Source: Candidatus Borkfalkia excrementavium | GTDB lineage: Bacteria > Bacillota > Clostridia > Christensenellales > Borkfalkiaceae | Assembly (NCBI GenBank): GCA_019115945.1 | Contig: DXCO01000038.1 | Location: 1 to 53,317 of the forward strand | Direction of reading: 5' to 3' | DNA: 53,317 nt | Notes under the pieces: model-generated | Seen by the model: the letters and a program-made list of their open reading frames with translations, nothing else | Told to the model about the DNA's origin: nothing | Databases searched by the model: none | Made by a program: the position numbers and the translations under genes | Shown here: positions 1 to 53,317 of the stretch, one piece after another | Numbering within the stretch: the stretch's first letter is position 1 | Layout: every line of letters begins with the position of its first letter

Positions 1-58
1 CCTGTAAAATTATTTTACCCCCCCCCCCCCGACGTTCGGAGGAAGGAAGGTTGTCGAT

Positions 59-1936
59 TTATCCCTGATCTGACGCTTCTGCGTTCATCCAGACGGTGAT
101 CCTGTTGTTTTTGTCCGTCCAGTGCTTTCCGCAGGAAGCATAATCGGTCAAAAGGATCGCGCTGCCGCCTACCGTTTCCAGTTTCAGGCGGATCTGCTCC
201 TGCCCCTCTGCGGGAATACGGCCGAATACAGGCCTGCCCGATCGCGTGCGGTATATAAATTGATTTGTCAGCACCGCGCCGCCCTCTTTATATTCGTCTC
301 TTGCGAGGATCAGCGGCCCGTATGAAAAACATTTGCGGCCGTTTTTCTGCTTAACGCGCAGTTCCTGCGGCAGTTCGAGTTCCAGAACGTCTCCCTCTTT
401 CCATTCCCGAAAAAGGGTGTGATATCCGCTCCGCGCGGCGGCCCGTTTGCCGCCGCAAACGATAACGCCCCGCGCGCACCATTCGGGTATGCGCACGCCG
501 ATGCCGAATTTTTCCGGCCGTTCGAGGCGGATTTCCGCGCGGAATTTTCCGCCGGCGGGATAATCTGTACGAAAACGGAAAACGATTTTCTGCCCCTGCG
601 GGGTTTCGCCGTCCGCACTGCCGTTCAGAAAGAAATTCAGATAAAAGACATCCGCGCATTGCGCCGCGGCATACAGCGGATAGAGCGCCGTGCCCGCCGC
701 GCCGATACAGGCACAGCAGCCGTAAAAACCGCCCTCCGGAAATTCCTTGAAGCCGCCGATGCCGCGCCCGCGCGTGTTGTTGTAAAGGGGGCTGTAACTG
801 TCGAACGGAAGGCCGTGCATGTAACGCTCTTTTTCAAAACTGAACATATCGCAGCCGCAATCGTTGATACTGCCGTACAATGCGTTCAAAGCCGACCGTT
901 CGATGCGGTCGATATATTTCGGGTCGCGCGTGACCTTCCAAAGACGCGCGCACAGGCGCATCCACGTGACCGTGACGCACGTTTCCTGCATGATCGTCTC
1001 CGAATATTCCGTCTGCTTTTCGGCGGCATGGTCGAACAGTTCGTGCGTACAGCCGGCGCAGCCGATCTCCGTAATGTCGCTCTCGTAGACGGATTCTGCA
1101 AATTTTACGGCCGTATTCAGATATTCTTCTTTCCCCGTGACCTCGTAACAGGCGATCAGCCCCTCGAAAAAGGACATCGTTTCATACGCTTTGGTAACGG
1201 GAAACCGATAGGGATATCCGCCGCCGCGGATATATTCGATCATATTTCCCGCTCCGCAGCCGCCCGTGGAAATGATATACTCCGCAAACGCGAGATATTT
1301 TTTATCGCCCGTAAGTTTGTAAAGTTGCACGAAGGGCTCTAAAATGGAGCAGGAGTTTACGCCGCCCCACCATTCGCTCGTGCACTGGATGGGCGTCTGC
1401 CCCTCTCCGACGCCGATTTTCGCAACGATATAATCGGCATGGCGCCGCATCGCCCGCAGAATGCGGCCGCGCAGCGCGCCGCTCTGGCATACGGCGTAAA
1501 AATGCTGCAGACCGGTGAGGACGTATTTTCTGCCCCACATGTCCCAGCCCGTAAACTCGTGCGCGACGTCGTAAGCGGAAATCCTGCCGAGTTCGTCCTG
1601 CGCGCTTAAAAGATCCTCCGCCGTATCTTCCAGGATCCCGTAAAGCGCCTCGTCCTTCGTATAAAGGTAGGTCAGGCAGGCGCCGCGCATCATCTTGCCC
1701 CAGTATTCGCCCCGCCAGCCTTCGTCGGCGATGTCGGCGTGCGTTCTGAATACGCCGACGAATTTTTTCCATTCGGAAACGTCTTTGAGTTGGCGCTCCT
1801 GAATAAAGCGGGCATAATGGTCCGCAAGTCCTTCGTAGCGGGCGGAAAGGGGCCTCCCTTCCGCCTGTGGATTTTTGCTTTTACTTTTTTCTTCTGCCGC
1901 GTATAAGGCGGAAAGATTTTCCCAAACTGATTCCAT
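59..1936 (-). CDS. GH127-like (DUF1680) beta-L-arabinofuranosidase family protein
   Basis: The 625-aa protein matches the glycoside hydrolase 127/DUF1680 fold: an (alpha/alpha)-barrel for about 430 residues, then beta-sandwich domains. The family's metal/cysteine site is visible: Glu318 and Cys320 in MQETCVTV, and the Cys407-Cys408 pair in FYGCCACIG. In characterised GH127 enzymes the equivalent Cys of the CC pair is the nucleophile held by zinc. There is no signal peptide, so it probably acts in the cytoplasm on imported arabino-oligosaccharides or a related sugar; the substrate is inferred from family only. It is alone on its strand and divergent from an AraC regulator. No Shine-Dalgarno site precedes the ATG, and a TACAAT -10 candidate ends 6 nt before it, so the mRNA may be leaderless. 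A run of 13 C (18-30) lies just past the stop. Confidence 0.85.
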   Translation of the reverse strand: MESVWENLSALYAAEEKSKSKNPQAEGRPLSARYEGLADHYARFIQERQLKDVSEWKKFVGVFRTHADIADEGWRGEYWGKMMRGACLTYLYTKDEALYGILEDTAEDLLSAQDELGRISAYDVAHEFTGWDMWGRKYVLTGLQHFYAVCQSGALRGRILRAMRRHADYIVAKIGVGEGQTPIQCTSEWWGGVNSCSILEPFVQLYKLTGDKKYLAFAEYIISTGGCGAGNMIEYIRGGGYPYRFPVTKAYETMSFFEGLIACYEVTGKEEYLNTAVKFAESVYESDITEIGCAGCTHELFDHAAEKQTEYSETIMQETCVTVTWMRLCARLWKVTRDPKYIDRIERSALNALYGSINDCGCDMFSFEKERYMHGLPFDSYSPLYNNTRGRGIGGFKEFPEGGFYGCCACIGAAGTALYPLYAAAQCADVFYLNFFLNGSADGETPQGQKIVFRFRTDYPAGGKFRAEIRLERPEKFGIGVRIPEWCARGVIVCGGKRAAARSGYHTLFREWKEGDVLELELPQELRVKQKNGRKCFSYGPLILARDEYKEGGAVLTNQFIYRTRSGRPVFGRIPAEGQEQIRLKLETVGGSAILLTDYASCGKHWTDKNNRITVWMNAEASDQG

Positions 1937-1942
1937 GATTTA

Positions 1943-1999
1943 ATTGTAAGGCCAAACCTGAAAATATCATAGTATAATTTTTTCATAAATTTGTATAAT
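1943..1999 (-). promoter_or_regulatory. Candidate activator-dependent promoter of the GH127 gene
   Basis: On the minus strand a TACAAT -10 (1948-1943) has a poor -35 (TATGAT, 1971-1966). Directly upstream are two ATTATAC direct repeats (1978-1972 and 1999-1993) exactly 21 bp apart, the two-helical-turn spacing typical of AraC-family half-sites. The AraC gene starts at 2080. The region is AT-rich, so chance is a real possibility. Confidence 0.4.
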
Positions 2000-2022
2000 A
2001 TGGTCAACTTTGAATTTTACCC

Positions 2023-2051
2023 TTGTTTGCGCTTTCAAATCTTGTTATAAT
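2023..2051 (+). promoter_or_regulatory. Sigma-A promoter of the AraC gene at 2080
   Basis: TTGTTT (2023-2028), a 17-nt spacer and TATAAT (2046-2051). Transcription would start near 2058, leaving a short leader with an AGAGAGG ribosome site before the ATG at 2080. Confidence 0.6.
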
Positions 2052-2079
2052 GACCTAAACGATTCAAAGAGAGGCAAAA

Positions 2080-3003
2080 ATGCAGCAATATCCGCCCGTT
2101 TTGGCAAACCATAAAAAGACGCAGACGTTCGATCTGAACGACGATATTTTTCACCTTTACGATCATCTTGCGTACTTTCACGAGAACGAATTTCCCCTCT
2201 ACATGCACTCGCACGACTTTTACGAACTGAACATCATCACGCGGGGAAGAGGAAGGCACTATATTGAAAACAAAAATTTTCCCGCCGAGCCGGGAGATGT
2301 TTTCGCCATTCCCCCGCATATCCGGCACGGTTACTGGGCGGAAAACGATAAGATGAGCATATTTCATCTTCTGATCGGGAAATATATGTTCACAAAATAC
2401 CATAAAGTATTCGGCCAGTTTTCCGGCGTGCAGTTGCTTTTCGAAACGGAACCGCAGATCCGCCGGAACAGCGACAGAGTCTCTTTATTTCTGCACCTGA
2501 CCGAAGAGCAGTTGCTCGAATATCTGCCGAAAATGAAAGAACTCATCCAATTGTCCTCCTTTTCCTACGACGGATCGAAAACGCTGTTCGAACTGCGTTC
2601 GGTATGCCTGATCTGCGACCTTGCGCACCTTATTTCCGCCGATTACAGATCGAAGACGACGGAAGAACATACCAATCACACCGTGTATTCCCTGATCCCT
2701 ACGGCGGAATATATGAACGAAAATTACGGCAACCATATCACGCTGACAGATCTTGCAAAAAGGGCGATGCTCTCTTCTTCCAGTTACATGCGCCATTTCA
2801 AAAAACTTTTCGGCCTTCCGCCCATAGAATACCTGATCCAACTGCGGGTGAAACATGCGTCGGAAATGCTTGCGGAGACGGATAAATCCATTACCGCCAT
2901 CGCGCAGGACTGCGGCTTTTTCGACTGCTCGCACATGACGCGCATCTTCAAACAGGTTTACGACCTCACCCCTTCCGAGTACAGAAAAAAACATAAAAAC
3001 TGA
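2080..3003 (+). CDS. AraC-family transcriptional regulator with cupin sensor domain
   Basis: This 307-aa regulator has an N-terminal cupin-type sugar-sensing domain, seen as MHSHDFYELN followed by the PGDVFAIPPH strand, and a C-terminal double helix-turn-helix from about residue 205. The HTH shows the canonical LTDLAKRAMLSSSS and the terminal FFDCSHMTRIFKQVY ... TPSEYRK signature. It is divergent from the GH127 gene with a 143-bp shared region, so it most likely activates that gene in response to a sugar. The effector is not identifiable from sequence. It ends at a bidirectional terminator. Confidence 0.9.
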   Translation: MQQYPPVLANHKKTQTFDLNDDIFHLYDHLAYFHENEFPLYMHSHDFYELNIITRGRGRHYIENKNFPAEPGDVFAIPPHIRHGYWAENDKMSIFHLLIGKYMFTKYHKVFGQFSGVQLLFETEPQIRRNSDRVSLFLHLTEEQLLEYLPKMKELIQLSSFSYDGSKTLFELRSVCLICDLAHLISADYRSKTTEEHTNHTVYSLIPTAEYMNENYGNHITLTDLAKRAMLSSSSYMRHFKKLFGLPPIEYLIQLRVKHASEMLAETDKSITAIAQDCGFFDCSHMTRIFKQVYDLTPSEYRKKHKN

Positions 3004-3069
3004 AAACCGGTTCCATGCACGAAAAAGAGGCGCGCAGGACCGCACCCCTTTATGATCTTTATAATATAA

Positions 3070-3105
3070 AAAAGGTGCCGCGAAAAATTTCGCGGCACCT
3101 TTTTT
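3070..3105. terminator. Bidirectional intrinsic terminator
   Basis: Perfect 15-bp stem (AAAGGTGCCGCGAAA, 3071-3085, with its complement 3088-3102) flanked by A and T runs. It separates the convergent AraC gene (ends 3003) from the seven-gene minus-strand operon that ends at 3115. Confidence 0.9.
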
Positions 3106-3114
3106 ATATTTGCT

Positions 3115-4539
3115 TTAACCGTTTTTCAGATTGACGGGGATAACGAAGGCCGCTTCTCCCACGCCGACTTCCAGCGTCAGGGCGCCGTCCTTCACTTCCA
3201 CCGTTTCGGGAACGCCGTTGCGATATACGATCGCGCGGTTTGCGTCCGTTATGACCATGTTGACCGTAGCGGTGTCATCTTGCGTACCGACGTCGGGATC
3301 GACAAAGTTGGTCACCATGTAAGCGGGCTGCGAATTTTCGTCAGTGAAATGTCCGACGATGAGATCTTCCGTCGAAGAGAGGAACTCGACGCCGGGCAGA
3401 GACGCAAGCCCGAACTGCGTTTTCGAAAACAGAGTGTTGCCGTCATTTCCCTCGCCGAGCACATACTGTACCCCCTGCCAGTCGTAACGCAAAAATACGT
3501 GATCCCAGGAAAGGATCTCCAAATTGACTTTTTTGGCGTATTCGTAGGTCGGGCGGGTCGTGCAGCCGTCCGCGGAGATCATGCTGTCTACATTAAACCG
3601 ATTGCTGTTCGGATCGGCGTCTTTATTGCCGTGCGAAGTGAAATGAGAAAGCCCCCGCGCCCCGTACGCCATATATACGTTCGCCTGATAGCGAAGCCGC
3701 TCTTCCGTCGCGTCGCGGTATTTGTTGTAATGCCCCGTCGAGAGCAGGAAGAAATGGGGGAACGCATCCCACGATTTCGCGCATTCGGCGACCGTTTCGC
3801 AGGAGATGAGCCATTCCGGCTCAAGATAGTAGCCGCTGATATTGTCTGCGGAACCCGTGTAGCAGAGCGGATAATGGTCGACAGACAAAAATTTCAGGCC
3901 GTCGACATAGGGGAACACGGCGTTGCAATACTGCATGACGTATTCGAGATAGGAAGAACTTCTGTTGTCGAGCGAAGGATCGTCGTAATACGTGATGCCG
4001 TACAGGTTGATGATAAAATCGAGCCCGTGAGGAGAATACTTCTCGGCATGATTTTTTGCGAGCACGGTAAATTTATCGTACAGGCCGCTTGCGGGCTCGT
4101 CAAAGTAATAGAATCCTCCCAACCCCTTATGGTCCAGATAATCGTCAAAGACGTTTACGAAATATTCTTCGGGGGAAACGGTCACCCTGCCCATCATCTG
4201 CGGATAGACTTTTATGCCGTACTTTTCCGCATAATCGAGGTAATTGACCATTGTGCCCGAACTCATCAAAGAACTGGACAGCGGCATATGGTTGAAGCCC
4301 GCGTCCGCCATGACTTTGAACGCCTTGTCATATTCGCTCGTAGAAGGGCCGTTCCAGCCGGCGATCCAGAATTCATACGAACCGTCGTCCGTAAAAGACG
4401 GAAGTTCGTCGACGGGCGTCAGTGCGGGTTTTTCACCGTCTCCCTGATTTTCATTCTCGTTTTTCTTGCCGCCGCCCGAACACCCGCAGGCAAACAGAAG
4501 CGCAAAAACGAGCAAAAGAGCCGTCAATGTTTTTTTCAA
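3115..4539 (-). CDS. Lipoprotein with TIM-barrel glycosidase-like domain
   Basis: The 474-aa product starts at a TTG with an AAAGGAG ribosome site and carries a lipoprotein signal (LLFACGCSGGG) and a Lys/Glu/Asn-rich linker. The body looks like a beta/alpha barrel: WIAGWNGPS near the start, repeated 'G(I/L)K(V/F)' strands, GGFYYFDEP (a typical acidic strand end of clan A glycosidases) and SVDHYP. A beta-sandwich C-terminal domain follows (roughly residues 385-474). I do not recognise a specific GH family. It is the last gene of the transporter operon, 22 nt after a permease gene, so it probably processes or binds the transported glycan at the outer face of the membrane. Catalysis is inferred, not shown. 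Confidence 0.65.
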   Translation of the reverse strand: MKKTLTALLLVFALLFACGCSGGGKKNENENQGDGEKPALTPVDELPSFTDDGSYEFWIAGWNGPSTSEYDKAFKVMADAGFNHMPLSSSLMSSGTMVNYLDYAEKYGIKVYPQMMGRVTVSPEEYFVNVFDDYLDHKGLGGFYYFDEPASGLYDKFTVLAKNHAEKYSPHGLDFIINLYGITYYDDPSLDNRSSSYLEYVMQYCNAVFPYVDGLKFLSVDHYPLCYTGSADNISGYYLEPEWLISCETVAECAKSWDAFPHFFLLSTGHYNKYRDATEERLRYQANVYMAYGARGLSHFTSHGNKDADPNSNRFNVDSMISADGCTTRPTYEYAKKVNLEILSWDHVFLRYDWQGVQYVLGEGNDGNTLFSKTQFGLASLPGVEFLSSTEDLIVGHFTDENSQPAYMVTNFVDPDVGTQDDTATVNMVITDANRAIVYRNGVPETVEVKDGALTLEVGVGEAAFVIPVNLKNG

Positions 4540-4561
4540 AATATTTTTCTCCTTTTAAAAA

Positions 4562-5443
4562 TTATCCCTTCAGGCCGCCGCCGAGCGTGAGCGTCATGAT
4601 CTTATCCTGGAAAATGACGAACAGCGCCAAAACGGGGATCACGCTCATCACGACGCCGGCAAAAAGAATGGGGATGTTGAAACCCTGCTGCATGGTATCC
4701 TGCTGATAGACGAACAGCCCCATGCTCATGGTCGGATACGATTCGAGGAACAAAATCGGGTTCATATAATCGTTCCAGGTATTGATAAAACATACGATGG
4801 AAAGCGCCATGATGACGGATACCGCCTGCGGCAGCATCACGCGGAAAAAGACCTGCATATGCCCCGCTCCGTCCAAATACGCCGCCTCCGCATACGCCCA
4901 CGGCAGGCTTTTGAAAAAAGCGTGCAGCATGATAAAGTTAAACCCGAGCCCGTTTGCAAACGTGATCAGCATTAGGGGCGTATCCAGAATGCCGAGCGTG
5001 CCGTACATCGTGTACTGGCTGGGAAGCGCGCCGACGATCGGGAGCATCATCGTCACGAGCGCTACGCCGTAAAGTACGTTCCTGAAAGGGAATTTGTACT
5101 TTGCCACAACGTACGCGCTGACCGTGCTTGCCGCAATCGCGACGAACGTACCTCCGAAAGCATACCATACGGAATTGAGCAGCATGGAAAAAAGGCTCTT
5201 ATTGGAGGCCGACAATTCCTGAAACGCGCCCGTATAATTTTCAAACGTCCAATTTTTCGGGAACCCTACCCTGTCGAGATAATAATCCCCTTCCGTTTTG
5301 AAAGTCGTCATCAGCGTCCATAAGTATGCGTAGATCAATGTGAGAGCATAAATACAAAAGAGAATGAACACGACGATAAACGCAACGCTCGGTTTGCGGC
5401 GCCGGCGGCGGGCAATTTCTTTGCCCAAAGCATTTTTTACCAT
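4562..5443 (-). CDS. Sugar ABC transporter permease (CUT1, MalG type)
   Basis: A 293-aa inner-membrane protein with six predicted helices and the binding-protein-dependent permease EAA loop, seen here as EAAYLDGAGHMQVFFRVMLP, which docks the ATPase. The short C-terminal tail ending MTLTLGGGLKG is typical of the MalG/LacG/UgpE branch. It starts 11 nt after the partner permease with a strong GGAGG site, so the two form the membrane channel. No ATPase gene is present in the operon; CUT1 systems of Bacillota often share one MsmK/UgpC-type ATPase encoded elsewhere. Confidence 0.93.
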   Translation of the reverse strand: MVKNALGKEIARRRRRKPSVAFIVVFILFCIYALTLIYAYLWTLMTTFKTEGDYYLDRVGFPKNWTFENYTGAFQELSASNKSLFSMLLNSVWYAFGGTFVAIAASTVSAYVVAKYKFPFRNVLYGVALVTMMLPIVGALPSQYTMYGTLGILDTPLMLITFANGLGFNFIMLHAFFKSLPWAYAEAAYLDGAGHMQVFFRVMLPQAVSVIMALSIVCFINTWNDYMNPILFLESYPTMSMGLFVYQQDTMQQGFNIPILFAGVVMSVIPVLALFVIFQDKIMTLTLGGGLKG

Positions 5444-5454
5444 ATTCCGCCTCC

Positions 5455-6393
5455 TCAGTACTCGACGTCGGGATCGACTTTATTCATCAGCCAACGGAAC
5501 CCGAATACGATCGGCAGGCTGACCACCGTGAAAAATATACCGATCGCCGCGGGATAATTATAGACGGATGCATCGTGCACCTGTGCGTAAATGAAATAAT
5601 TGATCGTGGTGGTATTGAATTGCCCGTCCATGCCGAACAGCAGGATCGGCCCCGAAGAATTGAACAGTCCCGTCATAGCAAAGATGAGAGTCGTGGAAAT
5701 CGTGGGCCAGACCATGGGCGTTACGACGTTGAAAAGTTCACGCCACCAACTGATCCCGTCGATCTTGCCCGCCTCGATCACGTCTTCGGGGATCCTGCCC
5801 ATCGCGCCCTGATACAGCACGATGTTCACGCCGAACCCTACCCAGACGCAGTATACGAGGATCGTCGGCGTTGCCGTGGCAGAGTCCGTAAGCAGAGCGG
5901 GCAGCCTGACGCCGAACACTTCCATCAGTTCGTAAAGGGGGCCGTAACCGCCGATGATGTTCTTATACATGATGACCATCGCCGTTGCCGAAATGATGGA
6001 CGGAGAGTAAAAAAGCACCCTGAAAAATTTGTATCCCGCAATTTTTTTATACATGAAGTAAGCCACGAAAAACGTTGCCGGTACGATCAGGAAAAAATTC
6101 AGGCAGAAATATTTCATCGTGTTTTTCAGGGCGACCTGTATCCCCGAAGGAAGATTGATCCTGAATTCCTCGAAAAACGTTTTGAAATTGCCCAGGCCCC
6201 AGACATATTCGAGCCTTCCGTCGCTGCCGATCCCGTCAATGACGCGGAACGCCATGATAATGCTGTTGATGTTGATCATCACGTAAAAGACGATAAACCA
6301 CAGCACCGGCACGGCGAGCATCAGAATGATAAAGGGTGCCAAGCCCTTGCGAAAGGGCTTGGGCATCCTGTCTTTTGAGAAAAATGACTTCAT
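5455..6393 (-). CDS. Sugar ABC transporter permease (CUT1, MalF/UgpA/LplB type)
   Basis: A 312-aa permease with an N-terminal cytoplasmic stretch, six predicted helices and the EAA loop EAGKIDGISWWRELFNVVTP. It pairs with the MalG-type permease encoded just downstream. The substrate cannot be read from the sequence; the operon context (binding lipoprotein, glycan-binding lipoprotein, glycosidase-like proteins) indicates an oligosaccharide. The ribosome site is weak compared with its neighbours; translation may rely on coupling, since only 17 nt separate it from the upstream 977-aa gene. Confidence 0.93.
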   Translation of the reverse strand: MKSFFSKDRMPKPFRKGLAPFIILMLAVPVLWFIVFYVMININSIIMAFRVIDGIGSDGRLEYVWGLGNFKTFFEEFRINLPSGIQVALKNTMKYFCLNFFLIVPATFFVAYFMYKKIAGYKFFRVLFYSPSIISATAMVIMYKNIIGGYGPLYELMEVFGVRLPALLTDSATATPTILVYCVWVGFGVNIVLYQGAMGRIPEDVIEAGKIDGISWWRELFNVVTPMVWPTISTTLIFAMTGLFNSSGPILLFGMDGQFNTTTINYFIYAQVHDASVYNYPAAIGIFFTVVSLPIVFGFRWLMNKVDPDVEY

Positions 6394-6410
6394 ACGATTA
6401 CCGCGAAAAA

Positions 6411-9344
6411 TTATTGTCCGAGCGCTTCCAAAGTGACCGCGCCGATATAAAAGCCTGTTCCCGTTTCAAACGCGCTTCCGTCTTCATATTTGACCGTAAG
6501 GAAACTCATTTCCCACTGATTGCCGTCATATTTGGCCCATGCGTTTGCGTCGATCCATTTGACGGAAACCTGCGCGTATCCGCTGCTGTTTGCCTCGATC
6601 GTGGTCGTATACGTTCCCGACGGACGGTCGCTTGTGACGACGATCGCCTTATCGTTGGGGTTGTTGATCCAGATATAGGCCGAAAATTCTTTGGCTTCGC
6701 CGATGTCGGAGGGGATATTCTGCGCCTTGATAAAGCGCATCTGGAACGAGTTTGTCGAAGATGCCGCGGACTCGATAAAGAAACTGCCTTCCGCATCCGT
6801 ATTGTTGGCGTCCTTTACGTCAGAAACGAAGGAATAATCCCAGGCCGTTCTGTGCCCGCCGTGCGGGTTGAAGTGGAACGCGCCTTCAAGTTGATCGAAC
6901 GTATAGATATCCGTACCTTCGTAGTTTCCGCCCTTGATCGGACCGAAGTAGAACGGGCCGTTGTTCTGGTTGTCACTACCGTCATCGATCAGAATAAATT
7001 CGACGACGTTGGAAGGCGCCTGCATCCATGTCTGCTGCCATACTTCGGACCAAAGGTCCATGCTGACCTGCATGGTAACGTATTGCCAGATCCCGGGAGC
7101 GACCGTCTGATTGTTATTGTTTTGCTGAGAAAGGCATAAAACCGCTTCCTTCGTTCCGCCGTTGTAGAACCAGAATCCGATATAATCGTACTGAGACAGA
7201 TCGCTTATGGACGACGACACCACGACGGTATTGTTCTTCCCCTGCGGGCACTCGACTTTTACCGCGCCGGCAAGATCTTCCGCCGAAGGTTTCGCATAGC
7301 CCTCTTCCCCTGCGGGAAGTTCCGCATTGGGCACAAAGGAGATCTCTCCCTCCCTGCCGCTGAACTGCCTGATCTGCGCAAGCCCCTCTTCGCGGTCGAA
7401 ATACGCGATCACGTCCTCTTCGCCTTCGCCGTATACGTCAAACGCAAACTCTGCCAGCGTAACGCCCTGCCATTCGGCGACAAATTTCCATTCGCCTGCC
7501 GTTTCAGGGACAAAAGAGTCCTCTGAAACCGCAGCCTTCGTTCCGTCCGGCGCGATCGCGCTCCAGGTAACGTATTCTTTGCCTTCGCCCGTGATATCGC
7601 ATTGCGGAAGGCTGATCGCCTGCCCCGTTACGCCGAATACGGGCACGTTCTTCGCTGTCACGACGGGCGATTCTACCGCGTCGACCGCACCGAGATAGAT
7701 CCCTTCGCCCTGGGCAAAATTCGAACCATCGGTATAATACACTTCAAAGAAAGACAGTTGCCAGGGATTGCCGTCGAATATCATCCACGCATTGTCCTTG
7801 TCGCTGCGGATACACATCTGCACGCGCGCCGCGGAATTCGCTTTTACGACCTCTTCCAGTTTTCCGCCGGTAGAAAGTTCCGTCACCACTTTGATATCTT
7901 TATCGTTCGGGTTTTTGATCCACGCGCTGACGAGGAAGTCCTTTGTCGTTTCAGGATCCGCCGTCACGTTCTGCGCTTTGATAAAGCGTTCCTGAATCAC
8001 GTTGACGCCGTCTCTGATCGCAAAGAAGAAGGTGCTGCCTTCATGGCCGTCTTCGTGTTCCTTTGTCGTATAGTAATAACCCGAATTGTCGCGGTGCGCC
8101 ACGTGCGTATTCATGTGCATCCTGCCTGCGGGCGTATCGAACGCAAACACGCTATCGCTGTCGTACGCATATCCGGAAATGCCGCCGATATAAACGTCGC
8201 CGTCCACGAGGGGGGCCAGTTCGTCATACAGCGCGACCTCCACCACTTTGTCACATTTCTGCGTGCCGCTCCACTTTTCGTTATACTGATCGGCGCCGCA
8301 GTAAATTGCCATAAACTGCCACTGTTTGGGCTGCAAGGTGTTCTGATTCAGGTTCGCAAAACCGATATTGACGGAAATCACCTGATTGGAATCGTTATAC
8401 GCCCAGAAGCCGATATAATCGTAAGCGGACCAATCGTAAATCGTCGGGCTGATGGTGACGGAGGCCTTTACCCCTTCCGCAGGCGAAATTTTCAACGCGC
8501 CTTTCAGTTCGGAGGCGTCGGGCTTGGGCAGTTCCTCCGTGCCCGCGGGCAGGTCCGCGTTTGCAACGTAACTGAGTTCTTCGTCCCTGCCGTCAAAAGC
8601 CGTAACCTGCGCCATGCCCCATTCCTCGTCAAGGTATGCGATCTTATCTTGTACGGGGTCCTGATCGACTACGGTGAGAGAATAGTCATCATTTTCCACG
8701 ACATTATCGCCCGCATCGGTAACTTTGATCTGATAATTCCATTCTCCGGCCACGTCTGCGGTAAACCATTCGGAGCCGTCCTCTTTCGTCGTGATCTGCG
8801 CCGAAGAGCCGTCCGGTTTAATCACTTTGATCTCAATGTTTTCATCCGGAATTTCGTTATTGTCTTCGACCAGATATTCGGGGACGGGGACTTCCTGGCC
8901 GAGGAGAGCAAACGTGGAGATCAGGTAACGGTCGACCGTAGGCGCCTGACTGTCTATGCACTGGAATATTTTGGTCGCGTCGGCAACGCCTTCATATGCG
9001 CATGTATACGTAACCGTATAATTTCCGGCAGAGGCAGGAGAAAGATATTTTCCGCCCATAACGCTCACCGCTTTGCCGGCAGGATCGGTAACGCTCTTTA
9101 CGCTCACCTCAAACTCGTCACCCGTCATCTTCTGCCCTTCGCCGTCAACGACGTCGGGAATAGAAAGCGTATACGTTTTGCCGATCTCGGCAGCCGGCAA
9201 TACGAGAGATTCTACGTCGATCTTGTACTCGGAGCCGCCGCCGGACGGCGGTTTTTTGCCGTCATCCGCGCAACCGGCGAAAAAGGCAACGCCGAGCGCA
9301 AGGGTAAGTATCGCGATCACGATACTGGTCAGTAACTTTTTCAT
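6411..9344 (-). CDS. 977-aa surface lipoprotein with Ig-like domains and a tandem duplicated module
   Basis: Signal peptide with lipobox FFAGC (Cys25), then two beta-sandwich/Ig-like segments (about 40-130 and 135-227), then two long homologous modules, about 233-565 and 644-977, joined by a third short Ig-like segment. The duplication is clear: IAYLDEEWGMAQV against IAYFDREEGLAQI, YDYIGFWAYN against YDYIGFWFYN, and ERFIKAQNV against MRFIKAQNI. Each module reads as a pair of carbohydrate-binding-like jelly rolls rich in Trp and Tyr. No catalytic motif is seen. Lying between the solute-binding protein and the permeases, it most likely captures polysaccharide at the cell surface for the transporter. 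The function is inferred. Confidence 0.75.
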   Translation of the reverse strand: MKKLLTSIVIAILTLALGVAFFAGCADDGKKPPSGGGSEYKIDVESLVLPAAEIGKTYTLSIPDVVDGEGQKMTGDEFEVSVKSVTDPAGKAVSVMGGKYLSPASAGNYTVTYTCAYEGVADATKIFQCIDSQAPTVDRYLISTFALLGQEVPVPEYLVEDNNEIPDENIEIKVIKPDGSSAQITTKEDGSEWFTADVAGEWNYQIKVTDAGDNVVENDDYSLTVVDQDPVQDKIAYLDEEWGMAQVTAFDGRDEELSYVANADLPAGTEELPKPDASELKGALKISPAEGVKASVTISPTIYDWSAYDYIGFWAYNDSNQVISVNIGFANLNQNTLQPKQWQFMAIYCGADQYNEKWSGTQKCDKVVEVALYDELAPLVDGDVYIGGISGYAYDSDSVFAFDTPAGRMHMNTHVAHRDNSGYYYTTKEHEDGHEGSTFFFAIRDGVNVIQERFIKAQNVTADPETTKDFLVSAWIKNPNDKDIKVVTELSTGGKLEEVVKANSAARVQMCIRSDKDNAWMIFDGNPWQLSFFEVYYTDGSNFAQGEGIYLGAVDAVESPVVTAKNVPVFGVTGQAISLPQCDITGEGKEYVTWSAIAPDGTKAAVSEDSFVPETAGEWKFVAEWQGVTLAEFAFDVYGEGEEDVIAYFDREEGLAQIRQFSGREGEISFVPNAELPAGEEGYAKPSAEDLAGAVKVECPQGKNNTVVVSSSISDLSQYDYIGFWFYNGGTKEAVLCLSQQNNNNQTVAPGIWQYVTMQVSMDLWSEVWQQTWMQAPSNVVEFILIDDGSDNQNNGPFYFGPIKGGNYEGTDIYTFDQLEGAFHFNPHGGHRTAWDYSFVSDVKDANNTDAEGSFFIESAASSTNSFQMRFIKAQNIPSDIGEAKEFSAYIWINNPNDKAIVVTSDRPSGTYTTTIEANSSGYAQVSVKWIDANAWAKYDGNQWEMSFLTVKYEDGSAFETGTGFYIGAVTLEALGQ

Positions 9345-9400
9345 TCAATTTCCTCCTGAATTTTATTTAACGGTCAATGACCGATATTTTTAAAACTTTT

Positions 9401-10987
9401 TTATACGACAAGTTTCAGAAAAGTATCCGCGCGGTTCAGGTTTCTGGTTTTGAAACGATCCAAAAGTTGTTTGGCCGTTTCCTCTTTTTTGAAAAACATC
9501 GATTCCGCATACCCGACGTCGCTTATGCCTCCCGCATAGATAAACGGGTATTTGTCGTTGTAGGTAATCATGTTATAATTGTCGCCCGTCACTTCTTTGA
9601 CGGAATCGGTAAACGTGTTGAAAGAGAATCCGTCCGTATTGAACCCGTAGGGCATGTTCAGCCCTCGCTGATCCATAACGAAGAGGGCCTGCGCTTCGTC
9701 GGAAACCAAAAACTTCAAAAACTGTTCGACAAGGTTGAACCTTGTTCCGTTTTTGTTGAGGCGCGGCACGACGATCACGTGATCGTCGCCCGTAACCAGC
9801 GCCGTATAGCGAAGGGTGGAGATACGCCGGTAATCATTTTCGCTGACCCCGAGAGACGCGCTCCAGGGTTCGTTTGCATCCACCGCATCCACGACGCTGC
9901 GCAGCGTTTCTTCGGAAACGTTTTCCGTTTCCAGCGTTTCGGTCACGGCGGAAAGAATGGGCATCTTCATAAAACGGATATCCGCGTTTTTCTCTATGCA
10001 TTCGTCTTCCATCTCTTTATAGAACCAGTCGCCGTTGACCATAAAAGCGCATTTTTTGGGATTGGAGCCGTATCCGTACCCGATGAATGCTTTCTGCGCT
10101 TCCTGAAAGGTCATGTAGTTGGACTCGTCGTGCGCATATCCGCCCAGTTCAACGGACACGCACAGGGAATAGAGGGCTTCGAGCGCCTTTTCCCTGCCCG
10201 GGTCGCTGAAAGTTTTGTCGAGGTCCTCTTTTGTTTTGCTGGCCACATATGTAACCGTACCGTCTTCGTTTTGCTGCGGATAGTAGCCCTGGAAATAATA
10301 GTCCCTTCTCTCGCCCGAATACTGGTACCACAAGCCGTGAAATACGTTCTGCAGGTAAGATTCCTGCGTCGTCATGGAAACGGGATAAACCTGCTGGTTG
10401 CTTTCGCTCCAAACGCGCGCGCACAATTCATTCAGTTCCGTCGTCGTGCGGGGCAGCGTGTATCCTTTTTCCCCGAACAGATCGTCGAGCACGGTCTTGT
10501 TATACAAAAATCCCTGATAACCCGTTTGCCAGGGCATCTGATATATTTTCCCGTCCTCTGTTTCGAAATATTTGCGTATGGATTGATTCATCCGCTCTCT
10601 GAGAGGTTTGTCGTACCCGTCCTGCACGGAATCGAAGACGTTGGAAAGGTCATAAAAATACCCGTCCGCCTGATTGTTGAACATGGAATCGACGGAGACG
10701 ACGATATCGCTGTCATTTGCAGAAGACCGGACACGCGCCGCGATGGAATCTCTGTCGCTCGTTTCCGTAATATGCGCGGTCGCCCCCGGATACTCCTTTT
10801 CGTATGCGTCGACGATGTCGTACAGCCACTGGACGCCGTAACCCGCTTTGACGATCCTGATCTCCAGATTGCCTTCGTAATAGCCCGCTTCATTGAGCGT
10901 TTCTCCGCTTTCCTTCTTGCAGGCCGTCATGGCGGCAAGGCTGAAAAGCATCAGCGCGCCAAGTAAAACGGCAATAAATTTTTTCAT
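9401..10987 (-). CDS. Extracellular solute-binding lipoprotein (family 1) of a sugar ABC transporter
   Basis: The 528-aa protein begins with a lipoprotein signal (LAAMTAC, Cys22) and has the two-lobe solute-binding protein pattern: an N-terminal strand EIRIVKAGYG, AYEKEYPGA, then LPRTTTELNELC and a C-terminal FLVSDEAQALFVMDQRG segment found in family 1 oligosaccharide-binding proteins. The AGGAGGT site precedes the ATG. It would deliver substrate to the two CUT1 permeases encoded downstream. The long chain suggests an oligosaccharide rather than a monosaccharide. Confidence 0.9.
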   Translation of the reverse strand: MKKFIAVLLGALMLFSLAAMTACKKESGETLNEAGYYEGNLEIRIVKAGYGVQWLYDIVDAYEKEYPGATAHITETSDRDSIAARVRSSANDSDIVVSVDSMFNNQADGYFYDLSNVFDSVQDGYDKPLRERMNQSIRKYFETEDGKIYQMPWQTGYQGFLYNKTVLDDLFGEKGYTLPRTTTELNELCARVWSESNQQVYPVSMTTQESYLQNVFHGLWYQYSGERRDYYFQGYYPQQNEDGTVTYVASKTKEDLDKTFSDPGREKALEALYSLCVSVELGGYAHDESNYMTFQEAQKAFIGYGYGSNPKKCAFMVNGDWFYKEMEDECIEKNADIRFMKMPILSAVTETLETENVSEETLRSVVDAVDANEPWSASLGVSENDYRRISTLRYTALVTGDDHVIVVPRLNKNGTRFNLVEQFLKFLVSDEAQALFVMDQRGLNMPYGFNTDGFSFNTFTDSVKEVTGDNYNMITYNDKYPFIYAGGISDVGYAESMFFKKEETAKQLLDRFKTRNLNRADTFLKLVV

Positions 10988-11026
10988 ACATTTTACCTCC
11001 TTTTGTCAGTTTGGCAGTATTTCTTT

Positions 11027-11893
11027 TTATAGTACCCCTTCCCGTTCGAGAACGCTTTGCAGTTTCTTTTTCTCTTCGTCTTTGACCTTTCTGAAAGGCC
11101 GCCGCGCATGCCCGCACTCGATGCCCTGCAGACCGAGCACGTATTTGATGCTTTCGATCAGCCCGCATTCGCAGACGCACCGCACGACTTCGTTGATGCT
11201 GTGCTGGATCTCGCGCGCCTGCAAAATTTTATTTTCGTCCCAGCAATGCAGAACGCCGAGAAATTTTTTCAGCATGATGTTGAACGTGGAGCCGATGCCT
11301 CCGTCCGCACCCGCGGCGAGCGCGGAAAGGAAATCTTCATCCTTGCCCGAATAGAGAAATTTTCCCGTGTGGCTTCTGATCTGTTCGAGCATAAAATAAT
11401 CGGTATCGGTGAATTTTATAAAATGAACGCACTCGTCGCTGAGCAGTTTTTCCATTTCGGAAACCGTAAATCCGCCGCCCGTCGCCGCAGGGATGTTGTA
11501 GATCATCATCGGCAGTTTCGTTTTCCGCGAGAGATCGTGATAATAATCCCTGATCTCTTCAAAGGAAAAATGAAAATAAAAGGGCGGCACGCTGGAGACG
11601 GCATCCGCGCCTGCTTTCGCCGCGTGCAACGCGAGCAGTTCCGCCTGCCTCGTTCCGACCGAGCCGATATTGGCGACGACGTACGCCCCGTCCGCCGCGC
11701 CGATGACCGTTTCGAGCGTCTTTTTTCGCTCCTCTTCGTTTAAAAGAAAGCATTCTGCGGAGGATCCTCCGGCATAAATGCCGTCCGCTCCGCTGTCGAG
11801 AAGATGTCTGACCAATTTTTTCAAAGCCGCATAATCGACCGTTTCGTCCTCTTTGAACGGCGTGACGATCGGCACCAAAATTCTGTGATTCAT
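11027..11893 (-). CDS. DapA/NanA-family class I aldolase (N-acetylneuraminate lyase-like)
   Basis: A 288-aa member of the dihydrodipicolinate synthase/N-acetylneuraminate lyase superfamily. It carries GGSSAE (residues 42-47; the family loop is usually G-(S/T)-T-G-E), the catalytic tyrosine in YNIP (Tyr132) and the Schiff-base lysine in FIKFTD (Lys160). I chose the ATG at 11893 because it begins at the family's conserved LVPIVTPF and overlaps the upstream stop by 4 nt (ATGA); a longer in-frame reading would run into the neighbouring gene. Next to a sialidase-fold gene, a sialic acid or related 2-keto-sugar-acid lyase role is plausible. NanE and NanK are absent from the window, so the exact substrate remains open. 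Confidence 0.85.
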   Translation of the reverse strand: MNHRILVPIVTPFKEDETVDYAALKKLVRHLLDSGADGIYAGGSSAECFLLNEEERKKTLETVIGAADGAYVVANIGSVGTRQAELLALHAAKAGADAVSSVPPFYFHFSFEEIRDYYHDLSRKTKLPMMIYNIPAATGGGFTVSEMEKLLSDECVHFIKFTDTDYFMLEQIRSHTGKFLYSGKDEDFLSALAAGADGGIGSTFNIMLKKFLGVLHCWDENKILQAREIQHSINEVVRCVCECGLIESIKYVLGLQGIECGHARRPFRKVKDEEKKKLQSVLEREGVL

Positions 11894-12984
11894 ATTCCTT
11901 TTCCTATCCGCCATCTCGTATATTGTATTGCTTGATTCCCCGTCTCTTTCAGGCGCTGATAGTAAACGGTGAAAAGGCTTCCGTCCGCGCACTCGACGCT
12001 GGCGGGATAGCCGAGATCCCAGTTTTCTCCGTCCTCTCTCAAGACGATCTCTTTGCTCCAAGACTCTCCCCCGTCGCGGCTGATACGCGCCCTTTGCCCG
12101 TACGGAGGGATGCGCCTGCCGTAGACGAGCACAAGTTCCCCTTCCGCCCTTTCCAAAAGGTGCGGAGGCGAGCCGTCGAACGCGCCTTCGGGTACGGCAA
12201 GCGGCCGCATCGGGCCGAAAGTTTTGCCGTTATCGTCGGAACTGCACCAATAAACGGTGAACAGCCCCTCTTTCTGCGCGCGGATGCAGGCAAGAATGCG
12301 TCCGCTTTTCAGTTGGATCGCATGCGGCTCGCAGAAGAGAACGCCTTCCTTTCTCTCTTTTTCGGGAAGGTCCAGCCAAACGGGTTCCGTAAAATCCGCC
12401 GCGTTCGCCGAAGTGACGAAACCGATTTTATCCTCCGTACTGTTCGGGATGCCCGTTACGTCTTCGTGCCCGTACAGCCGACCCAGATAAAACAGGGAAC
12501 CGTCGTTGAGGAGAGTGAATCCGTGCGGCGACATAACGGGAAGTTTGCCCCAGCGGAGCAACTTGCAGTCTTTGTCAAACACCGCATACAGGGACCCCAG
12601 ATATTTCTGTTCTTCCTCGTCGGACACGGCGTCCGTTGCGGCATAGATCTCTTTGACCGTTTCACCGTCGTACCCCCAGTCCTTTGCGCATTTTTTCTGA
12701 AAGTATCTCGTATTGTTGAAGGTCGTCAGGATAAACCCGTCTTTCCACGGCGTAACGCCCGCGTCGCGGTCGTCCAGCGGAGTATCGAACAGAACGAATG
12801 GCTCGCTCCACGATCTGCCTTCGTCGTACGAAACGGCGGCTGCGACGCAGCCGAACGGACAGACGTGTTTGAGCCTGAACCCCGAGCATACGGCGATCAG
12901 CCTGCCGTCCGCAAGGCGCGCGATGCTCGGCCACATGAAGTTGTTTTTTCTGCCTTTTCCGGTCATTACGATGCCATGTTCCAT
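11890..12984 (-). CDS. Intracellular sialidase-fold (BNR/Asp-box) six-bladed propeller protein
   Basis: A 364-aa protein with three Asp-box repeats: SYDEGRSW, SSDDNGKTF and SRDGGESW. These mark the turns of a sialidase-type beta-propeller. There is no signal peptide or anchor, so it is cytoplasmic. Conserved segments include WPSIARLADGRLIAV near the N terminus and FCEPHAIQLKSGRILACIR. I do not see a convincing complete sialidase arginine triad, so hydrolase activity on sialosides is uncertain. It is the first gene of the seven-gene transporter operon and overlaps the downstream lyase gene by 4 nt. A GAAGGGG ribosome site precedes the ATG. Confidence 0.8.
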   Translation of the reverse strand: MEHGIVMTGKGRKNNFMWPSIARLADGRLIAVCSGFRLKHVCPFGCVAAAVSYDEGRSWSEPFVLFDTPLDDRDAGVTPWKDGFILTTFNNTRYFQKKCAKDWGYDGETVKEIYAATDAVSDEEEQKYLGSLYAVFDKDCKLLRWGKLPVMSPHGFTLLNDGSLFYLGRLYGHEDVTGIPNSTEDKIGFVTSANAADFTEPVWLDLPEKERKEGVLFCEPHAIQLKSGRILACIRAQKEGLFTVYWCSSDDNGKTFGPMRPLAVPEGAFDGSPPHLLERAEGELVLVYGRRIPPYGQRARISRDGGESWSKEIVLREDGENWDLGYPASVECADGSLFTVYYQRLKETGNQAIQYTRWRIGKGI

Positions 12985-13012
12985 AACAGCCCCTTCGCTT
13001 TTTTATACTTTA

Positions 13013-13066
13013 ATATTACACCCAAAAAGACGGCTGCGCCATAACAAAACGGGCTTAAACCATAAC
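13013..13066 (-). promoter_or_regulatory. Operator-promoter of the transporter operon: GTTATGG direct repeats
   Basis: On the minus strand GTTATGG occurs at 13066-13060 and 13045-13039, exactly 21 bp apart, followed 20 nt later by a TAATAT -10 (13018-13013). There is no consensus -35; the nearer repeat overlaps the expected -35 position. This is the class II arrangement used by AraC activators. The same array occurs at 51646-51673. Confidence 0.65.
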
Positions 13067-13092
13067 AAAATTGCTTTCTTCGGGCGGGAGTA

Positions 13093-13121
13093 TTGACGGC
13101 GCTTCCCACGGAGGGTATACT
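13093..13121 (+). promoter_or_regulatory. Consensus sigma-A promoter of the AraC gene
   Basis: TTGACG (13093-13098), a 17-nt spacer and TATACT (13116-13121). The TTG here is part of the -35 box and not a start codon, which settles the start of the downstream gene. Confidence 0.85.
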
Positions 13122-13138
13122 AAACCAAAAACCGAAAA

Positions 13139-13173
13139 GGAGATCAAAAAACGGCGCGAGAACATCGCGCCGA
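13139..13173 (+). promoter_or_regulatory. Ribosome site separated from the start codon by a hairpin
   Basis: AAAAGGAG (13135-13142) lies 31 nt before the first usable ATG (13174), too far for normal initiation. An 8-bp GC hairpin, CGGCGCGA (13152-13159) with TCGCGCCG (13165-13172) and loop GAACA, fills the gap. Folding it leaves about 10 nt, the normal spacing. Confidence 0.55.
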
Positions 13174-14070
13174 ATGTATGGTATGGCTCATTTTTACAAT
13201 TATTATTACGTCGGCGATCTGAACCTGACGGCCGATGATCTCGGCAGATCCGCTCCCCTTTTGCTTACCTTTTCGAAGGTGCAGAACGGCCCCAAGGGAG
13301 AAGTGCTTCCGCACCTTCACTCGCATCTGGAACTATTTTATTTTGAAAGCGGCGCGGGCATTTTCGAATGCCGAGACAAACATTATCCGATCAAGGCGAA
13401 CGACCTGCTTGCAGTCGATTCCAAGCAAATGCATGTGCAATATTCCGAAAAACAGAATGTGCCGCTCGTATATTACTGCATCGCGGTGGACAATCTGCAT
13501 CTGACCGGCCGCAACGCGAACTGCCTGACCGACAGAGGGTTTTTTCTTCACTCTTTTGAAAATAAGAACAACCTTATTTACCGCAATATTTTGCGGCTTT
13601 TGGACGAACTGAACGAACGGCGTTACAGTTACGCCACCAAAGTCAACGCGATCTTCTGCGAACTGCTCACCGATACCGTGCGCATGGTACCCAAATACGA
13701 TCCGGAAGAAATTTCGGAAAGCAAACTGAACAACCGGAAATTCCTGAACGAAGTCAAAAATTATATCTCCGAACACTACGCCGAGGATATCGCGCTGGAC
13801 GATCTTGCAAAAATCTCTTACATGAACAAGAGTTATTTTCTGCATCAGTTCAAAAAACTGTTCAACATAAGCCCTATGCGGTACTTAACGCTCGTGCGCA
13901 TAGAGCAATCCAAACTGCTTCTGACCTCCACCGACCTCTCCATCACGCAGATCGCTTCGGAGGTGGGCATCAATAACCCCGTCTATTTTACCGAAATTTT
14001 TACCAAGGCGATCGGGGTATCTCCGTCCGCATACAGAAAGATCGTGACGGGGCAGATCGAAAGGTACTGA
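13174..14070 (+). CDS. AraC-family regulator, probable activator of the transporter operon
   Basis: About 298 aa. The N-terminal cupin domain shows LPHLHSHLELFYFESG and YPIKANDLLAVDSKQMH. The C-terminal double HTH includes LDDLAKISYMNKSYFLHQFKKLF and INNPVYFTEIFTKAIGVSPSAYRK. The start is at 13174 or 13183 (both ATG, in frame); a longer reading would begin inside the promoter. The gene is divergent from the seven-gene transporter operon whose promoter carries the GTTATGG repeats, so it is the best candidate to bind them. Initiation may be controlled by the hairpin between its ribosome site and start codon. Confidence 0.88.
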   Translation: MYGMAHFYNYYYVGDLNLTADDLGRSAPLLLTFSKVQNGPKGEVLPHLHSHLELFYFESGAGIFECRDKHYPIKANDLLAVDSKQMHVQYSEKQNVPLVYYCIAVDNLHLTGRNANCLTDRGFFLHSFENKNNLIYRNILRLLDELNERRYSYATKVNAIFCELLTDTVRMVPKYDPEEISESKLNNRKFLNEVKNYISEHYAEDIALDDLAKISYMNKSYFLHQFKKLFNISPMRYLTLVRIEQSKLLLTSTDLSITQIASEVGINNPVYFTEIFTKAIGVSPSAYRKIVTGQIERY

Positions 14071-14112
14071 CGCTTTCAGCCGACATAACGGATAAAAAAT
14101 CGTACACAGACA

Positions 14113-14147
14113 AAGAGGGCGCATGCTTATTATGCATGCGCCCTCTT
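14113..14147. terminator. Bidirectional terminator
   Basis: 13-bp perfect stem AGAGGGCGCATGC (14114-14126) with its complement (14134-14146) and a 7-nt loop, between the convergent AraC and ribokinase genes. Confidence 0.85.
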
Positions 14148-14186
14148 ATATCCGCGGACAAACTTTTTATCTGAATGCAAAATTTT

Positions 14187-15068
14187 TTACACGATGACTT
14201 CCTCTTCGTTCGGAATGGATTGCTGGGCCCCCTTTCTCGTAACCGCGATCGTCGCCGCGGCGAGCGCGAAACGGATCGCGCGATCGAACGGCTCGCCCTT
14301 GGAAAGCCGCGCCGCCAGAGCGCCGCAGAAGGTATCGCCGGCGGCCGTCGTGTCCACCGCCTTCGCCTTCGGACAGGGAATGACTTCTTCCCTTTCCCCG
14401 CCTGCGTACAGGCACCCCTTGTCGCCCAGCGTGATGATCACCTTGCCCGCTTTTTCTGCGAGCGTGCGGGCGCATTCATTCAGATCTTCTTTGCCGCAAA
14501 GGGTGCGCGCCTCCGTTTCGTTGGGGATCAGCACGTCCGTATACGGCAGGATCGCTTCGGGGAAATCCTGCGCGGGTGCGGGGTTGACGATGTTGACCGT
14601 TCCGATCTCTCTGCCCCGTTTCAGAGCATAGAGCACGGTTTCTTTATCGATCTCCATCTGCACGAGCAAAATATCCCCCTTCTGCGCGCCGCAAAGGCAG
14701 TCGTCCACCGCGCGCGCGTCTACCAGCGCGTTTGCGCCCGCGCTTAAAATAATACAGTTGTTCCCCCCGACGACCGTGATGACCGCCGTACCGCTCTCCG
14801 CACCGCCGACCGCGCGCACGAACTGCGTATCGACTCCGTAACCCTTCAGCCCGTCGGTCAGAGCCTTTCCGAACATGTCCTCTCCGACGCGGGCGCAAAA
14901 ACGAACGTCTCCGCCCAGTTTTTTGGCGGCGACCGCCTGGTTTGCCCCCTTTCCGCCGGGATTGACAAAAAAGCCGCTGCCGCGCACCGTTTCTCCGATC
15001 TGCGGCAGTCGCTCCGCGCCGATCACCAGATCCATATTGATACTTCCGATCACGAAAACCTTTCCCAT
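14187..15068 (-). CDS. rbsK: Ribokinase
   Basis: The 293-aa PfkB-family sugar kinase phosphorylates ribose (or a close relative) with ATP. Diagnostic features are the N-terminal GSINMDLV, the first PfkB signature [18 protein letters not shown] (residues 36-53), the PNETEA anion site (about 182-187) and the second signature [13 protein letters not shown] with catalytic Asp245. It is monocistronic, with no rbsDACB transporter nearby, so free ribose may come from nucleoside breakdown. Between it and the MarR gene lies TCCGA-CCAA-TCGGA (15095-15108), a short palindrome that could be an operator. Confidence 0.92.
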
Positions 15069-15207
15069 AACACGAAAATCCTTATTCTGATTGATCCGAC
15101 CAATCGGACCGAAATTATTTTATCATGTTCCGACGAAAAAGTAAATCTGTTTTACCGAAATTATCTCCCCCCCTGCAAGTTCTCTGCAAAATCAGGGTCC
15201 GATCTGC

Positions 15208-15257
15208 TTGCAAAATAAATCGCATACTGCTATAATTAGTATGATATCAGACTAATT
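15208..15257 (+). promoter_or_regulatory. MarR operon promoter with overlapping palindromic operator
   Basis: TTGCAA (15208-15213), 17 nt, TATAAT (15231-15236). A near-perfect 24-bp palindrome (15234-15257), with arms AATTAGT and ACTAATT around TGATATCA, covers the end of the -10 box and the start site. This is the expected layout for autorepression by the MarR protein encoded 15 nt downstream. Confidence 0.8.
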
Positions 15258-15271
15258 GAGGGGGAAAGTAC

Positions 15272-15745
15272 ATGCTTGCGGAACCAGAAATCAACAAACT
15301 GGTAAATGCCTATTGCAGGCTGCGCGACAGACAGCACGCCGTTTACGACAGATGCGCCAAACGGCACGGTTTAACTGTAAACGAATTGTTCGTATTGGAT
15401 ATACTATGGTTTTCCCCGCAAGGCTGTACGCAAAAAGAGATCTGCGAACGCCTTTCCCTCAACAAGCAGACGGTCGCGGCGATCATGGGCAGATTTTTGA
15501 AAAAGGGCTATATCTTTTATGAAAAAATCGCCCGAGACAGGCGCAACAAGCGCATCTGTTTTACCGAAACAGGAAAGGCGTATGCGGAGACAATCATCCC
15601 CCCGGCCGCACGGGCGGAAAATCTTGCCTTGCAGGAATTGGGGGCCGCCGAAGCAAGCGAACTTGTTCGGCTGACGGCGGCGTTTACGGAAAACATGGAA
15701 ATTATATTTGCCGCACCGCCGAAAAACATCCCCCGGGAGAACTGA
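15272..15745 (+). CDS. MarR-family transcriptional repressor
   Basis: A 157-aa winged-helix regulator. LTVNELFVLDILWFSP leads into the HTH CTQKEICERLSLNKQTVAAIMGRFLKKG, and the wing is IARDRRNKRICFTETG. It starts at an ATG with a GAGGGGG site. The 24-bp palindrome over its own promoter argues for autoregulation. It is followed after 2 nt by an MFS transporter gene, the usual partner of MarR repressors, so it probably controls the transporter and the DUF1848 gene in response to a small molecule. Confidence 0.92.
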   Translation: MLAEPEINKLVNAYCRLRDRQHAVYDRCAKRHGLTVNELFVLDILWFSPQGCTQKEICERLSLNKQTVAAIMGRFLKKGYIFYEKIARDRRNKRICFTETGKAYAETIIPPAARAENLALQELGAAEASELVRLTAAFTENMEIIFAAPPKNIPREN

Positions 15746-15747
15746 GT

Positions 15748-16926
15748 ATGTATTCGCTGTTGCTTGCGCTTATCTATCTTGCTTTTATCAGCCTCGGGCT
15801 GCCCGATTCGCTTCTCGGTTCCGGGTGGCCGGCCATTCATGCCGACCTGCATGTCCCCGTCTCCTATATGGGGATCGTATCAATGGTGATTTCGGGAGGC
15901 ACCATCGTATCAAGCCTTCTTTCGGACAAATTGAACAGAAAACTGGGCACCCGTATCATTACGGTAAGCAGCGTAATCCTTACGGCGCTTGCATTGTTCG
16001 GATTTTCGTTTTCTGACCGTTTCTGGATGCTCGTCGTTTTTGCCGTCCCGTACGGGCTGGGCGCGGGCGCGATTGACGCGGCGCTGAACAACTACGTGGC
16101 TCTTCATTACAAATCCAAACATATGAGCTGGCTGCACTGCTTTTGGGGAGTCGGTACGATCGTCAGCCCCTTTGTCATGAGTTATGCGCTGACTTCTTCC
16201 TCCTGGAACAACGGGTATCGGATCGTCGGCTTCATCCAGCTCGGCATCGCCGTTTTGCTTTTCGCCACCCTGCCCGTCTGGAAAGTCAATCAAAGCAAAA
16301 GCGCGGCGGAACAAAAACACGTCGGGATGGCCGGCGTTATGAAAATGAAAGGCGTCCCCTTCCTGCTGATCGGTTTTTTTGCCTATTGCGCGGCAGAGGC
16401 GACCGCAATGTCCTGGGCAAGCACGTATTTTGCCGAAGTGAAAGGCATATCGGCAGAGCAGGCGGCGCAGTTTGCCTCTTTGTTCTATATCGGAATTACT
16501 GTCGGAAGATTTTTGAGCGGATTTATCGCAGACAAGTTCGGAGACAGGAAAATGATCTTCTTCGGCGCATGTATTTTATTTTGCGGAATCATTTCTTTAC
16601 TGATCCCGACCCAAAGTCCGACCGTGGCGCTGATAGGGTTCGTCGTGATCGGGTTTGGCTGTGCGCCGATTTATCCTTGCATCATCCATTCTACCCCGAA
16701 CCTTTTCGGGGCGGAAAATTCGGGCGCGATCATCGGGATACAAATGGCAAGCGCCTACATCGGTTCTACATTTATCCCGCCGCTGTTCGGGCTGCTCGGC
16801 AGACGGCTCGGCTTTTCGATCATGCCGCTGTATCTGCTCGTCTTCGTCATTTTGATGATCGTCATGACCGAATTGACCTTCCGCACCAAAAAGAATAAAA
16901 ATACAGAGGAGAACAACAGCCTGTGA
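15748..16926 (+). CDS. MFS transporter
   Basis: A 392-aa major facilitator with twelve predicted helices. The family loop between helices 2 and 3 reads SDKLNRKLGTR; the mirror loop between helices 8 and 9 reads ADKFGDRKM. The GLPDSLLGSGWPAI start resembles the FucP/YfkF-like branch of sugar or drug transporters. A GGGAG site precedes the ATG, and the stop overlaps the GTG start of the DUF1848 gene. The cargo is unknown; MarR control suggests an exported toxic compound or a regulated nutrient. Confidence 0.9.
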   Translation: MYSLLLALIYLAFISLGLPDSLLGSGWPAIHADLHVPVSYMGIVSMVISGGTIVSSLLSDKLNRKLGTRIITVSSVILTALALFGFSFSDRFWMLVVFAVPYGLGAGAIDAALNNYVALHYKSKHMSWLHCFWGVGTIVSPFVMSYALTSSSWNNGYRIVGFIQLGIAVLLFATLPVWKVNQSKSAAEQKHVGMAGVMKMKGVPFLLIGFFAYCAAEATAMSWASTYFAEVKGISAEQAAQFASLFYIGITVGRFLSGFIADKFGDRKMIFFGACILFCGIISLLIPTQSPTVALIGFVVIGFGCAPIYPCIIHSTPNLFGAENSGAIIGIQMASAYIGSTFIPPLFGLLGRRLGFSIMPLYLLVFVILMIVMTELTFRTKKNKNTEENNSL

Positions 16927-17873
16927 TACTCAATACCGGCGCGCGGACGGATACCGTGCAATATTTTTCAAAGTGGCTGCTGAAACGGTTCGAAGAGGGA
17001 TTCGTATTGACGCGCAATCCGCTTTTTCCGAATAAGGTTACGCGCTACGAACTGTCTCCCGATAAAATTGACGCCGTCATGTTCTGTTCCAAAAACTATG
17101 CGCCCATTCTGCCGCGCCTGCATGAAATTACGGACAAATACCGCACTTATTTCCATTCCACGATCACCGCTTACGGAAAAGACGTCGAACCGGGCGTTCC
17201 GTCCGTCGACGAAAGCATCGGGACGCTGAAAGAACTTGAAAAAATCGTAGGCAGAAGAAAAATAGCGTGGCGGTACGATCCTCTTTTGCTGACGGCCGCG
17301 TATACGAAAGAACGGCTTCTCGACACCTTTGCGTATATGGCGGAAAAACTTGCCCCGCATATAGACAGATGTATTTTCAGTTTTGTCGAAATGTACAAAA
17401 AATTACAGACGAATATGCCCGAACTGATCCCTTTGACCGAAACCGATAAAGACTGCCTTGCCGAGGGGCTCGGAAAAATCGCGCAAAAGTACGGCATTTA
17501 CTTACAGACCTGCGGCACGAACGGAGACTGGTCGCGTTACGGGATCCACCCCTCCGGCTGTGCCACGCTGGAAATTTTCGGCAGGGCAAACGGCTGCAAA
17601 TTCAGAGACATCAAACACAGAGGGCTGCGCGAGGGCTGCCATTGCATAGAGAGCCGCGACATCGGCGCGTATGACACCTGCCTGAACGGATGCAAATACT
17701 GCTATGCAAACAAGAGCCCGGAAAAGGCGCGGGAAAACTACAGGCTGCATGACCCCGATTCGCCCCTTCTCATCGGATACCCCCAAAGGGACGACATTTT
17801 GATACAGGGCAATCAGAAAAGTTTTCTGATGCCGCAGGCAAGGCAGATCTCCTTGTTCGACGACCGTCCGTGA
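16923..17873 (+). CDS. DUF1848 family protein with C-terminal cysteine cluster
   Basis: The 316-aa protein begins at a GTG that overlaps the MFS stop codon, with a GAGGAG site. It matches the DUF1848 family by its start (SKWLLKRFEEGFV.TRNPLF) and by ISFDCIVFW-like strands, here DAVMFCSKNYAPIL. The C terminus has a cysteine cluster, CHC, then 11 residues, then CLNGCKYC, ideal for an Fe-S cluster. The biochemical role is not established to my knowledge; the fold and cluster suggest a radical-type or redox enzyme. Its tight fusion to a MarR-MFS pair suggests it acts on the compound sensed by MarR. Confidence 0.8.
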   Translation: MILNTGARTDTVQYFSKWLLKRFEEGFVLTRNPLFPNKVTRYELSPDKIDAVMFCSKNYAPILPRLHEITDKYRTYFHSTITAYGKDVEPGVPSVDESIGTLKELEKIVGRRKIAWRYDPLLLTAAYTKERLLDTFAYMAEKLAPHIDRCIFSFVEMYKKLQTNMPELIPLTETDKDCLAEGLGKIAQKYGIYLQTCGTNGDWSRYGIHPSGCATLEIFGRANGCKFRDIKHRGLREGCHCIESRDIGAYDTCLNGCKYCYANKSPEKARENYRLHDPDSPLLIGYPQRDDILIQGNQKSFLMPQARQISLFDDRP

Positions 17874-17965
17874 AAAGCGCCCTTCCCCTGCGGCTTATCG
17901 TTCTCCTGATTCCGCATTCCGTTTTATCGTAAATTTCGTAAAAAGCAAACAATTCCGTTAACAAT

Positions 17966-18005
17966 AAAGCGTGGAGGGCTGAAAAATTCAGTCCTCCACG
18001 CTTTA
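17966..18005. terminator. Bidirectional terminator
   Basis: 18-bp stem AAAGCGTGGAGGGCTGAA (17966-17983) pairing with 17988-18005 with one G-T wobble, ending in CTTT/AAAG. It lies between the convergent DUF1848 and SGNH lipoprotein genes. Confidence 0.85.
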
Positions 18006-18023
18006 TGTGTGCCGCGGCCTTTG

Positions 18024-19709
18024 TTATGCCGCAGGAAATTCGATGGTCTGCGACGTGTTTTTGTCGCCGTATTCGCCGATAACGCTCTGCATCGCCGCAA
18101 GTTCCGTCTCGTATTCCTCTTCGTCCGCAGAAAGGGAGACCGCCTGCATATCGGAAAAGGTCACCGCCAGATTTTCCGACCCGACGTACAGCGGCCCTTG
18201 CGTGCCGATCTCCGTAAGGATAACGGATAAAACGTCGTTCACGTAAAGGTATGCATCGTTATCCGTGACGACCAGTTTCCAATCAAACTCCAGCCCGCCG
18301 TCAAACGTGAGCGTACGGATGAGCGGATTGCCCGTATCGTAGGCGGCCGTGATCCTGAAGATCCCGTCGCTTTGGTTGTTCCAGATCAGAAACCGGCTGT
18401 TCATGCCGCCGTCGCCGCTGCCGAAACGAAATTCGACGTGTCCGTTATTGTCCGTTTCAGAAATTACGGCTTTTCCGGAAAGGATGAAATTCCTCGAAAG
18501 CGCTTCCCCTTTATACACGATGCTGACGGAGGAAGCAACCCTGTCCGACACGGTCCTGACGATGTCCGCAATGTCTTCCGACGCCGCGCCGAGCGGGGCG
18601 ATCGCGCAGCCCGCCTCTTCCAGCGCGGGCATAAAGATGGATCTGTATGCCTCGGGCGTAAGGTGCGTGCCGTCGCGCAGATCGGAACCCGTCGTCTTGC
18701 TCGCCGTGTCGATAAAGGTGATCCAGTTATACCCGCCGCACCAGTTTTCCATTGCGGCGTTGGTCGCCGCTACCTGATTGCGATAACCGGTGTTCGTTCT
18801 TTGCGTGATGCTGTAATAATAGATGTTCGCGTCGGGGAATTTTTGGTGCAGGATCAGGAACATGCGCTGAATGGACGCAAGGGCATCCGTCTGCTCCATC
18901 TTCGAATCGTAATAATTGTTCGTTCCGATATTCACGACGAAATTTGCGGGGACAGCGGTATCGGGTTTGAAGATCATGTCTTCATACAGGATTTCTTCCC
19001 AATGGCAACTCGTTGTGGAACTGATGCCGAGCAGTTTTACGTCATATCCCGCGTAATCGCTATAAAAATCCGCCCAGCCCCAGGGATCGAAAAAGGAATC
19101 GCCGATGAACACCGTCGTGGAGCCGGACGCGTTCTGTTCCCATTCGGCTGCACGCGAAGAGATGGTGGAAGCAAACCTATCCGTATCGTAATAAGAATCG
19201 GAAAAATCGGGCTTGGAAACAATCACCTCGAATGTCGCATAAAAATGATCGGAAAGGGCTTCGACACTGTAAGTCCCCTCTTTCGTCCCCGAGACGGTGC
19301 CAGCCTCCTCGTCGATCGAAATTGAAGAAGCATCGTAAGAATACGTAAGCGGCTCGGCCTTGGACGGATCGCTGAACGCAATATGCAGCCTGCTTTCCGC
19401 ATAGCCGGGCATGACGGCCACGTCGTCGATGGTAAGCGTGCCGTAGACGCCCCTGTCGAACCCGCATACCCTGCAGACTTCCGTTCCGATAAAACGGTGT
19501 TCGCCCCTGCCTGAAACCTGATCGGTATCTCCGCAGGTGGGATCGTGCCAATGGTAGCCCCCGTTCATGCTCCATTCCTCTGAATAGGTATGCGTATGTT
19601 CCGTTTCCTGTTTTTGCTCATCGGAAGAAGAACCGCATGCCGCGGCCGCCAGCATGAGCGCGGAAACCGCGAGCGCCGCGCAGACAGAAAATATTCTTTT
19701 CAATTTCAT
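18024..19709 (-). CDS. SGNH/GDSL-hydrolase lipoprotein with C-terminal concanavalin-like domain
   Basis: The start is the ATG at 19709 (GAGAGGTG site), giving 561 aa with a lipoprotein signal (LAAAAC, Cys25). A short Cys/His/Trp module (about 38-85, HTHTYSEEWSMNGGYHWH ... CRVCG) precedes a beta-sandwich (87-168) and an SGNH esterase domain (about 185-375). The catalytic blocks are GDSFFD (Ser205), GTNN (Asn264) and DGTHLT (Asp347/His349). The last 170 residues look like a LamG-type sandwich. It is extracellular and membrane-anchored, probably removing acyl groups from polysaccharide. It is monocistronic. Confidence 0.85.
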   Translation of the reverse strand: MKLKRIFSVCAALAVSALMLAAAACGSSSDEQKQETEHTHTYSEEWSMNGGYHWHDPTCGDTDQVSGRGEHRFIGTEVCRVCGFDRGVYGTLTIDDVAVMPGYAESRLHIAFSDPSKAEPLTYSYDASSISIDEEAGTVSGTKEGTYSVEALSDHFYATFEVIVSKPDFSDSYYDTDRFASTISSRAAEWEQNASGSTTVFIGDSFFDPWGWADFYSDYAGYDVKLLGISSTTSCHWEEILYEDMIFKPDTAVPANFVVNIGTNNYYDSKMEQTDALASIQRMFLILHQKFPDANIYYYSITQRTNTGYRNQVAATNAAMENWCGGYNWITFIDTASKTTGSDLRDGTHLTPEAYRSIFMPALEEAGCAIAPLGAASEDIADIVRTVSDRVASSVSIVYKGEALSRNFILSGKAVISETDNNGHVEFRFGSGDGGMNSRFLIWNNQSDGIFRITAAYDTGNPLIRTLTFDGGLEFDWKLVVTDNDAYLYVNDVLSVILTEIGTQGPLYVGSENLAVTFSDMQAVSLSADEEEYETELAAMQSVIGEYGDKNTSQTIEFPAA

Positions 19710-20073
19710 CTTACACCTCTCGTTGCATTCTTCGGCCCGTACACACCCCGGCCCGAACTGAAATTGTTTGTTTGAACAATAACCTGCACTCTTAGTGTAA
19801 CAAGATCGGACGCGAATAGCAATATCCAAATCGGATTTTGGCGATAATTTACAATTTTATGAAAATATTTTACCGCAAAAACGCCTCTTTTCGCGTGTTA
19901 TTTATTCATTTTCGGGCCCAGACAAAAGTTTTTCCTCCCTCGCTTTTTGCCGCCCGCAGGACCGCGTTCCCATTGTTTTAAGATTTAGCGGCAGGCGCAA
20001 TCTTGCGGAAAAAGCAGAAAATTAACGGGAGGCATGCCCGATCGCATGTCTCCCGTTTTATGAGAAAATATGC
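19710..20073. other. Intergenic region between the SGNH lipoprotein and the kdgK end
   Basis: No gene is seen. It holds the leader of the SGNH gene, the inverted repeat ATTGTT-N6-AACAAT (19763-19780) as a possible operator, AT-rich sequence, and the kdgK terminator at its right end. I cannot place a convincing -35/-10 pair here. Confidence 0.5.
20024..20057 (-). terminator. Terminator of the uxuA-kdgK operon
   Basis: 14-bp stem AACGGGAGGCATGC (20024-20037) with 20044-20057, one G-T wobble, loop CCGATC, followed on the minus strand by TTAATTTT. Confidence 0.75.
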
Positions 20074-21084
20074 TTATCTTTGTACTCTTCCGCCGCCGTT
20101 GCCCGCGACGAGAGATTCCACCTCTTCAACGCTGACGAGATTGTAATCCCCTTCCACCGTGTGTTTGAGGCAACTTGCGGCCGTGGCAAACTCTACGGCG
20201 CGCTGCGCGTCAAACCCTTCGGACAGCGCATAGATGAGCCCCGCGCAAAAACTGTCTCCGCCGCCCACTCTGTCGACGATGCGCATGGAATACGTCTTGC
20301 TGAAATACCCCTTTTTTCCGTCAAAGAGCATGGCCGCCCAATCGTTATCGCTCGCGTTCGTGCCCGCGCGCATGGTCGAAGCCACACAGCGGAACCCGAA
20401 GCGTTCGGTCAGTTGCCGCGCGACGCGCACATAGTCTTCGTGCGTAAATCCGGCCGCGGCGTCGCCCGAGCGGATGCCGAACATATCGCGCGCGTCCTCT
20501 ATGCCGATCATGCCGACGTCGACAAAGGGAAGAAGTTTTTCCATCGCTTTGCCCGCGCGTTCGATCGTCCAGAGTTTTTTTCTGTAATTGAGGTCGCACG
20601 ATACGGTCAGACCGCGTTCCTTCGCCTTTTTGCAGGCGGTCAGGCAGATCTTTTCGAGGTTTTCGCCGAGCGCGGGGGTGATACCCGTAAAATGGAACCA
20701 GTTTGCGCCGTCAAAAATTTTATCCCAGTCGAAATCGCTTTCTTCCGCCCCGACGATCGAGGTATGCGCGCGGTCGTAAATGATTTTACTGGCGCGCTGG
20801 CTGGCGCCCTTTTCGCAAAAATAGATGCCCACGCGGTCGCCGCCGCGGACGATATTGTCCGTATCGACGCCGAATCGGCGCAGACAGTTGACCGCCGCCT
20901 GACCGATCTCGTGCGCGGGAAGTTTCGTCACGAACGATGCGTCCGCACCGAAATTGGCAAGGCTGACCGCCACGTTCGCCTCTGCCCCGCCGTAAAATGC
21001 CTCGAAATTTTCCGCCTGTAAAAATCTTTTGTGATTTTCGGGAGAAAGCCTGAGCAGGATCTCGCCGAAACAAACCGTTTTCAT
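20074..21084 (-). CDS. kdgK: 2-dehydro-3-deoxygluconokinase
   Basis: A 336-aa PfkB-family kinase that makes 2-keto-3-deoxy-6-phosphogluconate from KDG and ATP. It has the KDG-kinase start (CFGEILLRLSPENHKRFLQA), the GGAEANVAVSLANFGADA signature (residues 32-49), the substrate-site loop YDRAHTS, and the C-terminal GGGDSFCAGL with catalytic Asp277. It overlaps kdgA by 4 nt (ATGA). Last gene of the uxuA-uxuB-GH112-kdgA-kdgK operon. Confidence 0.92.
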   Translation of the reverse strand: MKTVCFGEILLRLSPENHKRFLQAENFEAFYGGAEANVAVSLANFGADASFVTKLPAHEIGQAAVNCLRRFGVDTDNIVRGGDRVGIYFCEKGASQRASKIIYDRAHTSIVGAEESDFDWDKIFDGANWFHFTGITPALGENLEKICLTACKKAKERGLTVSCDLNYRKKLWTIERAGKAMEKLLPFVDVGMIGIEDARDMFGIRSGDAAAGFTHEDYVRVARQLTERFGFRCVASTMRAGTNASDNDWAAMLFDGKKGYFSKTYSMRIVDRVGGGDSFCAGLIYALSEGFDAQRAVEFATAASCLKHTVEGDYNLVSVEEVESLVAGNGGGRVQR

Positions 21085-21620
21085 CGGCCGAGCCCCTCCG
21101 CAAGAAAACTGCCGCCCACGGCCGCCACGTTGCCGAGGGAAAGATAATCTTCGAGATTTTCGTAATTCACGCCGCCCGTAGGGATAAATTTGACCTGCGG
21201 GAAAGGCCCCGCAAGCGCTTTAAGCGCCTTTGCGCCCCCGTAAACGCTTGCCGGAAAAAATTTGACGGTGGAAATGCCCAGTTCGAGCGCCCGCACGATC
21301 TCCGTGGGGGTAACGCACCCGGGATAATACGGGACATCCGCCCTCTTGCACACGGCGGCGACCTCTTCGGACAGCCCCGGCGAAACGATGAATTTTGCGC
21401 CGGCGGCGAGCGCCCTTTCGCATTGCCCGCCGTTGATGACGGTACCCGCGCCGATATCCATATCGGGGAAAAGTTTGCAGCCGAGGCGGATCGCCTCTTC
21501 CGCACAGTCGGTGCGGAAGGTGATCTCCGCGGTGTTCATGCCGCGTTCGCGCAGGCCTTTGAGAACGCTTTCCGTGTCGGAAAGGTCGCGTATTACGATG
21601 AGAGGAATAAATTTTTCCAT
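21081..21620 (-). CDS. kdgA: KDPG/KHG aldolase, short form
   Basis: The enzyme splits KDPG into pyruvate and glyceraldehyde-3-phosphate. Glu32 (TAEITFRT) and the Schiff-base Lys120 (STVKFFPAS) are present, with GAGTV, SPGL and PTGGV loops in order. At 179 aa it is shorter than the usual 205-215. It lacks about 15 residues of the N-terminal helix and about 25 at the C terminus, ending at GGSFLAEGLGR. The stop overlaps the kdgK start, so the shortness looks native and not a frameshift. The barrel core is complete, so activity is likely. Confidence 0.88.
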   Translation of the reverse strand: MEKFIPLIVIRDLSDTESVLKGLRERGMNTAEITFRTDCAEEAIRLGCKLFPDMDIGAGTVINGGQCERALAAGAKFIVSPGLSEEVAAVCKRADVPYYPGCVTPTEIVRALELGISTVKFFPASVYGGAKALKALAGPFPQVKFIPTGGVNYENLEDYLSLGNVAAVGGSFLAEGLGR

Positions 21621-21627
21621 TGTGATT

Positions 21628-23832
21628 TTACTCCGCGGACGGAAAATCTTTGCCGTCCAGCCAGACGAGTTCTCCTCCTTTGAGGTTCAAAACGATCTTA
21701 TTGCCCTTGATGTCATATACGTCCGTTTTCTGCGCGTCCGCGCTGTTGTTGATGACCGCATATACGTCTTTATCCGCATAGTAACCGCAGTCGGTCAGCA
21801 CGTTCGACGAAAACGCCCTGCGCAGGCTGTCTTCCTTGCCGGCGGTGTACAGCATCGCACGGTACAGAAGGCGCGCGTTTTCAAAGGAATACGGCAGCCC
21901 CGCCGCATAGAAGGCGCGGCCCTTTCCGTAAGAATGCACCGCCATTTTCACTTCGCCCGTATTCACGCCGCGCATATGGCCCGCATCGAAACGGATATCC
22001 AGAACGTCCGTACCGTTCATCGCATAAATATTCTTCATTCCCTCGCCGTAATCGGGCAGGGAAGAGAGATCTTCGGTGATGAAGTGCCCCTTCTTTGCCG
22101 TAAGATTGTACTTGTCTTCCGAAAGCGTAAAGCCGATCTCTTTGTCGACGCCGAGCACGTCTCGCAGTTGGAAGAACTTGCCGTTCGCGTCCGCAGCGGT
22201 CGGCTCGCCGACGCCGATGAATCCGCCGCCGTTCCAAACGAATTTGCGCACCGACGTAACGATCTCTTCGTCCAGCCAGTTTGCACCGCCCGACCAGGAC
22301 GTGCCCGCATCGCCCGCATTGATGATCACGTCGATATCGGCGGGGACTCCCTTTCTGATATCTTCAAAGGAAATGAAGCGTACGTCTACGGGCAGGCCGC
22401 TGAGCGCTTCGAGAATGCCCTGATAAGAATAGATCTGTTGGTACCACAGTTCGTGGGCGACCATATAGCACATCCAACTGCGCTTTTTGCCCCAGGCATT
22501 GAGAATGCCGACCGTGAGGAAATTTTTGGGAGATTTGCCCTTCACGTTGTCGTACAGGACGCGGAACTCTTCGCAGATCTCGGAAGCGCGCTTCATAAAG
22601 GAATGGAACTTCGCCGCGAGCGCAAGGTAGCCGCCGAACCCGATCCTGTCGAGCGGATTGCGCAGCATCGCGCGGCGGGCGGTCATCCAGTTGCGGTTGA
22701 GTTCGTCCACGGCGGCCTTCTCGTTCCCCTCGAAGAAGGTGTCGGGGAAGAAATAGGGAAGCATGCGCCCTTCGCGGTAACGCACGCCTTCCACGTCGGA
22801 GAGCATGCGCACGGTGACGCCGCCGCCGACAGAACCGACGATCGCGTCCAGACCGAGTTCGGAAAAATATTCGCCGTACGGTTCGCACCCGATCCAGCAG
22901 TCGCCGAGGAACATCATCGCCTCTTTCTTTTTCTCGTGCGTGATCTTTACGAGATCTTTGATCGTATCGCAGACGAATTTTTCGATGAACGCCATATAGT
23001 CGAGGTATTGTTTGGTAGGCACGTTGAAGGAAGAATCGTACCTGCCCGCCTCGATCAGGTATTCGGCGCGCATTTTATAGCCGTATTCCTTTTCGAACGC
23101 ATCGAGCATGCGCGGGCTGACCGCCATCGAATACCCGAACCAGTTCACATTTTTTTCCTTGCCCTTGTCGTTGAAGACGAGGGAGAACTGGTAAAGGAAG
23201 GTCGTAAAGCGCACGACGCTCGTTTCGGGATGCTTGTCGCACCAGTCCGCGAGATGTTCGCGGATATATTTTGCCGTTTTGGGATAGAAGGGATCGTACA
23301 TGATATGTTTCTTTTCCGTCCACCCGTTGGTGATGGAATTGTACATATGCACGGGATCCCAAAGGGAAATCGCGAGGAAGGAAACGGTATAATCGTGGAA
23401 AAGTTCCGCCTTTTTGACGGTAACGGTCCCCTCCCGTTCATCGAAATCCCACTCGGCGGGATCGAGCAGCCTGCCCGTCGTGCGGTCGATCACTTCCCAA
23501 TATTTTTTGGGATCGGACGCAAAATCGGGTTTGACCTGCTGTTCGAAATACCCGTCCATCAGGCGGATCTTTAAGGTGTCGGAAGAAGCCGTGCAAAATC
23601 CGCTCAGAAGATAGACGTGCTGCCACTCGTCTTTGTTCGCCATCGCCCAGTCATAGTCGCCGCGGATGACGAAATAGGTATTGTATACCTTGTCTGCAAG
23701 TTCGGACGCATTTGCGGGGAGAGTGGTTCCGTCGCAGTCTCTCACAGCGTCGGCTCCCCATTCCTTCATGATCTTTTTGGTTTCTTCCACGAATCCCGCA
23801 TCGGTGGGAATCGTGATCCTGCCTTTGCCCAT
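21628..23832 (-). CDS. GH112 beta-galactoside phosphorylase (galacto-/lacto-N-biose or galactosyl-rhamnose type)
   Basis: The 734-aa protein is collinear with GH112 phosphorylases, which split beta-galactosides with phosphate to give alpha-galactose-1-phosphate. Conserved segments include WGADAVRDCDGT near the N terminus, KYWEVIDRTTG, VVRFTTFLYQF, the catalytic FLGDCWIG (general acid Asp311) and LPYFFPDTFFEGN. A C-terminal glutamine-amidotransferase-like and beta domain follows. I chose ATG 23832 because AGGAGG lies 9 nt upstream; the in-frame TTG at 23841 falls inside that site. No signal peptide, so it is cytoplasmic. Its place in a hexuronate operon suggests pectin (rhamnogalacturonan) breakdown and therefore galactosyl-rhamnose as substrate, but that is inference. 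Confidence 0.88.
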   Translation of the reverse strand: MGKGRITIPTDAGFVEETKKIMKEWGADAVRDCDGTTLPANASELADKVYNTYFVIRGDYDWAMANKDEWQHVYLLSGFCTASSDTLKIRLMDGYFEQQVKPDFASDPKKYWEVIDRTTGRLLDPAEWDFDEREGTVTVKKAELFHDYTVSFLAISLWDPVHMYNSITNGWTEKKHIMYDPFYPKTAKYIREHLADWCDKHPETSVVRFTTFLYQFSLVFNDKGKEKNVNWFGYSMAVSPRMLDAFEKEYGYKMRAEYLIEAGRYDSSFNVPTKQYLDYMAFIEKFVCDTIKDLVKITHEKKKEAMMFLGDCWIGCEPYGEYFSELGLDAIVGSVGGGVTVRMLSDVEGVRYREGRMLPYFFPDTFFEGNEKAAVDELNRNWMTARRAMLRNPLDRIGFGGYLALAAKFHSFMKRASEICEEFRVLYDNVKGKSPKNFLTVGILNAWGKKRSWMCYMVAHELWYQQIYSYQGILEALSGLPVDVRFISFEDIRKGVPADIDVIINAGDAGTSWSGGANWLDEEIVTSVRKFVWNGGGFIGVGEPTAADANGKFFQLRDVLGVDKEIGFTLSEDKYNLTAKKGHFITEDLSSLPDYGEGMKNIYAMNGTDVLDIRFDAGHMRGVNTGEVKMAVHSYGKGRAFYAAGLPYSFENARLLYRAMLYTAGKEDSLRRAFSSNVLTDCGYYADKDVYAVINNSADAQKTDVYDIKGNKIVLNLKGGELVWLDGKDFPSAE

Positions 23833-23849
23833 TTGATTCAACCTCCTGT

Positions 23850-24689
23850 TTATACTCCGCTGTATGCGGAAAATCCGCCGTCGACGGGGATGACCGTGCC
23901 GGTCACGAATCCGCTTGCGGATTCGTCGGCCAGCCAGAGCAAAGCGCCCGTCAGGTCGGAAATTTCTCCGAATCGTTTCATCGGCGTGGCGGCGAGAATC
24001 TTCGCCGTGCGCGCGGTGGGTCTGCCCTCACCGTCGAACAGGAGCCCCCTGTTCTGATTGGTCACGAAAAACCCGGGCGCGATCGCGTTCACGCGGATAT
24101 TGCAGGGCGCAAAATGCACCGCAAGCCACTGCGTGAAGTTGGAAATGCCCGCCTTCGCCGCGCTGTACGCGGGGATCTTTGTCAGGGGACGGAAAGCGTT
24201 CATGCTGGAAATATTGATGATGTTTCCTCCCGTTTTGACCATGTCCTCCGCAAATACCTGCGTTACGAGAAAAGCCGTCGTGATATTGAGATCGAACACG
24301 AATTTGATGCCCGATTCTTCCAGTTTGAAAAAGTTTTTGATCTCCGCATCCGTTTCGGGGGTCATGGTCTCGTTGTCGCACGTCGCGCGCGGATTGTTGC
24401 CGCCCGCGCCGTTGATGAGAAAATTCGCCTTGCCGAAACTTTCCTCCACGATCTCTTTCGCAGCGACGATGCTCTCTTTATCCAGACAGTTGCAGCGTAC
24501 CGCGATGGCATTGTCGCCGATCTCGTCGGCGATCGCCTTTGCCGCGTCGAAATTGATGTCCAAAAGCGCCACGTTCGCCCCGCATGCGGCAAGAACGCGC
24601 GCAAATTCGCCGCAAATAACGCCGCCCGCGCCCGTAATGACCGCGGTTTTTCCTTTCAGATCCACTTTGAACGGTAATTTTACTTTCAT
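23850..24689 (-). CDS. uxuB: D-mannonate oxidoreductase (SDR-type fructuronate reductase)
   Basis: A 279-aa short-chain dehydrogenase that interconverts D-fructuronate and D-mannonate with NAD(P)H. The Rossmann glycine motif is TGAGGVICG (residues 19-27), NGAGG follows at 93-97, and the catalytic set is Ser161/162, Tyr175 and Lys179 (YSAAK). The insertion rich in Asn and Thr after NGAGGNNPRA is typical of the mannonate/fructuronate SDR branch. This is the SDR version, unrelated to the long-chain E. coli UxuB. It starts 13 nt after uxuA with a GGGGGAG site. Confidence 0.88.
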   Translation of the reverse strand: MKVKLPFKVDLKGKTAVITGAGGVICGEFARVLAACGANVALLDINFDAAKAIADEIGDNAIAVRCNCLDKESIVAAKEIVEESFGKANFLINGAGGNNPRATCDNETMTPETDAEIKNFFKLEESGIKFVFDLNITTAFLVTQVFAEDMVKTGGNIINISSMNAFRPLTKIPAYSAAKAGISNFTQWLAVHFAPCNIRVNAIAPGFFVTNQNRGLLFDGEGRPTARTAKILAATPMKRFGEISDLTGALLWLADESASGFVTGTVIPVDGGFSAYSGV

Positions 24690-24702
24690 TTTTATCTCCC
24701 CC

Positions 24703-25746
24703 TTATCTGCCGATCGCTCTGTCCTTTTCGATCGCCTCGAAAAGTCCGTTCAGATACGCGGCGCCCAGCGCCCTGTCGTACAGCCCGTAGCCGGGTTTGC
24801 CGTCTTCTCCCCAGATATTGCGGCCGTGATCGGGACGGACGTAACCGTCGAACCCGTTTTCCACGAGCGCCCTGACGACGCCGTATATGTCCAGATCGCC
24901 CGCGGCGGTCAGATGCCCTGCTTCCGCAAAATCGGTGTCTCCTTCATATTTCAACTGGCGGAGATGCGCGAAATAGATCCTGTCCGCATATTTTGCCGCC
25001 ATTTTCGGCAAGTCGTTGAACCTGCCCGCACCCAAAGAACCGGTGCAGAAGGTTATGCCGTTGTGTCTGTTCGGAACGGCGGCAAACAACTTATCGTAAC
25101 TTTTCTCCCCCGTTATGATGCGCGGGAGCCCGAACATATCCCAGGGGGGATCGTCGGGGTGGATGGCCATATCGATGCCGGCCTCGTCGCAGGCGGGCAT
25201 GATGCCGTTCAGAAAATATACGAGATTTTCAAACAGTTGTTCGTGAGAGATCCCCTTATATTCTTCCAGAAGCCCGTTGAGTTCTTCGGCCGTATAACTT
25301 TCGTCCCAGCCGGGAAGGCGCAGATTTTTCGGGTCGAGTTTCAGCAGCGTTTCGTGACAATAGCAAAGGGCGTTCGACCCGTCCGCGTTTTTGCGCTTCA
25401 GATCCGTCCTCAGCCAGTCGAAAACGGGCATAAAATTGTAGCACACACATTTGACGCCTACCTTACCAAGATTGCGGATGGTCTGCGCGTAATTTTCGAT
25501 CAGCCTGTCCCTGGAAGGTTTGCCGAGTTTGATGTCTTCGTGTACGGGCACCGATTCGATCACTTCCATCGCAAGATGCGCGCCGTCGCACAGTTCTTTC
25601 AGCCGTTCGATTTTGGAAAGTTCCCAGACTTCTCCCACCGGAACGTCGTAAACGGCGGTCACCACGCCCGACATGTTCGGGATCTGCCGGATGTATTCCA
25701 GAGGGATCGAATCTTTTTCTCCGTACCAACGGAAAGTCATTTTCAT
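24703..25746 (-). CDS. uxuA: D-mannonate dehydratase
   Basis: This 347-aa TIM-barrel enzyme dehydrates D-mannonate to 2-keto-3-deoxygluconate. The start MTFRWYG..DSIPLEYIRQIPNM, the ENYAQTIRNLGKVGVKCVCYNFMPVFDW segment and the late metal-site residues in HPDDPP, HLRQ and RPDHGR are all family hallmarks. It is the first gene of the operon and is driven by a consensus promoter at 25881-25909 with a leader of about 128 nt. The product feeds kdgK and kdgA three genes downstream. Confidence 0.95.
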   Translation of the reverse strand: MKMTFRWYGEKDSIPLEYIRQIPNMSGVVTAVYDVPVGEVWELSKIERLKELCDGAHLAMEVIESVPVHEDIKLGKPSRDRLIENYAQTIRNLGKVGVKCVCYNFMPVFDWLRTDLKRKNADGSNALCYCHETLLKLDPKNLRLPGWDESYTAEELNGLLEEYKGISHEQLFENLVYFLNGIMPACDEAGIDMAIHPDDPPWDMFGLPRIITGEKSYDKLFAAVPNRHNGITFCTGSLGAGRFNDLPKMAAKYADRIYFAHLRQLKYEGDTDFAEAGHLTAAGDLDIYGVVRALVENGFDGYVRPDHGRNIWGEDGKPGYGLYDRALGAAYLNGLFEAIEKDRAIGR

Positions 25747-25880
25747 AGTTCCTTACTCCTTTGATCGCAACATCGACGATTTTTTCTGCACCGCTCTGCC
25801 GTTTGCCGCGCCCGTAAGACGTGCGGACAAAGCGTATGGGAATAAAGACGATCTTCGAAACCGCATTTCCGTTTTACCAC

Positions 25881-25909
25881 ATTATAGCGTATCTGTTTGG
25901 CAAAGTCAA
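25881..25909 (-). promoter_or_regulatory. Promoter of the uxuA operon
   Basis: Minus-strand TTGACT (25909-25904), a 17-nt spacer and TATAAT (25886-25881). Near consensus, so the operon is more likely limited by repression or leader control than dependent on an activator. Confidence 0.85.
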
Positions 25910-26065
25910 TATGGAAATTGTGCGATTTTGTTTGCAGGTTGCGCAGTTTTTGTCTGAAAATCCCGCTTTTTGCGGCAATTTTGCGAATTTTGCAAGGATG
26001 ATGCGCAATGCGGCCGAAGCGCCGTCTCTGCTCCCGATTCTGTTGCATTCTCTATTATAAACCAA

Positions 26066-26093
26066 AAGTTTTGCAATGTAAATAGCAAAACTT
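26066..26093. promoter_or_regulatory. Perfect inverted repeat, candidate operator
   Basis: AAGTTTTGC (26066-26074) and GCAAAACTT (26085-26093) with a 10-nt spacer, lying 12 bp before the AraC promoter. It may be a regulator-binding site; there is no upstream gene on the plus strand that would need a terminator here. Confidence 0.45.
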
Positions 26094-26104
26094 ACACATT
26101 TTGA

Positions 26105-26133
26105 TTGCAATTTTTATGTTGATGAATTAAAAT
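26105..26133 (+). promoter_or_regulatory. Promoter of the AraC gene at 26152
   Basis: TTGCAA (26105-26110), 17 nt, TAAAAT (26128-26133), followed by the GAAGGGG ribosome site at 26140. Confidence 0.6.
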
Positions 26134-26151
26134 ATATGCGAAGGGGTTTTT

Positions 26152-26988
26152 ATGAATGATTTTAAGACAGCGACAGAGGCGGCGGGCATCCGCTACACGC
26201 ATACTTTTGAAAACCGGCCGAAAAAAGAGGATTACTACCGGCACAATCATTCGGATTACGAACTCTATATCTGTTTTTCGGGAGATATGGACTTCGTGGT
26301 CGAGGACAGGATGTACGAACTGCCGCCAGACTCCGTACTGCTCATACGGCCGTTCACCTATCATTATGCGAGCCTGCACAATTTTCAGAAGCCCTATCAC
26401 CGCATGAGCATCAATTTTGAAAAGAACACGGCGTTTCCCGAAACTTTTTCCTTCCTTGAATCGGAAAAAGAGTTTTTCGTGTGGAAACAGGGGGATCTGC
26501 TCCGCATGGCGGAAGAGGCGGAAGCAAAAATGGCAGAATACGGCAGGAACGATTCCATCCTTTACCTGAAGATGTTTATAAACGAAATGCTGCTCGGGCT
26601 GAAATACGCGGGCAAAACATTTCAGAAAACGCACAGCCTGAACCCCTCCGTCAGCCAGATCCTGCGTTACGTGAACGATCACCTCAACGAGCCGCTCAGC
26701 CTGAAAAAAATTTCTTCCAATCTGTTTTTGACGCCCACGTATATTTCGCAGGTCTTTTCCAAACACATGAAGATCGGTGTGATGGATTACGTCAAGCAGA
26801 AAAAGATCCACCTGGCGCAGGACATGATCGCAAACGGGATTTCGCCGTGCGCCGCGGCCAGGCAACTCGGATTCGGCGAATATTCCACCTTTTACAGGCT
26901 GTTCCAAAAATATCTGAAAGAAAAGCCCTCCGCGCCCCTCGCAACAAGAGGACGCGAAAAAGAGGCGCCCGCCCTGCCAAAACACTGA
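26152..26988 (+). CDS. AraC-family transcriptional regulator (hexuronate operon)
   Basis: A 278-aa protein with a cupin N-terminal domain (YRHNHSDYELYICFSGDMDFVV-like strands, LPPDSVLLIRPFTYH) and a double HTH from about residue 160: LSLKKISSNLFLTPTYISQVFSKH and the second helix pair GFGEYSTFYRLFQKYL. It is divergent from uxuA, so it probably controls the uronate operon. The C-terminal tail is Lys/Arg/Pro-rich, beyond the usual family end. A GNAT gene follows 35 nt later and may be co-transcribed. Confidence 0.9.
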   Translation: MNDFKTATEAAGIRYTHTFENRPKKEDYYRHNHSDYELYICFSGDMDFVVEDRMYELPPDSVLLIRPFTYHYASLHNFQKPYHRMSINFEKNTAFPETFSFLESEKEFFVWKQGDLLRMAEEAEAKMAEYGRNDSILYLKMFINEMLLGLKYAGKTFQKTHSLNPSVSQILRYVNDHLNEPLSLKKISSNLFLTPTYISQVFSKHMKIGVMDYVKQKKIHLAQDMIANGISPCAAARQLGFGEYSTFYRLFQKYLKEKPSAPLATRGREKEAPALPKH

Positions 26989-27023
26989 ATCCGCGCGGCG
27001 CTTTTTCCGCAAGGAGATCCCCT

Positions 27024-27464
27024 ATGCATTTAGAAAAAATGTCTGAAACGCACGTCGCAAAATGCGCGGATCTGTTCATCGACGCATTTACGAGAGAACC
27101 TTGGAAAGACGAGTATTCTTCCGCGGAACAGGTGGTCGGTTATTTCCGCAACTGCTTAAAATTCGATTCTTTTATCGGCTATGTTCTGAAAGAGGGCGGC
27201 GAAACGGTCGCCCTGTGTCTGGGAATGAAAAAGCCATGGATAAACGGGACGGAATATTTCATCGATCAATTTTGCGTCAAACCCGGCCTGCAGGGACAGG
27301 GAATCGGCAGCGCGTTCTTGAAGATGATAGAGAACAGCGTCCGCGGGCAAGGGATGAACGCCATGATACTGCAAACCGAAAGAGGGTTTCCGTCGGAAAG
27401 GTTTTATTTGAAGAACGGGTTCGAAATATTGGAAGGGCTCGCCTGTTTTGCCAAACAGATATAG
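27024..27464 (+). CDS. GNAT-family N-acetyltransferase
   Basis: The start is the ATG at 27024 with AAGGAG 8 nt upstream, giving 146 aa. The acetyl-CoA binding motif A is QFCVKPGLQGQGIGSAFLKMIE, of which V-x-P...QGQGIGS is the R/Q-x-x-G-x-G/A core, followed by the ERFYLKNGFE motif B. The acceptor is unknown. It lies between the uronate AraC gene and a terminator. Confidence 0.85.
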   Translation: MHLEKMSETHVAKCADLFIDAFTREPWKDEYSSAEQVVGYFRNCLKFDSFIGYVLKEGGETVALCLGMKKPWINGTEYFIDQFCVKPGLQGQGIGSAFLKMIENSVRGQGMNAMILQTERGFPSERFYLKNGFEILEGLACFAKQI

Positions 27465-27495
27465 TTACGGCAACGCCGTTCCGTTGAACGCAACC

Positions 27496-27528
27496 GGCGC
27501 GGAGATTTCAAATCTCCGCGCCCTTTTA
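27496..27528. terminator. Terminator between GNAT and GH3 genes
   Basis: GGCGCGGAGATTT (27496-27508) with AAATCTCCGCGCC (27510-27522), followed by CTTTT on the plus strand. Confidence 0.8.
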
Positions 27529-27557
27529 TTTTTGCCGAACGCCGGAGAACCCGCCGT

Positions 27558-29561
27558 TCAATTGATTTTTACAGAAGCGATCTTCCCCTCTTTGATGCGG
27601 ACGAACGCGCTCAGGCGGATATCCGCGGAAGAAGCGCCCACGCAGATCTCGTACAGCCCGTCTTCAACGGTCCAGCAGTCGAACGCGGTGGAGTAATAGG
27701 AAAAAGCGGAAGAATCGAGGGAAATTTTGACCGAAACGCTCTTTCCTGCGCCGATCTCGTCTTTGGAAAAGCCCTTCAGTTCCTTATAAGGGCGATACAC
27801 GTACGGGGCGCACGCGCGAACGTACAACTGGCTGACCTCTTTGCCCGAGATCTCTCCCAGATTGGAAATTTTATACGCCACTTCCAGCGAAAGATCGCCC
27901 GTCTGCCTGATTTTCAGATCTTCGTATCCGAAATCGGTATAACTCAGCCCGAACCCGAAGGGGAACGCGACGGGCTTTCCGTATGTATCGTAATAGCGGT
28001 ACCCCACGTCCAGCCCCTCTTCGTATCTGGAAACGCAGATATCGTTGTATGCCCGGTAGGAGGGCGTGTCTTCTATGCACAGGGGGAAGGTTTCGGAAAG
28101 TTTGCCGCTCGGGTTGATCTCGCCGGTCAGCACTTCGGCGACCGCCTCGCCGCCGCGCTCGCCGCAAAAGCCAGCGTATACGATCGCCGCGACGCTGTCT
28201 TCCCAGGCGGAAACGTCGATGACGGATCCGGCAAAAACGACCACGACGGTATTCGGATTCTGCGCCGCCGTTTCTAAGATCACCTCTTCCTGCACGGAAG
28301 AAAGTTTCATGCTCGCCCTGTCTCCCGCCTCGCATTCGACGGTGTCGCCCGTGCCCACGCAGACCACGTTCACGTCGCACTCTGCCGCGTTTTCGAGCGC
28401 GTCGCGCCCCTTGGAACGGAAAGATTCGATCGCGCGCTCTCCGAAAGCACGGTTGTATCTGACTTCCCCTCCCAGTTTTTCGCGCAGAAGCGCCGCAAGG
28501 TCATACGGTTTGCCGATCCACTGCACGCGGGCGGAACCGCCGCCGCCGATCCTGCCGCCGTCGTCGAGGGCGGCAAACTCGCCGCACACGGCGACGGAAA
28601 CGCCCTTTTTCAGGGGCAGAACGCCGTCGTTTTTCAAAAGGACGATGCCTTCTTCCGCCACTTTTTGGGCGACGGCAAGGCGGTCGCTCTCGCTCTTTTC
28701 GGGCTTATTGTCCCCGCGCATCTTTTTGCAGCGGCAGATCAGATCGAGCATCCTCTGCGCGCAGGCGTCCAGTTCCTCGTCTGAAAGCATGCCCGCCTTA
28801 TAATCCGCGACGAGTTTATCGTAATTCTTCTGATCGAAGGGCATTTCCAGATCCAGCCCCGCTTTGGCCGCCTTTGCGCGGTCGTGCACGGCGCTCCAGT
28901 CGGAGACGATCGCGCCGTCGAAGCCGAATTCTTCCCGCAGGATTCTGAATCCCTTTTTGTTTTCGGAGGCATATACGCCGTTGATCCTGTTATACGAGCA
29001 CATGACGGAGACGGGCTTGGCCCTGCACGCCAGTTCGAACGGCTTCAGATAGATCTCGCGCAGCGTGCGCTCGTCCACGTCGCTCGACTGATCGAGGCGG
29101 TTGAATTCGAGATTGTTCGCATAAAAATGTTTGAGGCAGGCGCCCACGCCGCGCGACTGCAACCCGTCGATATACTCGTACGCGAGCGAACCGGCGAGGA
29201 AGGGATCTTCCGAAAAATATTCAAAGTTGCGGCCGTTGAGCGGATTGCGCTTGATGTTCACGCCGGGCGCGAGCAGGATGTCCACGTCGTTTTCCAGACA
29301 GTCGTCCGCAAGCGCTTCGCCCATGGCGCGCGCGGACCCGCGGTCCCAGCCGTTTGCAAGGCACTGTATGGCCGGATAGGCGACGGACGGTTTGTCATAT
29401 TCCTTTCCGTCCTCTCTCCTGACGACCTTGCGAAGGCCGACGGGCCCGTCCGAGACCGCCAACTGAGGCAGTTTGCCGCCCAGATCTTCCGTGCGCCAGG
29501 CGTCCTTTCCGCAGATCAGCCGAAGTTTTTCTTCCGCTGTCAGATCCTTTACCGTAATCAT
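27558..29561 (-). CDS. GH3 beta-glucosidase
   Basis: A 667-aa three-domain glycoside hydrolase family 3 enzyme: a TIM barrel (SDGPVGLR, APGVNIKRNPLNGRNFEYFSEDP, KHFYANN), an alpha/beta sandwich beginning around residue 310 and a fibronectin III-like end (about 575-650). The nucleophile is Asp221 in IVSDWSAVHD. The absence of a signal peptide indicates a cytoplasmic enzyme working on imported oligosaccharides, either beta-glucosides or beta-xylosides. Monocistronic, with GGGAGGAG before the ATG. Confidence 0.93.
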   Translation of the reverse strand: MITVKDLTAEEKLRLICGKDAWRTEDLGGKLPQLAVSDGPVGLRKVVRREDGKEYDKPSVAYPAIQCLANGWDRGSARAMGEALADDCLENDVDILLAPGVNIKRNPLNGRNFEYFSEDPFLAGSLAYEYIDGLQSRGVGACLKHFYANNLEFNRLDQSSDVDERTLREIYLKPFELACRAKPVSVMCSYNRINGVYASENKKGFRILREEFGFDGAIVSDWSAVHDRAKAAKAGLDLEMPFDQKNYDKLVADYKAGMLSDEELDACAQRMLDLICRCKKMRGDNKPEKSESDRLAVAQKVAEEGIVLLKNDGVLPLKKGVSVAVCGEFAALDDGGRIGGGGSARVQWIGKPYDLAALLREKLGGEVRYNRAFGERAIESFRSKGRDALENAAECDVNVVCVGTGDTVECEAGDRASMKLSSVQEEVILETAAQNPNTVVVVFAGSVIDVSAWEDSVAAIVYAGFCGERGGEAVAEVLTGEINPSGKLSETFPLCIEDTPSYRAYNDICVSRYEEGLDVGYRYYDTYGKPVAFPFGFGLSYTDFGYEDLKIRQTGDLSLEVAYKISNLGEISGKEVSQLYVRACAPYVYRPYKELKGFSKDEIGAGKSVSVKISLDSSAFSYYSTAFDCWTVEDGLYEICVGASSADIRLSAFVRIKEGKIASVKIN

Positions 29562-29615
29562 TTTGCTCTCCTCCCGTATTTTTTGCAGCCCGTACGGGCC
29601 TGCGAATTGTCTTTT

Positions 29616-30131
29616 TTAACGGCATTCGCCGAGTTTTCCGATCACGGCCGAAACCGTATCTTCCAGATCTTTTCCGTCGCAGTCGACGACGACATCCGCA
29701 TATTTTTCATACAGCGGCGCGCGTTCCGCAAGCAGTTCCGAAAGCGTTTCGCCCCTCTCTTTCATGACGACGCCGCGGCGGAAAATATCCTTCCCCGCCA
29801 GCCGTTTTTCCAGTTCGCCAAGGCCGATTTTCAGATATACGACCCTGCCGAGCGTTTTCAGATGCGCCATTGCCCTTTCGCCGTAAACGGCGCTGCCGCC
29901 CGTCGAGATCACGCAGCGCTGCGCGCTGACGGCGGCGTTGACCCGCTCTTCGATGCGGATGAACCCTTCCGCCCCTTCGCGGGAAAGGATCTCCCACAAA
30001 AGCGCGTTCTCCTCGTTCTGAATGATGAGATCGGTATCGATATACCCGTAGCCGATCTTTTTAGCGAGCAAAATACCCGCCGTACTCTTGCCCGATGCGG
30101 GCATCCCGATCAGAATGACGTTGTTTCCCAT
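29616..30131 (-). CDS. aroK: Shikimate kinase
   Basis: A 171-aa P-loop kinase phosphorylating shikimate in aromatic amino acid synthesis. Walker A is GMPASGKST, the shikimate-binding DTD motif is YIDTDLII, and the GG pair is STGGSA. The lid carries RLAGKDIFRRG. The ATG at 30131 is chosen; the alternative TTG start at 30170 is the -35 box of its own promoter. Only 9 nt lie between the -10 box and the ATG, so the transcript has almost no leader. Confidence 0.92.
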   Translation of the reverse strand: MGNNVILIGMPASGKSTAGILLAKKIGYGYIDTDLIIQNEENALLWEILSREGAEGFIRIEERVNAAVSAQRCVISTGGSAVYGERAMAHLKTLGRVVYLKIGLGELEKRLAGKDIFRRGVVMKERGETLSELLAERAPLYEKYADVVVDCDGKDLEDTVSAVIGKLGECR

Positions 30132-30140
30132 ATCGTTCCG

Positions 30141-30170
30141 ATTATACCCCAAACGGCGCCCTCCTGTCAA
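30141..30170 (-). promoter_or_regulatory. Promoter of aroK, near-leaderless
   Basis: Minus-strand TTGACA (30170-30165), an 18-nt spacer and TATAAT (30146-30141). The start codon is 9 nt after the -10 box, so the leader is about 2-3 nt. Confidence 0.85.
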
Positions 30171-30198
30171 TTTTATCGTTGCCGATTCCTATTTTCGG

Positions 30199-30227
30199 TT
30201 GAGACAAAAAATTTTTTTTGTTATAAT
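30199..30227 (+). promoter_or_regulatory. Promoter of mutY, leaderless
   Basis: TTGAGA (30199-30204), 17 nt, TATAAT (30222-30227). The mutY ATG begins 6 nt after the -10 box, the expected transcription start. No Shine-Dalgarno site is present. Confidence 0.85.
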
Positions 30228-30233
30228 AAAATT

Positions 30234-31262
30234 ATGGATAGAAAAGAAACACTCGGCAGTCTGCCCCCGCGCATTCTACCATGGTACGACGAAAACAAGC
30301 GCAGCCTTCCCTGGCGCATCGACCGCGATCCCTACCGCGTGTGGGTATCCGAGATCATGCTGCAGCAGACGCGCGTGGAGGCCGCAAAAGATCATTACGT
30401 GCACTTTTTGCGCGAACTGCCCGACGTAAGGGCGCTGGCGGAATGCCCGGAAGAAAAACTGATGAAACTTTGGGAGGGGCTCGGGTATTACAGCCGCGCG
30501 AAAAACATGCGGAAAGCGGCGCGGGAGATCCTTGCCCGCGGCGGTTTTCCCGAACGGGCGGAAGATCTGGAAAAGTTGTCCGGCATCGGGAAATATACGG
30601 CGGGCGCGATCGCTTCCATCGCCTTCGAACAGCCCTCGCCCGCCGTAGACGGGAACGTGGTACGCGTGCTGGCGCGCATTTTGGGCGACGCAGAGGCGCA
30701 GGACGTTCTGCGCAAGCGTTATTTTGCCGAACTTGCGCCCGCATATCCTGAAAAAAGACGGGGAGATTTCACGCAGAGCCTGATGGAATTGGGCGCGACC
30801 GTATGTCTGCCCGCCTCGCCGAAATGCCTGCTCTGCCCCGTGCGGGACGTCTGCGCGACACAGAGCGACGCCCTGCCAGCAAAGCGGGAAAAGCCGGAAC
30901 GGAAGGAAACGCAGATGACCGTATTCGTTTTTGAAAACGGGCGCGGGATCTGGCTCGGAAAGCGCGGGAGCGGCGTTCTCTCGGGCATGGCGGAATTTTA
31001 CAATACGGAAGGCAGGCTGACGGAGGCAGAGGCGGAAGCGTACCTGCAAAATGCGGGACTTGCCTCCTTTTCCCTGCGCCGCGCGGGCGCGCACAAACAC
31101 GTTTTCACCCATCTCGTCTGGCACATGACGGCGTATGCCGTACGGACGGAGGAGGATCTTTCCGCCCTGCCCGCCTTTTCTTCGCTGCGGTTTTACGATA
31201 AAAAACAAGCGGAGGAGAAAATCTCTCTCCCCTCCGCATTCCGCTGGTGTATGAAATACTGA
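30234..31262 (+). CDS. mutY: A/G-specific adenine DNA glycosylase
   Basis: This 342-aa enzyme removes adenine mispaired with 8-oxoguanine. It has catalytic Glu40 (WVSEIMLQQT), the helix-hairpin-helix LSGIGKYTAGAI, catalytic Asp139 (SPAVDGNVVRV) and the 4Fe-4S loop C-x6-C-x2-C-x5-C (Cys191, 198, 201, 207). The C-terminal NUDIX-like domain recognises 8-oxoG. A longer in-frame reading upstream is antisense to the GH3 gene and is not real. With the Ogg glycosylase gene 3 kb away it makes up an 8-oxoguanine repair pair. Confidence 0.95.
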   Translation: MDRKETLGSLPPRILPWYDENKRSLPWRIDRDPYRVWVSEIMLQQTRVEAAKDHYVHFLRELPDVRALAECPEEKLMKLWEGLGYYSRAKNMRKAAREILARGGFPERAEDLEKLSGIGKYTAGAIASIAFEQPSPAVDGNVVRVLARILGDAEAQDVLRKRYFAELAPAYPEKRRGDFTQSLMELGATVCLPASPKCLLCPVRDVCATQSDALPAKREKPERKETQMTVFVFENGRGIWLGKRGSGVLSGMAEFYNTEGRLTEAEAEAYLQNAGLASFSLRRAGAHKHVFTHLVWHMTAYAVRTEEDLSALPAFSSLRFYDKKQAEEKISLPSAFRWCMKY

Positions 31263-31305
31263 ACGACCGCGCCCGTCCGTAAAAATTCGGACGGGCGCGG
31301 TCGTT
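31262..31305. terminator. Bidirectional terminator
   Basis: 18-bp perfect stem AACGACCGCGCCCGTCCG (31262-31279) with 31288-31305, between the convergent mutY and ferredoxin-oxidoreductase operons. Confidence 0.9.
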
Positions 31306-31333
31306 TTCCGTACGTTTTATGAAAAGCGGCCGC

Positions 31334-31873
31334 TTATTTTTTCTTCGCGACGGCGGCTTTGCCTGCCGCAAACGCCTTTTCGTTAATTTCAAGCACTTTG
31401 GGCTTGCCGATGAATTTTTCCTGCAGGCAGGAAACGACGCTGCGATCCTGTATCAGCCCCGTCACACCGCACAGCGCGCCGAGCATGACGGAATTCGCGC
31501 TTCGCACGTCGCCCTCTTCCATGGCGATATCGTTTGCGGCGATCTCGTAAAGGGAAACGTCGTCTCTTCCCGCGTGATCGTCGGAAAGGGATACGTTGAC
31601 GAGGATGACGCCGCCCTTTTTCACGCGCGGCGCAAATTTATGAAAACTCGGCGCGTTCATTGCGACGAGCACGTCCGGTTCGTTGCAAAGGGGAGAAGCG
31701 ATCTCCTCGTCGGAGACGATGACCGAACAATTTGCGGTGCCCCCGCGCATTTCCGGCCCGTATGCGGGCAGATAGGAAACTTCCTTTCCCTCATGCAGAC
31801 CGCTTTCCGCGATGATTTTACCGGCGGAGAGCACGCCCTGCCCTCCCTGTCCTGCTAACAAGATCCTGATCAT
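31334..31873 (-). CDS. 2-oxoacid:ferredoxin oxidoreductase, gamma subunit
   Basis: A 179-aa subunit of the ferredoxin oxidoreductase gamma domain: IRILLAGQGGQGVLSAGKIIAESG at the N terminus, YLPAYGPEMRGGTANCSVIVSDE, and a C-terminal helix. It completes the four-subunit complex (ferredoxin, alpha, beta, gamma) that oxidatively decarboxylates 2-oxoacids to acyl-CoA and reduces ferredoxin, or runs in reverse. It overlaps the beta gene by 4 nt. Confidence 0.92.
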   Translation of the reverse strand: MIRILLAGQGGQGVLSAGKIIAESGLHEGKEVSYLPAYGPEMRGGTANCSVIVSDEEIASPLCNEPDVLVAMNAPSFHKFAPRVKKGGVILVNVSLSDDHAGRDDVSLYEIAANDIAMEEGDVRSANSVMLGALCGVTGLIQDRSVVSCLQEKFIGKPKVLEINEKAFAAGKAAVAKKK

Positions 31874-32616
31874 TCTTTTCCCTCCGATTTATCCCTGTAT
31901 ACCCCGAGCGGGAAGGTCTTGCTCGTCTCTTCCGCCATGAAACGGAGCGCGGCCGCCGGCTTCATATGCCAGTTGGTGGGGCAGGATACGAGCACTTCGA
32001 CGAAGGAGTACCCGCGCTTTTCTTCCTGAAAGCGGAGCGCCTTTTTGATCGCCTTTTTCGCGGCGAGCACGTGCTTTACGTCGTGCGTGGACACCCGTTC
32101 GATATAATACGGCGCGTCCAGCGTGGAGAGCAGTTCGCACACCCGGATGGGATACCCGTTCACGGCGGGATCTCTGCCGTTTTGGCAGGTGGTCGCCTTC
32201 TGCCCGATCAGCGTGGTGGGCGCCATCTGGCCGCCCGTCATGCCGTAAATGCTGTTATTGATAAAGATGATGGTGATGTTTTCTCCGCGCGCAGCGGCGT
32301 GGACCGTTTCCGCCATGCCGATGGAGGCGAGGTCGCCGTCTCCCTGATAGACGAATACCAGTTTGTCCGGATGACAGCGCTTGATGCCCGTTGCGACTGC
32401 GGGCGCCCTGCCGTGGGCGGCTTCCTGCATGTCGCAGTTGAAATAATCGTACGCAAACACCGCGCACCCGACGGGGGCTACGCCGATGGACTTTTCGCAA
32501 AGGCCGAGTTCCTCGATACTCTCCGCGACCAGCCGGTGCACGATGCCGTGCGTACAGCCGGGGCAGTAATGGAAAGGAACGTCGGTGAGCATTTTCGTCT
32601 TTTCAAACACTTTCAT
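31870..32616 (-). CDS. 2-oxoacid:ferredoxin oxidoreductase, beta (TPP-binding) subunit
   Basis: This 248-aa subunit binds thiamine diphosphate and magnesium: YCPGCTHG near the N terminus, and GDGDLASIGMAETVHAAARGENITIIFINN, the GDG-x(25-30)-NN TPP motif. The substrate could be 2-oxoglutarate or a branched-chain 2-oxoacid; the subunit order and the VorB-like alpha chain favour the latter. GGGGAGG precedes the ATG; it lies 2 nt after the alpha gene. Confidence 0.93.
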   Translation of the reverse strand: MKVFEKTKMLTDVPFHYCPGCTHGIVHRLVAESIEELGLCEKSIGVAPVGCAVFAYDYFNCDMQEAAHGRAPAVATGIKRCHPDKLVFVYQGDGDLASIGMAETVHAAARGENITIIFINNSIYGMTGGQMAPTTLIGQKATTCQNGRDPAVNGYPIRVCELLSTLDAPYYIERVSTHDVKHVLAAKKAIKKALRFQEEKRGYSFVEVLVSCPTNWHMKPAAALRFMAEETSKTFPLGVYRDKSEGKE

Positions 32617-32618
32617 AC

Positions 32619-33683
32619 TTATGCCTCCCCGCCTTCAAGCGCTCTCTTGGCCGCTTCCACGATCTCATTCTCGTCGGGCACGTTTCCGCCCGTTCTGCCG
32701 TAGAAACGGACGGGCTTTTTGCCCGCGACCGCAAGCCTGACGTCTTCGACCATCTGGCCGAGCGAAAGTTCCACGGTCAAAAACGCCTTTGCCGTTCCGG
32801 CATATTTTGCGTATTCTTCCGAGGGGAAGGGATAGACGGTTACGGGACGGATCACGCCCGCCTTGATCCCCTGCTTTCTCAGTTCCTTCGCCGCGCTCTT
32901 GCAGATGCGCGCGACCGTGCCGTACGCCGTAAGGATGATATCCGCGTCCTCCGCCATCCACGTCTGGACGCGCTTTTCGTTGCGGGCGATCTCGTCGTAC
33001 GTTTTCTGCAACTGATTGACATGCGGTTCCAGATCTTCCGGCTTGATGATGAGGGAGTTGAGGATCCTGCGCTTTTCGCCGAAGGCGCCGTCCGTCGCCC
33101 ATTCCTTTTTCGGGATATCCGAAAGGGCGCGCATGGGCGGAAGTTCGACGGGCTCCATCAATTGCCCGATCATGCCGTCGGCGAGGATCATTGCGGGAAC
33201 GCGGTATTTATCGGACAGATCGAACGCGAGATAGGTCAGATCGCACGCTTCCTGCACCGAAGAAGGCGCCAGCACGATGAGGTGATAGTCCCCGTGGCCG
33301 CCCCCCTTGGTCGCCTGAAAATAATCGCCCTGGGCCGGCAGGATGCCGCCGAGGCCGGGGCCCGCGCGCATGATGTTCACGATCACGCAGGGGATGCGCG
33401 CGCACGCTATGTAAGAGATCCCCTCCTGTTTGAGGCTGACGCCCGGGCTGGACGAACTTGTCATCGAGCGCACGCCGGACCCAGCCGCGCCGTATACCAT
33501 GTTGATGGCGGCCACTTCCGACTCTGCCTGTACGAACACGCCGCCCACTTTCGGCATGTTCACGGACATATATTCGGGCACCTCGTTCTGGGGGGTGATG
33601 GGATAGCCGAAAAATGCGCGGCAGCCGTTTCTGATGGCGCCTTCGCAGATGGCTTCCGTTCCGTGTAATAAAATTTTAGACAT
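32619..33683 (-). CDS. vorB: 2-oxoacid:ferredoxin oxidoreductase, alpha subunit (VorB-like)
   Basis: I start this 354-aa protein at ATG 33683 (AAGGAGG site); the longer reading is antisense-like sequence over the ferredoxin gene. It shows GTEAICEGAIRNGCRAFFGYPITPQNE, then MTSSSSPGVSLKQEGISY, the CoA/TPP-side segment IMRAGPGLGGILPAQGDY, and the transketolase C-terminal domain with VIRPVTVYPFP. The sequence most resembles 3-methyl-2-oxobutanoate (VOR) alpha chains, so branched-chain amino acid fermentation is the likeliest role; 2-oxoglutarate is the alternative. Confidence 0.9.
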   Translation of the reverse strand: MSKILLHGTEAICEGAIRNGCRAFFGYPITPQNEVPEYMSVNMPKVGGVFVQAESEVAAINMVYGAAGSGVRSMTSSSSPGVSLKQEGISYIACARIPCVIVNIMRAGPGLGGILPAQGDYFQATKGGGHGDYHLIVLAPSSVQEACDLTYLAFDLSDKYRVPAMILADGMIGQLMEPVELPPMRALSDIPKKEWATDGAFGEKRRILNSLIIKPEDLEPHVNQLQKTYDEIARNEKRVQTWMAEDADIILTAYGTVARICKSAAKELRKQGIKAGVIRPVTVYPFPSEEYAKYAGTAKAFLTVELSLGQMVEDVRLAVAGKKPVRFYGRTGGNVPDENEIVEAAKRALEGGEA

Positions 33684-33703
33684 ATTTCCTCCTTGCCGCC
33701 CGC

Positions 33704-33910
33704 TTATTTTTCCACCGTGATCGCGCAATCGGGGCACATGATCGCGCAGAAAGCGCACCCGATGCAGTTTTTCGGGTTGACCTTTTCCGCAACGAAATAG
33801 CCGTTCGCGTTCATCCTGTGTTCGCTCAACGCGATCACGTTTTTCGGGCAGGCGCCGGCGCACAGGCCGCAGCCTTTGCACAGTTTCTCATCAATCTCAA
33901 TGTTCGCCAT
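33704..33910 (-). CDS. 2[4Fe-4S] ferredoxin subunit of the oxidoreductase
   Basis: A 68-aa bacterial-type ferredoxin with two clusters: CKGCGLCAGACP and CIGCAFCAIMCP, each C-x2-C-x2-C-x3-C-P. A 13-residue insertion, HRMNANGYFVAEK, separates the halves as in the delta subunits of VOR/KOR complexes. It is 13 nt downstream of the Ogg gene and 20 nt upstream of the alpha gene. Confidence 0.93.
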   Translation of the reverse strand: MANIEIDEKLCKGCGLCAGACPKNVIALSEHRMNANGYFVAEKVNPKNCIGCAFCAIMCPDCAITVEK

Positions 33911-33923
33911 AACCTCTGCTCCT

Positions 33924-34781
33924 TTATTTTGCGGACGGGCCGTTCCTCTTGTAATGAAAGAGATATTGCTGAACGATCCCTCCGTCTTCTCCGAATTCGC
34001 CGCGGAAATACTCCGCGATTTTGTGCCTGTCGGTCAGGCTGCCGCCGAAATCTTCGCGGTACACCTTTTCGATCCAGGTATCTACGGGAAAGGCGTCTCC
34101 CCGTGCAAAGCCGAACAGGGCGATGCAGTCGGCCACCTTTTCCCCGATGCCCTTATATTTGACCAGTTCCCGCCGCAGATCTTCCGTTTTGAGCGGGAAG
34201 AGCCGCTCGACTCCGTCTCTGGCGACCGCGCGCGCCGTTTCCGCCAGATACGCCGCGCGGTATCCCGCGCCCGCCGCACGGAAAAACGCCTCGTCTTTTT
34301 GCGCAAGATCTGCCGCTTTCGGAAAGGAATGATAGCGGATCCCTGAAAAATCCCGCGCTTCTCCCAAAGATTCCGAAAGCCTTGCGACGATCGCGCGGAT
34401 GCGCGGGATATGGTTGTTCTGCGTCAGGATGGCGGTAAAGATCATCTCTTCCGGATCCTGCCGCAGCATGCGTATGCCCTTTCCCGCCTCCGCCGCGGCG
34501 GCAAGGACGGGGATCCCCCGCCGCACCGCGCGGGAGACGACGGCCGCATAATCTCTGCCGAGATCGAAATAATCGTGAAAATACTCTTCGTCCCGCCCTT
34601 CGCAGCGGACGTGCGTCTCGTTCCCCTCGCGCCAGACGAGGCAGGCCCTGTCTGCGGAGACGACAAAATAACCTCCGCCGCACCGTTCGAAACGGAAGGT
34701 CTGCCCGCAGGCAAGCGTCTGTTCGGGATCGAAGTATTCGCTTGCGCAAAGAAACTCTTTCAAAACACGACTCCGTTCCAC
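33924..34781 (-). CDS. ogg: 8-oxoguanine DNA glycosylase (OGG1 type)
   Basis: A protein of up to 285 aa with the bifunctional OGG1 architecture: a beta-rich N-terminal domain (FDPEQTLACGQTFRFER), then helices with TQNNHIPRI, the helix-hairpin-helix YKGIGEKVADCIALFG with catalytic Lys215, and Asp234 in FPVDTW. It excises 8-oxoG and nicks the strand. The start is GTG 34781 or TTG 34763; the latter has a CGGAG site 7 nt upstream and may be the true one. Co-transcribed with the ferredoxin oxidoreductase operon. Confidence 0.9.
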   Translation of the reverse strand: MERSRVLKEFLCASEYFDPEQTLACGQTFRFERCGGGYFVVSADRACLVWREGNETHVRCEGRDEEYFHDYFDLGRDYAAVVSRAVRRGIPVLAAAAEAGKGIRMLRQDPEEMIFTAILTQNNHIPRIRAIVARLSESLGEARDFSGIRYHSFPKAADLAQKDEAFFRAAGAGYRAAYLAETARAVARDGVERLFPLKTEDLRRELVKYKGIGEKVADCIALFGFARGDAFPVDTWIEKVYREDFGGSLTDRHKIAEYFRGEFGEDGGIVQQYLFHYKRNGPSAK

Positions 34782-34812
34782 AAATTTTTTCTTTTTTTGC
34801 GTTTATTTCATT

Positions 34813-34841
34813 ATTATATCACTTGTAAAGAAAGATTGCAA
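34813..34841 (-). promoter_or_regulatory. Promoter of the ogg-ferredoxin oxidoreductase operon
   Basis: Minus-strand TTGCAA (34841-34836), 17 nt, TATAAT (34818-34813). Confidence 0.75.
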
Positions 34842-34884
34842 ATCGATTCGGGGTTTTCAAAAAGTAAAAATAAGGCAAAAATAA

Positions 34885-34913
34885 TTGCCAAAAGCATTTT
34901 TTTTCTGTATTAT
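34885..34913 (+). promoter_or_regulatory. Promoter of the membrane protein gene at 34923, near-leaderless
   Basis: TTGCCA (34885-34890), 17 nt, TATTAT (34908-34913). The ATG follows the -10 box by only 9 nt. An AAGG lies 4 nt before the ATG, too close for a normal ribosome site. Confidence 0.65.
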
Positions 34914-34922
34914 TAAGGCACA

Positions 34923-35483
34923 ATGAGTTTTTCCAAAAGAATCAGAACATCGCGATTCGCTTTAAGTTGCATATTTTTGACCGGTTATACCGCCTATACC
35001 GCCTACGCGCTCTACTATTACCTGACGTACAGAAGCACGCTCGGCATCGTCATCCTGTGCCTGATCGGGGCGGCGCTCGCCATGTCCGCCGTCATCACGT
35101 TTACGAGTTACCGGATCAACCTGAAGGGGGCGAAACGGCCGGCGCTGTTCCGCTTTTTGAAAATGGCCAAGTACGCGACGCAACTGCTTGCCACGGCCAT
35201 CACCATCTTCCTCGTGCTCTCCACCGTCAGGAACACGAACGTGTTTTCCCTGATCGTCTCCGCGATTTCCGTTCCTTTCCTCGTCTGGAGCCTGTTCGTG
35301 AATATTTTTGTGGAATTTTTCGAGCGGAAAGTTTTTCCCGGGGTGGGTAAAAAAGTGTACGAAGAACAGTCCGCTCGCGACGAAGAGGGAGAGCCGACGG
35401 ATATACGCGCGGTGATCTCGAATGTCGACGGTACGGCACGGCTGAAAGAAACTTTGCGGCGCAAAAAGAACAAACACGTCTGA
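34923..35483 (+). CDS. Four-helix membrane protein of unknown function
   Basis: The 186-aa protein has four predicted membrane helices (about residues 12-32, 39-60, 83-104 and 108-130), with Tyr/Thr-rich segments in the first (GYTAYTAYALYYYL). A cytoplasmic tail of about 50 residues ends in a basic KKNKHV stretch. No enzymatic motif is seen. It is divergent from the ogg operon and has its own near-leaderless promoter. I do not recognise the family. Confidence 0.8.
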   Translation: MSFSKRIRTSRFALSCIFLTGYTAYTAYALYYYLTYRSTLGIVILCLIGAALAMSAVITFTSYRINLKGAKRPALFRFLKMAKYATQLLATAITIFLVLSTVRNTNVFSLIVSAISVPFLVWSLFVNIFVEFFERKVFPGVGKKVYEEQSARDEEGEPTDIRAVISNVDGTARLKETLRRKKNKHV

Positions 35484-35554
35484 AAACCGAATATTTTCAA
35501 AAAAATCGGCGCGGCATCTGCCGCGCCTTTTTCCGTGCCGCCGCGCACGGACGG

Positions 35555-36153
35555 TCAAGGGACTTGCGCCCGGTCCCGTTCCGCGCTCTTGCGCACCATT
35601 GCGAGAAAATATTCATGCATGGCCGTGTTTTCGTTCAGTTCCGGGTGAAAGGCCGCAACAAGTTGGTTGCCCTGACGGGCCGCGACGATCTTTCCTCCCG
35701 CCCTTGCCAGAACGCATACCCCTTGCGAAACGCTCAGGATATACGGCGCGCGGATAAAGGTCATGGGATCCTTCCCGCGCCGCCGCATTCGCTTTCCGTA
35801 TAAAAACTGCCCAACTGCCTGCCGTAAGCGTTTCGGACGGCCGTGATATCCATCGTGCCGAACCAAGTGCGGTCGTCGTTGGCGATCTTTCCGGCGAGCA
35901 GCAGGAGCCCCGCGCACGTACCGAACACGGGCAGCCCCTCGGCGATCTGTTTTTTCAGCGGGTCAAACATGCCCAGTTCGTGCAGAAGTTTTCCCTGCAC
36001 GGTACTCTCGCCGCCGGGCAGGATCAGCCCGTCGAACGATCCGTTCAGATCGCGCTTTTGGCGCAATTCCAGAAAGGGAACGCCGAGTTTTCCGAGCATG
36101 CGTTCATGTTCTGCAAACGCCCCCTGCAGGGCGAGCACCGCGATCTTCATCAT
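35555..36153 (-). pseudogene. pdxT: pdxT, glutaminase subunit of PLP synthase, broken by a frameshift
   Basis: The first part (36153 to about 35775) reads [26 protein letters not shown] and the nucleophile loop [10 protein letters not shown], then meets a stop after GGAGRIP. The second part continues in another frame with MTFIRAPYI, through AAFHPELNEN (catalytic His/Glu), to 35555. Joining the two needs one extra base near 35772-35773, where a run of two T stands for an expected three: a one-base deletion. All catalytic residues are otherwise kept. Its ATG overlaps the stop of the pdxS remnant. Either a recent mutation or a sequencing error; the truncated partner pdxS supports real decay. Confidence 0.85.
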
Positions 36154-36275
36154 TCGCCCCGCTCCGCCATCAGGATCTCGATCTCGCGCTCGTTGATGCC
36201 GACCATCGCTTCGCCCAGATCCTCGGAAAGTTCGGCAAGCAGTTTTGCGTCGTTAAAGTTGGTGACCGCCTGTAC
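36150..36275 (-). pseudogene. pdxS: 3' remnant of pdxS (PLP synthase lyase subunit)
   Basis: Read on the minus strand, about 41 codons give the conserved PdxS C terminus: [20 protein letters not shown], then [20 protein letters not shown] and a final Glu. An intact PdxS has about 290 residues, so some 85 percent of the gene, including its start and active-site lysines, is missing. Upstream of the VQA codons the frame runs into sequence belonging to the oppositely oriented pdxR remnant, with no start codon. The stop overlaps the pdxT ATG by 4 nt, as in the intact operon. Confidence 0.85.
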
Positions 36276-36932
36276 CTGACGCGGAACCGCGGCATCCGCG
36301 CAAACGCGCGGCAGATCGTGATCGGTTCGGGCGCGGAATATTTATACGGCCTGATCGTCGAACTGATGGGAAAGCAGCGCGTATACGGCATCGAATCGCC
36401 CTCTTACGAAAAGATCGAAAAGGTATATCGCGCCTACGGCGCCGCATATGAACTTCTGCCCCTTGCCGCGGACGGCATCGACGGCGCCGCGCTCGCCGCG
36501 ACGCGCGCCGACATTCTGCACCTGACCCCTTACAGAAGTTTCCCCAGCGGCATCACCGCTTCCGCCTCGAAACGGCACGATTACGTGCGGTGGTCGAAAA
36601 AGCCGGGACGCTTTCTCGTCGAGGACGATTTCGAATCGGAATTTTCGGTGTCGAGCAAGCCTGCGGAAACGCTTTTTTCCCTCTCTCCATACGACAACGT
36701 CATATACGTGAACACATTTTCCAAAACGATCTCCCCCGCACTGCGCGTCGGGTATATGGTCCTGCCGGAAAAACTGCTCGGCCCTTTCCGCGAAATCCTC
36801 GGCTTTTATTCGTGCACGGTGCCCACGTTCGAACAATTCGTTCTGGCGGAACTGATTTCGGGAGGAGATTTTGAAAGGCACATCAACCGCGTCAGGCGCG
36901 CAAAAAGAAAAGAACTTGCAGGCGGCAACTGA
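36273..36932 (+). pseudogene. pdxR: Remnant of a PdxR/MocR-type (GntR-aminotransferase) regulator
   Basis: The reading begins [20 protein letters not shown] and continues through IESPSYEKIEKVYRAYG, LHLTPYRSFPSG, EDDFESEF, the PLP-lysine region VNTFSKTISPALRVGYMVLP and ERHINRVRRAKR. This is the aminotransferase-like domain of MocR/PdxR regulators, which activate pdxST. The N-terminal winged helix and linker (about 150 residues) and the last 80 or so residues are absent. No valid start with a ribosome site is seen. An in-frame GTG exists at 36318, but it lies inside the domain. Confidence 0.85.
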
Positions 36933-36963
36933 CCGGGCCGCAGAGGCCGCGGCGTTTTGCGAT

Positions 36964-36989
36964 AAAAAAACGGCGGCACCGCGCCGCCG
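36964..36989 (-). terminator. Second terminator after rpmA
   Basis: CGGCGGC (36971-36977) with GCCGCCG (36983-36989), followed on the minus strand by seven T (36970-36964). Confidence 0.65.
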
Positions 36990-37000
36990 CCCGATCGGAC

Positions 37001-37028
37001 AAAAAAAGGCTCCGCCGTTTGCGGAGCC
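37001..37028 (-). terminator. Terminator of the rplU-rpmA operon
   Basis: GGCTCCGC (37008-37015), loop CGTTT, GCGGAGCC (37021-37028), with a seven-T run on the minus strand (37007-37001). Confidence 0.9.
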
Positions 37029-37040
37029 GGATTTTTTCGG

Positions 37041-37316
37041 TTACTGCGCTTTGTAAACGCTGACCTGCTTTCTGTCTTTGCCCAGTCTTTCGAACCTGAC
37101 CACGCCGTCGGTGAGGGCGAAAAGCGTGTCGTCCTTGCCGATGCCGACGTTGTTGCCGGGATGGAACTTCGTGCCGCGCTGACGGACGAGAATGTTGCCC
37201 GCGAGCACCTGCTGGCCGTCGGAGCGCTTTACCCCGAGGCGCTTCGCCTCGCTGTCTCTGCCGTTGTGCGACGAGCCCGTTCCTTTCTTATGAGCAAATA
37301 AACTGATGAAAATCAT
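37041..37316 (-). CDS. rpmA: Ribosomal protein L27
   Basis: A 91-aa large-subunit protein reaching the peptidyl-transferase centre. The core reads [44 protein letters not shown] and [10 protein letters not shown]. The N terminus is MIFISLF followed by AHKKG: an extension of the kind that Bacillota remove with the Prp cysteine protease, leaving Ala-His-Lys-Lys. In most Bacillota the prp gene lies between rplU and rpmA; here only 23 nt separate them, so prp is not in its usual place. Confidence 0.96.
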
Positions 37317-37339
37317 TTATTTATCCTCCTGATTGATGG

Positions 37340-37645
37340 TTACAGCGTGATCTTTTCGATCTTCACTGCGGTGAAAGGCTGACGATGGCCCTGTTTTTTG
37401 CGCTCGTTCTTCTTCGCCTTGTATTTGAAGACGATGATCTTTTTGAACTTGTCCTGCGCTTCGACCTTCGCGCTGACTTTGGCGTTCTTTACCTCTTCTC
37501 CGATTTTCACGCCGTCGTCCGCGGAGATCATCACGACGGGGAACTCCACTTCGGCGCCTACTTCCGCGTCGAGTTTTTCCACTTTGAGAACGTCGCCTTC
37601 GGAAACCTTATACTGCTTGCTTCCTGTTTCGATGATCGCGTACAA
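37340..37645 (-). CDS. rplU: Ribosomal protein L21
   Basis: The 101-aa protein begins with a rare TTG start, 8 nt after an AGGAGG site, giving the family start (M)[17 protein letters not shown]. It ends [19 protein letters not shown], the conserved L21 tail. A longer in-frame reading extends into the leader and promoter and is not supported. The leader, roughly 100 nt, contains overlapping GC hairpins (37731-37748) close to the transcription start, which could serve autoregulation. Confidence 0.95.
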
Positions 37646-37753
37646 AATTTTTACCTCCTCTTTCCAGTCTCGCCGTTTGCAAGGCGGCGCAAAAAACGGT
37701 TTTTCGCGTTTTTCAGCGCGCTTAAAAAGCCCGCTCCGAGCGGCTCGGATTGT

Positions 37754-37783
37754 AGAATAACACAATCGGGCGCACATTGTCAA
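37754..37783 (-). promoter_or_regulatory. Promoter of rplU-rpmA
   Basis: Minus-strand TTGACA (37783-37778), an 18-nt spacer, TATTCT (37759-37754). Confidence 0.75.
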
Positions 37784-37862
37784 GCGATTTTTTCTCTGCG
37801 GGCGCATTTTTCGGGCATAATCTCCCTTTTTCCGCGCAAACTAAGGAAAAAGGAGAGCAATT

Positions 37863-38303
37863 ATGGCTGACAATAAATCGGGAAGCGAACTTTTGGCGGA
37901 AATTTACAGAAATACCCATTACGCGTTGCAATCCATCTCCGACATCATGCCGGAAACGGAAGACGCGGAACTGATCGAACAACTCAAACAGATGCACGAC
38001 GGCTACGAACGCATTTCGGGGAAGGCCGCACTGCTCGCAAAGGACGCGGGCCTCGAACTCAAGGAGCCTTCGCCCATCAAAAAGGTGATGATGTGGGGGT
38101 CGGTGAAACTCAACGCGCTCAAAGACAACACGCGCGCACACATTGCCGAAATGCTCACGCAGGGGACGGTGATGGGCATCACCGCGCTCGCGCGTTCGAT
38201 CGGAGACAGCAAAGACTGCGCCGACGAGGACACGCTCGCCCTCGCGAACGAACTGCTCGATATGGAGCAGAAATACGAAAAAAAACTGAAAAGTTTTCTA
38301 TGA
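37863..38303 (+). CDS. Helical protein of unknown function (ferritin-like/DUF2383-like four-helix type)
   Basis: The 146-aa soluble protein is almost entirely helical. It starts ELLAEIYRNTHYALQSISDIMPETED and has a second helix rich in Glu/His, then a Met-rich stretch KKVMMWGSVKLNAL and a C-terminal helix LANELLDMEQKYEKKL. The pattern fits a four-helix bundle like DUF2383/PA2169 proteins, but the metal ligands of ferritins are not complete. AAGGAG precedes the ATG. Function unknown. Confidence 0.8.
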   Translation: MADNKSGSELLAEIYRNTHYALQSISDIMPETEDAELIEQLKQMHDGYERISGKAALLAKDAGLELKEPSPIKKVMMWGSVKLNALKDNTRAHIAEMLTQGTVMGITALARSIGDSKDCADEDTLALANELLDMEQKYEKKLKSFL

Positions 38304-38327
38304 CCTCCTTGCGAAACGCGAGGTCGG

Positions 38328-38366
38328 AAAAGCCCCGCAGGGAAATTTTTCCCTGCGGGGCTTTTT
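38328..38366. terminator. Bidirectional terminator
   Basis: 18-bp stem AAAAGCCCCGCAGGGAAA (38328-38345) with 38348-38365, ending in a T run. It separates the helical protein gene from the convergent glmM. Confidence 0.9.
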
Positions 38367-38370
38367 TCGT

Positions 38371-39669
38371 TCAACCTCCTTCCGCGGCGACGATCTCCTT
38401 TCTGATCGCTTCGGCGGCAGATCTTGCCGCCTTCATGCTCTCTGCCTCGGCAAAGATGCGTATGACGGGCTCCGTGCCGGACGCGCGCACGACCAGCCGC
38501 GCGACCTTTTCGCGCTCTCTGTCGATCTTATCGCGCAAAAATTCGTCTCCGAGCAGGCGGACCTTGTCTTTGACGTGCACGCTCACGTTGTACTGCGGAT
38601 AAAGTTTTACGTCCGCAAGTTTGGAAAGTTTTCTGCCGGCGATCAGTTCCGCCAGTTTTACGGACGTGAGGATGCCGTCGCCCGTCGTGGCGTAGTCGGA
38701 CAGGATGACGTGCCCTGACTGTTCGCCGCCTACCTGCGCGCCGCTCTTCTGCATGGCCTCGGCGACGTATTTATCCCCGATATCCGTGCGGATCAGCCGT
38801 ATGCCGAGAGCGGAAAGGGCGACTTCCGCGCCCGTGTTCGTGTGCGTGGTACCGACCACGACCTCGTTGCGCAGTTTTCCTCTCCGTTTGAGATCCTCTG
38901 CAAAAATATACAGGATCTTATCTCCGTCCACCACGTTGCCCTTTTCGTCGCACGCGATCAGCCTGTCGGCGTCTCCGTCGTATGAAAAGCCCGCGTCCGC
39001 GCCCGTCTCTTTGACCAGAGCGCGCACCCGTTCGGGGTGGAGCGCGCCGCAGCCCTCGTTGATGTCCGCGCCGCCCCTGCCGACGCCGCACACGGCAACT
39101 TTTGCGCCCAAACGGCGGAACACTTCGGGCGCAAAACAGCCCGCGGCGCCGTTGGCGCAGTCGAGCGCGAACGTCTTGCCCTTAAAACTTCCTTCCGCAC
39201 AGCCGACAAGATAATCCACGTAATCTTCTCGGCGGGGCAAAGGCCGGTACCGCCCCAAAGAGAGCGGGCCGCAGAAGGCGTAATCGTTAAAGTAATGCTC
39301 GGCGCGCCTTTCCGACTTTTCGGAAAGTTTGCGCCCGTTCGCGTCGAACACCTTCAGACCGTTGAACCGCGCGGGGTTGTGCGACGCGCTGATCACGACG
39401 CCGAAATCCGCGCCCAGGCGGCGCACAAAATACGCCGTCGCCGCGGTCGGGATCACGCCGCCGTCGAACACGTCTCCGCCGCCCGCCGTGACCCCCGCCG
39501 CAACGGCGAGCATCAGCATGTCGGACGAAACGCGCGTATCTCTGCCGATGACGACTTTGGGATTCTGTTTGAGCCGCGAAAGGGAGTTGCCCAGCGCGAA
39601 CGCCGTGCGGGAAGTGAGGTCTTCGTTCGCGACGCCGCGGATGCCGTCCGTTCCGAAAAAATTACCCAT
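38371..39669 (-). CDS. glmM: Phosphoglucosamine mutase
   Basis: A 432-aa enzyme converting glucosamine-6-phosphate to glucosamine-1-phosphate for peptidoglycan precursors. It starts GNFFGTDGIRGVAN, has the phosphoserine loop VISASHNP (Ser96), the metal loop SYDGDADR, GEQSGHVI in the sugar-binding loop and RASGTEPVIRI at the phosphate-binding end. It overlaps the upstream acetyltransferase gene by 8 nt, so the next step of the pathway is encoded with it. Confidence 0.96.
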   Translation of the reverse strand: MGNFFGTDGIRGVANEDLTSRTAFALGNSLSRLKQNPKVVIGRDTRVSSDMLMLAVAAGVTAGGGDVFDGGVIPTAATAYFVRRLGADFGVVISASHNPARFNGLKVFDANGRKLSEKSERRAEHYFNDYAFCGPLSLGRYRPLPRREDYVDYLVGCAEGSFKGKTFALDCANGAAGCFAPEVFRRLGAKVAVCGVGRGGADINEGCGALHPERVRALVKETGADAGFSYDGDADRLIACDEKGNVVDGDKILYIFAEDLKRRGKLRNEVVVGTTHTNTGAEVALSALGIRLIRTDIGDKYVAEAMQKSGAQVGGEQSGHVILSDYATTGDGILTSVKLAELIAGRKLSKLADVKLYPQYNVSVHVKDKVRLLGDEFLRDKIDREREKVARLVVRASGTEPVIRIFAEAESMKAARSAAEAIRKEIVAAEGG

Positions 39670-40303
39670 CTTTCCGTTCCTCCCCGCGGCAATACTTGTG
39701 CGCGAGGCGCGCGTTCTGTTCCTGGCGCACCCTGCCGATGACGAAAACGCCCTCTTCCACGTCTTTGGCGACCGTCGTGCCCGCGGCGACGAACGAGCCG
39801 TCTCCCACGCTTACGGGCGCGACCAGGTTGACGTTGCTGCCGATAAAACAGTCGTCCCCCACCGACGTGCGGTATTTGTTTTTTCCGTCATAATTGCAGA
39901 ACACGACGCCGCACCCTACGTTGCAGCGCCTGCCGACGTCCGCATCCCCTATATAAGTAAGGTGGCTGACCTTCGTGCCCTCGCCGATCACTGCGTTTTT
40001 AATTTCTACAAAATCGCCGATGCGGCACCCCCTGCCGATCACGGCGCCCTTCCTCAGGTTTGCAAACGGCCCGACTTCCGCCCCTTCTCCCACAACGGCG
40101 CCCCGCACCACCGATGCGATGAGCCGCGCGCCTTCGCCGATCTGAGAATCCTCCACGATATTGTTGGGCAAAAGGACGGCGCCTTTTCCGATGACCGTTT
40201 TGCCCAACACGTGATTGTTTGGATAAATGACGACGCCCTCGCCGATGACGGCTTCCGAAGAGATCGTGACCGTTTCGGGCGACAGGATCTTTACGTTTTT
40301 CAA
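39662..40303 (-). CDS. Stand-alone GlmU C-terminal domain: glucosamine-1-phosphate N-acetyltransferase
   Basis: The 213-aa left-handed beta-helix protein is collinear with the acetyltransferase half of GlmU: GPFANLRKGAVIG, GDFVEIKNAVIGEGTKVSHL with catalytic His114, and NYDGKNKYRT. The uridylyltransferase half of GlmU (about 230 residues, LAAGxGTRM signature) is absent, and the upstream 160 nt contain only terminator-like hairpins. It starts at TTG with an excellent AAGGAGGAGG site and overlaps glmM by 8 nt. It should acetylate GlcN-1-P; UDP transfer must be done by a separate protein or by another, full-length GlmU. Confidence 0.85.
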   Translation of the reverse strand: MKNVKILSPETVTISSEAVIGEGVVIYPNNHVLGKTVIGKGAVLLPNNIVEDSQIGEGARLIASVVRGAVVGEGAEVGPFANLRKGAVIGRGCRIGDFVEIKNAVIGEGTKVSHLTYIGDADVGRRCNVGCGVVFCNYDGKNKYRTSVGDDCFIGSNVNLVAPVSVGDGSFVAAGTTVAKDVEEGVFVIGRVRQEQNARLAHKYCRGEERKDG

Positions 40304-40327
40304 AGTCCTCCTCCTTAAAAAAGAAAA

Positions 40328-40353
40328 ATCAGTACATAATATGCCGTACTGAT
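40328..40353. terminator. Inverted repeat upstream of the GlmU-like gene
   Basis: ATCAGTAC (40328-40335) with GTACTGAT (40346-40353) and A/T runs on both sides. It may be a second terminator after the AraC gene or an attenuator in the leader of the GlmU-like gene. Confidence 0.5.
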
Positions 40354-40415
40354 CAAAAAGGACATTCCCGCCTGTTTCGGGGCAGATCTCTTTTATATAT
40401 GCAAAACCCTCTGAA

Positions 40416-40455
40416 AAACAGATCCGGCGCGGAAAATTCCGCTCCGGATCTGTTT
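40416..40455 (-). terminator. Terminator of the AraC gene at 40470
   Basis: AAACAGATCCGG (40416-40427) and GCGGAA pair with TTCCGC and CCGGATCTGTTT (40444-40455) with one C-T bulge. Confidence 0.85.
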
Positions 40456-40469
40456 ACAAGCCGCCCGTT

Positions 40470-41267
40470 TCATCTTTTTTGCGAACGCTCTCTGTATTTT
40501 TTTGGAGACATGCCCGTTTTGCGTTTGAATTCCGCGGAAAAGTAGAGCGGGTCGGAATATCCGCTCGAATACCCCACTTCCGCAACGGTCAGGTCGTTGC
40601 CCTTGAGCAATTCCTTCGCGCGGCGGAGGCGGCAGCCGTCGAGATATTCTTTCGGCCCCATGCCGAACCGCTCTTTGAACAGCCGGAAAAGGCGGGAGCG
40701 GCTGATGCCGACCATGTCCGCGATCTTTTCGACGCGGCAGTCGGAATCGTGAAATCCCGTGCGGATCAACTGCGCTGCGCGCTCCGCCGTCCCCGCGCGC
40801 GGCGCGCTCTGCGCGGGAAACTCGCGCACCAATTCCGCAAACAGGGAAAGGAGCGCCGCGCTCCCGTCCAGTTCGGAAGCGTCGGAACCGAATTTATCCA
40901 CGAAACTCACAAAAATCGGATAAATTTTTTCCGCATCGAGCACGGGCGAGACGCGCACGTCGGCTGAAAAACCCGTTTGGGACAGCAGTTCGTCTACGGC
41001 GGAACCGTCAAAATCTGCCCAGATATAGCGCCAGGGGTGCGTTCCGTCCGCCCCGTAGGAAATATTTTCCCCTTTATAAACGAGAAAGATCTGTCCTGCG
41101 GATGCCTCGAAACGGCGGCCGAGATATTCGATCCATCCCTTTCCCGATACGATATAGTGAAAAATATAGGTGTTCCGTTCGTACGGGCCCACTTTATAGA
41201 GGGGCGCGCACTGCGATTCGTTGGACCAGACAAGTTTCAAAAAATCATTCATGCAACATTTTCCCAT
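40470..41267 (-). CDS. AraC-family regulator next to alpha-galactosidase
   Basis: A 265-aa regulator with a compact cupin domain (YERNTYIFHYIVSGKGWIEYLG-like strands; SAGQIFLVYKGENISYG) and a typical double HTH: VEKIADMVGISRSRLFRLFKERFGMGP and GYSSGYSDPLYFSAEFKRKTGMSPKKYRE. The start is ATG 41267 or ATG 41252; the second fits the usual family start but neither has a strong ribosome site. Divergent from the GH27 gene, it probably activates it in response to a galactoside. Confidence 0.88.
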   Translation of the reverse strand: MGKCCMNDFLKLVWSNESQCAPLYKVGPYERNTYIFHYIVSGKGWIEYLGRRFEASAGQIFLVYKGENISYGADGTHPWRYIWADFDGSAVDELLSQTGFSADVRVSPVLDAEKIYPIFVSFVDKFGSDASELDGSAALLSLFAELVREFPAQSAPRAGTAERAAQLIRTGFHDSDCRVEKIADMVGISRSRLFRLFKERFGMGPKEYLDGCRLRRAKELLKGNDLTVAEVGYSSGYSDPLYFSAEFKRKTGMSPKKYRERSQKR

Positions 41268-41270
41268 ATT

Positions 41271-41316
41271 CCGACAACATTAAAATATTGTTTCGGACAA
41301 TTTGTTATGCTATACT
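41271..41316 (+). promoter_or_regulatory. Promoter of the alpha-galactosidase gene with inverted repeats
   Basis: TTGTTT (41288-41293), 17 nt, TATACT (41311-41316). ATTGT/ACAAT (41287-41301) and the wider TCCGACAA / TTGTTTCGGA pair (from 41270 to 41297) overlap the -35 box and could bind the divergent AraC regulator. Confidence 0.6.
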
Positions 41317-41346
41317 TATATCACAAAATTGACGGGAGGTCAACCG

Positions 41347-42468
41347 ATGAAAATCAATAAACCGCCTATGGGGTGGAATTCCTGGAACACTTTTGCCGAA
41401 AATATCGACGAACAACTGATTTTGGACTCTGCGGACGCGCTCATCGAAAAGGGACTTTTGGACGCAGGATATAATTACGTCGTCATCGACGACTGCTGGG
41501 CTCTGCGCGAGCGCGGAAAGGACGGAAAAATCGTGCCCGACCCGAAAAAATTCCCGAACGGCATGAGATCTCTTGCGGACAAACTGCATGCCAAGGGACT
41601 GAAATTCGGCATGTATTCGTGCAGCGGCCTGATGACATGCGCGCAATACCCTTCCAGCCTGGACAGGGAGTGGATCGATGCGCAGTCGTTTGCGGAATGG
41701 GGCGTGGACTTTTTGAAATACGATTATTGCTACAGGCCCGCCAACAGAAAGGGAGAAGAATCGTACCGCGCGATGGGGCTTGCCCTTGCGAACAGCGGAC
41801 GCGATATCCTGTTTTCCGCCTGCAGTTGGGGCGCGGACAAGACGCACGAATGGATCCGCACGACGGGCGCGGACATGTGGCGTTCCACGGGGGATATTTT
41901 CGATAACTGGAATTCGATCAAATCCCTCATCGAACAGCAGTTCGACAGGCTGCCTTTCGGCGGCAAGGGCTGCTTCAACGATATGGATATGCTCGTGATC
42001 GGCATGCACGGCAAAGGGCATGTGGGACTTGGCGGCTGCACCGAAACGGAGTACAAGACGCATTTCGCCGCGTGGTGCATGCTGCAGTCTCCCCTGATGA
42101 TCGGCTGCGATTTGAGAAGCGCGGACGATTTTACGCTCAGCCTTCTGAAAAATTCCGTGCTGATCGGCATCGATCAGGACGAAAAATGCGCGCAGACTTA
42201 CCGCCTCGGCGGCGACGAAGCGCCCGTTCTCGTGCGCGCGCTCGAAAACGGAGACGTGGCGATCGGGCTTTTCAACCTTGCGGACGGCGAAAAGCACGCA
42301 TGGCTGACCCTTAACGACATCGGCATCGGCGTCAATTCGGGCAAAACGCTTGAACTGACCGACTGCTGGACAGGTGAAAAGAGCATCGTCAAAAACGGAT
42401 ACGTCGGATCGAGGCTCGCGCCCCACTCCAGCATCGTATACCGCGGCAAGATCGTGGACGCAAAGTGA
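41347..42468 (+). CDS. GH27 alpha-galactosidase
   Basis: This 373-aa cytoplasmic enzyme (no signal peptide) starts MKINKPPMGWNSWNTF after a GGGAGGT site. The GH27/clan D barrel shows VIDDCW, GLKFGMYSC, the nucleophile Asp126 in FLKYDYCY and the acid/base Asp212 in GCFNDMDML, then a C-terminal beta-sandwich. It releases terminal alpha-galactose from imported melibiose- or raffinose-type sugars or galactomannan fragments. The stop codon overlaps the start of a small zinc-ribbon gene. Confidence 0.94.
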   Translation: MKINKPPMGWNSWNTFAENIDEQLILDSADALIEKGLLDAGYNYVVIDDCWALRERGKDGKIVPDPKKFPNGMRSLADKLHAKGLKFGMYSCSGLMTCAQYPSSLDREWIDAQSFAEWGVDFLKYDYCYRPANRKGEESYRAMGLALANSGRDILFSACSWGADKTHEWIRTTGADMWRSTGDIFDNWNSIKSLIEQQFDRLPFGGKGCFNDMDMLVIGMHGKGHVGLGGCTETEYKTHFAAWCMLQSPLMIGCDLRSADDFTLSLLKNSVLIGIDQDEKCAQTYRLGGDEAPVLVRALENGDVAIGLFNLADGEKHAWLTLNDIGIGVNSGKTLELTDCWTGEKSIVKNGYVGSRLAPHSSIVYRGKIVDAK

Positions 42469-42671
42469 TGCCGCACTGCAAGAAATGCGGGCGGCCGCTC
42501 GAGCCGATCGAAATCGCGCTCACAAAAAAACTGATCAACCGCGCGAGCACGGAATATATGTGCCTTACCTGCCTTTCCGATTTTTTCAAGGTGAGCGAAC
42601 AACTTTTGCTCGACAAGGCGGAAGAATTCAGAAAACAGGGCTGCGGACTGTTCACCTCGTTTCCGCAATAA
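42468..42671 (+). CDS. Small zinc-ribbon protein
   Basis: The 67-aa product has CKKCG near the N terminus and CLTC in the middle, a four-cysteine zinc ribbon, followed by a helix (FFKVSEQLLLDKAEEFRKQG). The start is ATG 42468, sharing one base with the alpha-galactosidase stop (TGATG), or GTG 42465. It has no ribosome site of its own, so translation must be coupled. Function unknown; co-transcription with the galactosidase may be incidental. Confidence 0.75.
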   Translation: MPHCKKCGRPLEPIEIALTKKLINRASTEYMCLTCLSDFFKVSEQLLLDKAEEFRKQGCGLFTSFPQ

Positions 42672-42741
42672 TGCGCAGCGCGCCGATATCCTGCAGCCCT
42701 TTATCCGAACCGCGGAAAATTCATGAAACTTAAAAAAACCG

Positions 42742-42774
42742 AGCGCCCCCGGAAAATCCCGGGGGCGCTTTTTT
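42742..42774 (+). terminator. Terminator of the alpha-galactosidase operon
   Basis: AGCGCCCCCGG (42742-42752) with CCGGGGGCGCT (42759-42769) and a run of T. Confidence 0.92.
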
Positions 42775-42824
42775 CGCCTGTTCTTTGCACTGCCGCACGG
42801 ATCGGCCGTGCCGGTTTTTTTATT

Positions 42825-44750
42825 TTACATGAGCGCCCTGCCCGAGGAAGAATCGACTACGGTGAACAGTTCGACCATCCTGCCCGTCTTCGCGTCGACA
42901 TAGGCGTAATATTCGCTGCCGCCGTGCGTGCCGTTGATCTCATAGGCGAGCGTTTCTTTGCCTTCCACGGGGATCATGGCGAGGCGCACCCCGTTCAGAT
43001 CCATCCTGCGGGCAGCCGCGCGCTCGATCTTCGACTGCGAGACGGAGGGTTCGGGGATCGAACGCTTCGTGTGGTTCATCAGATACGCATTCGCTTCAAG
43101 CCCCGTTACGATGCCGCGCTCTTCGCAGACTTTGACTTTTACGAGGTCAGAGTAGCAGACCACGCCGCCCTGCACGTAAGCGAAGTTGATGTCGCACTGG
43201 ACGCCGCCCTCGCTCACCCATACCGCCTCGAGGTGGCTGTACCCGAGTTTTTCGAGGAAGTTTTCCGCAATGCGGATACAGGCGTCCGCGTCATAATTTG
43301 CGGTGCTGCAGCCCTTATATCCGTCGAACAGAATGAGTTTTCCGCCCTGTTCGGTGATCTGGGCCAGATATTTGTCTCCCTTTTCCGTACCGATCATCAC
43401 GTTGTAAACGGAAAATTCTTTGCGCTCCGTCTTGCCAGTGACTTTCAGATCGGAAATTTCGTAATCGGCAAACATTTCGCGGGCAAGTTCTTCCGCCTCT
43501 GCCTCGCCGATCTTGTCCAACCCCTCGATCGCCTTGCAGGAACGCACCTGTTCGGACGCTGCGAACGGCCCGTCATAGATCATTTTCGGCGTCTCGATCA
43601 CGTTGTGCTCAAGTTCGGTCATCTTTTCGGTGAATCCGCCCTTTTTGAGGATCGCGTCTAGATTTTTGCCGTTCGATTCCCTGACGAGTTCGTCTACGGC
43701 GTACTTGATCTTATCCGTCGTCTCGTACATATACTCGATGACGGCTTCCTCCTCTTCGGTCAGTTCCTGACCCATGGCAAGTTTATTGAGCAGTTTTTTC
43801 GAATAATCCGCCACGCGGTTGACGTACGAAGTCAGATTTTCCGTATCGTGCGCGTCGACGGGGAAGGACTGCAGGCAGGCCTCCGCAAGTTCGCTCTCTA
43901 CGAGCACGTCGGTGAGGATCTTCTGCATCTCGTAATTGCCCGTTGCCACGCGCGCCTTGGAAAGATTCGTGTCCAGATTATCCATCAGTTCGGACAACTG
44001 ATAGACGCTGCTCTGATAACTGTTGTAAAGCCCGGCCTTTGCTTCCGTCAGGTCGAAATATCCGACCGTTACGATCGCGCCGAGCGCGAGCACCGCCACG
44101 CCGAGAGAGATGACCGAAGCCAGCCAGCCGCCGAACCCCGGCGTGCGGTCGTGGCGGTTCTGCTTTTTCTCCTCGCGGCGCGCATGGCGGGCGCGGCGCT
44201 CCTCTTCGCGCTGTTCGCGTTTTTCCATGGCCGCCGCGCGCTTTTTCTCCTGTTCGTCCCTGCGCGCGCGGGCCTTCTGCGCCTTTTCGCGCGCGATGCG
44301 GCGCTCGCGCTGTTCCGCCGTTTCGTTTTTGATCTTTTCCCTGCGGGCGGCGCGCTCTTCCCTGCGGATCCTTTCGGCTTCTTTCATTTCGGCCGCGCGC
44401 TTTTCCTTCTCTTTTTTTGCTTCGAGACGGGCCGCCTCGCGGTTCTCTTTCTTTTCCGCTTTCAGTTTTGCCGCCGCCAGTCTTTTTTCCGCGCGCATGT
44501 TTTCGCGCTCGATCTTCAGTTTCTGAAGGCGGGCCTTTTTGTCCGCCTCGCTTTCGCGCTCTTTGGCGGCGTGCACGTTTTCCTCGGCGGCTTTTACCTT
44601 TCTTGCCGCCGCTTTGCGCGCGCCGCCTCCCGCGGCCTCAGCCTGCATGCGCGCGGTGCGCGCATGCTTTTCCGCCGTGCCGCTCCTCTTTTCTTTTGCG
44701 ATATTTTCCACTTTTTCCGCTCCGCTGGAAATATTCTTTTCTTCTTTCAT
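42825..44750 (-). CDS. ypeB: YpeB germination protein with long charged N-terminal extension
   Basis: Residues from about 209 match YpeB, the partner that stabilises SleB in dormant spores: a membrane helix (209-231), a helical domain (LSKARVATGNYEMQKILTDVLVESELAEACLQSFPV) and C-terminal PepSY-like domains (KAGYLAQITEQGGKLILFDGYKG-like strands). YpeB of Bacillus has about 450 residues. Here 641 are present, because a 205-residue segment made almost only of Lys, Arg, Glu and Ala precedes the membrane helix. With the usual topology that segment faces the forespore cytoplasm. It is read from ATG 44750 with GGAGGAG, so the extension is translated. Located 12 nt after sleB. Confidence 0.9.
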   Translation of the reverse strand: MKEEKNISSGAEKVENIAKEKRSGTAEKHARTARMQAEAAGGGARKAAARKVKAAEENVHAAKERESEADKKARLQKLKIERENMRAEKRLAAAKLKAEKKENREAARLEAKKEKEKRAAEMKEAERIRREERAARREKIKNETAEQRERRIAREKAQKARARRDEQEKKRAAAMEKREQREEERRARHARREEKKQNRHDRTPGFGGWLASVISLGVAVLALGAIVTVGYFDLTEAKAGLYNSYQSSVYQLSELMDNLDTNLSKARVATGNYEMQKILTDVLVESELAEACLQSFPVDAHDTENLTSYVNRVADYSKKLLNKLAMGQELTEEEEAVIEYMYETTDKIKYAVDELVRESNGKNLDAILKKGGFTEKMTELEHNVIETPKMIYDGPFAASEQVRSCKAIEGLDKIGEAEAEELAREMFADYEISDLKVTGKTERKEFSVYNVMIGTEKGDKYLAQITEQGGKLILFDGYKGCSTANYDADACIRIAENFLEKLGYSHLEAVWVSEGGVQCDINFAYVQGGVVCYSDLVKVKVCEERGIVTGLEANAYLMNHTKRSIPEPSVSQSKIERAAARRMDLNGVRLAMIPVEGKETLAYEINGTHGGSEYYAYVDAKTGRMVELFTVVDSSSGRALM

Positions 44751-44762
44751 ATTCTCTCCTCC

Positions 44763-45503
44763 TTATATCGCAAAGACGTGCTTGCCGATGGTCGTGACCG
44801 TTTCTCTCGAAAAGATCCACGAACTCGTTGCCGTTACGGGATTATAATAGTACAGGCATCCGTACGTCGGATCCCATCCGTTCATCGCATCCTTTGCGGC
44901 GTTGATCGCCGTCTGGTTGGGCGTAAGATTGATCTGCCCGTCCGAAACTGCGGTAAACGCGCCCTTCTGATAGATGACGCCCGCGATCGTATTGGGGAAA
45001 GCGGAACTCTTTACGCGGTTCAAAACGACCGCGCCGACCGCCACCTGCCCTTCGTACACTTCGCCGCGCGCCTCGCCGTAGATACAGCGCGCGAGCAGAT
45101 ACACGTCGGAATCGGTATAACCGGATGCTCCCGAAGAGGAAGAGCCGCCGCCCGCCGCATTCGCCTGCGACATCATGCCCAGCGCGGCAAACGTGTTTTT
45201 GCCGACGATGCCGTCTACCGTAAGCCCGTTTTTGCGCTGGAAGTATTCCACCGCTTTTTTCGTCTGCGAACCGTAGATCCCGTCTACGCTGCCCGAATAA
45301 TACCCCCAGCGTTTGAGTTTGGACTGCACCGTTTTCACGTCGCTGCCCGTGCTGCCCTTTTTGAGTACGGCCGCTTCCAGAGCCGCTTCGTATGCCGCCG
45401 GAGCGGATGCGTGCGACTCGCTGCGCAGGGTGAAGAACACGCCCGCCGAAACCGCGGCGGTCAGCGCCAGGGCCAGAACGCTCACTCTGATGAGTTTTTT
45501 CAT
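44763..45503 (-). CDS. sleB: Spore cortex-lytic enzyme SleB
   Basis: A 246-aa lytic transglycosylase that degrades spore cortex at germination. It has a signal peptide cleaved near SHA-SAP (residue 32), a peptidoglycan-binding domain (about 45-108, GSTGSDVKTVQSKLKRWGYY) and a C-terminal hydrolase domain (about 133-246) with catalytic Glu144 in YGEARGE. The linker is Ser/Gly-rich. The gene precedes ypeB as in other spore-formers. Confidence 0.95.
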   Translation of the reverse strand: MKKLIRVSVLALALTAAVSAGVFFTLRSESHASAPAAYEAALEAAVLKKGSTGSDVKTVQSKLKRWGYYSGSVDGIYGSQTKKAVEYFQRKNGLTVDGIVGKNTFAALGMMSQANAAGGGSSSSGASGYTDSDVYLLARCIYGEARGEVYEGQVAVGAVVLNRVKSSAFPNTIAGVIYQKGAFTAVSDGQINLTPNQTAINAAKDAMNGWDPTYGCLYYYNPVTATSSWIFSRETVTTIGKHVFAI

Positions 45504-45562
45504 TTTTCTCCTTTTCCTCCGATAAAACTTTTACATACATTTTTTCATCGGAGAGAAAGGTC

Positions 45563-46093
45563 TCAGTCCGAGAAAAAATTTCTGATGATTTCCCAGATGC
45601 GGGAACGATACTGCACGTTGTTTCCCGTCGCCTCGCCGGAAAAACACAGGGGCGGATAGATCACGCACCACCAGTTGTCTCCCTTGCCCGTCCCCAATTC
45701 CACGATCAGCGCGTCGTACACGCCCGCTTCGAGCGTGACGCCCTCGTAAACGCGGGTGGGAAACTCCTCTTCGCGCACAGACGCGCGCGCCGTATACGAA
45801 AAGCCGTTTTCGGCGAGAACTCCGTCCGCCACCTCTTCGATCTCGGGAAGCCTTGCCCTGAGCAGGGCGATCGCCTCCTCTTTATCGTCCGCGCTCGCCG
45901 CGACGGGCATGAGGAATTCCACGATCGCCTCTTTGACCTCGTATTTGACCGCCTGATCTTCCGCGGAATTGGAATTGGCGCGCACGTGCATGCGCAGATA
46001 TTCCGGCTCGGGTGCGGGGGATTTTTGCGCCGTTACCGCAACCGTCAAAATTATTATGAATAATAAGCCGAAAAGTATACAATATTTTTTCAT
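45563..46093 (-). CDS. spoIIR: Stage II sporulation protein R
   Basis: A 176-aa secreted signalling protein that activates pro-sigma-E processing from the forespore side. It has an N-terminal membrane/signal helix (5-22), the conserved RMHVRANSNSAEDQAVKYEVK and the C-terminal GKGDNWWCVIYPPLCF. It starts at ATG 46093 with CGGAGG. The family is diagnostic for endospore formation. Downstream after 59 nt is sleB. Confidence 0.95.
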   Translation of the reverse strand: MKKYCILFGLLFIIILTVAVTAQKSPAPEPEYLRMHVRANSNSAEDQAVKYEVKEAIVEFLMPVAASADDKEEAIALLRARLPEIEEVADGVLAENGFSYTARASVREEEFPTRVYEGVTLEAGVYDALIVELGTGKGDNWWCVIYPPLCFSGEATGNNVQYRSRIWEIIRNFFSD

Positions 46094-46205
46094 CGCTGCC
46101 TCCGGAAAAATGGATTACCCCTCCTTTATTGACAGGCAGGAAAGAATTTATACGTTCACCGTAAGACACCCCCCCCCCGCCGGACGGACGATTTCCGACG
46201 GGAAC
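46094..46205 (-). promoter_or_regulatory. Upstream region of spoIIR with a G10 tract
   Basis: On the minus strand a run of ten G (46178-46169) is followed by GTATA, then 15 nt, then GTCAATAAA. GTATA is a sigma-F-like -35, but the -10 candidate matches the sigma-F pattern only partly. I report it as a weak candidate. Confidence 0.3.
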
Positions 46206-46207
46206 AA

Positions 46208-46245
46208 AAAAGGAGAGAAGATTTTCAAAGATCTTCTCTCCTTTT
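46208..46245 (-). terminator. Terminator after the TIGR04076 gene
   Basis: AAAAGGAGAGAAGAT (46208-46222) with its complement (46231-46245), 15 bp, with T runs on both strands. Confidence 0.9.
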
Positions 46246-46269
46246 GAATGCCGGATAAATTATGATCGC

Positions 46270-46584
46270 TCACTCTGCTTGCTCATCCATCGTTTCCAGC
46301 AGAAAACTGACAGGCCGGAACCCGTCGTTGCAGGAAATCATCGCCGACCTTTTGTTCTTCATCCAACCGTCATATAAGTTCTCGCCGCCGTGCGCAAGCG
46401 CCATTACAAAAGCGGATATGCTTTCCCATGCGCTATCGCAAAAATCCTGCGGCTTTTTCCAGCCGTTGGCGATAAATATTTGCCCTTCTTGCATATCGCA
46501 AGCGTGCAGAATCGGATTTTCGTATTTTTCGATCAAGTCTTTATAGCACGCTGTTTTCATTACGGTGATTTTCACTTTTTTCAT
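46270..46584 (-). CDS. TIGR04076 family protein
   Basis: A 104-aa protein starting MKKVKITVMKTACYKDLIEKY, with GQIFIANGWKKPQDFCDSAW, and ending near ISCNDGFRPVSFLLE, the pattern of the TIGR04076 family found in anaerobes. I chose ATG 46584 because GGGAGGGG lies 8 nt upstream. The conserved cysteines (positions around 13, 29, 48 and 83) suggest metal binding. Function unknown. Confidence 0.85.
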   Translation of the reverse strand: MKKVKITVMKTACYKDLIEKYENPILHACDMQEGQIFIANGWKKPQDFCDSAWESISAFVMALAHGGENLYDGWMKNKRSAMISCNDGFRPVSFLLETMDEQAE

Positions 46585-46675
46585 CGCGCACCCCTCCCGT
46601 AAAAACACGGTTTTACTTACCGTTATAAAAAACAAACAACTTAAAAAAACATCCGCGCGGCAGGACCGCGATCCT

Positions 46676-46939
46676 TTATTTTTTGGAAACGCGCCCGTTG
46701 CTTTTTCCGCCCCCGCACTTTTTTTTCAGCACGGCGCGGATGATGAAATAGATCGCGGCGAGCACCGCGCCCAATCCCACGAACACGAAGCCGTACCACC
46801 ATCTCTCTTTCTGCGTCGCAAAAAGCAACACTGCGACGACCAGAAATAAAATTTCGATCACGATCAGGGGCGCCGTCAGCCCCGCGACCGCGTTGCGGTA
46901 TTGCTCGTCCATCCAATTTCCCCCATCCTTTTTCTGCAT
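46676..46939 (-). CDS. Small two-helix membrane protein
   Basis: An 87-aa protein with two membrane helices (LIVIEILFLVVAVLLF and YGFVFVGLGAVLAAIYFIIR) and basic C terminus rich in Lys and Gly. Start at ATG 46939, GGAGG 6 nt upstream. No known function; it may be co-transcribed with the DUF2156-GNAT gene, 22 nt upstream. Confidence 0.7.
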   Translation of the reverse strand: MQKKDGGNWMDEQYRNAVAGLTAPLIVIEILFLVVAVLLFATQKERWWYGFVFVGLGAVLAAIYFIIRAVLKKKCGGGKSNGRVSKK

Positions 46940-46961
46940 TGCTTTCCTCCGTAAAATCCCC

Positions 46962-48380
46962 TTACATTGCGGCCGTCTTATAAAAATAGAAATACCTTTC
47001 GTCTTCGCCGCAGGGGCGCATGCCCGCCGCACGCAGCATGCGTTCGGAAGGGGCGTTTTCTTTGAAACACTTCGCCTCGATCTTTTCGAGACTGAGTTTT
47101 GCGAACCCGTATTCAAAAAGGCCTTCCACCGCCTCGCGCGCAAACCCTCTGCCCTGATACTCGCGCAGGATGCGCACGCCGACTTCCGCCTCTGCGCGGT
47201 AGCCGAAATTGTGCAGGACTGCCTCTCCGATCAGTTCGCCCCCGAAATAGACGCCCAGACGGATCTCGTCCTTCTTTTTGAAATCGGCGTATACGTCTTC
47301 GAGGAACCATGCGTCGGAGACGTCTTCGGGCGCGTCGTCGTGCCAATCGTAACCCCACCAGCGGTTGAGGTCGTCGTCCTTTGCAAGCCGAGCAAAGCGG
47401 GCGGCGTCCTTTTCGGGGATCTTTTTCAGCGTGAGCCGTTCGGTTTTGATGCGGGGAAACTGAGAGACGGTATCGATGGGCCGTTTGATGGCAAGGTTGT
47501 ATTTATCTACGATCTCCGCGGGCAGATACTGCAGTTTCGACTTTCTCAGCCCGAGATCGCCCGCATCGTCTTCGCGGTTGATATAGCGGATCCCTTCGCC
47601 GCAGAACCTGCGCGCAAAAAACTGCGCGATCGCGGGATATGCGCCCTGATATCCGCGGAGCGCCTTTTCGATGACGACAATCATCATATCTCCGCAGATC
47701 TCCCCGACGGAGAGGGACACGATCTTGCCGCCCACGCGCACGTACGCCGAGACCATGCCGAGTTCTTCGATATGAGGCATGATCTCTTCGACCGCGCGCA
47801 GTTCCTCCTGCGCGGAAAAGGTGTCCTTTGCCAGTTGTACGGCGGAATATTCTTTGAGGAATCGGTAAATTTCCTCAAGGTCCTCTCTTTTATAATCGCA
47901 AAATTGATAATCGGGATAGTTTTTCAGAAATTTGTTCACGTGATTGCGCTGACCGCTGTATCTGCCGCCGGGATACGTTTTGAAATCTTCCGCAAGATAC
48001 AGGTAGTCGCGCCAGCGGCGGGGATTGGAAACGTGCACGTCGCTCCCGTACCGCTCCACGAGCAGGGCGAGCCTGCTTTTCGGCACGTTGGTAAAATGAA
48101 GGCGCTCGCGGTTTTTGCGGCAATAGTCTTCCAGCGCTTCGAGCGCGCGCAATTCGCTCTCCTCGTCCCCCGTACGGGAAACGGGAAAGTGAAAATACGG
48201 CATGGTGATAAACTGTTCGCGCACGATCAGGCAATCCTCCGCGACCGCGAACCAGGCGTTCTGATGCCTGAACCACATGAACAGGAAGGATACCGAGTAG
48301 TTGCTGATGTGCGTTTTCTGCTTTTGAAAATAAGGGATCAGTGCGGGAATGTCTTCCCTTTCGAGTTTTTTGAATTGCAT
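46962..48380 (-). CDS. Fusion of a DUF2156 (lysyl-phosphatidylglycerol synthase-like) domain and a GNAT acetyltransferase
   Basis: The 472-aa protein has two acyltransferase-fold halves. The N-terminal 300 residues match DUF2156: FQKQKTHISNYSVSFLFMWF, then SGQRNHVNKFLKNYP and REDDAGDLGLRKSKLQYLPAE. The C-terminal half (about 310-472) is a RimJ/RimL-type GNAT: ERLTLKKIPEKDA, then VGVRILREYQGRGFAREAVEGLFEYGF and ENAPSERMLRAAGM. Both usually occur as separate proteins. DUF2156 relates to the aminoacyl-transferring domain of MprF. No clear ribosome site precedes the ATG. Possibly an acyl or aminoacyl transferase acting on lipid, tRNA-borne or small-molecule substrates. Confidence 0.85.
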   Translation of the reverse strand: MQFKKLEREDIPALIPYFQKQKTHISNYSVSFLFMWFRHQNAWFAVAEDCLIVREQFITMPYFHFPVSRTGDEESELRALEALEDYCRKNRERLHFTNVPKSRLALLVERYGSDVHVSNPRRWRDYLYLAEDFKTYPGGRYSGQRNHVNKFLKNYPDYQFCDYKREDLEEIYRFLKEYSAVQLAKDTFSAQEELRAVEEIMPHIEELGMVSAYVRVGGKIVSLSVGEICGDMMIVVIEKALRGYQGAYPAIAQFFARRFCGEGIRYINREDDAGDLGLRKSKLQYLPAEIVDKYNLAIKRPIDTVSQFPRIKTERLTLKKIPEKDAARFARLAKDDDLNRWWGYDWHDDAPEDVSDAWFLEDVYADFKKKDEIRLGVYFGGELIGEAVLHNFGYRAEAEVGVRILREYQGRGFAREAVEGLFEYGFAKLSLEKIEAKCFKENAPSERMLRAAGMRPCGEDERYFYFYKTAAM

Positions 48381-48425
48381 AAAGTCTGCCGATCAGATCG
48401 TTTTGCCGCATAAAGCGGTTTCCTT

Positions 48426-48454
48426 ATTATACCACAAGCACGCTTTTTTATCAA
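48426..48454 (-). promoter_or_regulatory. Promoter of the DUF2156-GNAT gene
   Basis: Minus-strand TTGATA (48454-48449), 17 nt, TATAAT (48431-48426). Transcription would start near 48419, giving a leader of about 39 nt without a recognisable ribosome site. Confidence 0.8.
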
Positions 48455-48584
48455 CCGAAACGCGCTTTGTACGGGGAATGTTTTCGGCGGGGTTTTGCGG
48501 CGCGAACAAAAAGGCGGCCTTCGGCAAAGTCGCAAAAGAAGCCCTCCCGTCCGCCGCCCGAACGTAAAAAACCGTAAACAAAAA

Positions 48585-48613
48585 GAAGGCAGGGCGCAAA
48601 CTGCCCCGCCTTC
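48585..48613 (-). terminator. Terminator of the HtrA-like protease gene
   Basis: GAAGGCAGGGC (48585-48595) with GCCCCGCCTTC (48603-48613), with one G-T wobble, followed on the minus strand by CTTTTT. Confidence 0.7.
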
Positions 48614-48652
48614 CCATGCCGCAGGCTTACTCGGCCGTGCCTTTTGCCTGCG

Positions 48653-50095
48653 TTACTCCACCGATACGAGATCGGAGGAAAGGATCTCGTATTCGGACGT
48701 TTCCGTATCCTGACCGCTTTGCCGGATCTTAAAAGAGATCTTGTCCCCCGCGCGCAGGGTCAGAAGCAGATCTCCGATCTGGAAAGAACGGTCTATTTCG
48801 TGTTCCGTACCGTTAATGACGAAAGCCAGCACCTCGTCGCCGACCGCAAGCCCCATCTTTTCGGCGATAGAGCCCTCGGTCACCGCGCTCACCTCGAGCG
48901 TTTCCGTGATTTTACCCGAAGCGGTCTCCTCATCGTAAACGTATTTGCTGCTCGCGATGCTGACCGTGACCCCGAGCGTCGGGCGCGTGACGCCGGACGT
49001 TCCGCCGTTTCGGGAATTATAGATGATATTGTCCGCCCCTCCCTTGACGATAGAGACGGGGATCGCGTAGTTGACGTTCTGATCGCTGCCGTCCCCGGCG
49101 TTTGCGAGCCCGATCAGTTCGCCGTCTTCATTGAACACGCCGCCGCCGGAATTGCCCTCATACAGAGCGGTATCTATGCGCATGGAGCGGTATTGACGGG
49201 AAGTTCCGTCCACGCTGAGGGTGATATATTCGCTGTCGGCGCTGACGATGCCTTCGGTGACGCTCATCCCCTCGTCTTCGGGGTTGCCCACGGCGATCGC
49301 CGTTTCGCCCACCGAGTAACCGTCCGCAAGCGTGACGGCGCACATATCCTCGTTGACATTGAGCACGTCGTCCGTATCGGCGCGCAGGATCGCGATATCC
49401 AGCGATGCGGCGCCGCCCACGTAATCGCACAGGATCGCGTCGCTGCCGTATTCGATCACGTCGTAACCGTCCGAACCCTTTTCTCCCGAATTATAGGGAG
49501 AAGTCTGCGACCCGTATGCGTAAACGGCGATTTTTCTGGCGATGTTCGAACCGTTGTCCGCATTTGCGTTTTCATTGTAAACGACGTGGTAGTTGGTGAC
49601 GAAATAGGTATAATCTTCGTCCATCTGATACACGACGCCCGCACCCGTGGAAACGGATACGCCCTTCGTCTGCTGCATGCCGCCCCAGCCGCCCGACAAC
49701 GTGGTCGTCGTAAACTCCGTGTAGACGCGCACGCAGGAAAGGAGCGCTTTTGCGATGGTCGCGCTGTTATCTTCGGGGACGGAAACGGTCAGATATTTTT
49801 CAAGAAATTGTTCGTATGTAAGGTCTTCTCCGTATATTTCTTTGTATTCCTCGTAAAGATCTGCGGCGGAAACGGCGCCGTCTTCTCCGTCTTTGCCGTT
49901 TTTCACCGTAAAGGTAGAGGTCGTGCCGTCGGAATACGTGACGGTAAATTCGCTCTCCTCTCCGCTGCCGTCCGTCTGCGCGATCGACACGACGTACACT
50001 GCCCCGTTCTCCTGAGAAGAACAGCCCGCAAGAACGAGCGAAAGAGCCAAAACGAGCGTCAGAACAGCCAGAATAATGCGGTAGGTCCTTTTCAT
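48653..50095 (-). CDS. HtrA-like serine protease lipoprotein with PDZ domain
   Basis: A 480-aa trypsin-fold protease anchored outside by a lipobox (LVLAGC, Cys25). A short sandwich-like segment precedes the protease domain with His170 (TNYHVV), Asp233 (SLDIAIL) and Ser316 (EGNSGGGV). A C-terminal PDZ domain (about 375-480) includes GSIAEKMGLAVGDEVLAF. It most likely acts in envelope protein quality control. Bacillota HtrA proteins are usually anchored by an N-terminal helix, so the lipid anchor is less common. TGATATAAT, an extended -10, lies about 40 nt upstream of the start. Confidence 0.9.
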   Translation of the reverse strand: MKRTYRIILAVLTLVLALSLVLAGCSSQENGAVYVVSIAQTDGSGEESEFTVTYSDGTTSTFTVKNGKDGEDGAVSAADLYEEYKEIYGEDLTYEQFLEKYLTVSVPEDNSATIAKALLSCVRVYTEFTTTTLSGGWGGMQQTKGVSVSTGAGVVYQMDEDYTYFVTNYHVVYNENANADNGSNIARKIAVYAYGSQTSPYNSGEKGSDGYDVIEYGSDAILCDYVGGAASLDIAILRADTDDVLNVNEDMCAVTLADGYSVGETAIAVGNPEDEGMSVTEGIVSADSEYITLSVDGTSRQYRSMRIDTALYEGNSGGGVFNEDGELIGLANAGDGSDQNVNYAIPVSIVKGGADNIIYNSRNGGTSGVTRPTLGVTVSIASSKYVYDEETASGKITETLEVSAVTEGSIAEKMGLAVGDEVLAFVINGTEHEIDRSFQIGDLLLTLRAGDKISFKIRQSGQDTETSEYEILSSDLVSVE

Positions 50096-50240
50096 AAAAC
50101 AAGCCCCCTGTTTTTGTTAATGATATTATATCACCCTTTTGTTAAAGTTTGCCCAAAATTATGATATCTTTATGAAAATTAAGGCGTTTTTTCGCCCCGC
50201 CTGTTCCGTTTTTCCGCCAATCTTTTGCCCGTTGACAGCA

Positions 50241-50276
50241 AAAAAGTTTTCGGCCGGACAAGACCGAAAACTTTTT
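50241..50276. terminator. Terminator of the metallophosphoesterase gene
   Basis: AAAAAGTTTTCGG (50241-50253) with CCGAAAACTTTTT (50264-50276); works on the minus strand for the gene ending at 50287. Confidence 0.88.
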
Positions 50277-50286
50277 GCGGCATTTT

Positions 50287-51597
50287 TTATTCCCCTGCCG
50301 ACGGCTGCAAAAAGACATATTGCGCGCCGGAGAGCCATTGTCCCCTTTCAAATTCGCGGCCGCGCACGACCACGTAATCTTTGTAAACTTCCACAAAGAG
50401 CCCTTCGCTTCCCGCATATGCAGAGCCGGCGCCTTCGCCCTGCCAAAGATATCCGACGGACGCCGTATTGAAAAAATTCGCGTCTTTTCCTTCTCCGAAC
50501 AGAGCGGGCTGCTCGCTTTCGAGATGCCAATGCGTGTGCCCCGTAAAGAGCGTCGCGTTCGGATAATTTTTCAGGACTCTGCGCAGCGCGGCGTCTTCGG
50601 AGTCGTTCAGCCCGTACCACGTCTGCCCGAGAGAGGTGAGCGAGCCGGAAACGGTGTTTTTCGGCGGCTGATGCAAAAAGATAAAAACGGCATCGTCCTT
50701 TCCCGCCTCTCTGAGTTGCTCTTCCAGCCAATTCAACTGCGCACTGCCCAGTTCGCAGCGGACGCCCACGGTATCGCTCGCTTTCACGGATCCGAGCACG
50801 ATGAACTTTGTACCCTCTTTATCGACGGAATAATATGCCCTTTCGTTACCTGTATATGCGGCGAACAGAGTCAGCATTTCTTCATACGTCTGCCCCGTAT
50901 AAGACTCGTGATTGCCGATCGCGTAATATATGTCCGGAACATTCTCCGGATATATGTTTGCGATAATGGATAACATTTCCTCGTATTCTTCGGCATATCC
51001 GTGATCGGTCATGTCCCCGACGACAAAGATCCCGGACGTGTCGGGCGAGATCTCCCGGATCTGGCGGAACGCCTCTTCCGTGCGGTCGTGCTGCGTCGGA
51101 GAAGCCGCGCCGCCCAGTTGGAAATCGCTGACCGCCTGAAATTCGTACAACTTTTCTGAACGCTCTGCGGCGGGCAGATCGAAGACCGCCGTGTCCAGCA
51201 CGATCTCGTTGAAATATGATTCGACGACGATCTGTTCGGCCTCTCGGGGAACATACGTGTGTTCGGGAAGTTCATACAGATACTCCTCTTCGCCCGGCTG
51301 AAAAACCGCAAGGCCGGTGTACTCTTTCAGCGGCGCACCGCCGGCGCCCCAGGCCAATTTATATTCCGTCAGCCCGTCGCTTTCTTTCGGGTCGGAAAAA
51401 AATATTTTTCCTCCGCCCACTCCGTTCATGCCGGCATCCGGTTCATACGTAAGGTCCTGCACCGCGTATCCGCTTTCTTCCGGCGGTTCGGGGGAGGGCT
51501 TTTGCGGTTGCGCATTTCCGTTTCCGCCGCATGCCGACAAAAAAACGAGCCCGAACCCCAATGCCAGGGCGCATACGTCCGCCGCTTTTCTCTTCAT
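50287..51597 (-). CDS. Metallophosphoesterase lipoprotein
   Basis: A 436-aa secreted calcineurin-like phosphoesterase with lipobox FLSAC (Cys23) and a Pro/Glu-rich linker. A beta-rich domain (about 45-150) precedes the catalytic domain with motifs GDMTDHG (Asp195), GNHES (Asn229-His230), FIFLHQPP and FTGHTHWH. The first motif, normally D-x-H, reads SDFQ (Asp158, Gln160), so one metal ligand is substituted. It would hydrolyse phosphomono- or diesters outside the cell. The promoter carries the same AraC-type repeats as the transporter operon at 13 kb. Confidence 0.9.
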   Translation of the reverse strand: MKRKAADVCALALGFGLVFLSACGGNGNAQPQKPSPEPPEESGYAVQDLTYEPDAGMNGVGGGKIFFSDPKESDGLTEYKLAWGAGGAPLKEYTGLAVFQPGEEEYLYELPEHTYVPREAEQIVVESYFNEIVLDTAVFDLPAAERSEKLYEFQAVSDFQLGGAASPTQHDRTEEAFRQIREISPDTSGIFVVGDMTDHGYAEEYEEMLSIIANIYPENVPDIYYAIGNHESYTGQTYEEMLTLFAAYTGNERAYYSVDKEGTKFIVLGSVKASDTVGVRCELGSAQLNWLEEQLREAGKDDAVFIFLHQPPKNTVSGSLTSLGQTWYGLNDSEDAALRRVLKNYPNATLFTGHTHWHLESEQPALFGEGKDANFFNTASVGYLWQGEGAGSAYAGSEGLFVEVYKDYVVVRGREFERGQWLSGAQYVFLQPSAGE

Positions 51598-51620
51598 CCT
51601 TTTTTCTCCTTTTTATTTTT

Positions 51621-51673
51621 ATGATAGCACGACGAAAGCAAAACGCCATAACCGCATTGCTTTTTACCATAAC
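51621..51673 (-). promoter_or_regulatory. Operator-promoter of the phosphoesterase gene: GTTATGG direct repeats
   Basis: On the minus strand GTTATGG stands at 51673-51667 and 51652-51646 (21 bp apart), with a TATCAT -10 at 51626-51621. The nearer repeat overlaps the expected -35 by 4 bp and there is no consensus -35. On the plus strand the array reads CGCCATAAC, 13 nt, ACCATAACAA, then TTTTGCTTT, nearly the same as at 13037-13076. Confidence 0.7.
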
Positions 51674-51737
51674 AATTTTGCTTTTTGGAAAAAGAAAAAA
51701 TTTTTTGACTTTTTATCCGAAAACCGAACCCGTTTTG

Positions 51738-51755
51738 ATCAATATATTGTATAAT
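51738..51755 (+). promoter_or_regulatory. Candidate NrdR box overlapping the nrdG -10
   Basis: GATCAATATATTGTAT (51738-51753) contains the NrdR core CAATATATTG and overlaps TATAAT (51750-51755). I see no consensus -35 and no second box at the usual 31-33 bp distance. Confidence 0.6.
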
Positions 51756-51788
51756 AAAAGCGAACATAGGAGACAGAGGTAGCATAAA

Positions 51789-52481
51789 TTGAAAATCTGC
51801 GGGATACAGAAGACAACTTTACTCGATTACCCGGGGCGCGTTGCCTGCACCGTGTTTTTGGGCGGATGCAATTTCCGCTGCCCCTTCTGCCAGAACGGGG
51901 AGATCCTGGACGGCGGAACGGAAGAAACGGACGAGGAAGAATTTTTTTCCTTCCTCAAAAAACGGAAGGGCATTCTCGACGGGGTCTGCGTTTCGGGAGG
52001 CGAGCCGCTCGTGCACAAAGACCTTCCCCTGTTTCTGGAAAAAATAAAGAAGATCGGCTACGATATAAAACTGGACACCAACGGCTCTTTTCCGGACGCG
52101 CTGAAAGCCCTTGTTTCGGAAAAACTGATCGACTACGTGGCGATGGACATCAAAAACGCGCCCGAACGCTACGAAAAAACGGCGGGCGCGACGTGCGATC
52201 TGCAAAAAATACGCGAGAGCGTCGGATTTTTGCTTTCGGACAAGATCGACTACGAATTCCGTACGACCGTCGTAAAGCAACTGCACCGCGCGGAGGACAT
52301 GCTTTCCATCGCGAAGTGGATCAAAGGGGCGAAACGGTATTTTCTGCAGAATTTCAAAGACAGCGACGCCGTGCTGCAAAAGGGGCTTTCTCCCCTGTCC
52401 GACGAGGAATTGGAGGCCTTCAAGCGGTTCGTAAAGCCCTACGTTCCCTCCGTGCGCATCCGCGGCGAGAGCGGAAACTGA
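51789..52481 (+). CDS. nrdG: Anaerobic ribonucleotide reductase activating protein (radical SAM)
   Basis: This 230-aa radical SAM enzyme installs the glycyl radical on NrdD. It has the C-x3-C-x2-C motif CNFRCPFC, the GGE motif VSGGEPL and the N-terminal CGIQKTTLLDYPGRVACTVFL of the NrdG2 group. It starts at TTG with an AGAGGT site 8 nt upstream. It precedes nrdD, the reverse of the common nrdDG order, and is separated from it by its own terminator and nrdD's promoter. Confidence 0.93.
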   Translation: MKICGIQKTTLLDYPGRVACTVFLGGCNFRCPFCQNGEILDGGTEETDEEEFFSFLKKRKGILDGVCVSGGEPLVHKDLPLFLEKIKKIGYDIKLDTNGSFPDALKALVSEKLIDYVAMDIKNAPERYEKTAGATCDLQKIRESVGFLLSDKIDYEFRTTVVKQLHRAEDMLSIAKWIKGAKRYFLQNFKDSDAVLQKGLSPLSDEELEAFKRFVKPYVPSVRIRGESGN

Positions 52482-52502
52482 GCGCTTTTTTCCTGCCTTT
52501 AT

Positions 52503-52543
52503 CCGTGAAACACACAATATATTGTGTTTCACGGAATTTTTTT
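52503..52543 (+). terminator. Terminator of nrdG with an NrdR box as its loop
   Basis: An 11-bp stem, CCGTGAAACAC (52503-52513) with GTGTTTCACGG (52524-52534), closes a 10-nt loop and is followed by seven T (52537-52543). The loop and inner stem are the NrdR box at 52512-52527. Confidence 0.8.
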
Positions 52544-52560
52544 GCCACAATATATTGACA
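52512..52560 (+). promoter_or_regulatory. Pair of NrdR boxes upstream of nrdD
   Basis: ACACAATATATTGTGT (52512-52527), a perfect 16-bp palindrome matching the NrdR consensus, and CCACAATATATTGACA (52545-52560). Their centres are 33 bp apart, three helical turns, as is usual for NrdR. The second box covers the nrdD -35 hexamer, so NrdR would repress at high dATP. Confidence 0.92.
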
Positions 52561-52583
52561 AACGCATATACTCGTGCTATAAT
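52555..52583 (+). promoter_or_regulatory. Consensus promoter of nrdD
   Basis: TTGACA (52555-52560), 17 nt, TATAAT (52578-52583): a perfect sigma-A promoter, held down by the overlapping NrdR box. Leader of about 48 nt. Confidence 0.93.
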
Positions 52584-52637
52584 AGGTTTCACTTGACAAA
52601 AGAGACTGACCCGATAAGGGCGGAAAGGAGAGAAGAA

Positions 52638-53317
52638 ATGTACAGTGTAATCAAGAGAGACGGGACGAACGCGGAATTTGACATCAAAAAGATCGCGGCG
52701 GCGATCACGAAGGCGTTCGAGGCGCAGGGAAAACAGTATCATCCGAGCGTGATCGACATGCTCGCCCTGAAGGTGACCTCGGACTTCGAGCCGAAGATCA
52801 AAGAGGGCAAAATTGCCGTGGAGGACATTCAGGACAGCGTGGAATCCGTGCTGATCCAGGCGGGCTATTCGGACGTGGCGAAGGCGTACATCCTTTACAG
52901 GCGCCAGCGCGAAAAGATCCGCAACATGAAATCTTCCATGCTCGACTACAAGGCGCTGGTGGACAGTTACGTGAAGGCGACCGACTGGAGGGTGAAGGAA
53001 AACTCCACCGTCACCTATTCGGTGGGCGGGCTGATCCTCTCCAACAGCGGGGCGATCACCGCAAATTACTGGCTTTCGGAGATCTACGACGACGAAGTGG
53101 CGAAGGCGCACCGCAATGCGGACATACACATCCACGATCTCTCCATGCTGACGGGTTACTGCGCGGGCTGGTCTTTGAAGCAACTCATCCAGGAGGGGCT
53201 GGGCGGCATCCCCGGCAAGATCACCTCGGCGCCGGCGAGCCACCTTGCGACCCTGTGCAACCAGATGGTCAACTTTTTGGGCATCATGCAGAACGAATGG
53301 GCGGGCGCGCAGGCCTT
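52638..53317 (+). CDS. nrdD: Anaerobic ribonucleoside-triphosphate reductase, 5' part (cut by window end)
   Basis: Reading from ATG 52638 (AAAGGAG site) gives 226 residues without a stop before the window ends. The start MYSVIKRDGTNAEFDIKKI through YILYRRQREKIR (about 1-95) is an ATP-cone, the dATP/ATP allosteric domain. The catalytic barrel follows, with ENSTVTYSVGGLILSNS and NADIHIHDLSMLTGYCAGWSL, characteristic of class III reductases. The glycyl-radical site and zinc site lie beyond the window. It makes dNTPs without oxygen, with NrdG as activator. Confidence 0.95.
   Translation, partial: MYSVIKRDGTNAEFDIKKIAAAITKAFEAQGKQYHPSVIDMLALKVTSDFEPKIKEGKIAVEDIQDSVESVLIQAGYSDVAKAYILYRRQREKIRNMKSSMLDYKALVDSYVKATDWRVKENSTVTYSVGGLILSNSGAITANYWLSEIYDDEVAKAHRNADIHIHDLSMLTGYCAGWSLKQLIQEGLGGIPGKITSAPASHLATLCNQMVNFLGIMQNEWAGAQA

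Follow-up and report, generated by a model that had tools for sequence, protein, structure and literature searches.

Probable joint control by an AraC-type switch of a sialic-acid-like uptake operon and a phosphoesterase gene 38 kb away in Candidatus Borkfalkia excrementavium

Two promoters that lie 38 kb apart in Candidatus Borkfalkia excrementavium carry the same tandem DNA site, and an AraC-type switch probably controls both the sialic-acid-like uptake operon and the phosphoesterase gene that they precede. Both loci are contained in the window, the whole stretch of 53,317 nucleotides that we analyzed (Table 1). We consider it likely that AraC1, whose gene adjoins the operon, uses the tandem site as its operator and activates at least three promoters in an araBAD-like manner. 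The sites, their geometry, their co-occurrence with AraC1 and the three targets are established here from sequence and conservation. Together they would define a regulon for a little-known bacterial group and provide a practical rule for recognizing its operator (AAGC-N7-TTATGG, 4 bp, AAGC-N7-TTATGG, 20 nt, TATAAT). Switches of this type are familiar; the new element is the proposed link of the phosphoesterase to the pathway, and this link is testable.

Table 1. Positions in the window of the predicted regulator, its targets and their control elements
Feature	Position	Strand	Remarks
474-aa lipoprotein	3115..4539	-	last operon gene; without known family
ABC permease B	4562..5443	-	
ABC permease A	5455..6393	-	
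977-aa secreted protein	6411..9344	-	no Pfam family over cut-off
ABC transporter sugar-binding protein	9401..10987	-	
NanA-like N-acetylneuraminate lyase/DHDPS-family aldolase	11027..11893	-	280.5 bits versus a profile cut-off of 281
BNR_2 (sialidase-like) protein	11890..12984	-	first operon gene; signal peptide not evident
Candidate -10 TAATAT	13013..13018	-	20 nt from operator 1; 2-mismatch pattern match
Operator 1 (putative)	13039..13076	-	two 17-bp half-sites, 4-bp gap; upstream of seven-gene operon; matrix rank 1/106,560
AraC1 promoter (predicted), TTGACG-17-TATACT	13093..13121	+	own sigma-70-type promoter; 10/12 matches; apart from operator
AraC1, 298-aa AraC-family regulator	13174..14070	+	cupin-like N-terminal domain, AraC HTH; co-occurs with operator
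Calcineurin-like metallophosphoesterase lipoprotein	50287..51597	-	lipobox LSAC
Candidate -10 TATCAT	51621..51626	-	19 nt from operator 2; best offset 19, 5/6
Operator 2 (putative)	51646..51683	-	upstream of phosphoesterase gene; matrix rank 2/106,560

On the plus strand of the window, CGCCATAAC-N13-ACCATAACAA is read at 13037-13068 and at 51644-51675, with TTGCTTT starting 2 nt past each tandem site and a repeat period of 21 bp, exactly as a first-pass annotation of this DNA had described. TTGCTTT is the complement of the A-box region of the half-site. The full half-site, AAGC-N7-TTATGG, extends over 17 bp and is repeated after 4 bp, so that on the minus strand, toward the genes, the unit AAGCAATTTTGTTATGG occurs twice with 4 bp between. 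This half-site extent and a third promoter on contig C20 go beyond what had been annotated.

CCATAAC-N(10-18)-CCATAAC occurs at two places in the window, both of them the sites given above (the mean of 100 shuffles is 0.00), and the same two are the only occurrences in the entire genome, scanned as a draft of 1,549,124 bases in 42 contigs (89.8% complete), in which the reversed control yields 0. A matrix trained on 9 sites of six other genomes, with the genome under study and G002 excluded, places the two window sites first and second among 106,560 positions (42.9 and 33.6 bits). The third-ranked position overlaps the second site (13.2 bits), the one after it scores 11.4, and 20 shuffled windows give at most 12.6. 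The tandem-site observation is far beyond chance. Among 60 other genomes, drawn from the genus and the order, one (G049) has an exact 21-bp pair; there it lies within a 555-aa open frame, and single pairs may thus arise by chance. We nevertheless give next to no credence to the idea that the likeness of our sites is accidental, or reflects shared promoter ancestry without function: shuffles and reversed control are empty, the sites hold the top two matrix ranks, and the operator is conserved across genomes and kept in other families of the order, whereas the three upstream regions of this genome look dissimilar by eye outside the site.

The first-pass annotation had regarded a motif common away from promoters as evidence against a shared operator. 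We find that it is not common: five further matches with 2-3 mismatches (contigs C9, C15, C13, C1, and C33) all lie inside open frames of at least 150 codons (5/5), match TATAAT at 4/6 positions or fewer at offsets 19-21, and were rejected. A match at C32:51667-51696 represents operator 2 shifted by one repeat and overlapping it, not a separate site. CCATAAC occurs once more at 12981-12987, across the BNR gene start, but lacks a second copy 21 bp off; we read it as chance.

We compared 13 promoters, three from this genome and 10 from G027, G007, G019, G249, G227, G365, and G002, leaving out an additional tandem site that precedes the G007 operon and has no -10 at the matching distance. The distal half-site has the consensus AAGCAATTTTGTTATGG, with the G and A of GTTAT present in 13/13, and the proximal half-site retains its final G in 13/13 and has a weaker A-box. 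On the minus strand of the window, the end of GTTATGG is separated from the probable -10 by 20 nt at the operon (TAATAT) and by 19 nt at the phosphoesterase gene (TATCAT). With these gaps and a spacer of 17 nt, 3 and 4 bp of the near half-site, respectively, fall on the -35 position, in agreement with the first-pass annotation. Candidate -35 hexamers at spacings of 16-18 match TTGACA at 1-3/6 positions in both promoters. The -10 of the operon promoter is ambiguous, TATAAT being matched at 5/6 positions at offsets 18 and 31 and at 4/6 at offset 20. As assigned, the -10 is 20 nt off in 12 of the 13 promoters and 19 nt off at the phosphoesterase gene of this genome. Unbiased scoring of offsets 8-33 puts offset 20 among the best TATAAT matches in 10/13, the exceptions being the operon and phosphoesterase promoters of this genome (18 and 31, and 19, respectively) and the G007 BNR promoter (25; 4/6 at 20). 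The arrangement fits an AraC-type class II operator, with half-sites directly repeated at a distance of about 21 bp and the near one over the -35 position given the 20- and 19-nt gaps to the assigned -10.

The same layout is known from araBAD of E. coli K-12, which reads TAGC-N7-TCCATA, 4 bp, TAGC-N7-ACCTGA, 20 nt, TACTGT. Our sites share with its I1-I2 region the direct 17-bp half-sites, the box-N7-box structure and the 17-4-17-20 spacing, as well as the AGC of the A-box, a near half-site over the -35 and an AraC gene adjoining its target operon; the araBAD promoter spacing is thus kept to the base outside the proteobacteria. By analogy, this identity supports the class II AraC geometry proposed earlier. 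The B-box is different (TTATGG here, TCCATA/ACCTGA in araBAD), as are the phylum and the targets, which here are secreted esterases and a pathway for a sialic-acid-like sugar. According to a figure legend in PMC11434276, AraC at I2 overlaps the -35 site and aids polymerase binding, passages of PMC2893085 describe the araBAD operator likewise, with a -35 overlap that aids polymerase, and AraC half-site forms are given in the introduction of PMC4514859. The same paper presents MtlR at the Pseudomonas fluorescens PmtlE promoter, likewise an AraC/XylS activator of an ABC-transporter sugar operon that binds direct repeats upstream of the promoter, but there the repeats are located upstream of the -35 and differ in sequence.

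Given the araBAD-identical spacing, the mechanism of AraC and the similarity of AraC1 to AraC, we read the promoters as AraC1-activated. AraC1 could instead act as a repressor, blocking the -35 position until the sugar releases it, but we regard this as unlikely. The near half-site does cover the -35, and a near-consensus -35 (TTGAAA or TTGATA, 5/6) is present in several relatives (G249, G227, both sites of G365, and one G007 promoter), whose promoters may therefore have basal activity or be repressed. A repressor, however, needs no fixed distance to the -10, yet all assigned distances but one are the same; the three promoters of this genome have no -35 worth blocking, and the spacing is the one seen at araBAD, a promoter that is activated.

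AraC1 contains a C-terminal double helix-turn-helix (HTH_18 5.4e-19 and HTH_AraC 9.4e-19, both over cut-off) and an N-terminal effector-binding cupin (AraC_binding PF02311, 37.9 bits versus a cut-off of 21.1). It shares 34% sequence identity with E. coli AraC over 148 residues, mainly in the DNA-binding part. The NCBIfam equivalog model for arabinose AraC yields 74.8 bits (5e-21) versus a cut-off of 208, and AraC1 is AraC-like rather than AraC. A perfect 8-bp hairpin (13152-13172, fold z -2.84) is located between its ribosome-binding site and start codon; on the minus strand it is terminator-like and may shield the operon promoter from read-through. By eye we find no counterpart in G027.

We next turn to the distribution of regulator and site across draft genomes. 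The BNR gene is present in 7/40 genus genomes (E 1e-20) and 9/396 order genomes (E 1e-50), amounting to 16 loci in 15 genomes, with the genome under study counted in both sets. AraC1 homologues occur in 5/40 genus genomes (E 1e-30) and in 4/396 order genomes (E 1e-40, scoring at most six candidates per genome); we assume that both order searches covered the same 396 genomes. The site is found at BNR in 7/7 genomes with AraC1 (8 loci) and in 0/8 genomes without an AraC1 match (8 loci), with a Fisher value of 1.6e-4 that ignores kinship (G249, G227, and G365 belong to one family, G249 and G227 to one genus). Of the weak calls, the G365 C10 site (shuffle p 0.02) was counted as positive, and G288 (14/22, shuffle p 0.08) and G106 (one perfect half-site alone) as lacking the site. 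Conservation thus supports a shared operator for the two loci, and the co-occurrence favors the AraC gene at 13174, which the first-pass annotation had put forward as the factor. Nor did the other outcome occur that it would have counted against a shared operator, a lack of conservation upstream of orthologous operons: those that have AraC1 keep the site. G103 encodes all seven operon genes in unchanged order (27-63% identity) and has neither an AraC1 match nor the site.

A site pattern with 3 mismatches and without the -10 could not separate genomes from the reversed control and was replaced by a site plus TATAAT pattern. With up to 2 mismatches, the latter has 7 matches in the 40 genus genomes, only in G000, G027, G007, and G019 and at the expected promoters. 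Two sites are absent from its matches, that at the phosphoesterase gene of this genome because of the 19-nt gap, and that of G249, detected in the BNR-promoter scan, because of a poor second half. Matches at exactly 3 mismatches (7/14 in the genus scan and 5/8 in a further scan, with 2 and 2 in the reversed controls) were discounted except for that of G002, which adjoins the AraC1 homologue. A close-relative scan of named genomes returned one locus. G002, the fifth genus genome with AraC1 (a 34% homologue), has the 3-mismatch variant only and also carries AraC2 and AraC3 homologues. Its contig C42 (L031:1150-1330) shows a GATAT-type tandem with 20-nt spacing upstream of a divergent ABC operon beside the AraC1 homologue, and operator and regulator may have diverged jointly.

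It is highly unlikely in our view that another regulator (AraC2, AraC3, or one encoded elsewhere) binds the sites and that AraC1 is merely a neighbor. The genome does encode more than one AraC-family protein, and the second G365 site adjoins a different AraC gene. Yet AraC2 (2080-3003) and AraC3 (40470-41267), each with homologues in 9/40 genus genomes, have none at E 1e-30 in G027, G007, and G019, which carry the site; G013, G035, and G033 have AraC2 but no site at their BNR promoters; and an AraC1 homologue accompanies the site in every one of the seven genomes. This distribution disfavors AraC2 and AraC3, and AraC1 is the best-supported factor among the three AraC genes of the window. The second BNR gene of G365 (contig C12, L106:8468-9583), which has the operator pattern with 0 mismatches, looks like an in-trans target of AraC1.

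The phosphoesterase contains a Metallophos domain only, and its nearest solved structure is a weak match (Rv0805, E 0.007). Among the 39 other genus genomes, G019 alone has a close orthologue (57-59% identity); all other matches in the genus share at most 35% identity and lie in longer frames. The gene order in G019 is phosphoesterase (+), AraC1 (-), BNR (+), NanA-like (+), and the phosphoesterase and BNR promoters both have the operator with 20 nt to TATAAT. An orthologue beside AraC1 and under the operator supports the earlier suggestion that the phosphoesterase belongs to the same regulon. In G007, the slot beside AraC1 is occupied by a different 308-aa gene, which has no Pfam match at E 1 and also has the operator. 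The accessory gene controlled by such an operator thus comes in three forms.

The third target in this genome is defined by a site on contig C20 (13287-13316, minus strand) that has one mismatch and lies 20 nt from TATGAT. It has the top matrix score in its 14-kb stretch (24.1 versus 6.1) and precedes the gene for a 318-aa lipoprotein with a GDSL/SGNH hydrolase domain (PF13472, 1.3e-17). SGNH esterases act upon O-acetylated sialic acids in known systems, and a GDSL esterase would fit de-O-acetylation.

The operon comprises seven minus-strand genes, from 12984 down to 3115, which read away from the tandem site as annotated. Its NanA-like protein scores 280.5 bits with NF003164 (cut-off 281) and 233 with TIGR00683 (cut-off 382). 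In the BNR protein, Arg-37, Arg-235, Arg-291, Asp-71, Glu-219, and Tyr-342 are invariant in 11/11 aligned sequences; these residues may represent the sialidase arginine triad, the Asp acid and the Tyr/Glu pair, a set compatible with a sialidase. AraC1, BNR and the NanA-like gene are found together in 7/7 genomes that have AraC1 and BNR (the G027 NanA-like protein shares 57% identity), and at the second G365 BNR locus we recognized no NanA-like gene. The window also encodes lacto-N-biose phosphorylase, a ribokinase and UxuA. Our best guess is that the imported sugar is sialic-acid-like; another 2-keto-3-deoxy acid is possible. DHDPS-family proteins substitute for other aldolases in gut genomes according to a passage of PMC5583593.

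Bacterial nan catabolism likewise involves a NanA-like lyase, a sialidase-like protein and an ABC importer. The present system differs in its AraC-type regulator, its co-regulated phosphoesterase and a BNR protein with no evident signal peptide, and we noticed no NanE or NanK among the window genes scanned. A literature search, judged mostly from search results rather than full texts, returned nothing on this regulon.

We infer AraC1 binding, activation, the inducer and the enzyme substrates from these comparisons. An AraC1 dimer would bind two directly repeated 17-bp half-sites 21 bp apart, the first helix-turn-helix contacting the A-box and the second the B-box. With the near half-site on the -35 position, AraC1 would help RNA polymerase start at promoters that have no good -35, and would itself be expressed from an ordinary promoter. 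The regulon would comprise at least three promoters, those of the seven-gene operon, the secreted phosphoesterase and the secreted GDSL esterase. The operon would import a sialic-acid-like (2-keto-3-deoxy acid) sugar and break it down, and ahead of uptake the secreted enzymes would take off acyl groups as well as phosphate or phosphodiester. Placing the so far unassigned phosphoesterase and the GDSL esterase, both secreted, in a single import pathway makes their substrates testable. More speculatively, and with considerable doubt, the AraC-type activator may govern a pathway in which these two enzymes de-cap phosphorylated, acylated nonulosonic-acid glycans prior to import, the phosphoesterase representing an undescribed kind of glycan phosphatase.

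We noted two further loci in the window. A sugar cluster at 18024-29561 encodes the lacto-N-biose phosphorylase, a PfkB kinase, UxuA, a short-chain dehydrogenase, a GH3 protein and a further GDSL protein. At 59-3003, a GH127-like protein (59-1936, minus strand), which shows a weak match to aceric acid hydrolase, is encoded divergently from AraC2 (plus strand).
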